This document shows positions 1 through 64,000 of a stretch of 64,000 nucleotides of DNA, one piece after another. The notes beneath the pieces are model-generated. The model was not told the origin of the DNA, did no database searches, and saw only the letters and a program-made list of their open reading frames with translations. Each line of letters begins with the position of its first letter. The first letter of the stretch is position 1. Origin of the DNA: Pelecanus crispus (lineage: Eukaryota > Chordata > Aves > Pelecaniformes > Pelecanidae); contig NC_134655.1 in NCBI RefSeq assembly GCF_030463565.1, positions 2,554,372-2,618,371 of the forward strand, given 5' to 3'. The translations under genes and the position numbers were made by a program.

Positions 1-96
1 CTTCTGAAGGGTGTCAGGACTTGAATATATTTTGCATGAAAATCTTCAACCAAGTGATTTGTTCAAATACCAATGTAGTGATTCTTTTCCATATAG

Positions 97-155
97 GGGA
101 ACTCCTATGAATCTAAACTTAAAAACGGGTAGAGGCTATGGAGCATCTGCTTCAG
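97..155 (+). CDS. FIP1L1: FIP1-like exon a (first exon in window)
   Basis: The acceptor is TTTTCCATATAG and the donor is CAG/GTATTG. It encodes [19 protein letters not shown], matching the family stretch G-T-A-P-V-N-L-N-I-K-T-G just before the Fip1 conserved domain. It starts in phase with one leading base, so at least one more coding exon lies upstream of the window. Confidence 0.88.
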
Positions 156-3100
156 GTATTGCTGTTATTTTTATCCTTCACCTTTTGCAATATTTCACTT
201 ATCTAGCACTGATGGCTGGAGCAGCTGCAAATCTTGGTCTCTGTTTGGAAGGACATAAAATTAGCACATCTTATTTAAACTAGGAATAGTAGGTGCGTTT
301 CCTAAAGATAAGCGCTCCTAGGACAGTCTGAGGGTCTGGGGTGCAATGGAATGATTTAATTACCCACCGCTGAAGAAGCTGATTATAATTCTATTTAAAC
401 TAGAAAAAAAGACATTGATTATTACTTTTATAGTAAAAAACCAGAATATTTCTAAACTATATTGTTTCACTAGGGCCAAACATTCTAAATTGCCTGGAGA
501 AGAACTTTTAACTCTGTGGTCAGTATACTCAGCTACTTGCAGTGTAAGATACTAAAAGAAACAAACTCTGGCCTTGCATATTTCTGCAGACGAAATTTTC
601 CCCACCATTCAGTTTAGTTTATACTGTATATTGAGGCTTGGATTCCGTCCTTCCTCGTATGTGAGACTGTCCTTTCATGGACTTCGTATACTTCCTTGCA
701 TTCATTTCTTTATGCAAATGACTTATCTTCTGGTTGAAAAAAATAAGAACAAATTCCCCTTGAAGATTCTGTACCTGACAGATTTTTGCTGACTCCAGTT
801 AGTACACAGTCCACTTAAGACTAATCCTGAAAAAGTCTCTTGTTATGAGAAAAATGTGTGTATCTTGGGAGGGAAAAATAAATATTTTGCCTGGGGACAA
901 TAATAATTTTTTTTCATTTGGGGTAAATTTCATGCATGCTCTAACAATTTACTCTGTCTGTAGTACCAGTCTGGGTTGAATTTGCTTCTCTGCTGTTCAA
1001 CTGCAAGTGCTGTATACCCTGGCTATTTATTTATAGAATGACTGAAGTAATTTTTATGAAAAGTTGATTGTGGTTACCTACGTGCTATAAAGGCAGCAAT
1101 GAATTCACAGTAGCACTTTATTTTTGACTGGTGTAATTTACTCAGCAAATTAGTGGATTAAAGGCATTGCATTAAAAGTAGTAACGGTTTCTCTGTCTCC
1201 AAAGCCAAGTTGCAGCCCAAAGGTATTGACTTAGATGCCGCAGGGAATATAAATGGATTGCCTGTTATAGAAGTGGATTTAGATTCATTTGAAGACAAAC
1301 CGTGGAGGAAACCAGGTGGGGCCTCACAGTTTCTTGTGGTAAATACTTTCTCCGGTTTTAGTTGTGTCTCTTTAATTTCACATGTAATTTCTGTCCATTT
1401 ACTGCTGCCAGGGAACAGGGAAATCAGAACAATGCGTATTGCTCAGCCTCTGATGCCTGTCTAGACAATCAGTGACATTTACTGATTGATCAAGCCATGC
1501 TTCTACCTAAAATTGGGTTGCATTTACTCTATTAGTTTAACTGCCTTGAAGGGAACAACTTTTTTTTTTAATGTTCCATTTTATTAATTCCCTAGTTCCA
1601 GAAAATATTGCACTGATACTGATATGCTAATGTTTGTTGGCCTTAAAGTCAATTGAGTAGGATCAGGATGTGGCTGTTGGTGATGTGTGGTCTCCTCTTC
1701 ATGTGCAGCAGCTCGCTTATTCTGTCTCACTGTGGCCAAGCTCAGAGTCATCCCCGTGCACCCTTCTCAGTTGGGTCCTGGGGATGTCCACACTTCTGCA
1801 GGGAAGTACCCCTTGCAGAGGGCAGCGACGGTGGGAATTACCATGCGAGCCCATGTCATGACAGGAAAGCTGCCTGTTTGTGTTGAATTCTCCTGCTGCA
1901 AAGAATTGAATAAAAGGAAGGAAAACACTGTCTACTCTGACAAGAAAGGCTAGGATTTTTCTTTCAGAAAAGCTGCATTGCCTAATACTTTGCTAGATTC
2001 TGCCCCTAGGTGCATGATTGCGAGTGAGCAGTTCCCACTTATTTTTTCTGGACAAATATTATCTAGACTGTGTCCAGACATATAGTGCTTTGCGCAGCAG
2101 GTTTTAATATGTACATGGTCCCTTTTGTCTTCCTGATTACTATTAGGGAGATTTCTACTCAGTAAGCGACTCTTGCATGACAGCTGTAGGATGCTACAAA
2201 TAAACTTCTGGTTTTCATCTGAATTTGATACAAAAGTAAATGAAGGAACCATAAAGATCCAAATTTTTGCTGTGCTACTGTCATAAAACATGCTATGATG
2301 AAATGCTAACTGAAGCAAAAAATCCACTTGCCTCTTCTCAGAAATACTACTTCTCCCCGCCAGCCCCTGTGCTTTATTTACTTTTCAGAAATATTGCTAT
2401 GCTAAGTAAGTAGTGCTTTTATAAGGTTGTCTGCAGTGCGTATTTGGTATCTCTTGCCCACCTGAAATGAAGAGCATCGGAGTACATGACAGTGCTGATA
2501 ACTACATCAACGTGTCATGGTATCAAACCAGCACTAAAGCTCTCTGTGATGAATAGTAGCTAGTACAGACGTGATAGAAAATGTAGCCTTTCTTCTGCAG
2601 GGGATTTCCCATCAACTGTGAAATGAGAAAGAGGGGGCTAGGAAGAAAATAAGTTAGAAGGAAAACAATGAAGTGAAGTTCAGAGATAAAGCATGGAAAT
2701 CGTTGTGGTCACGCTGACATCCCTGGACCAAAATGAAGCCAGCTAGCCTTAAAACAGTGTTGAAGTACGAATAGAGGGAAGATGTCTGCAGAGGTGTGGC
2801 CTGTAAGTTTATTTTAGATGGCAAGTAGCTTGTTACTCAACAGCCTTTCAGGTTTATATCCTTTAAAGTTAATTGTTCAGCACGTTGTTTAAGTGAGGGA
2901 CAGGAAGAAGAAATACAGTGTGCAAGAACTGATAAAGGGCTGAAATATAGGCTGATAAAATAGATATGTAAATGTCATGTTGCTGAGTCTGTGTTGGTGA
3001 AATTTGCATATTTGGGTGGTACAACAGGAAGAGCGGCCTACCTAGAAGATAAACTTAAACCTTGCTGTGTAGATGCTAGCTCAGCACGGTCAAAGGGTTT

Positions 3101-6100
3101 TACTTAGCCCTTATGTATCAGCTCCTTCTTTTAGAATGGGTCTGTGTAGGACTACCTTTGAGAGGAGGATGTTTGAGGGACACCTCAGTAGGGCCAGGAG
3201 ATGCTTTGTAATGCTTCCTGTTGTGAGGTACGCCTTACAGAGCTAGCTGCAGCTGTGTTTGTCTCTCTGCATCTACGTTTTCTTGGCAAGCAGTTTGTGG
3301 CCGCCTCTCTTACTCAGAAGTGCTCATGCTGAATTGGCACATTTCACAGAAGACTGTCAAAGTAAGATAACAATCTTGGAAGGCTATAGTTAGGATCATG
3401 ACTAAACTGTGATTACTTGCGTAGTCTGAGACATATCAATAAAAACTTCCACTTTAGCCCCGTTTCACAAAATGGGTGAGTCCCAGAATCTCTTCTCAAA
3501 ACAGCAAAGGCAATGATCGTCGGGAGCAGAACATGTTGGCTTAGCTCTGCCAAGAAAACGGTTCTTTGGCACCATCCTGGTTTCGTGGTGGTAGCTGGAA
3601 CCGTCATTCCTGTGCTCTCCCCAGCACTCAACTCATTTGGACTATTGGAAGAAACCAGTCTGAAAAAATCCAGTTGGTGAATAAGTGGTTGCAGGCATGT
3701 CTCTTAATAGCCTGCATACGTGCTGTATTCTGTCCCAAATGGTCCCACTGCTGTTCAGGCTGTAGTCCCCCTCCCACAGAAGGGTGCAGCCATCTCCGCT
3801 GTGGCACACACCAGCTTTCTGACAGAATGAAATGGAGAGTAAGCTGTGTTCTCTAGAAGATTCTTGTTTTCTTAACTCTTCATTTAAGCAGTTAAAGGAC
3901 AATTTGAGAATGCAAGTCTGCTAGAATCCCTATGTTAACTTCTACTCCCTTTGTTAGGTGCTGATCTTTCTGATTACTTTAATTATGGATTCAATGAAGA
4001 AACATGGAAAGCTTATTGTGAAAAGCAGCGACGGCTTCAGCTTGGACTGGATCCTGCTCCTCCCATCAGCACTGAAAATAAGATCACGGTAGGTGACGTG
4101 TTACTCCTGCATATGGCTACAATAAAACTGGGACTTGTTTTTGTAATCACAGAGATGAGAGTATAAGAGCAGAAGATACCTTAATACCTAACTGTTCTGT
4201 GTTCGTTTCAGTGATGAGAAACATAAAAATGTATCTTTAAAGATTAAATCTCTCTGCTGAAAATCTTTTCTCTACAGAACGAACAGTTCCAGCTGCCTGA
4301 CAGGTAGCTCTACAGTAGCAAGACTTGAGTGAATTTCCAGTTGACTTTGAGGCTGTCCAGCCATAGGGGTGTCTGGTTGGAAGATCCTGTGGATGTGAGA
4401 GGTGTAGAGAGGGGAGCTGGGCATCCATGGCTGTTTTGCTTGGTGCTGTTGACGGTTGCAGTTGTGTGGCTGCCTTTTGCGTTTGGAGACTGCTTTGGCC
4501 ATCAGCCTTTGCAGAAGTCCATCAGGTGGCTGACAGCTGTTAATCAGAACTTCAGCCAAAGAGTCAATACAGCAAGTATTACTATTTCCAGTTTTGACTT
4601 AAGGACTACGTGAAACAGGATACGAGATTATTAAACTTTTGGACTTCTAACAGGACACAGTGGACAGCAGGCTGAGGCTGGAATAGCCGGCTAGTTTACA
4701 GAAACGTCTGCCGCCTTGACCGAAGAATAGGTTGCTTGTTCGCAAGAGCCCTGTTATTGTTCCTCAAGGGAGCCCTTTTCCTTTGCTGTGAGTTATTCTC
4801 TGATGCTACGTTCAGTTGAAAGTAAAGGCATTAAACCTATGTGTTACGTATTGCCTTCCATAGGTTCAGCAAGGAAGAACAGGAAATGCTGAAAAAGAAG
4901 TGGAAAACAACATCATCAAAACAGAATTCAAAACGGACTTCTTGGCTCTGGTGGGAGGACGCATGAAGGCTGGGCCTCCTCCTAACAGGTAAGGGACGAT
5001 GCAGACATAAAGCCTGTGTGCACTGTGTTCTTCATAGGGGTAGCTGGGATCCGCCTGGGCTGTATCTGCATCTCCTCCAGCCTGAAACAGGAGAAGCTTT
5101 TAAACTTTACAGGAAGCTACGGTGGTCACTCAGTAACTGTTGTCTTCAGCAGTGCTATCCTGAGGGTTGTGCAACCTTTGCCTGCCTATTTGCCTCTCCT
5201 TGGTGATATCCTCAGCATAGTGCTGTGCAGGGAGGGAAACCTAGATCCCAGCTGAAGGGGCACATCTCTGGGAGTAGAAAAAAACAAGGCAAATACCTCA
5301 GCTTTGAGGGCTTACATTGCTGGCTGCTTATGCTTACTTGGCTTATTCTTACTCCCACGATGTTAATCTTTGCCTGCTGAAGTGGATTACATGTTTGGCA
5401 GCTGATAAGAGGAGCTATTGGTTTCTGAACCTGTGTGCTGCGCTGTTTGGTGCTTGCTAATTACTTATTTTCTCCAATGAGAGAGAGGATCCAGAAGGCT
5501 GGACAAAGCAAAACAATTGAGTCATTTTGATGGGCAGCCTCTGCTGGGAAAACCACGTTGACCTTACAAGGCTGATGGGTTTTTATCAAAAGCTTCAGAA
5601 AAACAACGCTGTGAAGAACAACTTTGGGATCTGGGTGTTTCTGTTGCTTTATTCACATTATATCTTTTGCACACCTGTCTTGCAGAAATCAGTCTTGCAT
5701 TCCAACTTTTCACTTTGTCTGAGAGAGAACCAACTATCTGCTTCAAGTATAGGCTTTAAAGATCTACTTCATTGGTTTGCATTTAAGCACTTTGCTGACA
5801 TTTCTGTCCCCCTTCATAGTGCCATCAAAGCAGTCAGGTTTGTTTCCAGCTGTTAGAGATTTTCAAAAATCTACACCATTGCAAAATAAGCCGATGCTAT
5901 TGTAACTCTACAGCATTTTTGTCTGTTTTAACTTGCAGTCTGGTTTTGAAAGTACTGACACATGAGGTTCTGTTCGTGCAGCAGAGCTTTTGGTCAGGAC
6001 CAGAATGAGTATCTTCATACACTGCAGCAGCATCAAAAACCATGGGCTTAGCAATGAGTTGGATTTGTTTGGGTTTTTTTGTGTTTTATGGTTTTTTTTT

Positions 6101-9100
6101 ACTGAAACAAAGTGAGCAGATTTCAGTGAGAAAACTTTATCTCACCAACTAGCTGGCATTTTGTCTAAATTTCCTACTGAGATAGAAAATTCTGCTGTCT
6201 AACTTGGAAAAGAGCTGAGGTTTTTCTGTCCTAACTGCAGGAAAACACGTTTAAGGCCATACTTACACAAATCAATTGTTGCGTGACTGTAGGATGAGGG
6301 ATTCCTAAACTTCAGTTGCGGGCACTTCTCTCTCTCACAAACGGTTACTTGTGGTGACCTTACAATGAGCTCCTATAAAAATGTTCTTCCCCCAGGTGTG
6401 ACCTGGGTATGGAGATGAAAGAACAGGGAAAGTTGTAGGTTCTGTGACTGATTTCCTCTAGTGCATAGACAGCACTGTTTCTTGGCTATATTAATATATT
6501 TTTGCTCAAGGATCTGGCCTTGATTTCATTGAAGGCAGTTGCAAAACTTTTGACTTTAATAGAAACAGAGTAGGCCCCAGGGAGGCAGGCTAGAAAGTGT
6601 CTGAGAATCTGATCTGTAAATAACTTCAGTGGTATCAGCAGCACTTGGAAGATTGGACAGAAAGCAGGAAAAATCTGGTCTGATAACATTAAAGGCTTCT
6701 CCTGATAAATATTCTCCACTTTCTCTGAGCCTGATCTGGGAATGATTATTCAAATCTGGAGAGCGAGTAAAGGATTTCAGTTCTGAACCAGAGTGTGCAA
6801 TCTGTTACTATGCTTGCATGTGGTAATGCTTTGGATCATGTTTCTAGGTGTTCAGAGAGACCTAACTCACCCCTGCAAGCAGAGCTCAAATTGCTCAAAA
6901 GTGAAAAAGGACTTCTCATTCACCTCTTGTCCAATTTGAGCGCTGCCTCTAGAGACTTTTTTCCCTGGTGGAAAAGAATCTATGAGAGAAGTCTGTCTAA
7001 TAGTGGGGAAAACTGCTCCTTCTAATGTCTTTGAGCCTAAAAAGATGCATCTGCTTTGTACCAGGAAGCTGGGTGGGACAATTGATGTGATCGGTGGCCA
7101 GGCAGGCACAATTAGGAGAGTAGAAGGAAGACGTCGTGATAAGCATGCCTCCGAGGAAAACCCAATTCAGGTAAAGTTTTGCGCCCTCTTGACAAATTAC
7201 TGATTTTATTGCACTTCTGGTGAACCCTGAGCAAATGTCTGTGCATTCCTGACCTCCCATGTCACTGTTTCTGTCTGCAAAGCAGTAGGTAGTATATCAA
7301 CCCTGTCGAGGCGTATGCATGTATCGTTCCCTTCTGCAGGTCGAATTAACTTCTGTGTTAAAAGCTTTATCTTGCTAGGAGCTAGGATTGTCCTTTAAAG
7401 ACTAGCCTTCCCATCTGAGTGGTGAGGCCCAAGTTCCTTTTCTCATCAGCTCTCCCAAAGTATTCTTTGGGGTGTGTAGCTGGGAGGCTCTTATGTGGAT
7501 TATTCCCTTCCCCTCCACTGTCAGGTTGGAATCTCCAGTTCTGCAATGGAGGATTTCTACTTGGGGCTTGTGTTTCTTTGTACTTTGAAGTAACATTTAG
7601 TCTAAGCATCGTTAGATGCAGCCCGCTCTTCAGGCTTAGGGTGGGCCTGTGTTACTGGATCTTGTCTCTTACAAGAAATAAAAGCCTGGGGTTTAAAACG
7701 GGGCTCCGTTCTGATCTTGCATGTCCAGTGTATGACAGTAACGTTCTGGTTGGCTTCTAGGTAGGAAGCTGCTATGTGTAGGGTTTGAGGACCATCTGCC
7801 AAGAACTCTTCTCTTAACCACCTTCCTCCTAGCAACCACTCCTAAATCACGAAAAGAAAAACCCAAATATGGAACCTTTCCCCTGTCTAGATGCAATTCC
7901 TCGTTTTGTTTTTACATGTGTTTGTGGTCTGTTTATTTTTTTTAGTGGTCGGTTTTCCAAATTTTGCCTACAATGGCCCCAAAAAAAGAGTTTGCCTAAG
8001 AGAAAGAATTTGCTGGGAAATGGTTGTTGCTCCTCCCACTTACAAGCATTGATACCTGTATTTCCAGGTCATTCTGGTATCTCTGCATATCGATCATTCC
8101 TTCAGCAGTAGTGGGTATGTGACCTGCTTTTGTCAGACAGATGTGAATCCAGTCTTCCTTTGACCTCCGTGGGCACAACCTAGAGCAGAATTTGGCCTCT
8201 TGCTGCCCTCGGGAAAGATAAATTGGGTTAAAAGAAAAAAAGGAAGTGCTACTGTGTCACCCTCAAATATGGCAGCTTTTAATCTGAAGCCTGTGTCGGT
8301 GGCAGTTCCTGTGAACAAAAGGTGATCGTAACACTGAAATGTCAGCTGTCTTGCACAGTTGTGTATACAGCTCGAATCTCGTCTCGCTGCTGTTCTGCGT
8401 GAGAGAAGATACCTCGCTAAGTGTGTTGATTGCTTTGATCAACCTTCCTTCCTCCCCAAAAGATGTTATCCCCTGGGTATAGCATGGCCTGGTCTTTCCA
8501 GGTATTGCAGTGCTGCCTGGTTTGGTGATATGCTCCCTTTCTGCCAGCACAGCGAGTGAGGTCGTAGCTGCAGGAGCCAAGAGATTAAAATGCTCTCTTC
8601 TCGTTCCTCTGCCTTCTAAGGTCCTTGGAGACCACGGAAGTAAGCCACAGCCCCCCCAGCAGCCCCAGCAGCCATCGCAGCCCCAACAGCCACCTCAGCA
8701 GCAGCCGTTTGCACCACCAGCAGGCCCACCGCCTCCCCCGCTCGCTGGGCCACCTCCACCACACTTCCTCCACCCTCCTCCACCAGTTACTTCTGTTCCA
8801 CCTCCCCTGCATCCTCCAGGTACGTGTTCACACGGCAATGGACGGCAGCCTGAGGCTGCAAGCTAGGACGTCCCAGGCTCGCAGCGAATCAAAGGTTTAA
8901 TCGGTAGGTGCTATGGGACAGTCGAGCAATCGGGTAACAGGTCCTTACACCTGGCCAGTCTTTGTTCAGTGTTTCCATCACCCTGTTTAGCATTTGCCCT
9001 TGCTGCAAACGTGGCAGCTGTTCCTTGGAAAAAAACTCTAGGCTTTGTTCCCGTGAGCGAGCCTTTGGGTGCTACCAAGCCATTCGCTTTATTGATAAAT

Positions 9101-12100
9101 ATAAAGAAATGGGTTCCTGTTTATCTGTGGAGGAAGCTAAGAATGTAGGAATTGCTATCCTGTGTCGGATCAGCAGACAGTTTAGTTCAGGATCCTGTCT
9201 GGCTAGAACTGATTCCGAATGTTTCAAGGGCGATGCTGGAATTGGCAATTCTGCAACAGCAGCTCTAACAAACAACTTTCCTCCTAATCCAGGTCAGTTC
9301 TTGGTTGGTTTATGCCTTGAAGTACCAAGATTTGTATCTTTCTGTGTTTGTTTCTGTGCATTTTATTGTACCAACTGCCACTGCAGAATGATTCTCACTG
9401 CTCCTAGAAGAGCCTAGTGTCCAATGCAGACATTAGAGCAGTGCTTCATTTTAAAAGCAAAATATAAATAATACAAAGGAGATCTTTACCACGGGTTTCT
9501 AGCCCATAGGGGGTGGTCAGTCCTCAGCATTGACAAGTTTGTGTGCTCTTACCAATAACCAGATGGGTTTGTATTGTGCTGAGAGCACTTGGCACTTGAG
9601 AAGACACTGTCGAGCTAAGTCCCGTGTCTGCAGGAGTGCCCCTTGCCTCTGCAGTTACAGGCTGAGTCCTGAATCCTATTGAGATAGTGGAGGTAAAAAC
9701 TCTAAAATTTTTTTTTTCTACTTTGTTGTCTTGAGCATCATGTTACAGAACAGATTCACTGTCTCTTCTGTGCATGTAATAACTCAGTTTCCACAAAGTT
9801 TCTTAATGCATCTGCAACACAGAGGCCAGTAGTGCTCTTCCTGGGCACCAGGCAAAATAGGGCAATACTGGTGGAGAGAACAAAGAACTTTGCAGCTGAA
9901 CAGGCCAAATTTGCGTACTCGTGCAGCGTGTTGCAGGGGGCACAGGGTCATTTTTCTGTTGACCCTTTTCAGTGCGAGTTTACAGACGTACTGGCCACGG
10001 CCTAAGACACATTTTTCTGTCTTCACTTCCTACGAAGTCTGCGCATCTTCAGATCCAGCCGGAGTCATGTCTGTGCCCCTGTTGCTTCTGGCTTAAATAG
10101 TGCATCGAGGCTGAAGCGAAGGCCAGGCTCTGGGCTTTCCCTGGTCCTGTAGGCAGCAGCCAGACTTCTGAGAAGTCACCAGGAGCGTGTTGTGCAGTAA
10201 CTCCTATATTTTGCACTGGCTCCACATGCAGAAGATACAGAATTAAAAAAAGTACGGTCAAGGCTTTTAATCTGAGGAGGATTATTACTGCAGTACTTGC
10301 TGGTGGACCATGGTAGCTTTTCCTACCGCCTTTCATTAAAATGACTGGCAAAAGCAAGATAAATTGTTCATGCGTTCTTTTGGTCGTTGACCAGGGTGTC
10401 TGATTTCACTATGCAGTTATGATTGACTTGTAAAAAAAAAGTTTAAAAAAAACCCAAACCAATAGACAAGCAAAAGGACACACTAGCATCTGCAGGTTCT
10501 CCTCTCCAGCTCCTTCCGCTGTTCTGAAGGCCAAACCAATCGTTTGTGTGTTGACGCTTGGAAAAAGGAATTCTGCATTGTAAGAGAGCAGCAACATTTA
10601 AAATTAGAATATAAAGGTAAAGAGATCATCACTGGGGAAAATGATACAGTTTGTAGGCTAGTTACTGCTTAATAGCACCAATTTTTCTGCTGGTCTGTTT
10701 TGCTCAAATATGTGAAATGTATTCAAAAGCATGGTTTTAGGTTTAGCTTGAGGAACGGAGATGATGTGCTTTACTTGTTGTCCTCACTTGTTTTGCTTGC
10801 TTGTTTATTTCTGTAGGTCTGCCACCACCCGGTCCTATTCCAGGTAGGTGTTAACTTGCTCTTAATAACAGCAATGATTCTGACCCCACAGATGGCCCTA
10901 TCTGAACATTTTGGATTAAGTTACACGAGATAGGGTGACACCAAGACCCGTTTTAGAGCACAGTTAATTTAAGGCTAACAAACTCCAATGCAGCATTGAA
11001 CTCTAGCTGTTTATCTTATATTCTGGCCCTAAACACTAATCTGTAGGACGTCTTAATGCTATCTTGTTCTGTCTCTGAAGACCAATCTAGAAAGTGAAAC
11101 AGAGAACTTCAGATGGCAAAAGCCACTTACTTAGATTTGAAATGGTTTAGTTCTTGTTACGGCATTTGCACAGCAAAAGTCTGAGTGACAAATTGGTGCT
11201 TTGTGTAGGAATTTGGAGTGTGAGACTGAGCAGAACAAATGCCATTTCCATCAGAAGCCTTTGCTCCCTGGTATGCAGTAGAGATGGTGAATACTAATAA
11301 AGAAATGTAACAACCAATCTTGTGCGTAAGTTAAGAACCCCACTAATTCAGAAGTACTATAAAAATTAGTTTCCTCTAGCTGTAATTCTTTTTTTTTTTT
11401 TTAAACTGGAAATTTTGCCTAGTCCAGAGAAAACAAATTTAGCTGTTTGTATAGCAGACCGTTTGGAGCGATAGTTCTGACCAGATGCCGTACGCCTGAA
11501 AATCCAAGGCTGATGGTGACTGCGTATATGCGGTCAGGCCACTGCCTCTGTGCTATACTGTACACTTGATTCACGTACTTGCAACAGGTCTGCACCCAAA
11601 GCACTTTGGACTTTGATGTGCCTGTCCTCACTGTATGTCAGACGTGTCAGACTTGATTCACAGCTTTTGTGTCCGTGCTTTTGTGTTGATGCTCTGCCCT
11701 GGGCTTCCCAAATGGAAATACGGAAAAGCTACGCTAGCTGGGCTGTCCCTCAGACTGAGAAAATTCCTGTGGTTGTTAAAATGTCACTTTTCATACTCCT
11801 CTCAATGTGCAATAATATTGCAGAGCTGGTTTTCGTTGTTGTACTGGAAGGAACCTGCTCATAGTAAGCTTGGATTTAGAACTATATTGTAGTGAAAATG
11901 GATGCAAACTGGTGTTGATTGTAGACATTGCAGCGCCCAGTCGCTAGTCGAGTGCGTTTAGATTAAAGTTGTTTGGGAGGAGTGAGGTGGACGAAATGGC
12001 CAGGCTGTTGCAAAGAACTTCCACTCCAGGTAACTGGGTTGGAAAGGGTGATGAGGAGAATACCTGCTAATTACGATAATGATGATGATCCACCACCATT

Positions 12101-15100
12101 CGAGTTAGGTGTTTCTCACACTAGTACTTCGAAGTACTTGCGCTGGATGAGCAAGCGTGATCGAAATGCTCTAGGCATTACATTTTATTGGAAGATCTTA
12201 GGAAAAGGAAGAAAAAACCCCAAAGCACCTAAGAGCGAGACGTGTTCCTCAACTTGTTTGCAGCATAGACCTGCACTAGCTGAGCTGGAGACATCAGGCT
12301 ACCTCTTTTTGTGGTGAGATGCTTCTAGGGAGGGGTGCTCCTGACCCGTTTTAGGTGTTTACAGTAAGAGGTGATGAATTATCCCATGGTTTTGTTGACT
12401 ATGCTGGCTCAGTCGCCACTGACTTAAAAAGGAACCTGGAGCTGCTAGCTTCAATGGAAGTGACTGCAGTTAATCAGATGACTCCTGTCCTTTGTATCAG
12501 TACAGTTTCCTCCTTTTTTTTTTGCTTAATAATAAACAGAGGAATTTTTATGCAAAGTCAAGCCAATGGGTGGTTAGTCTGTTCTTGTTGGCACCGGTAG
12601 CTGCCTACAGAAATAATGGTTGCTTATAGTTATGGATACAAGTTTAAGAAGTTCCCTTAGGAGCAGTCAGCACATCCTCCTCACTTTCAGACTGGTCAGG
12701 GTTGAGGACTTTGGCTTCCAAGGCTTTATGTCACTTCTGGAAGTGGCCTTTGTAAACTCCTGCTTAATTCTGCTTTCTTGAAGATGCTGCCTTGTGATTT
12801 TGTATAACAGCACTTGTGTTTGACATCGGGCCCATTTTTAAAGCGTCAGGCCTCTCAGACAACTCTCTCTGCATTGTTGGTGCTATGCCTTGTGATTTTT
12901 AAATGTATATGTGCTCAGAAAATTGGCTTTCCTTAAGAATGAACAAAACCAGGTAACTTCTATGTTACGTGCTTTGTAAGAGGCAAAGTTACTCGTTTTA
13001 ATCAATGGAGCAATAAAACCTTTGCTGTAGTTGCAATGTGTCTGCATCCCAAGAACCAGACTTTTCTGTCTTCTGCAGGACTGTACGGGTTGATATTTAC
13101 TCCTTAATGAATCTTATGTTTAAGATGAATAAGCCGAAACAGAAGGTAGCTCTTCCTGTATTTTTCTTTCCGTACCCCTACAGAACTAGCACAGCTGTAG
13201 GGGTTTCATTTTGGTAGGAGATACAACCCTGAAGGAAAATTACTCCGTTTCAAACAGGGCCTTGTTTAGAGTAACAAGATGCTTTAACTGCTTTTAACTG
13301 TAAACAGCAATGAAATCTTGTTCCCTCGTGGCAAGCTGTGAGACCTTTGTGATGACTTATGCTTCTGTGTCTAGGGTTGTTCCCGCCTCCTCTGGCACCA
13401 CCACCAGCTCTCCTCATTCCAACCTTGGATGGGTAAGACCACACCTGGGCTGAGCCATTGGTACAGCTCCTCCGTAGCGAGGGAGGGTGGAGGATAGGTC
13501 TAAAATCAGTAATTCTTAGGCTGGTCGTGGGTTGGGGTCGGGGGCGAGAACAGAGTCCGTAGGGAATCCTCTGTGCATTTACCTTGATTTGTCGTGCTCA
13601 CGGCACAGGAAGGAGTCAATAAAATCTAGGCGTGTGTTTAGGTCTAGTGCAGAGTAGTTGACAGCATGTTTCTTCGGATGTTTTCTACAAAGATTCTCTG
13701 GGTTCTTTGTAAGCACTGGTTATTTCCCGGGAAGCCTGCCTGATTTACAGACTGGAGGGGTAAAGCAGGGCAAGCAGTTGAGCTCTAGCAGTTTCAGAAG
13801 CTGTGGCAAAGCCACCGCACCTGTATGCATTTCTGATAGTGAAACAGATGCACTGAAGCCATGGCTTTCCCATGAGGATGTTTCACAGACAAAAACTGGG
13901 TAAACTTGCAGCACAGACCTGGCTGCAAGGGCGCGCTGATGTCGGTAACTTGCATCCTTTTCTCTCTCCAAAGCCAGCCAGCCAGCTACAATAATAGGCA
14001 GCCTCCTCCATTTGGCTACAACTCTGCAGGTGAGCACTGAGGATAACAAACAGTCAAACTGCTTCTCTCTCTCTTCTCTGGTATTTGGTAGTTTAGGCTT
14101 TTCTGAAGCTGATGGACATCGCGCTTGCTTTAACTTTAGGGTCTTGCTTGTGCCCCGAACTCTCCCGGTCACTAGAAACACATGCCAAGTTTGCACCATC
14201 AGGCGTTTGGGAAGCTGAATGTTTTGTAGCAGCGATGAACGCGATTTTGTAGTTGAGTGCTGAGCCTCAGGTCACAGTTTTCAGTGCACATTACATACCC
14301 AGCAACAGAGGAACTGCCCCGTGTGCCTCAGCAACACGTTCTCGTGCTTGTTTGCACACGTACTTGCTCACACTCGCTCTCACTCTCTTGCTTTTCCCCG
14401 CCCGTAGGGACAAGCACAACCATCAGCTTCCCATCTCCTCCCTGAGCTTTTGAACACCTTCCTCCCCCCTTTATCACCTTCCCTGCCTACAGGCACATGC
14501 AGCGCCTGTCTCCTTTTGTTTTGTAATGGAAGAGGCAGTGCCAGAATTTCAGCAGATTTCCTTCCCCGTTGCAGCCCTGCCAGCAATGCCTGCGTCCTCT
14601 CCCCTTAGTGACCAGCACATGGAGCGGCACCTCCTCGCTGTGCTGAACGGACAGAATGACAGGCAGCACCGCGCTGTCTCCGCTGCAGGAGGTGGTTGGA
14701 GGAGTGGGCAGCATGAGGCCGTCCTGAGAAACGAGCCTCCGGTGCTGCCACGTGTGCAGCTTTTCGGCAGCTGGCCCTGCGCTGGGGTACGAGCTCGCTG
14801 GTCCAGCCGAGCAGGCCCCAGCAGGCCAGCGGCTGGCTGGGGAAGTGCTGGTGGCTCTGGGCTGCTCAGGTGGCATCCGTCGCTGACAGCCGGGGCCACT
14901 GGTCCTCCCCGCCTGCCGCCGTGGGCGAGAAGGTGCCTGCTGAGAAGTGAGGCCTTGCAAGGGTGGCCAAGAGCCTGGGGCTGACCAAACTCAGCCGGCT
15001 CGGCGGCGGGAGAGGGGTGCCTCAGCACTGCAGCGCCTTTGCCCTCCAAGCCAGGATGTCTGGGCGGGATGGATTGAAACTTTTCGCGGTGGAGACCTTA

Positions 15101-18100
15101 TAGCATGCCCTATATAGCAGGACCTCCAGAGAGCAGGAGCCGGGGGAGCGCGTAGCCCTTGCTGTAATGTGCTGCGTAAGGGGCTGGGGAGGTTTTGCAG
15201 CGCTGTCTGTAAATATCTGGTCTTGCTTGCGTCCTCCTCAGGGAAAAGGTGTTCCCGTGTTCTTAGCAAACTGCTGAAAGTAAAAAGGGAAAGTGAGGAC
15301 AGGAGGGAGCTCAGCCATCATTGCCTCCCTGGATTCAGCTGTACCTCCAGAGGGTATCTCTGGCAAGGGGGGGACAGCGTGGGTGCTGTTAATGCTTCAG
15401 ATGGACAAGGATTCTGCTCTCTCCCTGCAGATTCAGGTTTCATCAGCTACCCGCCCATCTCCACGTCCCACACGCCCTGGGTGACGACGGTGGACAAAGG
15501 CACGAGCAGTTCCAGCAGCAGCCATTGGGAGTACTCGGGCTCGAGGCGCGAGAGGGAGCGGGAGCGGGAGCGGGAACGGGAAAGGGAGAGAGACAGAGAC
15601 CGCACTCCCACCACGAGCGAGTACAACAAGTGAGTGCTGGTTTTCGGCAGCTTCTGCTCACGGCTATCCGGCAGGGAGCTCTGGCCTTGCCCTGGAGCGC
15701 AAGAAGGTGTTTGGTCAAGGGATGGGATTATAGATGATACCGGTTTAATTTTCTGAAATGTCCGGGGAGTAGATCACTTTGGATCAATAACTAGAGGACA
15801 AACTAGGAGCCAATGTCACTGGCTGATTTCCTGTGTCTGGGTTTTTTTTTTTTGTTTAAATCCAGCAGAACCAGTTACGCTTGCTCTCCTAGCTGTAATG
15901 TGAGGCCAGTAAATGAAATAGCCCCTCTCTGTTTACCAGGTATTTCGCAGCTCAGTGTGAAACGTTGGCCATAGAAGCTGCTGCTTCTTGTCTTCTAAAT
16001 GCAACTGTCAGATCAAAGGGAAAACCACCCCTGCTTTGCTCAGCTCTCCTATAGAGGCTTTCAGGGCAAGGAGTGCCATTCGCCAGGAGTCAGCCCTGAA
16101 ATGTAAATCCTTACCCGGGCGTTTCTGCGAGCAGTGCTGGAGAAGCCGCCTTGGTGGGAACTGAGGTGATCTCAGGCGACAGTGGCGCTGGGAGCGCTTG
16201 AGAAAGGAGGCTTTCAGCCTCCCAGCGTTGCTCTAGAGAGCTAAAGTGAAGGCTACGCTGCAAAGACTCTCTCTAAACCCATCACTTTTTTGTTCTGTCG
16301 CAGGCAGCGTCAGTGTTTTGCAGGCTTGAGGCTCAGAAATACCAATAGTCATTCAAAACATGATCAGAATGCGCTCCTGGCAGAGGGGTGCTGCGTGCCG
16401 GGGACCTTCCCGGTGCAGGGGGTGAGCAAGTAGGGCAACATTTTCCTAACCTTCCCCACCCCCTTACAAGCCTGTGGGTGGAAGAGGGAGGAACAGAACA
16501 GAAGACAGACTTGCTACAGGTTGAAGAGCTCAGACCTTCCTGAGCAGGTTCGTGCTGCAGCCAAGTCCTGTGATCAGCTCTCCTGAGCACATTTCTGGGT
16601 GCTCTTGAGCATGCTGGCCTCTAAGATCAAGCTGCTTGCCACAGCAGGGCAAGTAGCCATGCTCAGCAGAGTCCTCTGGAGCACTCCCACCTGATGGGTA
16701 TTGGACATCTGTTTGTCCAGCTTGTTTCCATGAGTGTTAGACTTCCTTCCTTTCCGAGTCTGAATATTGTTTCCCACAGTGGGACTTGTTAAACCTTCAG
16801 ATTTTGGCTTTCAGAAGTTGAATGGGGACTACGAGATGTAGAGGGATGGGGAGTGTGGGATGTATCTGAATTTGGGGTGCGTCGTGCCCACTCCTGTACG
16901 TGGATTGAATGAGGTGCCTCCAGCAGACAGTTAGGTGGAGGCAGAAAGACCGTGTCAGCTACGCTCACAACTTGAGTTTTTGAACTCACAGGGAAGAAAA
17001 CAGTCCCTTAGTCTAACTCGTGGAAAAGAATTACAGGTTATTAATAGTGTTGTGAGGTAAAATCCAGCACCAGGGGAGGCAGAAGGGTAAGAGGAGCGCG
17101 TTTCTGTTGGTTTTGAACAAGGTAGCTGGATGTCTTGGACATGCTCCCGAAGGATTGTGAGGGCAAAAGCCCTGAGACGTTGGCCACTTGCCTGCTGCTA
17201 AGGTAGTCCCTTGGCAAATCCAAAGAACAAATTTTGTAAACCCTTTGCCTTGAGAGGCCAGGAGAAAGCCACGATACTCAACCGTTTGGGCTTGCGAGCT
17301 ATGTAATAGGCGAAGGGAGAAAGTTATTTCGCTGTGGTTAGAAACCATGATTGGGTTGCAGCTGGGGTGCAACAAGCAGCAGCAGCTCATTGGTGCAGGC
17401 TTTTTCAGGAGCAGCACAAATACCTCAGCCTGGTGACAGATTCTGTTGGTGAGGATGGGGTTCTACAGTCCCGCCAACGTGGCTCCTGACTTTCAGGTCC
17501 ACAAGTGCTGTGTTCCTCTGCCTCACTTCTCCTTTCTCTCCTTAAGCGATGACGAACGATACCGCTACTACAGCCGAGAGCGCAGCTACGACTTTGAGCG
17601 TGACTACCGCCGGAGTCGTGACCGCAGTAGGGAGCGAGAGGATCGTCACCGAGAGCGCAGGCACAGAGACAAAGAGGAGAGCAGCAAGCATAAGTCTTCA
17701 AGACGGTAAGAGCTGTTTAGGGTTGAACTGGGCTGTGGGTGGGAAGGCACCTTAGCTGCAGACGAGAAGGTTGATGTTCTCAGAACTGTCGCCCCGGGTT
17801 ATGCTGGCTTCCTGTGACCTGCCGATGTCCTGAGACGCGACGCCCAGGCAGAGAGAGCGCTCTCGGGCACGTACCTGGGCAGGAGGCAGAACTGCCTGTC
17901 GGAGAGGAGTCCTTGGTGTTTGGAAGTCCTCAGTAAGGCAGCTGGCAGGATGTCAAATCGCTGCCGACAAAATTGCAGCACCGACGGACGAAGGAGAGGT
18001 TAACCTGTGCTAAACGTCACATCAGAACAGCATAGCTCCCGCTGTTAAGAAAGTACATGCAAAGTAAAATGCAAAACCCTAACAGAAGCATCAGCTTTTC

Positions 18101-20764
18101 AGTATTACGTGTTCTTGTGCAGAAGAGCAGAGCTTTCTGCAGCCTGTAATCTGAAATGTCCTCCCGGAGCAGGAGGCTGAGCGCTGCGCCATCGGAGCTC
18201 TGTGCCCAGTGCTTCTCATAGTGAGGTTGATGATGATCTGGACAAAGGTGGAACACTTTTGGAACAGGGTAGGATGTCCTAAAATGCCAGCTTTTCTGGA
18301 GAAAATGTATCAGCTACAGATGATGATCTTCTGAGAGCATTCTTCTAGCAAAGTAGCAGGTCTGGTCTCTGGTCTGAGGTGATGCTCAGTTGCCGTCTCA
18401 GTTTATATCCCAGTAATGCCTTGAGCAGACTTGCTCGGTTTTTCTGGTGCTTCAGCTTGCTTACTTCCAGACGAAACTCCTGTCAGCTCTGTAGGTAACT
18501 ACCCTTATTTTGAACTTGGGTCTCATCCTTATGGAGATGAATAGGTTTTCAAGAGAGGAGTGATTGCTGGAGGGTTGGAAACGAAAGTGATGGGTAGAAA
18601 GGCCAGGACCATAATCAAAACGGCATACAAAACAAATGGAAGCTGAACTGATACCAGACTGACAAGGCCGTAGCTTTAAGGGTTATTTCTCAGCTTCCTC
18701 TGCTCAGAATTGGAATCTAGTGCTAGATACCTGGCTGCGTGGACAGGATGGAGTTCACCAAAGCGGTGTCAGAAACTGCTTGAGAGCTCGATTGGCAGAA
18801 CTGGGCCGCTGCACGAGGCGGGAATCGGGCGACTTTGCCTCTGCTCCTTAAACCGCACACGGATGCTCTCCGTCTTGCTCAGAGTGGTAGGGTGGGAAGT
18901 GTTTCTTAGCTAAAACAAAGGGAGGAATACTTTGTGTTTAAGGCCACTTCGAGCGCGTACCAGAGTCCCCGCTTGAGGCACTTTGAGATTTGAGCCTGTT
19001 TCAGGCATTAGCAGGAAGATGAAAGGGTTTCCTTGTAGTTTCTAGTTCACTGCAAATTGACCAGTCTGAAGGAAATCGCTGATGCTTGTTTAAATATTAA
19101 AGGAGAGTCACATTGTTCGAGCGTAAAACACCGCCGTGCGGCTCTCCACGAAGTGGCTGAAGATGTGTTGAGGAGAGGCAGCAGCCTTTTTTTTAACCTG
19201 GTTTTTCTTTTTTTTTTTTTTTTTTTTTTTTTTCCCCCATATTAATGACTATGAAACTGTTTATTAAACAAGTCAGGAAATTACATGAAGCCGGGAGCTT
19301 TTCAGCCAGGGCTTCAGTGGTTCGGCCAGTTAGGTGCCTGCTGCTAAACTGGTATCCCAGCTGCGGTACGGATTTGTCTCTACACCTGACTGTCCCCACT
19401 CGTGGAGCGGGGTGTCTGTACTGTGTGACAGTACGTCTTCCTGTGATAAACTTAATCTGCTCTTTCCTGGGCTCTGTTTTTAATTCCGCCACCTTCACAC
19501 CACAGTCCGCTCTAGAGACCACACTTGGTTTTCAACCTGTGAGGAGAAGTAATTGCACGTTTGAGAAGCAACAGAAAATCTCCTCCCGGGGGGGGCCATG
19601 AACCAGGGTGGGCAAAGCCAGAGCTCCCACCTTTGGAGACGGAGGGTGATCTGTGCGTGCGCGGCGCGGCTGGCTCTGGTCAGCGGTGCAGGGCTCGGAG
19701 ACACGCGGAACCTTGTCAGATTCCGGCTGGGATTTTCTCCCCCATCACAGAAATCCTGTATAAATGTCCACAGCTATCCTGCTGCGGCTGGAAAACAGTG
19801 CTGGGTGAGGAGACAGAGCAGTTTTAAAGCACAAAGCTGGTGAAGTGCTGGGTCATTTCTGAATAAGCAGAAGTAGAAACAGGATCTGCCTCCCATTAGG
19901 AAGCCCACGTTTCTCTAGCTACGCTGATCTCTTTCGTGCCTCTAGTCCAGGGATTTCCCCAAGATCATAGAATCATAGAGTCGTTTAGGTTGGAAAAGAC
20001 CTTTAAGATCATCCAGTCCAACCATTAACCTACACTACCAAGTCTACTCTAAGCCAATCAAGGGTAGACTAGACTAAACCATGTCCCCAAGTGCCACATC
20101 TACCCGTTTTTTGAACACTTCCAGGGATGGTGACTCCACCACCTCTCTGGGCAGCCTGTTCCAAAGATGTTCAGAGGAGTGAAAGTTTCAGACACCTCGA
20201 ATTTAGGACTCTTCCTTCTCTCAGCAGCCTCAGCTCTTCACGCTGAAGCTTGAGACATGTCAAAAGCGTTAGAGCTCCCTTAGGAGTGGGAGGGACACAG
20301 AGATGTTGCTTATTAAAAAAAAAAATGCAAAAATTATTCTGACAGCAGTCTGCCTAGCGTGCCGCCTGCCGAGGCCGCGCACCGACGCAGCGTGTGGCGT
20401 AAAGCAGCCGCCTCCAGCGGTTTGCATAACCTGCCCTCGGTTCAGCCACGCGGGCTATCAGATCGTCCCAAATAAACACGGGGAAGCCTTTCAACGGCAC
20501 CGTGATGCCCTCGGCGCTTCGCGTCGTCTCCTGTTTATTCTAGATCAAAGCGCCCCGTCCTCGCGCACGCCGTGGTCAGGGCGTTTGGGTCTCTGATGTG
20601 ACTTTCTTCTCCCCTTTCTTCCCCGCCACAGCAAGCAACACGAGAGCGAGGAGGGGGAGAGTCACCGGCGTCACAAGCACAAAAAGAACAAGCGTAGCAA
20701 AGAGGAGAAGGAGGCCAGCGAAGACGGTGCCCAGGAGGGAGAGGAGCAGGATGCCAAGGAGTAA
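97..20764 (+). CDS. FIP1L1: FIP1-like pre-mRNA 3'-end-processing factor (12 coding exons, 5' part off the window)
   Basis: Twelve exons with GT-AG borders join in one frame (exon sum 1363 nt, about 453 residues plus stop): 97-155, 1205-1315, 3958-4088, 4864-4988, 7065-7170, 8621-8819, 10817-10843, 13375-13432, 13974-14029, 15431-15629, 17547-17705, 20632-20764. Seen: a Fip1 conserved domain containing [16 protein letters not shown] and [18 protein letters not shown], a VEGRRR motif, a Q/P-rich then proline-rich centre, an RE/RD dipeptide block, [16 protein letters not shown], and an E/K-rich tail ending EEQDAKE. Known of the family: Fip1 is a CPSF subunit that binds CPSF30 and poly(A) polymerase and contacts U-rich RNA through its Arg-rich C-terminus, acting in the nucleus in 3' cleavage and polyadenylation. 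Odd: the segment after [11 protein letters not shown] differs strongly from vertebrate FIP1L1 as I remember it, and the RYGR-containing segment is absent, so this may be a paralogue. The acidic N-terminus lies upstream of the window. Confidence 0.93.
1205..1315 (+). CDS. FIP1L1: FIP1-like exon b: start of Fip1 conserved domain
   Basis: The acceptor is CTGTCTCCAAAG and the donor is CCAG/GTGGGG. It encodes [15 protein letters not shown] followed by [15 protein letters not shown], the most conserved part of vertebrate Fip1. A nearer CAG at 1211-1213 was rejected as acceptor because it breaks the frame. Confidence 0.93.
3958..4088 (+). CDS. FIP1L1: FIP1-like exon c: core Fip1 domain
   Basis: The acceptor is CCCTTTGTTAG and the donor is ATCACG/GTAGGT. 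It encodes [20 protein letters not shown] and then [23 protein letters not shown]. The aromatic DYFNYGF-W motif is the diagnostic Fip1 element, known in human and yeast to contact the CPSF30/Yth1 zinc fingers. Confidence 0.95.
4864..4988 (+). CDS. FIP1L1: FIP1-like exon d: divergent linker
   Basis: The acceptor is GCCTTCCATAG and the donor is AACAG/GTAAGG. It encodes [19 protein letters not shown], then [18 protein letters not shown] and PPPN. The first eight residues match FIP1L1, but the rest (a hydrophobic [10 protein letters not shown] followed by PPP) does not resemble the FIP1L1 stretch I know at this place. This is one reason to suspect a paralogue or an alternative isoform. Confidence 0.88.
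7065..7170 (+). CDS. FIP1L1: FIP1-like exon e: VEGRRR motif
   Basis: The acceptor is CTTTGTACCAG and the donor is ATTCAG/GTAAAG. Phase 2 joins to the previous exon. It encodes [19 protein letters not shown] then [16 protein letters not shown], aligning with the family's A-I-D-V-I-G-Q-T-I-T-I-S-R-V-E-G-R-R-R. The residues preceding this segment in FIP1L1 (a K-W-Q-D-R-Y-G-R region) are not encoded in any exon I found between 4989 and 7064. Confidence 0.92.
8621..8819 (+). CDS. FIP1L1: FIP1-like exon f: Q/P-rich and polyproline region
   Basis: The acceptor is CTGCCTTCTAAG and the donor is CCAG/GTACGT. It starts [12 protein letters not shown], then runs of QQP and QQQP (about 8645-8707), then [20 protein letters not shown] and [11 protein letters not shown]. 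The proline-rich part is typical of FIP1L1; the glutamine-rich insert is not something I know from that protein. CAG and CAA codons are mixed, so a pure CAG expansion is not present. Confidence 0.9.
8645..8707 (+). repeat. Q/P-rich coding tract
   Basis: Mixed CAG/CAA/CCC/CCT codons give repeated QQP and PQQP groups inside FIP1-like exon f. This is low-complexity sequence that could vary in length between individuals. Confidence 0.8.
10817..10843 (+). CDS. FIP1L1: FIP1-like exon g: 27-nt microexon
   Basis: A 27-base exon lies between TTATTTCTGTAG and GTAGGTGT, encoding the middle of [12 protein letters not shown]. It is a multiple of three and both borders are strong consensus sites, so it could be included or skipped without shifting the frame. 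It is one of a chain of three short exons (27, 58 and 56 nt) that build the proline-rich domain. Confidence 0.85.
13375..13432 (+). CDS. FIP1L1: FIP1-like exon h: proline-rich
   Basis: The acceptor is TCTGTGTCTAG and the donor is GATGG/GTAAGA. It encodes [18 protein letters not shown], matching the family's P-P-S-L-I-P-T-I-E at the end of the proline-rich region. Confidence 0.9.
13974..14029 (+). CDS. FIP1L1: FIP1-like exon i: Y/N-rich
   Basis: The acceptor is TCTCTCCAAAG and the donor is GCAG/GTGAGC. It encodes [19 protein letters not shown], corresponding to the G-Y-D-S-R-S-A-R-A-F-P-Y-G-N segment of FIP1L1. Confidence 0.88.
14550..15135. other. GC-rich island in FIP1-like intron 9
   Basis: This is a GC-rich, CpG-containing stretch between exons i and j. 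Frames are open on both strands for 90-166 codons, but none shows a recognisable domain or conserved-looking sequence, so the openness is probably due to low stop-codon density. It could be an internal regulatory island. Confidence 0.4.
15431..15629 (+). CDS. FIP1L1: FIP1-like exon j: RE/RD repeat block
   Basis: The acceptor is CTCTCCCTGCAG and the donor is AACAA/GTGAGT. It encodes [20 protein letters not shown], a six-serine run, HWEYSGSRR, then nine RE/RD pairs (15547-15600) and TPTTSEYN. The Arg/Glu-Asp alternation is characteristic of FIP1L1, and in the family the Arg-rich C-terminal region contacts RNA. Confidence 0.93.
15547..15600 (+). repeat. coding hexamer repeat (CGGGAG-like) for RE/RD pairs
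   Basis: Near-perfect hexamers such as GAGCGG and GAACGG encode alternating Arg and Glu/Asp in FIP1-like exon j. The number of pairs could change by in-frame slippage. Confidence 0.85.
17547..17705 (+). CDS. FIP1L1: FIP1-like exon k: Arg-rich
   Basis: The acceptor is TCTCTCCTTAAG and the donor is AGACG/GTAAGA. It encodes [20 protein letters not shown], then [20 protein letters not shown] and [19 protein letters not shown] and [11 protein letters not shown] match FIP1L1 closely. Confidence 0.94.
19208..19234 (+). repeat. poly(T) tract
   Basis: A near-pure T run lies in the last intron of the FIP1-like gene. It is not followed by a recognisable retroelement body. Confidence 0.85.
19964..20175 (-). 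mobile_element. CR1 LINE remnant (3' end)
   Basis: It begins with ATCATAGAATCATAGAG, the reverse complement of the short repeat that ends CR1 elements, followed by TTGGAAAAGACC, ATCCAGTCCAACC, GAACACTTCCAGGGATGG and GGCAGCCTGTTCCAA, all typical of CR1. The 3' end points left, so the copy is on the minus strand. It lies in the last intron of the FIP1-like gene and is 5'-truncated, as usual for CR1. Similarity fades to the right of about 20175. Confidence 0.88.
20632..20764 (+). CDS. FIP1L1: FIP1-like last coding exon
   Basis: The acceptor is CCCCGCCACAG. It encodes [20 protein letters not shown], then [20 protein letters not shown] and AKE, then TAA at 20762-20764. The H-E-S-E-E-G[10 protein letters not shown] signature is that of the FIP1L1 C-terminus. 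Confidence 0.95.
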
Positions 20765-21305
20765 CCCAGGCCCACCGTCAGCCCTCGGAGGAACTCGCTC
20801 CGTTTGAACCAGCGTGGCATTGGTGATGTTTTGTTTTGGGGCTTCGAATTTTTTTTTTATTCTTTTTTTTTCCCCCCACAAGGGACGAGAGGCTGACTCT
20901 GGGTGAGCAGTGAAGCACGCAGCCGTGGTTTGAGAGCTGAGGCTGCACACGCGGTTAAACTTTTTTTTTTTTTTTTGATACGAGACAAAAAATACAGCAG
21001 TACTAGTATTCAAAGCACTGAGCTACTCTACTCATAAACATCCCTAGGGAGAACTTTGTTGTATCAGATCCTATGGTTTCTGATGGAAGATGGCTTCAGC
21101 TGAAACTAACGCATTTCGGTAATGGTTTTTGGTTTTGTTTTTTTTTTTTTTGTCATCATCATTCCTTTTTGAAAACTAGGACAGTAAGTGCGACTTGAAA
21201 TTTATTGTCCAAAGAAAAGCGTGAGTTAGATCCCGAGAGCCAGCTTAGAGCCTGGCTTCTAGTAGTGAAAAGTCTCATCCCCAAATAAATTTCTTTATAG
21301 CTACA
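20765..21305 (+). other. FIP1L1: 3' UTR of FIP1-like gene
   Basis: The stretch from the stop codon to just past the first good poly(A) signal holds no ORF of note. It has three long T runs (about 20850-20870, 20961-20976 and 21138-21151), so the mRNA would be strongly U-rich. The exact cleavage site is not visible; an alternative longer form could use the second signal at 21740. Confidence 0.7.
21284..21289 (+). terminator. poly(A) signal AATAAA (proximal)
   Basis: A canonical AATAAA lies about 520 nt after the FIP1-like stop, followed within 15-20 nt by an A-rich stretch and then T-rich sequence. It is the most likely polyadenylation signal of the gene. Confidence 0.7.
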
Positions 21306-21739
21306 AAAAAAAGTCTTCTGATTTCTCGGTGGCCGGTGGGCAGCAGGCGAGGAGGAACTGCTTTACTGGTGGGCCACAGGACCCTGCTTTGGGCCGACGG
21401 CGTTGAGACGCTGTCGCCCGTGTTTGCGCAGGGTGTGCAAGGACTTCAAACCTGGGTTTTTTTTCTTTATCCATTGCAGAAATTATTCTATATTACACCT
21501 TGAAGTGGGAAATCGACGGAAGACCCATAGCAAGAGCATGAGTTTCTCTTTAATGTAGTTTTGACTAACTTCCTTTTTTTTTTTTTTTTTTTTTTTAAAC
21601 TAAGAGTTGAGCTGGATAATCTAGCACAGTAGAGAACATGAAATCCCATCTAGCAGTTTGCCCTCGTGGGGTTGGGCTATTTCTATGTGGTTATCACCAA
21701 CACTCCCGTGCAACGCATTCCTTCCCCCTTAGTTCTCCA

Positions 21740-21745
21740 AATAAA
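21740..21745 (+). terminator. poly(A) signal AATAAA (distal, candidate)
   Basis: A second AATAAA on the same strand sits about 1 kb after the stop codon and could end a longer mRNA form. No other support is visible. Confidence 0.4.
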
Positions 21746-22189
21746 TTCAGTCAAATTCCAAAGTTTGTTTGCACTTAGTATTGGTTGGGGAGGGTGGCAA
21801 CAGAGATGTTTCTGGGTGGGAAGACCAGGGGAAGTCATTTTGAGGGGTTTTGGTACCTCTAGGACTTAGGAGACTGCACTGCTGTTTGTGTGAGTCCGCA
21901 AGCGTCTCATTTTTAATTATCTTGTGCTACTTTGACTTGTTATTTAAAACTCTCTTAAGTCTTTGCTTTAAAATAATACGGTTCTGAAATGTTACTTTTT
22001 TTTTTATTGTAATCTTGCAAGTCCGAGTGTCATGTGAAGCTTACAGCCTTAGAGACTTGAGCCAGCATCGCACTACGGTAACAGTTTCTATGCTGTGACA
22101 GGGCAGTTGAGGAGCCATTAACTGCAAAACTTGTGGGGAGAATTAAAAAGAGTGGGTTTTTTTGTTTGGTTTTTAACGTAGCTTTTTAA

Positions 22190-22735
22190 ACGTGCTTTGA
22201 GATCACGGGAAGCGTGCGTGCAGTGGGGAGGTGTGCACACAGAACCCGAGTTAAAGGGCAGGGCCTGGAATCGGGCTTGGAAATATTCCTCCCTCTGCAG
22301 CCGCGTCAGAGCTCCGGTGGAACCCCGCGCGTTCGGAACGCGGCATCCCTCGTGGGCGCCTTTTCGGGCACGAGGGGAGGGCAGTGGTGCCTTGCTGGGC
22401 GGCGAGCTGCCGCCATCCCGGCTCCTGGCAACGAGCGGGTGGAGCGAGGGGAAACCCCGGGGCCGGGCTGGCGGGTTGCAGCTGCGCTTGCCCCGCAGCT
22501 TTCGGGAGCTTGGGCTGAACTGGCTTTCATCCAAATCGCGGCCTGGCGTGGGCCGAGGAGAAATCAAAACAAAAGCGGCGAGAAGGTTTCGGGAGCGCTT
22601 GGAAAGACGCTCGTCTGGGGCGCGGCCACGAGCGTGCCCACCCTGCGCTGCCGAGCGCGGGCTCGTTTGCACGCCGGGGCGGAGGGGCCCAGCGCCCTTG
22701 CCTGTGCCTCCCGAGAGAGCCTGTGTTCTGTAATT
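22190..22735. promoter_or_regulatory. orphan CpG-rich island between gene 3' ends
   Basis: CpG-dense sequence (for example CCCCGCGCGTTCGGAACGCG near 22323) sits about 0.9 kb past the FIP1-like 3' end. Frames of 178, 188 and 228 codons are open on both strands across the same DNA. They share no recognisable domain and are read as a consequence of GC content. It could be a promoter for an unannotated transcript; nothing in the sequence proves it. Confidence 0.4.
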
Positions 22736-23945
22736 ATGAAATCGGATATATTTATTTTTTTGCCAGAACATGAACTCTGAAATTGCTAAGGCAGCTAGCA
22801 GCAAAGAAAAGGCCAGGCAGGGCCCCCCCAGGGCAGTCCGAGCTGGTTTTTGCCTGTCTTGAACCGGGGTAAAATGCTGGCACTAGAGCTTTATGCTCAG
22901 GTAAGGCTAGGGTTTGGCCTTCCAAACCTTCCAAAGCTTCCTTTAGCTCTTCCATTTTTGCCTGCTGAGGGGGATGTGGTGCCTCTCTGGGGGATGGAGC
23001 TACTCCGTGCCCGCTCCTGTCGTCTCTTGCTCTGGTTGTGGAGGTGCCAGAAGCACCCTGAGCTGTAAACAGGCCCAGTTAAGGGTGATCACATCCAGCC
23101 TGCACCCTCCCTCTGCACCTGCGCTGGTGGGTGGTGGTGTGGGAGAGGGGATGGAGAAGTTTGCGTAGAGGAGTCAGTGCTGCAGCTGCCTCTCGCGGGG
23201 TTTTTTCCAGTGTTTAATTTACAGAGGGACCCATGTCCTTCACTTAGCCAGCTGACGCTGCCAGAAGCAGCTGTGAATTTAAGGGAGAGAGTTTGCAACG
23301 GGTTTATTTTAGTGAACTACACAGAGGTGAAATGTTTGCCTTTAATGTGTTAGAGAAGTCTAAAGGTGGGGCTTTGGAAATAATCTTGACTTGCAGCAGG
23401 TAACTACTGCAGGTTTCACGGTCGCATTCCCTGGGGATGCTGAATGGCGACTCTAAAATTCTCAGAAAAGAGGCTGGTTCTGGGGCTGGTGGCATCAGTA
23501 CTTGTCCCGGCGTGAAGCCGGAGGTGAGAAGCGGGCCCGGGCGTTACTGAGTGCCCGACGCTCCCGGTGCCGCCAAGAGGGTGAACTTCACAGCCAGCTC
23601 ACGGTGGAGCGAAGGCGTAGGGCATCGTGGGGCACTCCGGCGCGTCGTTCAGCTCCTGACAGCGCGAAACGGGCGCAGCGTTACGGAGGGGCGAGGCTAA
23701 CTTCATGACGCTCGCGCAGCAATGCCGTCTTTCTCCCAGACCATCGGACGCCGCCGTTCCAGTCAAGGAATTTTTGTGCTGCCTGCACTGCAGTAGGAAA
23801 AATCACAACAAAACCTAACCCGGCCCCCCAGCCTGGACGGGCAACTCCTCTGGGAGCAAGAGCGGCAGCCCCAGCCTTGCCTCTTAGGCGCCGAGCCGCG
23901 CAGCACGCCGAATCGGGGAGCTAAGCCTCGTTAGATGAAGCTCGC

Positions 23946-26900
23946 TTTATTCCCTGCGGTAGCTTTTCAGTCCAGTCAATTCTGAGCCCCGCCGGCACAC
24001 GGGGGCTGCAGCCGGCCTCGCGGAGAGGAGCAGGGGCACGACTGAGGGGAAGGGCATGGGGGATTTACGTGTGTTCGGGTTTTTTCCCCAGTCACAGTGT
24101 ATTTCAGGCTAGTCCAGCTCTTTTCCTGGGAGAAGCAGAAGAGAGTTACGCTAGTTCCTGCCTCCTGGTTCTTGGAGAAATGTCTGTTGTTGAGGTGACC
24201 TATTCTGGGGGCGTTAGCTGATACACTGGAAAGAAAGGTTTAAAAAAAAAACAAACCACCTCCAAGACATGTTTTTCAGTAATATTGCAATAATTTATAA
24301 AGGCATCAAAAGAAATTCAACATCTATTAACAAGCTGATCTTGGAAACAATACTTAAATTACTAGGATGTGTTGGTGAAGTTGAAGGCACTGTGAAACGA
24401 GATGGAGTAATAGTAAAAATCGTGCTGCCCTCTGCAGCGTCCACTTAAACTGTCTGACCACCAGCTGCATGGCTTTTTCCTCCTGGACTTTACAGAAGTG
24501 ATACTTGGTACAGCTCAGTAGGAATCGCCCTCTCTCTTATCTACATAAATATTTACTGTTCCATACCAGGCCCAGGTTCTGCGCATCGATTGGAAAGAGA
24601 CAAAAAATTGCTTCAGGTTTTTCTGTTCCTTTGTGGCAGACAGAGGTCGAGCGACCGGTTTTCCCCAGGCACCTTTCTGACTTCGGAATGATTTTGCTCT
24701 CAGCATTCAGTAGGAACAACAGGAAAAAAATCAAAGGCCCCAGAGCCCAGCTGGCCACACACAGTTTCTGCTGTCAAAGTCCACGGCGATATTTATCGAC
24801 CAGAGCGGCCACACCGTGTGCCGGGGAAGCCTTGGTGACGACTGGATCCTGGGCTATTTCGCTATGACAGACTGCGATACGAGGCCCTGCTCTGTACTGC
24901 CTTAAGCTAACAGCCAAGGGAGGTGAAATCGCTCCGTGTGTAAACCACCAAGCCATCGAGCAAGGAACACTCCTGCTCTGCAGCAACAGCTAATTACGAA
25001 GTGGCCAGCCCTGAGAAAAGCACTGCTTAAGACAAGGACAGGCACTTACCTGCAGTCACTTTACTACACCTAGGAATTAAACATTCGTTCTAGCTAGCAT
25101 TTTTACAGGGGAGAGAAACTCCGTTGATTCGTACAACCTGCGCTGGCTCCGTACGAGGTGCGGCAGAACCGGCGTAAGAGGAAAGATCTCAAAGCAACCT
25201 GACTTGAAAGCTCTGTCGTTTTTACTGCCAATTAACCACTTTCTTAAAAAAAAAAAAAAAAAAAAAGCAGGAATTGCTTTACGTGGAGTTGTGGATTTTC
25301 CAAGTAGGAACATAGCAAGGTGGCGTAAGTCAAACCAACCCGCTTTGGCTTCAGTTCTTTTATTCTAAATGTCAGCTCTACAGTGGCTCTGAACCGAAGC
25401 CAAGCTGTCCTTCTGGAGGGAGCTTCTTTCACGCAGCTGGTACGACACAGCCGAGGCAGCCCGCTGCCCTCTGAGCTTACCCTGAGCCAGGAGCCGATCG
25501 TTTGCTCCAGCTGCAGGAGGGACGGGAACAGAACTGCAGGAGCTCATCTCACAAGCCTGACGGCACAGGCGCTGCGTCAGGTCTGTCCTCCTCCTCCCCC
25601 CTGCCTTAACTCTGCAGCTGATCGCTGGGAGACTGATAAAAATAAGATGGCACCCGGGGGGAGAGGTTTCTTTTAACAAGCCCGTTTACTTGATTGTCTA
25701 CCTTCTGTGGGAAAAGCTGGTCATTTTATTGAGGCATAAAAGCAGGGAAACCAAGCTGAGGAGGGGGATGTCAATTAAATTCCTTATTTCTGGCTGCTGG
25801 GACGGATGCACTCGACTCCTTAACCAAACTGTACCAAACTACTGCCAGGCTCCGAAGGAGGCGAAGGCCAAAGCCGTAACCGGGCCAAGAACTTCTGTAG
25901 TTCCAGTCTGCTCTGTGAAAACCCCCAAAGCAGCGGTGCCACAGCAGCGATGCGTATGAGCCTGGAACACCGATCATGCGATTAACACATGAATAGCGGG
26001 TGGCTTTTCCATGACTCGTTTATCAAGGAACAAAGAAAGGTGTGTACAAGGAGTCTCACGCACCACCTTTTCCATCGCATGTAATTTGACTACGAGCCAA
26101 GCACTTTATTCCGTAAATCTGACGGCCGGAGCGAGCCTCCATCGCTCCCTGCGTGGTGGTGATCTCCCCCTGAGCTGGGGCACCTCTCAAGGGTGCTCCT
26201 CGAGGCCGAGACCCCTCACCAACTGCAGCTCTTGGGGAAGCGACCGGCGGCGCGCGTAACCTCGCGGTACGGTTACTTTGATTTGCGTCTCGGTAGTTTT
26301 GAATCGTTCTTCTACCCTTCGTGCAGTAAGAGTGAACCTTGCCACCGAACTTTTGTTAAAGTCACACTTTTACAATACCGTATTTCAATGAAACCACTTT
26401 TGCCGATACCTTTGACGGTGGTTCTTTAAGCCGTCTAAAATCGCCCAATTCGCGACAAATTTGCGTCGTTGGCAGGATCCTAAATCGGGATTTGTGACAG
26501 CTACCTGGTGACAGGACCTTCATAAAAGTCACCAGAGCTCCACCGTGCTAACCTAGCAGCTCTTCAGCTGCCAGCCAAGACTTATAATTGGGTGTTTTTT
26601 TAACATATAAACACATTCATTAGGTTTCATAACCTAAAAATATCAAGATTGGGGGCTGTAGGAACTGCTTAATTGGGTCCACACCCTTACAGTTTTATTG
26701 GTGGCTTTTAAAAGCACGCAGAAAGTGACTCAATGTCCAGGAATGGAAGTCAGGGACCAGTAGCAGATCGGTATTAAACTAGCAGGGGAAATCAGAGAGT
26801 CATGCCTCTTTTGAGCTGTTCAAAATCTTAAATGGAAAGCAGAACTCTAAAATCGAGGAAAGCGCCTCAAAGGCGATTTGTAGAGAAACACTGGAAAAAG

Positions 26901-27173
26901 AGCTTTCTCTGCAACACCAATTCTAAAGAGCTTTAATGAGCCCAGGAAGCTACAACAACTGTTCGGATTAACCATTACTTTGAATCCAACAACCAGATTT
27001 GTTGATGACCTCAGCACAGTAAAGAAATGTTTTCTCCAAAAAGGAAGCTAAAAGTCTTCCACGGCAATACACCGTGTAGCAAGAGTTCAGCATTCCCTTG
27101 GTTTATCTGGCATGTGTTTAGCTCTGCGTGATGGCCAGCTGATACCTGAAACTGTTGTGTTTTGTCTGAGCTT
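23946..27173 (-). other. LNX2: LNX 3' UTR and downstream flank
   Basis: Several minus-strand AATAAA signals (seen as TTTATT on the plus strand) lie downstream of the stop: 26694-26699, 26105-26110, 25725-25730, 25359-25364 and 23946-23951. I cannot tell which is used, so the UTR could be about 0.5 to 3.2 kb. The stretch also holds a poly(A) run (about 25246-25266) and a CpG-rich patch near 26125-26275. No ORF looks coding. Confidence 0.45.
26694..26699 (-). terminator. poly(A) signal candidate for LNX gene
   Basis: This is the first AATAAA on the minus strand, about 480 nt after the stop codon. It is a candidate only; more distal signals exist at 26105, 25725, 25359 and 23946. Confidence 0.4.
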
Positions 27174-27309
27174 TCACACGAGGCTTCCCGGCCAGGACAC
27201 CACAGTAAGCGTGACTTTGTTCCTTTGCTCCTTCAGCATTGGGATTAGTTCCGAGTTGCTCATTCCTATCGCTGGCACTCCGTTTACTGCCACTATTTCG
27301 TCTCCGCAC
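27174..27309 (-). CDS. LNX2: LNX last coding exon: end of PDZ4 and C-terminus
   Basis: The acceptor is TGTCTTCTCATTAG. It encodes [19 protein letters not shown], then [20 protein letters not shown] and PGSLV, followed by TGA at 27176-27174. The last residues PGSLV equal the LNX2 C-terminus, whereas LNX1 ends differently. Confidence 0.95.
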
Positions 27310-30300
27310 CTAATGAGAAGACAGGAAACATGACTTGTCAGGACTTAATTATTGTTAACACTGCAACCTAGGACCCTCAAGGTCATCTAGCCCACCCTGA
27401 GCCAAGATCATCAAAAGCTGAAGCCACTTTTTCACTAGATGGAAGATCTTAAAGGTCTTTTCCAACCTAAACAATTCTGTGATTCTAAGATGAGGGGCAA
27501 GGAGTGGATGCAAGCAGAGGGGTTGCTGTCAGAGGCTTGCTTCCAAGTCAAAAGGGGCAAGGGAAGAGGAGGACGCTGCTGGTACTTGGGTGACACAGCA
27601 ATGAGGGGCAGCAGCAGCGTGACCGGCTGGCTGGTCAGCAGAGGGAAAAGTTACAGAAAACGAATTTGTGCTGATAAACGCACTCATCACCAAGGTCGCT
27701 CCTACAGCTACTTGCCTAGCAATCGTTAAGGTGAGGCGCTCACGACGCCGAAGCAATGCTGTCACGTTGTAGCTCAATACCACGGGGGTTTCCGCGCCCT
27801 GCCTGATCTGCCCGCCCCATGGCACACCCGGCCGCCTGCCGAGCGGTCGCACCGTTCGGCTGAGATGAGGCGAGGTGCTGAAGCCAGCCAGCCACCTTCC
27901 TTGTGTCTAACGGGGAGAGCGCGCTGCTGTCCTGGCGCTCGCACGGGAACCCGGCTGCGCCCCGTCCTCCCGCCAAGGCTGTGACCCAGCTCCATTCTCT
28001 CACTCCGTTTTCAGGGGAGCAAAGCCCAGCTCCCTACACTGAAGCTACATCCCCTGCAAGGCAGCAGCCTCATTTCTATTTTTTTTTTTTTTTTTTTTTT
28101 ACAGTCCTGCACTTGCAGCCTGCTGCACGCTTGCTGAGAAGCCAGCTCTGTTGGTTCCCAGAGATAACGCTGCAAGAAAGTTCTGTGGGGTCCTCCAGCT
28201 CCACTATTCACTCCTCCCCTCGCTGCAATTACTAACAGAGAGGTCAGCAAAGCTCGTTTTAAGTTTCCTGCAGAGGACGGCTTTTGTTGCTTCCATTCGC
28301 ATACTTTTCCTAATGCAGGAGATTTTATACTCTGGAACCTCCAAGATTCATCTCAAACATTCCCTTTCTACCTTTATCTAATTACTCAGTTAAACCCTTT
28401 CCAGCCTTCTAAAACGCAACTGTTAATTCCTTTTAGTTGCACCTTTATAGAGAAACCAAAGCACTCCTTAATATAGGACTTTGTCACAACTTTGGTAACA
28501 GTATGAACTGCACCAATGAGGGTCTAAGAATTAGAAGTAATTAACTCTTAGCTCAACTAGTTAAAAGGGTAAAAGACAGCCCCTCAGTAAAATGGTGCAC
28601 GCTGACATAAGTACCGATCGTGTTTCTGGCACAAACACCAGAGACGTGCAGGCCCGTACGTACTTCAGTTTCCGGTCTCGGAATGCGGGAGTCCCAGGCA
28701 CTATGGTTTTGATGAAGAATGGCTGGTTTCCTTTGCTCTCCTCAAAGCCTCCAACAATGCTGAAGCCCCAGCTTTCCAGGTTGCCTTTACTAAGGACAAT
28801 ATCTTGACAGCAGTGAAGGTAGCTGTGAAGACAGGCACGGTCAAAAACAGAGAAAGCTTAAGAGTGTGTTTCAAGGAAAACTGCCCTCCAGAAAATTGTG
28901 TTTTCCTTTGCAGAAAGCACTGCTATGTAACAGCCTCTTACTTATTTTCTTTTTTTAAGGACTTGAGGCAACCCCTTTGCAGGGCACGTTACAGCGATAA
29001 TTCCCAAATCTGACGATGCCAGTCCTTTAGAAATCTTTTCTCGGTATTGTCAGTGCTAGTTTAAGAGTTAACAGAAAATGACCATTCTCTGAAGGGGTTT
29101 GTGACCTGAAAGATTCATTAATAACTTCATGAATTCTGCTAATGAACGTGCACAGTACTAGTAACAAAACCAAATTAATCGTGAACAGCAGTTACACCCA
29201 TGCAATTAATGAGAATCGAGTTTTGTTTTTTTTTTTTAATTTCCATCTGTATACTACACGCTTGGTACAATGAAGGCATTCAGCAGCCACGTATCACTGA
29301 TGGAAAGCAAACATCTGAGGCATGGCAGCCTTTCTTCTACTAACTACCAAATCGGAATAGGAAAGGTCTTTCCTGCAGGACCTACACCCGGGATTGCTGC
29401 GTACTCCTCGGAGAGCGAGCACAGGCCACTTGTTTTTGGATGCCAGCCGCTGAGGTACGTCTTCTCAGTGAGCCTGGGGTGTGCTGCAGCGCTAGGGCTG
29501 CCTTGGAGAATGGGATACATAAGCACGAACAGCGCTTGCTCCTTGAGTTTGTAGCACAAAGACACGCGCAGCCTTTGCGAGGCGTCTGAAAAGGTGTGGC
29601 AGGAGCGCGGGCAAGCAGCTCGTGTACTCTGGCTCGCAGTCAGGTTACATTCTGGCACCGAGGCGCTGCCAGAGCTACGCTGTGTGAAACTGCCGCTGAT
29701 CACCCCGCTGAGGTATTCCAGCAGCTAAACTTTTCCTAATAAACGTTTTTGCCTCAAGGGCTTTGCTTGAGCAGTTTGCAGATGAGTTTCAGATTTCAAA
29801 AGCCTTCTCAGTTAACTTCTCACTAGAAGAAAGATCCAATTATCTACTTTCAAACTGTAATTTACTTTTGTATGAGTTTTTCACGCATAAACGCTGGAAG
29901 ACCCAGCTCTAGCTTACTGATGCCTCCATGGTTTTCTTCTACTGGTATCACGCAAGTGTAAAAACACAGCTACGAGAAACGTATGTGGCAGCTAGTACAA
30001 ATAAATAGCCCAGAGAGCAAGTGGTAAGCACTACGTCAGCATAGAATATAAATAAAATCATTAGACACATTCTCCAAGAGTGGGAAAAGGACGTTCACTA
30101 GAAATCAGTTTTCAATATGAAAAAGGGTTTATAGGAAGAGAAACATTAATTTACTGTAACAGAAAATGACGGTGGGAAGCGGATTTTAGACTTTATAGAG
30201 AGTAAAGGTGCAAGTTTTATTCTGACAAACACCCTGCTGAGTTTGCAGTTCTGCACCCCTTTCAGAGTTCGTGGACTGCATCGCTCCAGCGGGGCCGCGG

Positions 30301-33300
30301 CAGGGAGCACCTGACAGTTGTTGCAGAAAGAGCTCAGACTTCACGGAGATGGACTTCAGGTAAACCTCAAGGAAGAAGGCAGGAGGAAAACTGCTTTTCC
30401 ACCCCCTGAGAATTATCCGTAAGCCTCGCTGTGCACGGTTACTGTTTTCAAGTGTCAAAGCTTTTACAGGGAAAAGATAAATCAATCTGTAAACTTGGTA
30501 TTTCTGCTATCTTTAGGATTCAGTGTGCAATGACTTAGGACACCCCCCGCCTCCAAACCAGCATTTTGAGACAGTATAAAATACTACCAGTAGCTGGTAT
30601 TGATTTAATACAATACTATGAAGAAATCAAGTAAAGTTCCTACGCTATCTTCTGTGACATAGACAGTGATGATGATAAGCATTCAGTAGCAATAAGTAGT
30701 AGCATACAATTCACTGGGAACACTCACTGCTACCATTAATAACAAAGCAAAGAATGGAGAAAAAGTAAGTTTACAAGGACAGCAGAGCTACTACAGTTGT
30801 ATTACAAGACAAAAAAATCCAAGAAAGATACCAGCCACTTCAGTACAGCCAATACTAGTTGCCTGAGGTTAGACAGAAAAATATTACTACGCTGTTCCTC
30901 TTACAGGGATGTTTGTATTTTCATTGGAAGCGCAGCACTGACCATGGTCGGCGGTGGAAGATGCTCCAAGCTTACACACCAAATGCTGTGGTGTGAAAGT
31001 AGCCTTAGGGGCACAGAGTGTTTTTCTTCTAGGAAGAACGTGACCAAGATGCTCCTGTTATTCCCTCTGTTACCCAGGGTCCCAAGAAAGGCGCAGGACC
31101 AGGGCTGTCACCTCTCTGCTAAAACCCTTCTGCCACAGCAGCCTGGCGCATTACCCACGTTCTGCAGGGGGGGCTACAGGGGCCCCACGTTTCAGAAACA
31201 GCACATCACCAAGCACACCGAGATGACAGGCAGCATTTGACATAAACAGAAAACCACAGATAGAAGAATCGAGGCTGGAATTAAACACTGTGGCCTCAAG
31301 TTTTGCAATGGCTGAATACACTTCCCTAGCCTTCAGCACTAACTTTGACTCCAGTCTTTCAGCATAAAGTTTGGCTTCAAACTAGAAAGAAATGGGTTTC
31401 CTCTAAGGACAAAAGGATATTTCTGCTGGATCGGAGTAGTAACTGGAAAAAAGAAAAAGCTGAACAAAACCAAAGTCGCACACGCCATCAGCAATAAGCT
31501 TTAAACTTTCACACCGTACTGCAAAATGTTTTAGTGTACTGAGGCTACGTCTGCTTTAGCAGGGCAGCCCAAAAGGAACAGATCCAAGTGGAGTAACTGG
31601 TGCTGAGGACACAGGGTCTAGTTTTGGTACATTTCAGGGGATTTTCTGTAATCTGATGTTAGTGTGGTACACACAGGGTCTGTTCGTGCCAGAGTGCAAT
31701 GGGCACTCCTCCACAGCACTTCTGGTTTGGTCCCATTCAAAAGGAACCCAGTTTGCGCGGGTCAAGGCCTCTCTGCAATGTGAACTAAAAACAGCAAGTG
31801 AGGACAACTGGGATTCTCACTTCAACAGCGCATTCCTGAGCCAAACAAAAATGCCAGCGTACAGGCACCCTGAACATTTCCAGGTGACAAACAAGGGTGC
31901 CATTTCAGTTTACAGATTCTCAAGCAATAATTAAAAATAATATGATTCTGCCAGCTACAGTGTCAAATATAAATACCTCGCTTAGCTGAAAAAAGCAGAT
32001 TCTTAGTGGCTTTAGGGAAATCACTCATTCTGTGGATGACCAGCTAGTTGCTACCAGGTCTTATTATGAGTGGATGGGAAAATGAATCATAGAATCATAG
32101 AATCATTTAGGTTGGAAAAGATCTTTAAGATCATCCAGTCCAACCAAGAGTGGGAAAGCAGAATTACAGCCATTTTTACTACTGGAAACAAGGAGGAAGA
32201 TTTTGTCAGATCCTGAAATGACATAACCTTGCTTTGTGCCTCCTAACCACCCTCACACCCACAGAAGAACGGCAGACAAATTCAGATGCCTGAATTCAGA
32301 TCGGAGGAAGAAAGGAAGACTGAAAAGCAGAAAGGGCATCTGACATCATTGCTCCTTGCTTCAGTAGCAAGGTACAGTAACAGTCAAATGAAAGGGGGCC
32401 GACATTAATACCGGCAGCAAAAGAATTTCAAGCAACGTATTAAATGGCAGGTAATATTGGTGTACTCTTGAAACGAAGGCAGGTGACCAGTGAGCAGAGC
32501 AGACTCCAGTCCCTGTAGCAGAAAGGACGAGGAAGCTGCAAGCCACCAGCCATGCAAATAAATTGGAAAAGGAAGAAGGGAGAAAGCACAGCCAGGTTTT
32601 GCCTTGCTATACTTCACTGCAGGAGCACCCACGAGGAACAAACGCCAGCCAGTATCCGAGGGTTTGTACGAGGGTTTGGGCTATCCAGGTGCAGCTCGGG
32701 CTAGTTCATACCAGGCCTGTGCAGAACAGACAGGCTGATTCCCTGGGAGAGCAGAGGAAACTGGTAGGACGGTGCTGAGTACAAGCCAAGTTACAGTCGC
32801 TCGAGACACAAAAGCTACCTTCCTTGGGCTGTTTGTTTAGCATTTACAGGCTGCTAAGTAACGCAAGGGTAATGTAACAGAGGCTTTGTTAGTATTTCTT
32901 CTTTCAGGTGCCTCAAGAAACAAGGCTGTAAATAACCTGAGCTTCCCGCAGAAGGGTTTGGCTTCACCGTTCCACGTGCATCTCCTGCACGATCCTCCTC
33001 CAGTCAGCTGGAATGACAACAGACTCTGCCTTTCACAGCTGAATGTATTTTGATGAAACTGCAAAAGTGACCAAACCAGAGGTTCACCTCTCCAGGAAGG
33101 AGTAGAAATTCAAGCTTTCAAAGCCCCAACCCTCTCATCTGGAACTTTCCACGTTGCTGCTAAATCTGTGCTAAGTCCGAAGCTTTGCAGTAGGAAAACT
33201 CAGCTATTCAGAATTGTTTCTGCTTCGTGCTAAAGATGACACAATTACGACAGCCAAAAAGAATCAGACTGAAAGAATGCCTGCCCCTAACTGAGATGAT

Positions 33301-36300
33301 CAGATTAGAAACTATAAAACAGCACAGGTATCTGTTGGCTTCTGTTATGCGATCCGGAAAGAGCCACAGAGCGATTTCAGTTAATGATATCTTAGCAGAG
33401 ACTGTATCTACATTGACTGTCAACTCAGTGCCTCAAGTGCCAGAATCTATACTTCTCATTTTCTGTGTCGGTTCTCTCAGGAAAAAACAAAAAGGTTTTC
33501 AGGACCTTCTGAAATATGGTTACCGTCCAACAGAAGTGGGGGAACAAGGGGTCACGCCATAAAAAGCAGTGGAAGTTTGTTACGCATATATTATACTGGT
33601 ACCTCATTGACAAAAAAGGCCTTCCGCTGCCTTAGAGCTAAATGAGAATACCAGCAAGGCTTCCAAATCAACCAACAAAGCAATTAATTTCTAGTGTTTG
33701 AGTGAAAGTCAGCTCTGTGACTGAACAGATGTCTATACAGTATAGTCACCAGACAAACGTACCTGGGCAATCCGAGCCATGTGATCCAGAGGGGAGACCA
33801 GCTGAATCCTTGCTCCTTGATGTCCAGAGATGGCTCTGTCGAGTTCAATGAAAGGATTTCCAAGGCTTTCAGTACGACTGAGTGGGAAGCTGCATTAGAC
33901 TTCAGTGCTGAGACAGCTTCATAGTAGTTCAGATGAGTCAAATCAATGCCATTTATGCTCAAAAGTACATCTCCTGTTGATTAAATAAGATAGGATTATT
34001 ACAGACCTTTGGCTATGAGGCCCATTTCTGCCTCAGGGTCTCATGTGGAGCACTGCTTCCAGCCTCACTTTAGTGTCCAAGTCCAACTTCCACTGAAAAA
34101 AACCCAGTTCCTAAAGGATAAAGGGTCCGAGAGCCTCCTTACCTCGCTTGATTCTGCCATCCCTGAAGAGGCATCCGATGGGCTGCACGCTCGTTACATA
34201 TATAGGGAGCTTGTTTTTGTTATCCCTTCCACCTCCAATTGTTATTCCTAAAGATTCCTTTGGTTCCTTTTTTATTGCGACCGTCTTTTCGTGACTTACG
34301 TATCCCTGAGGTAAATCCTACAAAAGGAATGACAGTACAAAATGCACCTTCATTAATGCAATTAAGAGGAGAAGCCCAGATCTGGGAGAAAATAACAGAA
34401 CATCTTGTATCCTTAATCCAGATGGCAAAGTCAGCTTCTCATGTACTTGTTCTGGGCAGAAATACTACCCTGTATTTCCAAAGTGATACCACCACGACTG
34501 AGGCGCTGCTCTCCTAATGATCCCACATTCATTTGCTGTAGAGATGCTCGCTCTGAGAACAATTTTGCACTGAGGAACAAGCTGCAAACTCATTTCAAGG
34601 CTATTCATATCAAGCAATCAACCTCTCTGACTACTACTAAATGTTTAGGTTGTAGTGAAAGCACACGTTACAGCATATGCTGTAGAAACAGTATGTAAAT
34701 TATATTCTAGGATTAAAGTCAAGGAACCACACTCCAGCCATTTATGACAGCTGCTTAGAAACTCCAGAGACATTTAAACACGAAAGTCTAAGCAGCAAGT
34801 TTTCTCACTCAAATGGAAGTTCTAAACATAGAGCAAATCTCTCTTTGGTGCAACAGACTGGCGAGTCTCCTCTTGCTCATACTGTTTCTTATAATATGCA
34901 AGCAGGTGGCAGACGCAACGCTGAAGTCACAGGAGCACTACAGCGTAATTGCTGTAGTTTCTACTTCTGTACCATAAAGCCGTCTAGCTCCAAACCAGAA
35001 GCATAACTTAGCGTCATCGCACAATGCCCTGAACGTGTTGTGCTCGACGGATGTCAAGAAGCAAGTCCAAGCGTCTCACGGATGGTAAATTTCCCATGGC
35101 CCTTTCCAGACACGAAAGGATTAAACACTGGTCCTGCATCAACATTAGAGACTTTTGAAGAAATTTTGACATATTTTTCCCTAAAAAATGTGTTCCCCAG
35201 TAGACGACAAATGTACAGTTCTCCAGTACCAAAAGCCACAAACCTGCTGCTTTTCAATAGTTCAGGAAGAAATGGAGCTCCTGATCTGTCTTACATGATA
35301 AATCACCATCACAGAGCAACCATAACAGATCTGCTAGACCAAGAAAAACCAGCGCTTTTGCCGTAATTTACAAAACTTACCTTCTGGTAGTTAGATTTTC
35401 GTCTATAGTGATTCTGGTCTAGTCGTCTCCGATGGTGCACCGGGCTTCCTCCATTGCTGCTGCTGCTGCTGCTGTTATTTGATGTGCTGCCATCTTCTAC
35501 TGGGTCCGACAGCTGCACGCCTGGCTGCCTCAAGACGACAAAGTTCACTCTTGATTCAGTGGTCTGCCAGAAGAAACAAAAAGAGTCTAAATAAAATAGA
35601 TAGAAAACTAAATCAGAAATTAGGGTTGGCCCCTGTCATTTTCGTGGGGAGAAGGGTTGGCATCGGTTTCTACAAAGGGTCTGAAACAGGGCTATGCAAC
35701 GAGATGCAATGTTTTTTGTGAAGAGCCACAGAATCCTATGGTGAAAAGAAAAAAGGAATTAGCAAATGTTAGTCAGAAGGAACAGGAGTAAATGCAGGCT
35801 TCACTCATGCCTCCCTCCCCCACAAATGCCAAACAAGAGAAAGTGGAAAGGGATGATTAATCCCTCCGCTTCGGTACAGATAACCAAAATAGCATATTGT
35901 GTTGTGATACAAAATGAACAGAGGTAGAATGCTGACTGGTCCACACGATGGATGACCAAGATACGAGCACTGAATGCTTTTTCTTTTATTGTAATGAAAC
36001 TTGTTAAAGCTCTTTCCCTCCCAGCTTACATACCACGTCTATTGTTCAACATCTCCCACCCATTTTTTTTTCCCAGAGTACCTGAAGCCATGACCTTTTG
36101 TCAAAGACTGCTGCTAATTGAACACTTAACCAGCTGTATGTCTGGCCTTGGCAGAACTACAGGGAAAGTATTCACTATTGTTACTTCTCTTCTAATTTGG
36201 TTTGTTCTTTGAGATAATTTGACAAAACCTTATTGTGAAGGACTCCATTGGGGTAAGGCGTATGTGCTTTCTTGGGGCACTTCCTGCAATGGATGAGAGA

Positions 36301-39300
36301 AGTACAGTTGCCGCTCTCATTTCTTGACGTCGGACCCCATTTCCCTGGTGCCACAGCACGCTGGCAGCAGTGAATTCCCTGCACTTGGAAGAGGGACTGC
36401 ATCAACTGTCTTTTTTTTCTCTTTTTAAACTAGTACAGGGGAGTTTTGTTTTCTGAAACAGAATTTAAAAGCCTCTTGCCTCCAAAGTCACATCAGATAG
36501 AGCAATTTTTTTCCAGACAAGTTGGCACACATCCATGTCTTCGTAAAATATATTGTAAACATCACGTCCTAAGACGGGGATTTGCCATCCCCTTCAACCA
36601 GGAGTACCAGACTATGTACAGAACATATAGCTGTGCATGTGTATATACATAGCTGTAAATGGTACTTTACAGTACAGGTAGCAGGACTCTTTCCTGCAAG
36701 TGGTTTGCAATCGAAATTAAAATTACATTTAACCAAGAATTAGAATTAGCCCTCAGAAGAACAGATAATGTTTGGAAGACTGTCACAGTTTTACACAAAT
36801 GTCACTTCAAAAGGAATTCAATCCCCAAACCTACTGAAGCTGGTTCTGAGACTTTGGTTACTGATTTCAGCGGGATCAAGGAAGAGTTCCTCATACGGGA
36901 GTTATGCTTGCACATTACAACAGAAATACAGAAGCACTTAATGGGAGGTAAACAAAATTCTAAGAGGCCATAGAATGGAATCACATATATAACATAAAAA
37001 GGATCTCAGTACTGGAACTCTGCTCTTTCTCTTCTTTTCTCCCATGCCACTGCACTCCTCTGCTGATTACCAGGAAGAGAACTGGCTCTCCCTCACTGCT
37101 AACCTCAGATCCTTTCCGGGATATAAACAGTATGTGATGAGATGTATTGTGTCAGGATCTTTAGATAAAAACAGAAACTGGAGGTCATAGCCTAGGGAGA
37201 TAAAGAATTTCAACTGATCTACAAGATATCTGCTGCACACGTAGCAATCCTTAACCAAAATTCCTTGCCCACTCCTTTCGCCAAAACATTCGGCATGCTG
37301 CAACAGGAGTGCATTCCTATTGCACAGGGAAAGACCACCTCTCTTCTGCCCATTGAATATTTTAGAACATTTTTAGCCTGAGGTGCCTCATGTTGTTTTC
37401 CAGAGTCCCTTCCCAAATACAGGTAAAATGGGGAGAGAGGGCTTCAAATCACTCAAAAGGGTTCTGTTCTGTGCTGCCAGCCTACCACATCTCCCAAACA
37501 CCTTCAGTTTGACTGTTTGAAGCACGAGAAGCTGTCCTAATCTCTCCTAATTTCTCTGCTGCGTGCATCTACACAGTGCATACGAATATTCACTCTGCAA
37601 GAAAGGCTCCAAACACCACACCACAAAGGAGATCCAACTGCCTTAGCTGAACTAAAGTGCCACGAGCAACTGCCTCGCTTCAGACTTGTCAGAGATGACT
37701 CACAATGGATTCCCACTCTTCATGTTTATCTTCATTTGGAAGCCATGCTTCCCACACATGCGCAGGGAAGTCACTTTCCCAAAGACATATTTCAGGGAAT
37801 GCAGTTTGCTCTAGTGTGTTCTGTTAGCCCTTGGGTCAGAACAGGAGGCCTGCCATCAACGCAGACAGCTGCGGAGTCATTAACCACAGAACCTCACCAT
37901 GTCATAAATTACCTGGATTATCTGGGCAGCAGCCTCAGGTGTTCCTTGCCTCAAATCCTGGCCATTTATTGACAGGACTCTGTCATTCCGACTCAGCTTT
38001 CCATTTTTGGCTGCCAAACCTCCCTCTAACAGATCTAGAATAAAAATCCCTGCCTCGTCTGTCTTCCTGATCAGTTTGATTCCCAAGGGCTCAGATCGGT
38101 CTCTCTTTATCAAGGTAACGTGGATCACTTCACGATTTGTAGCGGCAGTGGAATCCTGCTGTGCAGTCTTATTGGAAAAACCCTTCTCCTGCAGGACCAT
38201 GAGGTGGAGAACAGGACCTGGGTGGCGCAGGAAGGAGACAGCTTGGCAGTGAGTCACACTGCTGATGTTGACGCCATTCACCTAGAAAGACAAACAAACC
38301 AGAGTTGCTAATCGGAACCTACTTAATTTAGGTACTGTCCGCAGTGCGGAACATCACGAAGTTGGAGACAGGGTGGACAACTTCCTGTGCAATGCCGTGA
38401 CTGAAGCAGCTGCTACTGATGCACGTTAGAGAGCAGAGTTTTCTAAAAAGGAATGCAGAAGAAAGCAGATGAAATTAGACAATAACTGATGGCGAATAGC
38501 TGAGGACAGGGACAAGACAGGACAACTTGCATAACTAACAAATCTGAAACTGCAAAACACTGAATCATGACATCCATCCCACGGCAATGCAGAAGTGATT
38601 TCCCTTAACTTCCAGCGTTCAATACACGCTTGGAGGAAAAGACTCAAACTGGAGACTCCCCACCCTCACTTTTAAACTGAAGAGTGGTCCGTAGTCTACA
38701 GGCTTCTGGAATCATCAGTCTAATCATGCTTTTACCAAGGTAACTCTGAGAATCTACTTTTCGCTTTGTCTGTTGTCACATAAGACTCTGTGCAGTCTTC
38801 TTTTAGAATGTTAATAGGGCTGCTAAGTGCAGGGACCTGCCCTACTTACAGCCCAGTTAAGACTGAGACATGTACAATTCAGCTGGAGAAAACAGAAGTT
38901 ACTCTATTGGTCTATCTAAGAAACCAACTCGGAGATCGTATCGGCCACTTTTGCATGTGGGGCTGCCAGTCTGGACTGAAGTCCACAGTCCAACAGGATA
39001 ATTAGGTCTTTATGGCTTGATTGGGCAGCCGTAGCCGGGAGGTGCTAACAGTTCTCACTGCATGGAGGCTTCACTGCTGCATACAAGCTTCTGTCGCCTC
39101 GATCAGCCCACCGCCATGCAGCGCGATTAATCTGGGAACTAATCTGGCCGTGGGTATGAGGTTGGTGCTCTTTATTACTCACATTACATATCTGATGCTT
39201 ACTTCGAGTCATAAGGTCTTAAACTGTGGACCTGCCCATTGAGAATATGCACCTTAAGAAACATAGCAGAGCAACCAATTACAAGACTTCCTAACTAGAG

Positions 39301-42300
39301 CACAGTCCTTTGGAGAGAAAAGGTGCTACTGGCTGAAATTTATCAGACAGAAATCTTTTTCCTTTATCCAAAATGCTATCAAATGTGCAAGGTAAATATG
39401 AGTGTGACTGGAAGGAACCTCAAAAGTCTGCTTCTCAGCCCCAGCAGATACACAATGCTGCTGACACACAAGTCTGATCAGTGCTTTTAAACCCTCAGCT
39501 ATAGAGATTTCCCAGTTTTTCTAGGCAACTCTTCTTCCCGAGCCCTCGTCTCAAGCCAAGAGAAGCAACTGGACTACCAGTGGGGTTTTACGTACCTCAA
39601 GAATATGGTCCCCAGGTGCTATTCTTCCATCTGCAGCAATGACAGAATCCCGCAAGACTTCCTGAACAACAATGTTTCCTAGTGGGGTGTCTTTACCCCC
39701 AACTATCCTCATCCCCAGCTCTTCCTCCGGGTCTTCTCGATGAATTTCAATTGTGGTCGTTTCAGCCACAAGACTAGTTCTCTGAGGAAGGTCTGATTGT
39801 GGAAATTGAAGAGAAAAACCAACACATTAATAGAATTTTCCCTCACATAGCACCACAAGATTTGTAACACTGGCAGGTTGTGTTCAAAGTAGCATCTGGA
39901 GGGAAAGCAGCTGTCAGGAGAGGAAAGAATAGGTCAGATTAAAAGCTTAGAAAGCCCCCGTTTCTGTACGGTTTCTCCAGAACGTTTCCTATGTTCTCCT
40001 AGCTTAGGGCAAATTTAAACTCTGTCATTATTATTTCTTGAGCTTTATTAAAGGGCATTGAGTATGTTTCACTTACCATTTAGAGATTTATTTTTCTACT
40101 GTGACAGCTGGCCTACTGGAAGTGCACACATAACAAATGCCAATTTCCGCGATGCCCATTAGAAAGGGGACTGAGCTGTAATTACTGCTCTGCCGTTGGG
40201 GTGACTTTACCACAGGCAGCTCACTGCAACTTCCCCCCTCTAATCAACTTTCCTCCTCTTTTCCCATCCCCCTGTAAAACAGGAGTAATGTTTACCTATT
40301 TCACAGCATACTGAAGACTAAGCAATGCTTCTCAGACACTTTGAAGATGAAAGTTGTTGTTAGCAGGTTGTATTAAAATCTACCACTGCAACATTTAGGC
40401 AGGCCCAACACTCTAATGAAGCCAAGCGCACTACCTGTCAGGGTGAACTGCAGTTGTCACACAAGAGATGCAAAACCTGCCGCAAGTGTACTTCGGGGAA
40501 AAAGCCAACAGAGAAGTAAACTGACCTGTGTATTAACTCTGGCATAGGCACGGCAGTTGCCAGCTCCAGCGCCCGCACGCTTGGAAACTGAGACTAACTT
40601 TGAAACAAGGCACGGAGATTTCCACGCTGCTGCCTTCTAGCAGGGGTTGAGACAAGCGGTTCTATACTGGACATGGTTACTTTTATCTGCAAGGGTTTTA
40701 TAACCCAAAAACTAAGTTATGCTATAAAAAATACACTTGCTGCACACCATTAGGGAGGTACTGACCACTCCAGGAAACTGTATATTTCACTTTCTTACCA
40801 AGATTAAGAAGAAGCTGGAACATTTCCTAATTACTAATTATGCAGCTTCTGCAAGCACTTTAAGTGCTGCATGTTCCTACTGACAGGGACTGCCCTTGTT
40901 CCTGCAAAGAATACTGCAAATATTCACTGCAGTTTAACAGATTCTCCAAATTGTTTTGCACAGACAGTTTAGTGCTTGTGAGCACATCCTGCCACACCTG
41001 ATGCACGTGAATGCATCTCCCTTCTGCTCAAGGACAAGCTGAGGAAAGAGGTTACTCTGATGGCTGCTAATGGCTGAATAGCATTGAGGATATCTAAGAA
41101 TGTTGGGGACACTTTCAAAAATTGAATTGTCTGAGGTAATTACCTCATTTTTCTGTTATAAAAGGTAATTACATTTCTGTATCAAACTCTCACCTTCTTC
41201 AGTCTCCTCAAAAGCTGGATTAACCAGTCCCGGCTCTGCAGTCCCCAGCGATACCACAGCAGCTGCAGAGCTTTCTGCCACAAGTGACGATCCTCCACTT
41301 GGTACCTCGGGATCCTTGGGCGTGTTTGTCTCCACCTTGGTAGGAGGATCTTCCTTCCCTTTGCAAATGGGATTCTTTTTCCTCTGTAGTTCAGATTTGT
41401 ATTTCTTGAAACCAGGACACCTAGAGAGAGATTGTCAGTGACCGTAAGTGGCTAGTCTCTGCCTGCGCGGTTAACCTAGCACATGCAAGCTCTGACTGAC
41501 AAAGGTATGTCAAGAAGCGTGTTCAAGATCTCATCAGCTGCCAAGTTTGTATCGCAGATGCTAAAATTTATTCTCATTTGAACTTCAGCTTCTACTTGTA
41601 CTAGTATCAGCTTCTGAGCGGGCTTGTTATTTTATTACTTTCAATACTATTATGCAAATGATTTAAAGGAGAACATAATAGGAGCAGGAGTCTCCCTTGC
41701 TAACTATTTACCTGGCAAACACTCAGTGAAGAAAGCACTACCTCTTAAAATATAAGCAAATGCTTAGCTCTGCCCTTTTAGCGATGACTGTGAACTGTAT
41801 CTTTATGCAAAGCAAGTGGCTCAAGTTTCAAGCTCAACCTTGAATTAGGCTTTGTTTTTAACCAACCAGTAACATGCAAGAGCAGCAAGCGAGGCTTGCT
41901 TCTTTTTTTTGCTGAATGAGACCTGGCCCTCAGACGGCGCTCCACCTTCAGTCCACGCAGGTGGTGGCTCTCCTTGAATGGGAGCAATTTAGAGGAGCCT
42001 ATAATCCCACTGACTGCTTCCCACACAGAGGTTCAAGAAGTAATTCCACATTCAACAAAATGCGCTCTGTATGCAGCTACACCACAGCCAGCCTCTCTCA
42101 GCAAAAATGAGCGAGGAAAAACAAGCTCTTTTTTTAAGAGTACTTATAAAAAAGGTGGCAGGTGAGGAGGGTGATGACTGGAAAAGCATCATTTTGAGAG
42201 ACATGAGTAGTATTGGGTGTTTACCAGAGTCGCTTTTCAAATTAAACTCAACTATTTACATTCTGGCTAAACAAGTCTCATCCCAGTATTACTTCCTCTG

Positions 42301-44433
42301 GTTTATTACTAGTTACTTATTCTCCAAGCAGTAAGATGACCCTGAAACTTAAAACCAGAAGCTGATTGATCCATTTGTGCACATGTCCCCCTTAAGATGT
42401 CGAGAAACAAATTCATTTTGCAAAGGGCAGAGAAATCCCCCAACAAAACAAGTTTCTAGATGCTTCATATTTCCTTAAGTCTCCTGCTATCAGTTAATCT
42501 CACTTAAAACTAAACAGCAGGAACATCCAAATCCCAGTGAAATTTTTTTCTCATGTTTTTTTTCATTTGTCAGTCTAACTGTGCTCACAGTCCTGGTGAA
42601 ATAGCCTCAATTTTTAGAACACACCCTCCCCAAGGAAGATACCAAGAACTATGAAATGTGTAAGAGAATGATAATAGTTTCCAGTCAGGTCTCTAACGTA
42701 AACATTTAAGGGTGCCTCTCTCTTCTGTGTTTAACTCCTGTGCCAGAGGGATTAAGAAGTGACAGAAGTTTACTGACACCAGAGTAGATTTACAGAGCAG
42801 AGAGGAAGGCCCAGCCCCAGTCTGGGCCATGGCCCCAGCTACCCAACAGCTGCACAACCGGGCAGCCCTGTCCCCATAGTCCAAGCATTCAGCCCTGCCT
42901 GATAAGAAGCAAGCAGTACAAAGAGTTAGTTCAAGAAAAAGGAGATTATGAGCTTTCACAGATCGAGGGAAAGGGGCACATGAGCATCTTCTGTCACTTC
43001 CCCTGACTCCAACACAAGCTCTCAGCTTGTGGGTACCAAAGACGAGCAAGAACCGCAAGGATACGTCCTAGGCTGGAACTGCAAAGGTATCCTAAGCGTA
43101 ATTGTTCCCTGCACACTGCTTGGCCTCTTTTTAAAATAGGGTATTGCCACAAAAAGCTACGACATAGCTGAAGAGAAACAATCCTGTTGCATTTCTCATT
43201 GCCCACTGACAAAGTACACACTGCCAATGAAGGTCTGCTTCCGCCCGCAGTAGGCCTTGTACTTAGCTCCCTTCCCTGCAATCATTAACTAGGTAGGAAC
43301 AAGTGTTCTTCAAATGCCGTGGCAAGAGCTCTTTGTCACCTGCACTTCTTTTAAAGCTGCAATATTCTGCCTGCCACCAGTTCAACCAGCAGTGGAAGCA
43401 CCAAAACCCATCTCTGCTGACAAGCGCAAGGAAAAAAAAAAAAAAAAAAAAGTATTTTTCATTTGCTTCTCTTTCTCAGCAAAAGAAAGAGAGAAGATAA
43501 TGGAATTATAAGTAGGTGATTCAGCAACTGCATAATGTGCAGCTTGGAGGGACTTACATTATTTGGATCAAAGACTTATGTATTGCACATCTTAATTGGA
43601 CCAATTAAACTGGCAACACTGCACGATCCCTTGCTTCCAGAGTGTTGACTTTGTGCCTGTCTTTCTTCTCTGTGCAAGTGAAACAAGAATAAGCATGTTT
43701 ATAATAATTTTCAGAGTCAGGTGCCCCAGATCAGGACACACAAAATTATATACATTTGATAGGTTTTGTGTCTGCAGACGACTTGCATGCAAGCAGGCAG
43801 GCACCTCATGCTTCGCGTCTGTAGCACATGTGAGCTGGCCTCCCTAACACACGCACGCACAATTACGCTGTCCTCACCCACCCACCTCTCTGGCCTCACC
43901 CTCTGTCATCTTTGGTGCCCCATCTTGCCCCAGTTTAAGAACTGTTCTGAGAATGGACCTTTCGGGTCAAGAAGCACAACAGACAGATGGCATTACACAA
44001 GGAGCAATAACATAATGTAAATGGGAATGCACCTGTTCTGCAGATGAGCTTCTAGTTCACACCGCTGCATTGTCTGCTGACATTCTGCCTTGAAAGGACA
44101 GAAGACGATCAGCTTATCCAACAGGTTTCGTACTAGAAGACTGGACTTGTGGCACTGCTGGAAAGAGAGCTTTTTCCGATCCATAGGACAAAAGTTATAC
44201 TCCTGCATGAAGTTTTCAAGGCACTTGAAACAGTACGTGTGTCCGCAGGGGGTGTCCATAGGTTGGAGCAGAGGCTGAAGGCAGATATGGCAGATGAGCT
44301 CATCGTCCACATCATCCTGGAAGTTGTAGAGATGATTGTCCAGCAAGAGGTGGAACTGGCCACATTCGCAGCAGAGTTCGCTAACTTGGGACACGTGTTC
44401 TTCTGCTACGGGATCAGCCATGATAGCCAGCAT
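27174..44433 (-). CDS. LNX2: LNX2-type E3 ubiquitin ligase (RING + 4 PDZ), 9 coding exons, complete
   Basis: Exons in mRNA order: 44433-44033, 41420-41194, 39792-39596, 38281-37913, 35563-35381, 34317-34143, 33973-33763, 28822-28664, 27309-27174. All have GT-AG borders and consistent phases, and sum to 2058 nt (685 residues), close to the usual LNX2 length. Domain order: N-terminal zinc-binding CECGQ-H segment, C3HC4 RING (about residues 46-87), C-terminal zinc finger, Numb-binding NPAF motif (about 201-204), and PDZ1 to PDZ4 ending in WPGSLV. Known of the family: LNX proteins ubiquitinate Numb and bind many membrane-protein tails through their PDZ domains. NPAF and the WPGSLV end are LNX2-like; LNX1 has NPAY and a different C-terminus. 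By eye it is more diverged from LNX2 than I would expect for a bird orthologue, so it may be an LNX2-like ohnologue. The FIP1-like gene lies 3' to 3' with it. Confidence 0.94.
27436..27488 (+). mobile_element. CR1 LINE 3'-terminal fragment
   Basis: TAGATGGAAGATCTTAAAGG, then TCTTTTCCAACCTAAACAATTC, ending in TTCTGTGATTCTA, is the CR1 3' end in plus orientation. It lies in LNX intron 8. The preceding 70 bases may be an older part of the same copy. Confidence 0.8.
28664..28822 (-). CDS. LNX2: LNX coding exon 8: PDZ4, first part
   Basis: The acceptor is ACGTGTTCTTCACAG-like (pyrimidine-rich, ending TCTTCACAG) and the donor is CTGAA/GTACGT. It encodes [20 protein letters not shown], then [20 protein letters not shown] and [14 protein letters not shown]. 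The loop is SWGF, as in LNX proteins. Odd: where LNX1 and LNX2 have D-G-R before L/I-K/R-C-G-D, this copy reads D-R-K. Confidence 0.94.
28823..33762 (-). other. LNX2: LNX intron 7
   Basis: A 4.9 kb intron splits the PDZ4 region from the WSP-W linker exon. It contains the short CR1 fragment at 32085. No additional exon with family similarity was found. Confidence 0.75.
32085..32146 (-). mobile_element. CR1 LINE 3'-terminal fragment
   Basis: AATCATAGAATCATAGAATC, then TTTAGGTTGGAAAAGATC and CATCCAGTCCAACCA, is the reverse complement of a CR1 3' end. It is very short, a heavily 5'-truncated insertion, in LNX intron 7 and in the same orientation as the gene. Confidence 0.85.
33763..33973 (-). 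CDS. LNX2: LNX coding exon 7: end of PDZ3 and WSP-W linker
   Basis: The acceptor is TTAATCAACAG and the donor is CCCAG/GTACGT. It encodes [20 protein letters not shown], then [19 protein letters not shown] and, after a linker, [14 protein letters not shown]. The W-S-P-x-W-x-x-W-L-G-L-P linker before PDZ4 is an LNX family hallmark. Confidence 0.94.
34143..34317 (-). CDS. LNX2: LNX coding exon 6: PDZ3, first part
   Basis: The acceptor is CCTTTTGTAG and the donor is GCGAG/GTAAGG. It encodes [19 protein letters not shown], then [20 protein letters not shown] and [19 protein letters not shown]. The loop is SLGI. KKEP-ESLG and P-G-C-L-x-R-D-G-R-I-K-R match LNX2. Confidence 0.94.
35381..35563 (-). 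CDS. LNX2: LNX coding exon 5: end of PDZ2 and Ser-rich linker
   Basis: The acceptor is TTTCTTCTGGCAG and the donor is CAGAAG/GTAAGT. It encodes [15 protein letters not shown] (last PDZ2 strand) and a linker with [11 protein letters not shown] (an AGC run) and [22 protein letters not shown]2 also has a Ser-rich linker here. Confidence 0.92.
37913..38281 (-). CDS. LNX2: LNX coding exon 4: end of PDZ1 and most of PDZ2
   Basis: The acceptor is GTCTTTCTAG and the donor is ATCCAG/GTAATT. It encodes [18 protein letters not shown] (end of PDZ1), a linker, and PDZ2 from [20 protein letters not shown] through [18 protein letters not shown] and [17 protein letters not shown] to AAQIIQ. The PDZ2 loop is [16 protein letters not shown] is an LNX2 signature. 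Confidence 0.95.
39596..39792 (-). CDS. LNX2: LNX coding exon 3: PDZ1, first part
   Basis: The acceptor is TCCACAATCAG and the donor is CTTGAG/GTACGT. It encodes [20 protein letters not shown], then [20 protein letters not shown] and [15 protein letters not shown]. The carboxylate-binding loop reads ELGM. TTIEIHR and NIV-Q-E-V are the LNX2 variants at these sites. Confidence 0.94.
41194..41420 (-). CDS. LNX2: LNX coding exon 2: linker with NPAF motif
   Basis: The acceptor is CTCTCTCTAG and the donor is GAAG/GTGAGA. It encodes [17 protein letters not shown], a polar linker and [19 protein letters not shown] is the LNX2 form of the NPXY/F motif bound by the Numb PTB domain. The surrounding E-P-G-L-x-N-P-A is shared by LNX1 and LNX2. 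Confidence 0.93.
43433..43452 (+). repeat. poly(A) tract
   Basis: A run of about 20 A in LNX coding intron 1 (between the RING and NPAF exons). No attached retroelement was recognised. Confidence 0.8.
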
Positions 44434-44495
44434 CAGGCACTCTCGGCCCAGCAGCGAAGCAGCTTGTCACGTAGCAGCTGTCTGACAGAGGACCT
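44033..44495 (-). CDS. LNX2: LNX coding exon 1: zinc-RING-zinc module (5' UTR part 44434-44495)
   Basis: The acceptor is the pyrimidine-rich TCTCCTTTTCGTTAG before 44495; the donor is CAGAACAG/GTGCAT. Coding starts at ATG 44433 (weak context, C at -3) or at ATG 44421, which has A at -3 and G at +4 and is the better start (MADPVAEEH). Seen: CECGQFH and NHLYNF, then RING cysteines and histidine in [24 protein letters not shown] and CPMDRK, then CPFKAEC and [13 protein letters not shown]. All RING ligands are present. Confidence 0.95.
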
Positions 44496-47400
44496 CTAAC
44501 GAAAAGGAGAGAAAGAGAGATTTCCAGCCAACTGTCTGCTCTAGATCTAGCCAATTAAAAATGTAATTGTATTCCTGCCTTAAGTTCCTTCCAGTATCTT
44601 CACCCCCACCTACTTCCCTTAGTGTTCTTCCTTCCACAGCAACCCTGTGAATGATCAACCCAGGGATCAGAGAATGCAAGGACCTCATTCAGGAAAACGT
44701 TTAAGCACATGGATAAATTGAAGCTTAAATTACTTTACACACATCGGTGACAGAGACTAGATAAAACCCTGCCAAACGTGAACTAGAAAAGCCGAGACAA
44801 AAGCTGCATGTTCTTGAGGGAGAACAACCCACAGACGGAAGGGAAGGGAAAGAAAGGATAACCAAGATAGTGGTTTTTAAACTGACAATTTTTCTCTCTG
44901 GCTTTCCAGATTATATCGAATATTTTAAAGCTATGTATGGTGAACCATCCGTTTGGGGACTTCCAGTTGTTTGGGGTTTTGTTTTGTGGTTTGGGGCGGG
45001 GGGAGGGTGAGGAAAAAGAAGAGGAAGAAATTTCAAAAGCAACTTAAATCTAAACCACATTTCCTTCCTCTTAAGCCCACTCCCTTCAAAAAAGTTCATT
45101 TTAACAAACAATGCATTGTTCCCCACTCATCCATGCCTAAGTTTACCCATGGAAATAAATTTCCTATAAAAAGACTAAAGCTCTCTAAGTGGAAAAAATG
45201 TAAAGAATCGTCCACAGTTTGTTGTAATGTAACACAAAGGCTTGAGGTTCAGCTTCTTACAGTTAGGGAGAATAAAATGAGGGACAAACTGAGTTCTTTG
45301 TAGCTGCTGCTCTACTGATTTTAACAGAGATGTCTCCAGTTACATCCATTTTGAATCTTGCCTGTTGTAATTAAATATAAAATTCACCTGAGTTTGCTAG
45401 CAGATTACTCTACAGGCACAGAGACTACTGCAGGAAGGTTTTTTCCTTTAACCTGGCAGTTATTTTAATGAAGTAGGAAATGTGGTACTAGATGAAGCTA
45501 ACACTGTATTACACAGTAGGGCGTTTTGTTGTGGTGGTGGTGAGGTTTTTTTTTGATGAGTTCTGGAGGTGTTTGTTTTTTTTTTAAGTTTATGTAAAAA
45601 ATCACGGAGTCTTTTAAAACAAAGAAAATGCAGAACTGTGATGAAATGGAAAATTTCTGAAAGATGACATGGAAAATGTCTGAAAACAATTGCTTTATCT
45701 GGAACAGGTAAAAGCCTAAGCAAGAGTGAACACTGGTCTGCACCAGTGCCTGGAGGACATGGCTGGCACGCAGCAGCAACTTTGGAGGAGGGTAGGCGAG
45801 AACAATAAGATAGCAAGAACGGCAAGAAAAAATTAGTCATGGGTTTCTAATAAAAACCATACATCACTCCAATTAATTGTCAAGCATAAGTCAGCTATTT
45901 AATTAAAGGGATAACATATCACCAACAGAATCAAGCCATTTTACAGGCGAATTTTTTACCCAGCCATAGAAACTTGTTCACTTCAAAAGATTAAAACATT
46001 ACTGTCACGGTTCCAGGTGGGTACAGGGCATGAGTTGTTTGTGTCTCCTCCTACTGCTGCAGCACCAGAAAGCATCTTCCCCTTGAGGAAAGCACTTAGG
46101 CTGGAGGTGCAGACCTAGCTCTTCTGTTCCCTTAACTCTTGCATGACTAACTTGGTGCTCCCCAAGAGAGAAAGCACGGTTCGCAGACAGCACACGAGCA
46201 AAACAAAGCAGATGTAGCATCCATGCCCTCCTCTCTTAGAAATACCCCCGTTCTTCGGTACTTACCTCCATCTGAAACAGGCATCCCTACTGTTTGCCTT
46301 ATAAAAAGTCTTCATTTGATCTTAAATTCTCTTACAAGCGAAAAGGAACCATTTCAACATCAGACACTCACTTAACATCACCTACCAATTCTAATCAATC
46401 AGCTCAGCACCAGCAGTTAATGAAACACCAAGCTTCCAAGGCAAACATCTGCCAATAAGAAATACTCGTGCTTCGGGTTGTAGTATTTGCATAAAACTTT
46501 GGCAGGTGATTAAACAAATCTACTTTCTCAGTGAAAACAAACCCCATGGTAATTTTGCTGATAAACTACTTTTCTATGGGGGTTTTTCAGATTATTTACC
46601 AAATTCATTCTCTGCTCTCTGTGTTTAAAGGTTATACAAGATGAATCCCATTTATGAGTCATTTCAAAACTCGTGGAAGATAAAAGTATCGCCACAATCT
46701 TGCTGCTTTTTTCTTCCCTGTAACTCCAAGCTGTTCTGCTCTCTCAATTCTAGATCCTCAAAAACAAGGTGTGAAGATTTCATTCAAAAGCACCGAAGTA
46801 AATTTTACTTTTACAGCGCTGTCCTTTCAATAAGGAGGACACTCCCGCAGACACCAGGGAACCTAAGCCTGACACCTCCGTGATTAAACCCAGCCCACGC
46901 CCTTCGGCAAGGCAGGAGTTAGTGAGCAGCACAGGGAGGACACAGGCTCAAACAAGCCTGCCGCTTGTTCAGTGATTCAGTCAGAAAGCAGATGTTCTGT
47001 AAGAGGAAAATTGCTAACATCTTATTCAGCAAAGATGACTACTTCAGCACAACAAGACAGATTTAAAGTGTCTAGAAAATGCACTGTTTCAACATAACAG
47101 GCACGGTTCCCCTCAGCTTGAATAGACCAGTCTCAAGAGAGTCCGTCTAGAGTCCCTAAGATTCGAGCTTTGGAGGTGAAGTTTGATATATACTCAATGT
47201 TTTGCCGTTTCCCTCAAATTTCAGTTACTCATTCTAACCTCTGAAGGTTAGAACCAACCCCAACAACCCCCTTCGTTCTTGTGTCGCTCTTTTTGTTACA
47301 CCATTCCACCTCTCGGGCTTCCTTCCAACAATGCCACCTTGAGTGGCACGTTCCCTGCTCCTGCCTTTCTCTGTAGCACGGGGATCTCTCCCTACGCCTC

Positions 47401-50400
47401 ACACGTGTTTTAGCTTACACACAATGCACATGATATGAGGGAATCATAAAATAAGGATCTAGCTTCACCCCAGGTTACTACCTAATGACTACATGAAAAT
47501 GTTAAAGCCTGACATACACATTACATTGCTGCTCTAATGGACTCTGCTGTTCTAAAAGTATAATCAAGGAATGCCTCTGGAGTCCCAATTATTTAGAAAG
47601 GAATACACCCCATTCCTATACATGACAAAGAACTGAAGGAAATAAACCAGCAGAAATCTCTTTCTATTTCCCTCTTTCTTACCTTGCATGGGCTAGAGAA
47701 AAGATTTCTTTGGGATCACCTTTATCTTTACTGTATTAAAAAAAAAAAAAAATCACTGTTTTGTTTTTTTTTTTTAAAGTAGGATTTCTTGTACTATAAC
47801 ACTGACTCAAAGAATAGACTTTTTTTTTTTTTCAAAGGAAGACTTATCAGGTTGTCTAATCTATTTCCCTGCCAAAGCAAGACTATTCCTGACAATATTA
47901 GCACATTGCCTATTCTTGTTTTAACTCCGCTAGGGCACAGAGCCTTAGATATACACCCCCTCTGCACATCTACAATGTTGTTAATAGCTCTAGTAAGGGA
48001 GTATGCCAAGAACCACACCAACAGCGAACCACTCGGTACTGTTCCTGAGGGACAAGCTCTGTTCAGAACTGGTCTCCAAAGCACCCTGGACTTGTAAACA
48101 GAACTGATTAATGACTTCTGCAGCTTTTTAAAAAAATCCTTTTAAAAAAAGCATCATTATCTAAGAAATCTTTCCAACGTCATGCCTCCACTTGCGCTAC
48201 AGAGACTGAAGAGGAACGGTGGCTGCGGTACCTGGCTACCCCAAAAGCAACATCCCTGCTTCCAATCTTACTGTTTGAAGGCTGAGCATTTCCAAACGCA
48301 GCTCTTGCTCCCTGTTTTTAAGGCATTTCACTCTGCCACTGTTAGCGCACAGCACAAATTATGGCACAATTCAGTGCAGGCCTGTCTGCTCAGCATGTGA
48401 TACAAGTCACTTTCAGTCATGAACTTATTTACCTTAACAATATCTCTTTGAGGTATAACATTGTTGCTATTCCCATTTAAAGACTGAGAAATGACATCCC
48501 AAGAGGCTAAAATAGAGACCCACAGAGGCATCAACTCATGGGAATTTAACACTTTAGTATGTCTCTGAATATGATCTCAAGTGACCCACCTAAGATCACA
48601 CTGGAAGCTCCTGGGGAAAAAAAAACAACCACCAAAAAAAAGACCAACAAAAAAACCCCCAAGTCCCTGTCGTCCGTGTCCTGCCTGCCCCCCCGCCCCC
48701 GAAAAAAAAAAAAAAAAGAAAGGAAATAATAGAAACAGTCTTGATTTTCTTTAACTGATTTATAAAACCACAAGCATGGTAAGTGAGCTGGAGCACATTC
48801 CATATTGCAAAATAAAGAAACATGCAGCCACTCTGCAGTAAGGACACAAAACAGAAGTGTAAAATTTTTCCTAACAGATTAGGATGACTAGAGGAATGTC
48901 TCGTACTGCTTTAGTTAAAAAACAATTAAAAAAAAAAAAAAGAATCTGTCAAATAACTAGTTCTCAATATCAAAAAACTACTCATACCATGGAAAATATT
49001 TTGGAAATACAACGGGTTTATGTTTTTATGCACCTGTAGGTTAGCACTTATATATTGATACAGAGTGTGTTATTGAAAACCCCATATAAAAGTTGGCTTT
49101 GAGATTGCAGGGCGCGTGCCCCACATATACTGCTATTTAATAGTTCACTGCAATAATTATGCCAGTTATTATATTTATAGCTACATTTCCCTGGGAGACT
49201 GGAAATGCAACATTCCAACTAAAGGCTAAACAATTAATTAATTTTTTTGGGGTGGACAAAACAAAGCCAGCACATTCTGGATTAAGATGACTGAGAGCAC
49301 ACACCAGCAGGGCAATAACCCCAAAACCATCTGCATAAAAGCAAGTTCAAGATGGATTCTAACTTAGCAAACCCAGTCCTCTAGCAATAAACCATAAGAA
49401 AAAGTGGCAGAACTTTTCCTAAACTTTCTTCAAACAGTTTTCGCTCAGTTAAGAAGTTTTGTGTTTCACCAAATGGCATTTTCTTTCTAGAGAGAGGTAC
49501 ATCGCAAAGGTGTTCTGTAACAGGCTTTTTTGCCAAATTCCATCGCTAGTTTGCACGAGGATTTCACGTACGTGAAGCAGGACGGGTTTTATGTGAAATG
49601 CGCTACTGTCCTGACTGAACACTTCCAGTGTGCTGCGGCAGTGTTTCACAACCGTGAGTAAAACTGTCCTTAGTTTACAGTAGTGGCACAGAAAATAGCG
49701 TTGAAATACCAGAGGATTTTTATAAGCAATACTTAAAGTAGGTCAATTTTTGCAAAAACCACAATACCGAACCCCAGAATAGTTTCCGGTGGTGATACAA
49801 TGTCCTATCATCTTTCTTTATTATTTTCTGATATTGCTGAAGATCAGGCCACTGAATGTCAAAGTAGGAAGTCAAAGCTTCTGCAAACAGTAAATTTATA
49901 CAGCTAAATAAGAAGCAACCCTTTCACTAATTAGCCTTGCCTTCAAGCCAAAGAGTTTCCAATAAGCCTCCTCCAAGAGTAACTGCTCAGCATGTATATG
50001 AACACTTTGATTGAGAACCTCTAAATCAAAGCTGTTTTACTGTACTCAATATCAAGGAAGATCGACAATTTAAAAAGTTTTCATTGTCCTCATCATTTAT
50101 GCCCATTCTTTAACCATAAATTTGAAAATAAGTTGTATTCTAACTCCCTGGTGTTTCTGTGCTTGTTGGACAATTTTGTATTTAATCTGCTTGAACTTCT
50201 GGGCAAGTACCCATTTCCTCAACCAGAAAACTGACTGTATTTGCATTAATTATAATCAGAATCATTATCCTGTTAGACTAGAAAAGACTTATTATTCCAG
50301 GAAACCCTATTCTGAGAGATGTGCTAAAAGGCTTGGTTGACTGGAGCAAGACTATCCCAAGGAGTTTTCTCCTGAGCAACTTCTGCAATATCAGCTCTCC

Positions 50401-53400
50401 AGCATGGTACATGGATTTCCATTTTTAACATAAAGCACTTCAAGACAGATTTTTTTTTTTTTAACTGTTTTGTTAGTATATTTGGAAGTTCAGCATAAGA
50501 AAAGATCTCTTAGCTTTGTATTACTTAATTTCAAAAATCTTACTAGCAATCAACAGCTTAAATTATAAACATACACCTAATTTTAAGAGGAAGAAAAGCT
50601 AACATGAAAAATTAAGAAGTTGGCACTTATAATTCATTTCTCTTGCTACCATATGTTCTTAATGTTTGCTTCTCAGCTCAGTTAATGATGCCACAGAACA
50701 GTAACTGTCTCACCGGGGCCTAGCATGCTAAAGTAATGGGACTACACAACTGTAATTTCAACAATTAATTCTGATTCTTTCTGCAGAGCAGGAGATTCTG
50801 GTGTTAGCATTCAATTAATATTATCTGGGTTACAAGAACCAATAAATTTCCTCTCTCCTGCTGCCTTCTTTAGGAATTAGTGGTGGAAGATGTTTTCCAC
50901 CTACACTTTTCTTCCAAGGGGATTAAACAGTGACTATTTTAACATACTGCTCTGAAAAATGGATAAATTAAATGCCATCAAATAGAAGTGACAACAAGTG
51001 CTGCAGAAAAAGCAGCTTTCTCACCTTTGCTAGATGCTTCCGCTATACCCACCATCCTTTCTACACCCTGTCTTCCACACAAACATGCCAGTTGCTTGTT
51101 TTATGCTCGCAGGAGTTCTGCTGTTGTACCACTCACTCAAATCAATCTGCTTCTTTGCAGAATTTGACCCAAAGACTCTTTTGGAAGTTTCACCACTGGC
51201 AGCATGCGTGGATTTGCTTTGTGTGTTCTTTATTTTTTTTCTGTTCTGTCTAATCATCTCTCTCTAGGAAATTAAATACCCCTACCTCCACCCTCACCTC
51301 ACCTACATTTTCAATTTGGCAGCTATCTGCAGTTCCATCCCTAAAAATCAGTTTGATGTTTGTGGGAGAGGTTTTCTATAGACAAAGAAAGAAGGAATCC
51401 AATGCTGTAATTTAAGGATAAAGGACCTAATCTGTAATTAATAACCAAAACTTCTCTTGCAATTAAAGCAAAAAGCCCAAAACCAAAACAAAGAGGGATT
51501 AGGAGATTTGATGTTAAGATCTAGGTTCATCTAAATATCTGGTAGCACACTTACTTTCCAAAGAGTTGTGTTTGCTTTTGAGGACAGGAGGTAAAGATCA
51601 TGTGTCTATTGGCTATAGACGAACACCAGATGCTCTTACCACATCATTGTCTGTGTGCCTACCTGTAAATTCCTTGTTTACAGAAAGAAAATACAGAATC
51701 TGAAGTAAGCACGTAATGTGCAGAGGCTTGTCTTGGGTATAAGCCTTCATAACTAGCCAGCCCTGATAGCGATTACTCTTGCAGTAGCCTGACAAAAGAA
51801 AACCTGCACATCATTGTCCATTTGTGATCTGGGTGTTGTATTTGTAATACAGGTCAGACAAAAGCAGATGCTTTCTTACCACAGAATTTCTGAAGCAGAC
51901 AAGGGAAGAAGCAGACTGTGCGTTATATAACTATGTTTTTAAAAGTCACCGTTTGAATATCCTTACCAAGGCAGTCGTCATCATCATCTACATTGAAAAG
52001 TACTGTGAGAAGCGGGGAGGGGGAAAGAGAGAAACTGTTGGTTTTGGTAGACATATGCTATTTCTATAGCTCTAAGCCTTGTCTGTCTTGTGAGAAAGTC
52101 CTACAAAGCTTTAATCTCTATCACAATCTATCAAGTGTTACTTAAAATAAAATGCAGTTTAATGAAATTAATCTTGGCTATTCTCACCCTTAAGCATGAA
52201 ATAATTTGTTTTCTAGGTTAGTTTAAAAAAAAAAAAACAACACTTTTGCAAATATTGTTTTCTGCATAACTTTCCCGTAAGCGATCCAGCAGCATGAAAG
52301 CAGAGTTTTGCACCTGGTGATGAAATATTTCCTATCAACAGACAGTTAGTTACAGTTGTTAACATCAGAAACATCAGATTAGGGCTTTACTGCAGGGTAA
52401 AGTAGCACAGAACTTTTCATTACCCCCACCAAGTCAAATTTTGCTCTCAGTTACACTAGCACTATTTTTTTTTTTTTTAATGGTGCTCTGTTTTAAGTTA
52501 AAGAGTTTGGCACAATCTGCGACAGCGTCCCTTTATATCAATAGGCACTTGGAATCTCAACTCCGCAGAATAAAAGCGGCAATCAGCGACAAACACACAG
52601 CATGGCTGAGAGAACTATTCTAGAGGGACCATCAAATTTCCCCCAGTCCTGTCTCTTCTCGTCTCAACGTCTCGGGACTGCTCCAGCCTGTGCTTGATGC
52701 CATCAGCCACAGCAGGGCGTATCACCCTGCTCACCATACAATACCCCAGACTTCCTTTCACGGGGTAAGAGGGCATTTCATCAAAACCAGTGCAAAGTAC
52801 TTTCTAGCCCAAGCTTGTTCCCACTAAAAAAGCTGAATTCAAAGATAATTAAGTCTGTAATTCGCCTTTACATCCCATCTTACCATCAGATCATGGTAAA
52901 GGGGAAAGAAAGAAAGCAAGTTATCTTCTTTTAAACAAAAAACCCACCTACGCCTTCTCAAAGTGCTGCTCCTCAGGGTGGTGTGGAGCTAAGTTTGAAG
53001 TTAGCTTAAACTCCCGCCAGCGCCCGTGGGCAGGCAGAGCTGCTGCTGCAACCAGTAGCTGAAATGCCCTTCACCACAGATGGCAGCTCGTAAGGGAATA
53101 AGCACTAAAGAAAAAAAAAAAAGATAAAAAAAAATCTCTGGATTAAGAATTACATTCCCCTAGAGATTTACAGAACAGTATTATGGCTCATTTTTAAAAG
53201 ACTTGAGACACATTCTGCTGCTCAGGGCATCTGTATTACTGGTTCATGAGCTTAAGTACAGTTTCACATGTAATTTAAGATGCCTTTTCATCATACAATT
53301 TCTCCTGGTGTATCTTGTTGACTTTAGACTTAAACCAAACAACCCTCACAGGCAGGGGGAAACAAAACTGCAAGAGGCTTTTTTTTTTTTTGATTTGGGT

Positions 53401-56400
53401 TTGGTTTTTTTTTCAGATCTTATCCTGGTTTAAAGCTGTGTCCAAGCTGGTATCAGAAACAAGTTTTTAAGAACCATTGTTATCTTATCTTGTTGGGCAC
53501 ATATTTACAGTATACGTAAATTGATAATTACGTTCTATTCTCCCTTGTTCTAAAAATAAGTTTAAAATGGGCATGGATGTCTCACCAGTTAAAAGAGCTG
53601 GAACAACAGGCCAAAGTCCTTCCACTATCCACAAATCAATGCAGTCACCACATTCTTCCTTAGCCAGCTGTGAACGACCTTAAGTCGGGGTATAGGTAGG
53701 AATGCGGAGGCACCCTCCTTCCTCTGTTCAGTTTTCAGCCTGTTGAGATGAGGAGTAAAGTAGCCAAGTAGCCCCAGGTCTTACCCACACAGGAACTTTT
53801 TCTTTTTTATCATAAGTACAAAAAGGCGCAGAAGACCCATTATGTTTATTTTTACGTAGGATACCTACTTGAAATAATCATACGGCACTTTTTGTTCGTT
53901 ACCAACTGAGACCATGTAAAAGAGGATATCCTCAGATCTAAGGTTCCCAGGGCAGGGACTGCTTTACTTATTTGTTTGTTTGGTTTTTTTCTATTTCGAG
54001 ACCTGCAATAGCGCCTTACTAGGCGAGAAGAATTTATCTGTTATTTATTAGGCTAGGGGTGGGAGGTTAATAAGTCTGGGAACTTTACAAATAGGGCTGA
54101 TCATCATTCACTGGACTCTCAACAACTGCAACACAACCGATGTCACAGCGGAGCCCCTTAAGCTCTCCGAGGAGCAGGTCAAGTTTTATCTCCAACCCCT
54201 TTGGAACTGACAATCAGCCCTTAAAGCAAGAGCCTGCTGCAGCTGTTTACAAAACTCGCATGAGTTAAGGCCCAGGCAAAGAGTAGGCAAAGCCAGTTAA
54301 CACGGTTTTTTAACTACAAAATCGCTTCCAGTACTTCCCTGCCACAATATTCCAGAAAGGAACACTACAGTCTTCAAAACAAAATTTGCACAGAGACCCC
54401 GTAAACTCGACGGGCCGCTACATATACATCAAACCAGCCTTCGCCTGTAAGCTGCTGATTGTCTCTGCAAATTCCTCCAGCTTTATTCCATTTCCCTCCT
54501 TCCAGCATCGAGTGATTTTTCCTGGACCAGCATAGTAATGCCTACTACTCGTATTCATCTAAATCCCCTCTAACACTTTAGGTGGTTTGTGAGATACTGG
54601 CTCATGGGCAATTTGTTATCCAAAGGATCAAAAAAAATTGCCACATGTTTTCATATTTTCAAACTCAATTCACGTCAAGAAATTTCTCAGCCAAGAGCAA
54701 TATTTTATGTGTTATAAATCAGGGACCATAAACTGACGAGGGACTGTCAAATAGAATTCCTAACAACTGTATGAACAGCACCACTGAAGTAAGCTGAGAA
54801 GGAAAAGCCAAACAAGAGGGTTTTGTATTAAACCAGCAAAACATACTCAGGCCTGTGAGTAAGACAACAGCTGCAACTACTCTGGCAAGATATACACAAT
54901 CAGAATGAAACGATGCAGTTTAATTTTCAACGTGAAATCAATATGGCAGTTGCAGCAGGATTTTTTTTTTTTAAATGCAGAAAACAAGGAGTATATGGCA
55001 AGGCACAAGGAAGAGGAATGAAATACAGCAGGGGGTACTTTGCGAACTACAGATATTTTATTCCGCGGTTCTATTTATTAAGTTTATTCTTATTATACTA
55101 TTAAGTCTAAGACTCTACAATCTCATAAACACGTGTAAATTCATCTATTAACCACACTTAGGGAAGTACAGCACTACCATCATTTACGAAACCATTAATT
55201 ACAATTTCTAATTGAAGTTACTGGAATCGCTATTCAGGTAGCACTAAATGTTATCCAGAATCATCCTCAACCTGTTTCATTAGGTATCTTTAAACCTCAT
55301 GGGGTTTTTTTTGGAGGCCATTTAGCTGCCAGGTCCCTTCTGGACCTGTTTCTTCCACCTTTTACAGCTCTCATTCCCCAGGCCATATGGTTGGGTTTGT
55401 TTCTTAACCCTTGCTCACTTCCCTCACTATTCCATTTGGTTAGAAACTTAAAAAGAAGCTTGCCTTTCAACGGACAAGGTTCCTTTTTGCTACACACCAC
55501 AGGTCCCTCTCTCCATTTCATTTCACTGGGGTTTTATGCTAGTGCATCTCCATTACTTAAATGAGTTACATATGCATCAAGCCTGCACGCTAGAGCAAAC
55601 TCACAAATAAGGTGAATGAAGGTGTGGATTTACAGCACAGCTGAGTTTTCCAACAGCTAGTGAACCCCATAAAAGGTTGGCCTCCTGTTTATCATCTCTC
55701 TGCTCCATCCTCAGCCATATGACCCCTTTGTTTTTCCCTGCACAAGCACTGGTGCTGTTCTGACTTCATGAGCTGCTTCAGGGAGCAAATCTCTTTGGGG
55801 GGGAATAAATATTACCACTGCCTTCGCCCCTTTCAGCAGCAGACACGCTGCATCTGCTTAGTTTACGCTGTAAAAGAAGAGTTTGAGTGTGTAACTTCAG
55901 AGAAAGAAGTTTTGTTTCGAAGGAGCCACGTGCACAATCTGCTTTCTCTTTGCTGGAGAACTGCCAAAAGAACTCTGGCCTTCAAGCATCAAGGACAAAC
56001 GTCAGCGCCGTCCCTCAAAGGCACAGCACACAACTGGCATTGCTGCGGGAGCGTAACTACAGTGTTTTAAACCACACCATGCCACCCAAACCTTGGGCTG
56101 CTCTGGAGTCTCCAGAGGCTAAAGGATTAGACTGGACAGTTCTGGGGCTGTGTGACAGTGACAGAAACTTCCCCTGGGCTGCCTGTTATCTCCAGAGGCT
56201 TGCACGCTGTGACCCTGCCCCGACATACCCTTTGCATAGCAGAGACCTCCCCTAACACACGCTATCTGCAGTTGGAGTACTGCTTCTTATAGAGCCTTGA
56301 TACAGTTCTGGTCCTTTTGCCTGGGCTAAAAGACTGGAGCAGAAAACGAAAATACGACCCTTTTCGGTCTGGTAAGCAAGAAGGAAATACTCATTTCGCA

Positions 56401-57620
56401 CTCCTTACTTTACCAAGGTAAAACAGGACCACAAAAAAGTCGCTCAAGGAACTGAAAGTGCGGTTTCAAGCGTGGCTTTAAAGCAAACTAAGCCTGCAGT
56501 GCCACCGAAAGGGGCAGCCCCGCTCTCCCTGCCACCTCCCATGCTGGCATCAGCTGGCTGCTGCCTGTTCTCTTCCTTTTCCATCAGATCAGGAGGCTCC
56601 TGTCAGGAGCAGAGAGCTGTCAAGTGCACACAACCAAGCGGCGAGGCAGAGTGCCATCACCCCTTCAGCAGCACACAGCCGCACCCCGCTTCAAACCCCT
56701 CGTGAAAAACTTCAAAAATAAAATAAAAGCATTCCAGTTACACAGAATCCCTTAAACGTTTCGTTCCAAGCCTCTTACAAACCTCTCCAGTGCATTACCT
56801 CACATTTAACATCACCTGCATTTCTTACCTTTAAGGCATTTCCAAAACGTCCACATCCTCACGTTGCTCTCCTTCGCCTGTTATCTCAACTTCTATTTAT
56901 AGGCTTTTTTTTCGGCATTAACTACCAGCGCAGCACCCGAAACTTGCCAACTTGGTACCCCTCCATCTCCCGGCAAGGAAATTTTGCCCTGCGGCCTCCC
57001 CCCGCCTCCGGCTAAGCGGCCAAAACGCCGCGTCCGGGGTGCCCCGCACAGGCCCGAGCACGGCTCGCCCGCAAGACCGAGCCCGGGCGAGCTCAAGCCG
57101 TGGGGGGGGCGAGCTCAAGCCGTGGGGGGGGGGGGGGGCGACCTCAAGCCGGGGGGGGGGGGGGGGGGCGACCTCAAGCCGTGGGGGGGGGGGGGCGACC
57201 TCAAGCCGTGGGGGGGGGGGGGGCGACCTCAAGCCGTGGGGGGGGGGGGGGGGGCGACCTCAAGCCGGGGGGGGGGGGGGGGGGGGGGGCGACCTCAAGC
57301 CGGGGGGTGGGGGGGGGGGGGGGCGACCTCAAGCCGTGGGGCGGGCGACCTCAAGCCATGGGGCGGGCGACCTCAAGCCATGGGGCGGGCGGGCAGCCCT
57401 CACCTGCGCTGCCCAGCCCCAGGCGCGCTTGTGCCCTCTCCGAGGATAAAACGCCTCCATTTGCTCGCCCGCCTCCCTCGCTGACGGCCTGAGACCCCCG
57501 CCTGAGCGAACCGGACGCCGGGGCAGGGGCTGCCGCCCTCAGCCGCTCCCTCAGCGGCTCCACGGCCCCCCCGGCTCCCGCCCCCCAGCCCGGGCCCTCA
57601 CGCACCCGCCCGCCGCTCAC
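44496..57620 (-). other. LNX2: LNX 5' intron (between UTR exon and RING exon)
   Basis: About 13 kb with no recognisable coding exon. It is AT-rich for most of its length with several A or T runs (for example near 47738, 48700, 48925, 52480 and 54960). Further non-coding or alternative first exons could lie here but cannot be identified from sequence alone. Confidence 0.5.
57087..57390 (+). repeat. G-run minisatellite, 11 copies of GCGA(C/G)CTCAAGCC
   Basis: The unit GCGA(C/G)CTCAAGCC followed by GTGG or GG and a long G run recurs at 57087, 57109, 57138, 57168, 57195, 57223, 57254, 57289, 57323, 57345 and 57367. Spacing is 22-35 bases, set mainly by G-run length (up to more than 20 G). The last units are shorter (GTGGGGCGG, ATGGGGCGG) and look like the ancestral form. 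The G-rich strand is the template strand for LNX transcription. Confidence 0.93.
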
Positions 57621-58060
57621 CTGTGGGCGCCGGCGGCGGGAAGGGGGCTCGCTCGCCCCCCGCTGAAGGGGAGGGAGGAGGCGAGGGAAGCCCGGCGCCA
57701 ACTCGGCCTGCGACAGCGGCAGTAACGCGGCTCCTCCACCAAGTTTCCGGGCGGGGAAGAAAGTCGAAACCTACGTGAGAGGAGGAGGCAGCGCAGCCGC
57801 CCAGGTGTCGCCCGCCCGCCCGGCACGGCTCAGCCCTGCCCTCCCCTCCCCACCGCCGCGCTCCCCTCCTCCTTCTCGGGCCGGCCCGGGCCGCCCACAG
57901 CACCCGCGGCCCCGTTCCCGCCCCGGCAGCGGGCACCGCGGCGGCGGGGGGCGCGTTCGGCTCCTCAGCCGCCTGCGCCGGGGCTGCCCCGCTGGGCCCG
58001 CCCGCCCCCGAGGCCCCGCGGCGGGGTCGCCTGAGCCGGCGGCGGGCGCTGCCCCGGCTC
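57400..58060 (-). promoter_or_regulatory. LNX2: CpG-island promoter of the LNX gene
   Basis: Very GC- and CpG-rich unique sequence lies between the two minisatellites, upstream of the LNX RING exon. It contains at least one strong splice donor on the minus strand (GCCCACAG/GTGAGC at 57621/57620). CpG-island promoters are usual for LNX genes. The exact start site is not visible, and no TATA box was seen. Confidence 0.6.
57621..57780 (-). other. LNX2: probable non-coding first exon of LNX (right edge approximate)
   Basis: A consensus donor CAG/GTGAGC on the minus strand ends an exon at 57621. The downstream RING exon has an acceptor before its ATG, so a 5' UTR exon must exist. The transcription start is not determined. 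A second consensus donor (GCGCAG/GTGAGG, exon side 57404) could end an alternative first exon. Confidence 0.45.
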
Positions 58061-58733
58061 TGCCCCGGCTCTGGGCTGCTGCTTGCCCCGCTGCCTGCCC
58101 CGGCTCTGGGCCGCTGCCTGCCCCGGCTCTGGGCCGCTGCCTGCCCCGGCTCTGGGCTGCTGCCTGCCCCGGCTCTGCCCCGGCTCTGGGCTGCTGCCTG
58201 CCCCGGCTCTGCCCCGGCTCTGGGCCGCTGCTTGCCCTGCTGCCTGCCCCGGCTCTGGGCCGGCTCTGCCCCGGCTCTGGGCCGCTGCCTGCCCCGCTGC
58301 CTGCCCCGGCTCTGGGCCAGCTCTGCCCCGGCTCTGGGCCAGCTCTGCCCCGGCTCTGGGCCGCTGCCTGCCCCGGCTCTGGGCCAGCTCTGGGCCAGCT
58401 CTGCCCCGGCTCTGGGCCAGCTCTGCCCCGGCTCTGGGCCAGCTCTGCCCCGGCTCTGCCCCGGCTCTGGGCCGCTGCCTGCCCCGGCTCTGGGCCAGCT
58501 CTGCCCCGGCTCTGCCCCGGCTCTGGGCCAGCTCTGCCCCGGCTCTGGGCCGCTGCCTGCCCCGGCTCTGCCCCGGCTCTGGGCCGCTACCTGCCCCGGC
58601 TCTGCCCCGGCTCTGGGCCAGCTCTGCCCCGGCTCTGGGCCGCTGCCTGCCCCGGCTCTGCCCCGGCTCTGGGCCGCTGCCTGCCCCGGCTCTGGGCCAG
58701 CTCTGCCCCGGCTCTGGGCCGCTGCCTGGGCCG
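58050..58733. repeat. GC-rich minisatellite, about 30 copies of a CCCCGGCTCTG core
   Basis: Two interleaved unit types share the core CTGCCCCGGCTCTG, extended by GGCCGCTGC or GGCCAGCT. I counted roughly 32 cores by eye in about 680 bases. It lies immediately upstream of the LNX CpG promoter. It keeps long frames open (up to 410 codons) only because the unit lacks stop codons. Confidence 0.92.
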
Positions 58734-61700
58734 CGCTGGGCAGCTGGAGCGGCCGCGGAGGGCCGGGGGCTGGGGGCTCACCTCTGGGAAAGACCCCGGC
58801 CGCTCCTCCCGGCTACCTCGGCGCTGTGGGGAACCGTCTCCTCATTTAGGGCTGTCTCTGCTGCTCGCTGAGGTGATGCTGCTCGCCCCCGGGGATGTTT
58901 CCTCTCCTACTAGTGTCCTTAGGCCTCTGCCTTACCAAAAAAACCCCTGTAAAACAGAAGAAAGAGCAAAACCCGATGCTTTTCTGAGTGCAGGGAGCAA
59001 ACTGTAGTTCAGCCGGATGGAAAAAAAACCACAGAATGTGGGGGGAAATTATGTTTTGCATTCACTTTCTGCCCGCTCTTCTGGGCGATAAACAGAAATA
59101 CTGACAATTCAGAAGCGTTCGGCACACGCCTGCATTTAATTTGTTGGCAAGGCAAATGGTAAGAGCCTAGGAAATTAGTGAGCCCGCTGCCGTGCCGTGG
59201 GAGGAAGCCCTGGTGCTACGGGGCACTTGGTGCTGCTTTGTGGCTGGTGAGAGCCAGGGAAGGGATGGCTGCTGGTTTCTGTGCTGTTCCTATCAACTGG
59301 AAATAGTTCCAGCTTCCAGTGTTCACATTTAGGCAGCTCCCTGTAACTCTCATGCTTCAAACCAGCAAAACGCCAAACCAGGTGGGGTCTAAAAGTTGTC
59401 AAGCTTATGTGAGCACTACATCCAAGCTAGGAATCCCTCCTAAAGGAAGAGACCTTCCTGGATGTGTGTCGCGCCTTTCTTTGTGCCAGATCGCATTTGG
59501 GTCCACACAGTGAACTAGAACTCTTTCAGACAAAAAAAAAAAAAAAAACCAACCCCAAAAAACAACCCATAGTATTTTCTGGGTTATAATTTCTTTCTCT
59601 GGTTCATCACTCAGCCTTGGAAATACTCTTACTGCAGTCAAGAGGATCATGAAGTAATAAAGACGATGACATTTCTGCCAATAAAGAAAAAAAATGGAAG
59701 ATTAAACCATAGTTTTCGAGGAGGATCTATTAGGAAGGAAACCTTTGTACATTAAGATAGGTTATATGCAATGCAGGTGGAACTAGCACACGCCTGTCTG
59801 CACTTGATCATTTAGGCATGTCCCATAGTTGCTGAAGTAGACCTAAATGGAGAGAGGGAAAAGTGCTTTCAGTGCTCTGAAAACACCTTCTCTGCTTTAG
59901 TAGGGCTGGGGATCTGTGTTATTAAATAAGACTATTCAAGAAAGGTTGGTACAGAGAGAAGAGATTGTCTTTTATTTCAGATATGGACTGATGTGGCTCA
60001 ATTTACCCATCCTGTGTTAAATTTTCTATGTAATCTTTTTGGTTCTTTGCCACCTCACTAAACCCTTCTGTTCCCTGTTTCTGTCTGCTGAAGTCTTTCA
60101 GTGAGGGGCTGTGGGCTACATCTGGTAGTGCGTGAGAGGATCTTTGTGTTGCAAAGGTGAGACCGTGTACCAAAAATGCAGCCAGGCCCTTTCTTCTTTT
60201 CATTTAGATCATTGTTGGAAATCCAATGGAACCGAGGCACGCCAGCAACACATCTTTGCTCAGTGAGATCCATATTACCGCAGGACGTGAAGTGCAAGGT
60301 ATTTTTGTAGGGCTTGGCTGAGAATTGTGATGTAGATTTGCAAAACCATTGATTTTGGTTAGACTAAATTAATTGTTTGATAGGATTTCCTCTAAAGCAC
60401 TGAGGCTGAGATGGCTGAGAAGGACAGATAGCATCACATCCTCAGACCGTTCCGAGCAGCAGTCAGCGGCGCTCTGGAGCTGCGTCACGGCTGGAAGTGC
60501 GTTGCCGGCTCGGACACGAGCACTGGAGACTGGTGCAGAGGCATCGGGCTGTGTCTGCGCTGCCGGCCCACGTCACACCAGAGCCTGTACTCATTAAGCC
60601 AGAACTCATTTATATTGAACGCTGACTTGCGTGTAAAGCGGCAAAGGCTTAAGCTAAGCTCTGTGGAGCTGAAGCACTCTTGAGGGGAGAGGTTTAAACC
60701 TTAGTGCAGAACCAAGTTCTCCTTCGTGCAGCCTGCAGCTCCGTCAGTGAGGACAGGAAATGTGTGGGTGAACTTGGGGTATTAGGAAGACAAACCCCAG
60801 GGAAATTTCAAATGGATGCAAATCTTTGAAACTCGGAATTCTGTCTAGTTAGCACTTGCTGGAGATTTTTATCATGTGCGATGGCCTGTTCTTCTGAGTG
60901 GACAGTGTGCCCATATATAATTAGGATATGGTGAAAGTTTATTGTATAAGTGTGCTGGAATTTTGGTTTGGCTTTGCAATAAAGGAATCGCACTGAGTCA
61001 TGGTTACTAAATGGACTCATGGAGGATACAGGACTCTTCTGCAGAGCTAACACAAATGCAAGGAACTGAAATTAATTTCTTTCCTAGTCCAGGCAAAAGC
61101 AGCCACATCGTAAATACGGCTGTGGCTTGATGACATGAAGCCTTTGCTGTATTACTGGTTCCTACCCGCTCCTTGTTCCTGCCCTTGCAACAGAGCACAC
61201 CAACCTTTAGCTGTGTCTGCAGCTCTTTGGCTGGCTGAACTGCCAACCAAGTCAGGATGCTGATCCACCTGAAAAATAAACCAGGTGAAAAATCTCTAGA
61301 AATATATTTTATTTAAAATATATAAACATATTTAAAATAGATGCTTTTTTTTTTTTTTTTAAGCCAGATAGGTCAGCTCCCTGATCTAGTTTATAATCCA
61401 GAGGTTGTGGGTGGATGATATTCTTCCCTACTAGTACAGAAGCAAGTGGTTAGAGGAGCAAAGTGGCTAAATATGGAACTGATCCTGGTGAAGAATGAGC
61501 CCAAACCACAGTGGAATATTCAGTCTGCAAAGCGTAAATGGATTGCTCCACTGGATTGTTGTGCTAGCAGTTAATGTGTTGTGTGAATCTGAATAGCAGC
61601 TCAGGCAGTTTCGGATGTACGTATTTTGCCTGAAAAACATCGTAACATTTGGGAGAGAAATAGTTTCTCCGGTAATGCTCAAATTATTTAAGTTTGGCTA

Positions 61701-64000
61701 ACCTTATGTGGAAGAGAATCTCAGTCTGCTGTCTCTTCACTGGCACCTCTTGCAAACCTCACAATCTGTTGGTCTTCACTCTCTATTGATTTTGAGAAAC
61801 CAAAGTTCCTCTGCAGAACTCAAGGACTTTTTATTTACTAGCAGCTCTGCTAAATTACTTGTGTAGCTTTCGATAACCAAGAAGACCATCTATGAAAAAA
61901 TACAGCAGCTCAGTTTGAGCTTTTATCTGCTCTAACTGCTGATAATTTCCTGCGTGTGATGGTGTAATTTGTACAGTAACCGCTGTGATGCTATGTGGAA
62001 AAAGATTATAGGCCACATACCTGTGCAGTGCGCATGTCAGGATTAAAATGCCACTTTCTGACAGACAGAATTAGATATATCAACTAAATATACTTGCATG
62101 TTTACAGAATATTAATCATTTTGTTTTATTTCACATGAAGATTTAGAAAGCTTTTTTGGTAAAATCTGAAAAAGAAAATAAAAATCAATAAGCAAACAAT
62201 AGGAAAAATAACAGGAGGAAAATGGAATGAGGGGGCAAAATCACATCACACAAAGGTTTACAGATTAGTTTAATCCCATTAATGTTGCATAAAACTTGGT
62301 AGCCCTGTGTGTTTCTATCATCCTTTTGTGGGAAGGTGCAAAGAATATATGACTGTACAGTATTAATTTGGGACTCAACTTTGATGTTTCATCACAAACA
62401 AACCTAAATTCCCAACCCACACACAAGAATGTAAACACAATTAAAAAAAAAAACCCAACACAAACAAGGAGGGAGAGTCATCCCAGGAATTTATGATTAA
62501 ATGGCCTGGAATCTCCCTTTTGTGGAAAGCAGAGCAATGGAAGTACGCGTGCATGAAAGCACAGTGGATTCTGGTAAATCCAAGGCCTTAAGCACGTTGT
62601 TTGGATTCATTCTGCCAGATTCTATAGTACATTTGTTCCTTTTGCAGTATTTTGTTATGTTTGCTGCAAATTATTGCTACATATACATTGCATATTGTAT
62701 ATTTATAGGAAGTAGTGGAGTCCCACTGTTTGAAATTTATAAATGGGAGCAAACAGAATATTAAGAAATATAAGAATCTTGTATGTGTTAGTAATGACTT
62801 GGGATTATTTTACATTATATTTCCTTGTGGTGTTTTATTAACAGTGGATCTGTACAATGTTTTCATTAGAAGTAAACAGATTGATTCTCTGCTTATAGAA
62901 AAGTGTGTGTTGGGAGATATAGAGAGGACATCTGGCTTTTTTTAAGAGGGGAATAACCCATCTGGCTTTTTACAGTGGAGTAGATATGATAATATATTAA
63001 AAAAAAAAAAAGGTACATGAAGCAAATAGCTTTCCTGATTTACTGTTGCGAATAATATTGATAGCTATTCCATAATTTTTAAATGATACTGTTGAGATGT
63101 TGCAGCTGCTTTGTAGCCATCACAGATTTCTTTTTATCACAATGCTTCTGTTGCAGCATTTTAAATGACACTTTAGAAATATAACACCTATCAAGAAAGA
63201 TATTGTAGCAATAGATAAAGCAACATTTCACTAGGCCGATTTCAGGTCCCACTGAGTTTTCCATTATTATTTTGCAGGATTGGATTTGATCTTTTGTGAT
63301 GCTGAGCCTGACTGCCTTGACTCCCCTCCCTTATTAACTTCTTGAAGAAAAGAGACAAGGTACCATCAAGTTTCTAGCATTTATTTTTATAAAGCAATAT
63401 GATGTTCGATTTACTTTATAGCCCGTAGTTTCAACGCTGTTCTCGTAGTTAAAACTGATAACAGGTACTAAGTAGACTTGATACAATTCAGGAATATTAT
63501 TGGTATAATTTTGTGCCTGGGAGGTACTGCTGCTCTCTGATACAGAGTATTAACTAAATGTGTTTCTATAGCATTTAGAGTTTGACCTCTAGCCACTTTT
63601 GTTCTGCTAATTGTTGGAAAACAAATGCTGACTTTCTGCCGTCCGTGTTTATGAACACTGCTTCTTGCACAGTTGGGTCAGAGGAAGAGGCTGCATATGT
63701 CAAGGGGTATTATCCTGTCCCTAACAGGAAACTCTTCCCCTTGAAGTCCCAAGCGAGACTGCAGCAGCTTGCTGCTGTCTTCCTGGAGAAGCAGGAGTCA
63801 CAGGAAGCCTGCAGCGCTACTCCTAGTGTATGTAAACTCCCTGCCACAAGGGTCTAGTAGCAGCAGCAATGTGTATGTCTGGGTTATGGAATATAGAGCA
63901 TGGTGTGGTATTTCTGGAGTATGTTCAGGTCTTGTTCCTTATTTCAAGGTAATAGACAGAGCACCTTTGTTTCTCCAGCATAAGTGTAAAATACTCTGTA
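58734..64000. other. upstream flank of the LNX gene, no gene supported
   Basis: After the minisatellite the base composition turns AT-rich. Short frames exist, the largest about 60-90 codons including one at 63582-63857, but none has a recognisable domain or convincing splice context. Simple A/T runs occur (near 59531, 61347 and 63001). Confidence 0.5.

Follow-up and report, generated by a model that had tools for sequence, protein, structure and literature searches.

The stretch of bird DNA analysed here (64,000 nucleotides, C13:2554372-2618371, hereafter the window) almost certainly contains, judging from its sequence, the proto-X-inactivation-centre gene pair, i.e., the orthologues of chicken Fip1l2 and Lnx3 (= LNX2b, matched by the published description), and both genes appear to be protein-coding. 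Xist and Tsx, which belong to the switch silencing one X chromosome in placental mammals, derive from this gene pair, and the locus shows its still-coding form, a pre-decay state that can serve as a baseline for reading how a regulatory RNA arose. Three parallel gene clusters identified in the same genome also bear on the published date at which Fip1l2 joined the block.

Gene models were built from stop-to-stop reading frames, tblastn with human proteins and splice sites. The genome searched comprised 1.31 Gb in 310 contigs, and the flanks were searched over 100 kb on either side of the window (264 kb in total) with human protein queries. The FIP1-family gene, FIP1L2, was detected on the + strand (97-20764), with 11 exons visible that form a single open frame of 444 aa. 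All junctions were AG/GT and the exon phases were consistent throughout; the 5' exons fall outside the window and the visible gene is partial.

97-155, + strand: FIP1L2 exon a, first visible exon
1205-1315, + strand: FIP1L2 exon b, Fip1 motif region begins
3958-4088, + strand: FIP1L2 exon c, Fip1 motif
4864-4988, + strand: FIP1L2 exon d
7065-7170, + strand: FIP1L2 exon e
8621-8819, + strand: FIP1L2 exon f, proline-rich
13375-13432, + strand: FIP1L2 exon g, proline-rich
13974-14029, + strand: FIP1L2 exon h, candidate by phase consistency, the weakest exon in the model
15431-15629, + strand: FIP1L2 exon i, RE/RD-rich
17547-17705, + strand: FIP1L2 exon j, RS/RE-rich
20632-20764, + strand: FIP1L2 final coding exon, stop TAA

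For exon h, an acceptor at 13978 was dropped because it breaks the frame, and 13974 was used instead. The Fip1 motif is present (Pfam Fip1 PF05182, 1.8e-25) and the closest solved relative in PDB is the FIP1 chain 7zyh_B (4e-33). Two segments of human FIP1L1 (about 23 and 36 aa) had no corresponding exon in 4089-4863 (between c and d) or 4989-7064 (between d and e); as the flanking exons join in phase there, FIP1L2 is possibly shorter at these two points.

The LNX gene, LNX2b, is encoded on the - strand, convergently to FIP1L2, and extends from the ATG at 44421 (a second in-frame ATG lies four codons upstream) to a stop TGA ending at 27174. Its nine coding exons, separated by eight introns, all AG/GT, encode 681 aa with no internal stop.

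57621-57851, - strand: LNX2b exon 1, 5' UTR, CpG-rich stretch, identified by the spliced retrocopy match; 5' end approximate; donor CAG/GTGAGC
44033-44495, - strand: LNX2b exon 2, acceptor TTAG/AGGTCC, ATG 44421, ZnF-RING-ZnF
41194-41420, - strand: LNX2b exon 3, NPAF motif
39596-39792, - strand: LNX2b exon 4, PDZ1 first part, XIST exon 4 homologue
37913-38281, - strand: LNX2b exon 5, PDZ1 end and most of PDZ2
35381-35563, - strand: LNX2b exon 6, PDZ2 end and linker
34143-34317, - strand: LNX2b exon 7, PDZ3 first part
33763-33973, - strand: LNX2b exon 8, PDZ3 second part and linker
28664-28822, - strand: LNX2b exon 9, PDZ4 first part
27174-27309, - strand: LNX2b exon 10, PDZ4 second part, SLV, stop TGA
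39667-39788, - strand: Rfam RF01881 Xist_exon4 match inside the PDZ1 exon, over the full model (positions 1-126 of 126)

Exon 1, which lies in a CpG-rich stretch (56751-58250), is flanked by two very GC-rich minisatellites, at 57085-57391 and 58045-58716. In Pfam, the LNX2b protein matched four PDZ stretches (3.9e-63) and RING (8.5e-8), with the RING metal-ligand pattern at residues 44-81. The best PDB matches, in a listing without species, were to LNX2 rather than LNX, both for the RING (5din with 194.6 bits against 5h7r with 162) and for PDZ2 (2vwr with 110 against 3vqf with 86.6). The protein shows the features of the LNX1/2/2b family, namely ZnF-RING-ZnF, NPAF, four PDZ and the C-terminal PDZ-binding motif SLV; the SLV end is found in LNX2 as well. 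According to PMC7373230, the family is characterized by ZnF-RING-ZnF, NPAY/F, four PDZ and a C-terminal PDZ-binding motif, with NPAF in LNX2 and LNX2b and NPAY in LNX1, and the window protein has the NPAF of the former two and not the NPAY of LNX1; that source, in its account of these features, does not state which paralogue carries the SLV end.

An intron-less copy of the 5' part of LNX2b was found on the same contig at C13:12630796-12631896 (985/1098 aligned bases identical). It spans exons 1 to 4 plus 67 bases at the start of exon 5 and is decayed, with stops and frame breaks. This retrocopy, joined across four exon junctions, shows that LNX2b was transcribed and its mRNA spliced at these points; the match also puts exon 1 within the CpG-rich stretch, at about 57851-57621, and gives 44495 as the acceptor of exon 2. 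With the UTR exon counted as exon 1, the PDZ1 exon becomes exon 4, in agreement with the published numbering, whereas the last exon, published as 11 in the chicken Lnx3 model, is exon 10 here.

Immediately 3' of the retrocopy, and oriented like it, lies a CR1-like stretch reaching to about 12632865. It carries a frame with a reverse-transcriptase match (PF00078, E 0.00027, below the cut-off) and continues into sequence of which many further copies occur in the 264 kb, among them the CR1-like fragments of the window. To judge from its sequence, the fusion looks like the product of a CR1 reverse transcriptase switching from its own RNA to the LNX2b mRNA. A template switch by CR1 has previously been invoked for passerine SINE heads (PMC5729268), and retrocopies are reported to be few in chicken, 78 in one count (PMC3136929); no novelty is claimed for the fusion. 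The 3' end of this CR1-like element recurs in the window as three related fragments, two of them mutually direct and 95% identical (19964-20024 and 32086-32146) and the third one inverted (27440-27491).

The search of the flanks placed the pair in the order two CDX4-like copies, CHIC1, FIP1L2, LNX2b, RASL11C and USPL on C13, and related genes were located on C4 and C1.

C13:2475636-2490179, + strand: CDX4-like exons, copy 1
C13:2499684-2508069, + strand: CDX4-like exons, copy 2
C13:2520397-2538703, + strand: CHIC1
C13:2658831-2651600, - strand: RASL11C (2651603-2652058 in the RASL11 search)
C13:2680020-2696253, + strand: USPL (2680017-2696253 in the USP search)
C4:56386542-56394323, + strand: CHIC2
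C4:56921187-56924441, - strand: RASL11 homologue
C4:56994611-57009399, + strand: USP homologue
C1:203998052-203998504, - strand: RASL11 homologue
C1:204042610-204065858, + strand: USP homologue

RASL11C sits 33 kb past the window, within which the best RASL11 hit among the matches listed had E 2.0, and a WASF3 query detected no WASF exon in the 264 kb; the WAVE4/WASF gene linked to Lnx3 may lie farther away. The tandem CDX4-like copies upstream of CHIC1 are 97.7% identical over 431 nt with exon 1 and 84-88% identical in later exons; given that identity is high at exon 1 and lower after it, they possibly reflect a duplication with later gene conversion. PF10256 was tried as a CHIC profile and discarded: it had three matches, on C10 and C21, and neither CHIC1 nor CHIC2 was among them.

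The Fip1 family (PF05182) had only two matches in the genome, in the window and at C4:56694193-56694279 (-). With the window LNX protein as query, LNX exons besides those of the window gene were found at C1:203848101-203874075 (+) and C4:56590143-56659713 (+), identified as LNX2 and LNX1, respectively, by comparison with the human proteins. Three parallel clusters emerged, which read CHIC2(+) LNX1(+) FIP1L1(-) RASL11B(-) USP46(+) on C4, CHIC1(+) FIP1L2(+) LNX2b(-) RASL11C(-) USPL(+) on C13 and LNX2(+) RASL11A(-) USP12(+), with no FIP1 match, on C1. In the three clusters, RASL11 and USP copies are named here by their position. FIP1 and LNX are convergent in both clusters that have the two genes (on C4, LNX1 on the + strand ends near 56659713 and FIP1L1 lies on the - strand at 56694193), and relative to C4 the pair on C13 is flipped as a unit, the orientations of the CHIC, RASL11 and USP genes being unchanged.

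The relationship of the window LNX to its paralogues was evaluated in a tree of five proteins (window, bird C1, bird C4 and human LNX1 and LNX2; 525 columns free of gaps and X), with the C1 and C4 proteins pieced together from the best tblastn matches, seven exons each. In the human sequences used, the RING of LNX1 and LNX2, PDZ2 of LNX2 and the FIP1 core agree letter for letter with PDB. The best of 15 topologies was ((C1,LNX2),(C4,LNX1),window), which makes the window LNX a third paralogue, and all 14 rival topologies had AU p < 0.01. The window protein was identical to human LNX2 at 329 of the 525 columns, to bird LNX2 at 327, to C4 LNX1 at 281 and to human LNX1 at 275; its RING-PDZ1 linker was marginally nearer to LNX1 (30/83) than to LNX2 (28/84). 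An earlier quartet of PDZ1-2 with PATJ as the outgroup did not discriminate among the groupings (p-AU 0.709 for LNX1+LNX2, 0.389 for window+LNX1 and 0.103 for window+LNX2, the last with a bp-RELL of 0.047, outside its 95% set) and is superseded by the five-protein tree.

These data bear out most of a preliminary description of this DNA, in which an extra copy of the FIP1L1-LNX1 locus had been proposed, possibly from the CDX4/CHIC1 block. Separate FIP1L1 and LNX1 genes on C4 and LNX2 on C1 agree with an extra copy, and CHIC1 with the two CDX4-like copies on the FIP1 side and RASL11C with USPL on the LNX side agree with the block. The facing 3' ends, put about 6 kb apart, have stops at 20764 and 27174 that are 6.4 kb apart, and the end coordinate 44495 coincides with the base at which the LNX RING exon begins. 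The LNX2 class given to the LNX gene holds by identity (378/667 aligned residues against human LNX2 and 321/642 against LNX1), and in the five-protein tree it falls outside LNX1 and outside LNX2. The FIP1 protein, described as diverged, shares 241/400 aligned residues with human FIP1L1; over the 76-residue core it is identical at 59/76 positions both to C4 FIP1L1 and to human FIP1L1, compared with 74/76 between the latter two. The convergent FIP1L1-LNX1 arrangement cited for human is present on C4 too, near CHIC2.

The window might be thought to hold the usual FIP1L1-LNX1 pair in a form that has diverged in this bird's lineage, as both gene families are the same and convergent and the early PDZ1-2/PATJ quartet kept window+LNX1. 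However, a separate pair occupies C4 beside CHIC2, which refutes this reading within the genome itself, and the topologies joining the window gene with C4 or with human LNX1 were rejected (AU 3e-35 and 1e-81), so that practically no credence is left for it. Equally little can be given to an LNX2 orthologue next to a FIP1 gene brought in by rearrangement: LNX2 is indeed the nearest paralogue by identity, and the SH test retained the window gene with bird or human LNX2 (p-SH 0.414 and 0.424), but AU rejected both groupings (0.0035 and 0.0086) and the C1 gene is a separate LNX2, identical to human LNX2 at 486/525 residues, which refutes the reading within this genome unless the C1 copy is misassembled. 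Moreover, LNX2b is itself reported to be most similar to LNX2 (PMC3162930), and the window LNX is likewise closest to it. A decaying or non-coding LNX gene, to which the large introns might point, is very improbable in view of the open frame maintained over nine exons, canonical splice sites, RING ligands, NPAF and PDZ domains. The orthologue of LNX2b, coding and distinct from LNX1 and LNX2, is the preferred reading.

A further link to the X-inactivation centre came from the PDZ1 exon, where the only Xist_exon4 match of the window was located on the LNX2b strand (29.2 bits; E 0.0013 with 2.2 kb searched and 0.023 with 37 kb searched); the Rfam search of 1-26900 gave none. The score is far under the Rfam gathering score of 100 and the unrelated family sno_ZL116 reached E 0.031 in the 1-26900 part, hence the E-value alone is not decisive. 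At the gathering threshold, no Rfam family matched in the window, and the other weak Rfam matches in the window and the PDZ1 loci were set aside as chance. In a local alignment, the printed Xist_exon4 consensus scored 154 at LNX2b exon 4, with 89 as the best on the other strand and 81 as the next on the same strand. None of 300 dinucleotide shuffles of the whole window (top shuffle 120) and none of 1000 shuffles of the PDZ1 exon reached 154. The same consensus scored 53 at the LNX2 PDZ1 locus on C1 and 56 at the LNX1 PDZ1 locus on C4, values equalled by 578 and 415 of 1000 shuffles, respectively, and Rfam detected no Xist_exon4 at either locus.

When translated, the consensus aligned with LNX2b PDZ1 first in one frame (score 42) and in the following part in another (45; GMRI...GK...PLGN kept), as would be expected of a frameshifted coding exon. 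Against human LNX2 and LNX1, it scored at most 21 and 20. The score of 45 was reached by 0/5000 shuffles (best-scoring of three frames), and the LNX2 and LNX1 scores by 1794/5000 and 2549/5000. A single genome suffices to trace the Xist exon 4 fossil to LNX2b rather than to either of its paralogues, LNX1 and LNX2.

The locus was already known, as Lnx3/Fip1l2 and LNX2b have been described (PMC2430539, PMC3162930). According to PMC2430539 (Elisaphenko et al. 2008), chicken Lnx3 adjoins Fip1l2, the pair is known from chicken and frog, exon 4 of human Xist is homologous to that of Lnx3, and Tsx contains exons of Fip1l2; that paper credits Duret et al. 2006. The name LNX2b was given to the paralogue in PMC3162930, where it is reported to have decayed in eutherians and contributed to Xist. 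PMC3695352 traces part of Xist to the decay of LNX2b in eutherians and part of Tsx to that of Fip1l2, with the marsupial Lnx3 frame kept; PMC3164691 and PMC12101419 give concordant accounts of the origin of Xist or Tsx. The retained extra copy of the preliminary description therefore stands, with the connection to Xist and Tsx missed; its loss in mammals was not a simple loss, as in eutherians the genes became part of Xist and Tsx, and marsupial Lnx3 is intact in frame. On the published account, both genes decayed in eutherians and donated exons to Xist and Tsx, and the LNX2b PDZ1 exon is almost certainly the coding counterpart of Xist exon 4.

The age of the pair may differ from the published one. 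Fish are reported to have Cdx4-Chic1-Lnx without Fip1l2, and Fip1l2 to have been inserted in an ancestral amphibian (PMC2430539), and if so the likeness to FIP1L1-LNX1 would be due to chance. Such late joining seems unlikely, since FIP1 adjoins LNX, convergently, in two of the three parallel CHIC-[FIP1/LNX]-RASL11-USP clusters of this genome, which suggests a pair older than the published insertion. The LNX3/USPL/WAVE cluster has been described in chicken, lizard, Xenopus, coelacanth and gar together with two further paralogous clusters (PMC5577775), and the main text of that source, its figure aside, contains no word beginning FIP1. Very probably, the FIP1-LNX unit predates the three-cluster split, Fip1l2 was lost in fish, the unit was later flipped at LNX2b and, in eutherians, its two members turned into non-coding genes of X inactivation. 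Considering the three parallel clusters within one genome, an origin of the pair before the vertebrate genome duplications is favoured.

By analogy with LNX2 and zebrafish Lnx2b, the LNX2b product would most likely act as a RING E3 ubiquitin ligase choosing substrates via its four PDZ domains and binding NUMB through the NPAF motif; zebrafish Lnx2b is reported to ubiquitinate Bozozok and modulate cdx4 expression (PMC7373230). FIP1L2, by analogy with FIP1L1, would most likely take part in pre-mRNA 3'-end processing via its Fip1 motif. For this genome, there are no grounds for attributing dosage compensation to either gene. In the window, no tRNA genes were detected, and ten ORFs picked by eye among 410 had no credible Pfam domain (one UbiA match with E 0.038, below the cut-off).

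Compared with known systems, the FIP1L1-LNX1 pair on C4 resembles the window pair in both gene families, in convergence and in the proximity of CHIC, RASL11 and USP genes (CHIC2, RASL11B and USP46), and differs in the opposite orientation of the unit and in sequence, the identity being about 59/76 in the FIP1 core and 281/525 in LNX. With Fip1l2 of chicken and frog, the ancestor of Tsx, the window shares a coding FIP1 gene between CHIC1 and Lnx3, and the gene order on C13 is that published for the proto-XIC as far as that account goes (PMC2430539). A coelacanth clone with Cdx4 and Lnx3 has been reported as well (PMC4471637). The window LNX2b corresponds to Lnx3 of chicken, marsupials, frog and fish, the ancestor of Xist, in its RING, NPAF, four PDZ, SLV, Xist-like exon 4 and location in the same block, and this locus differs from the known Lnx3 in the two CDX4-like copies and the CR1-fused spliced retrocopy on the same contig.
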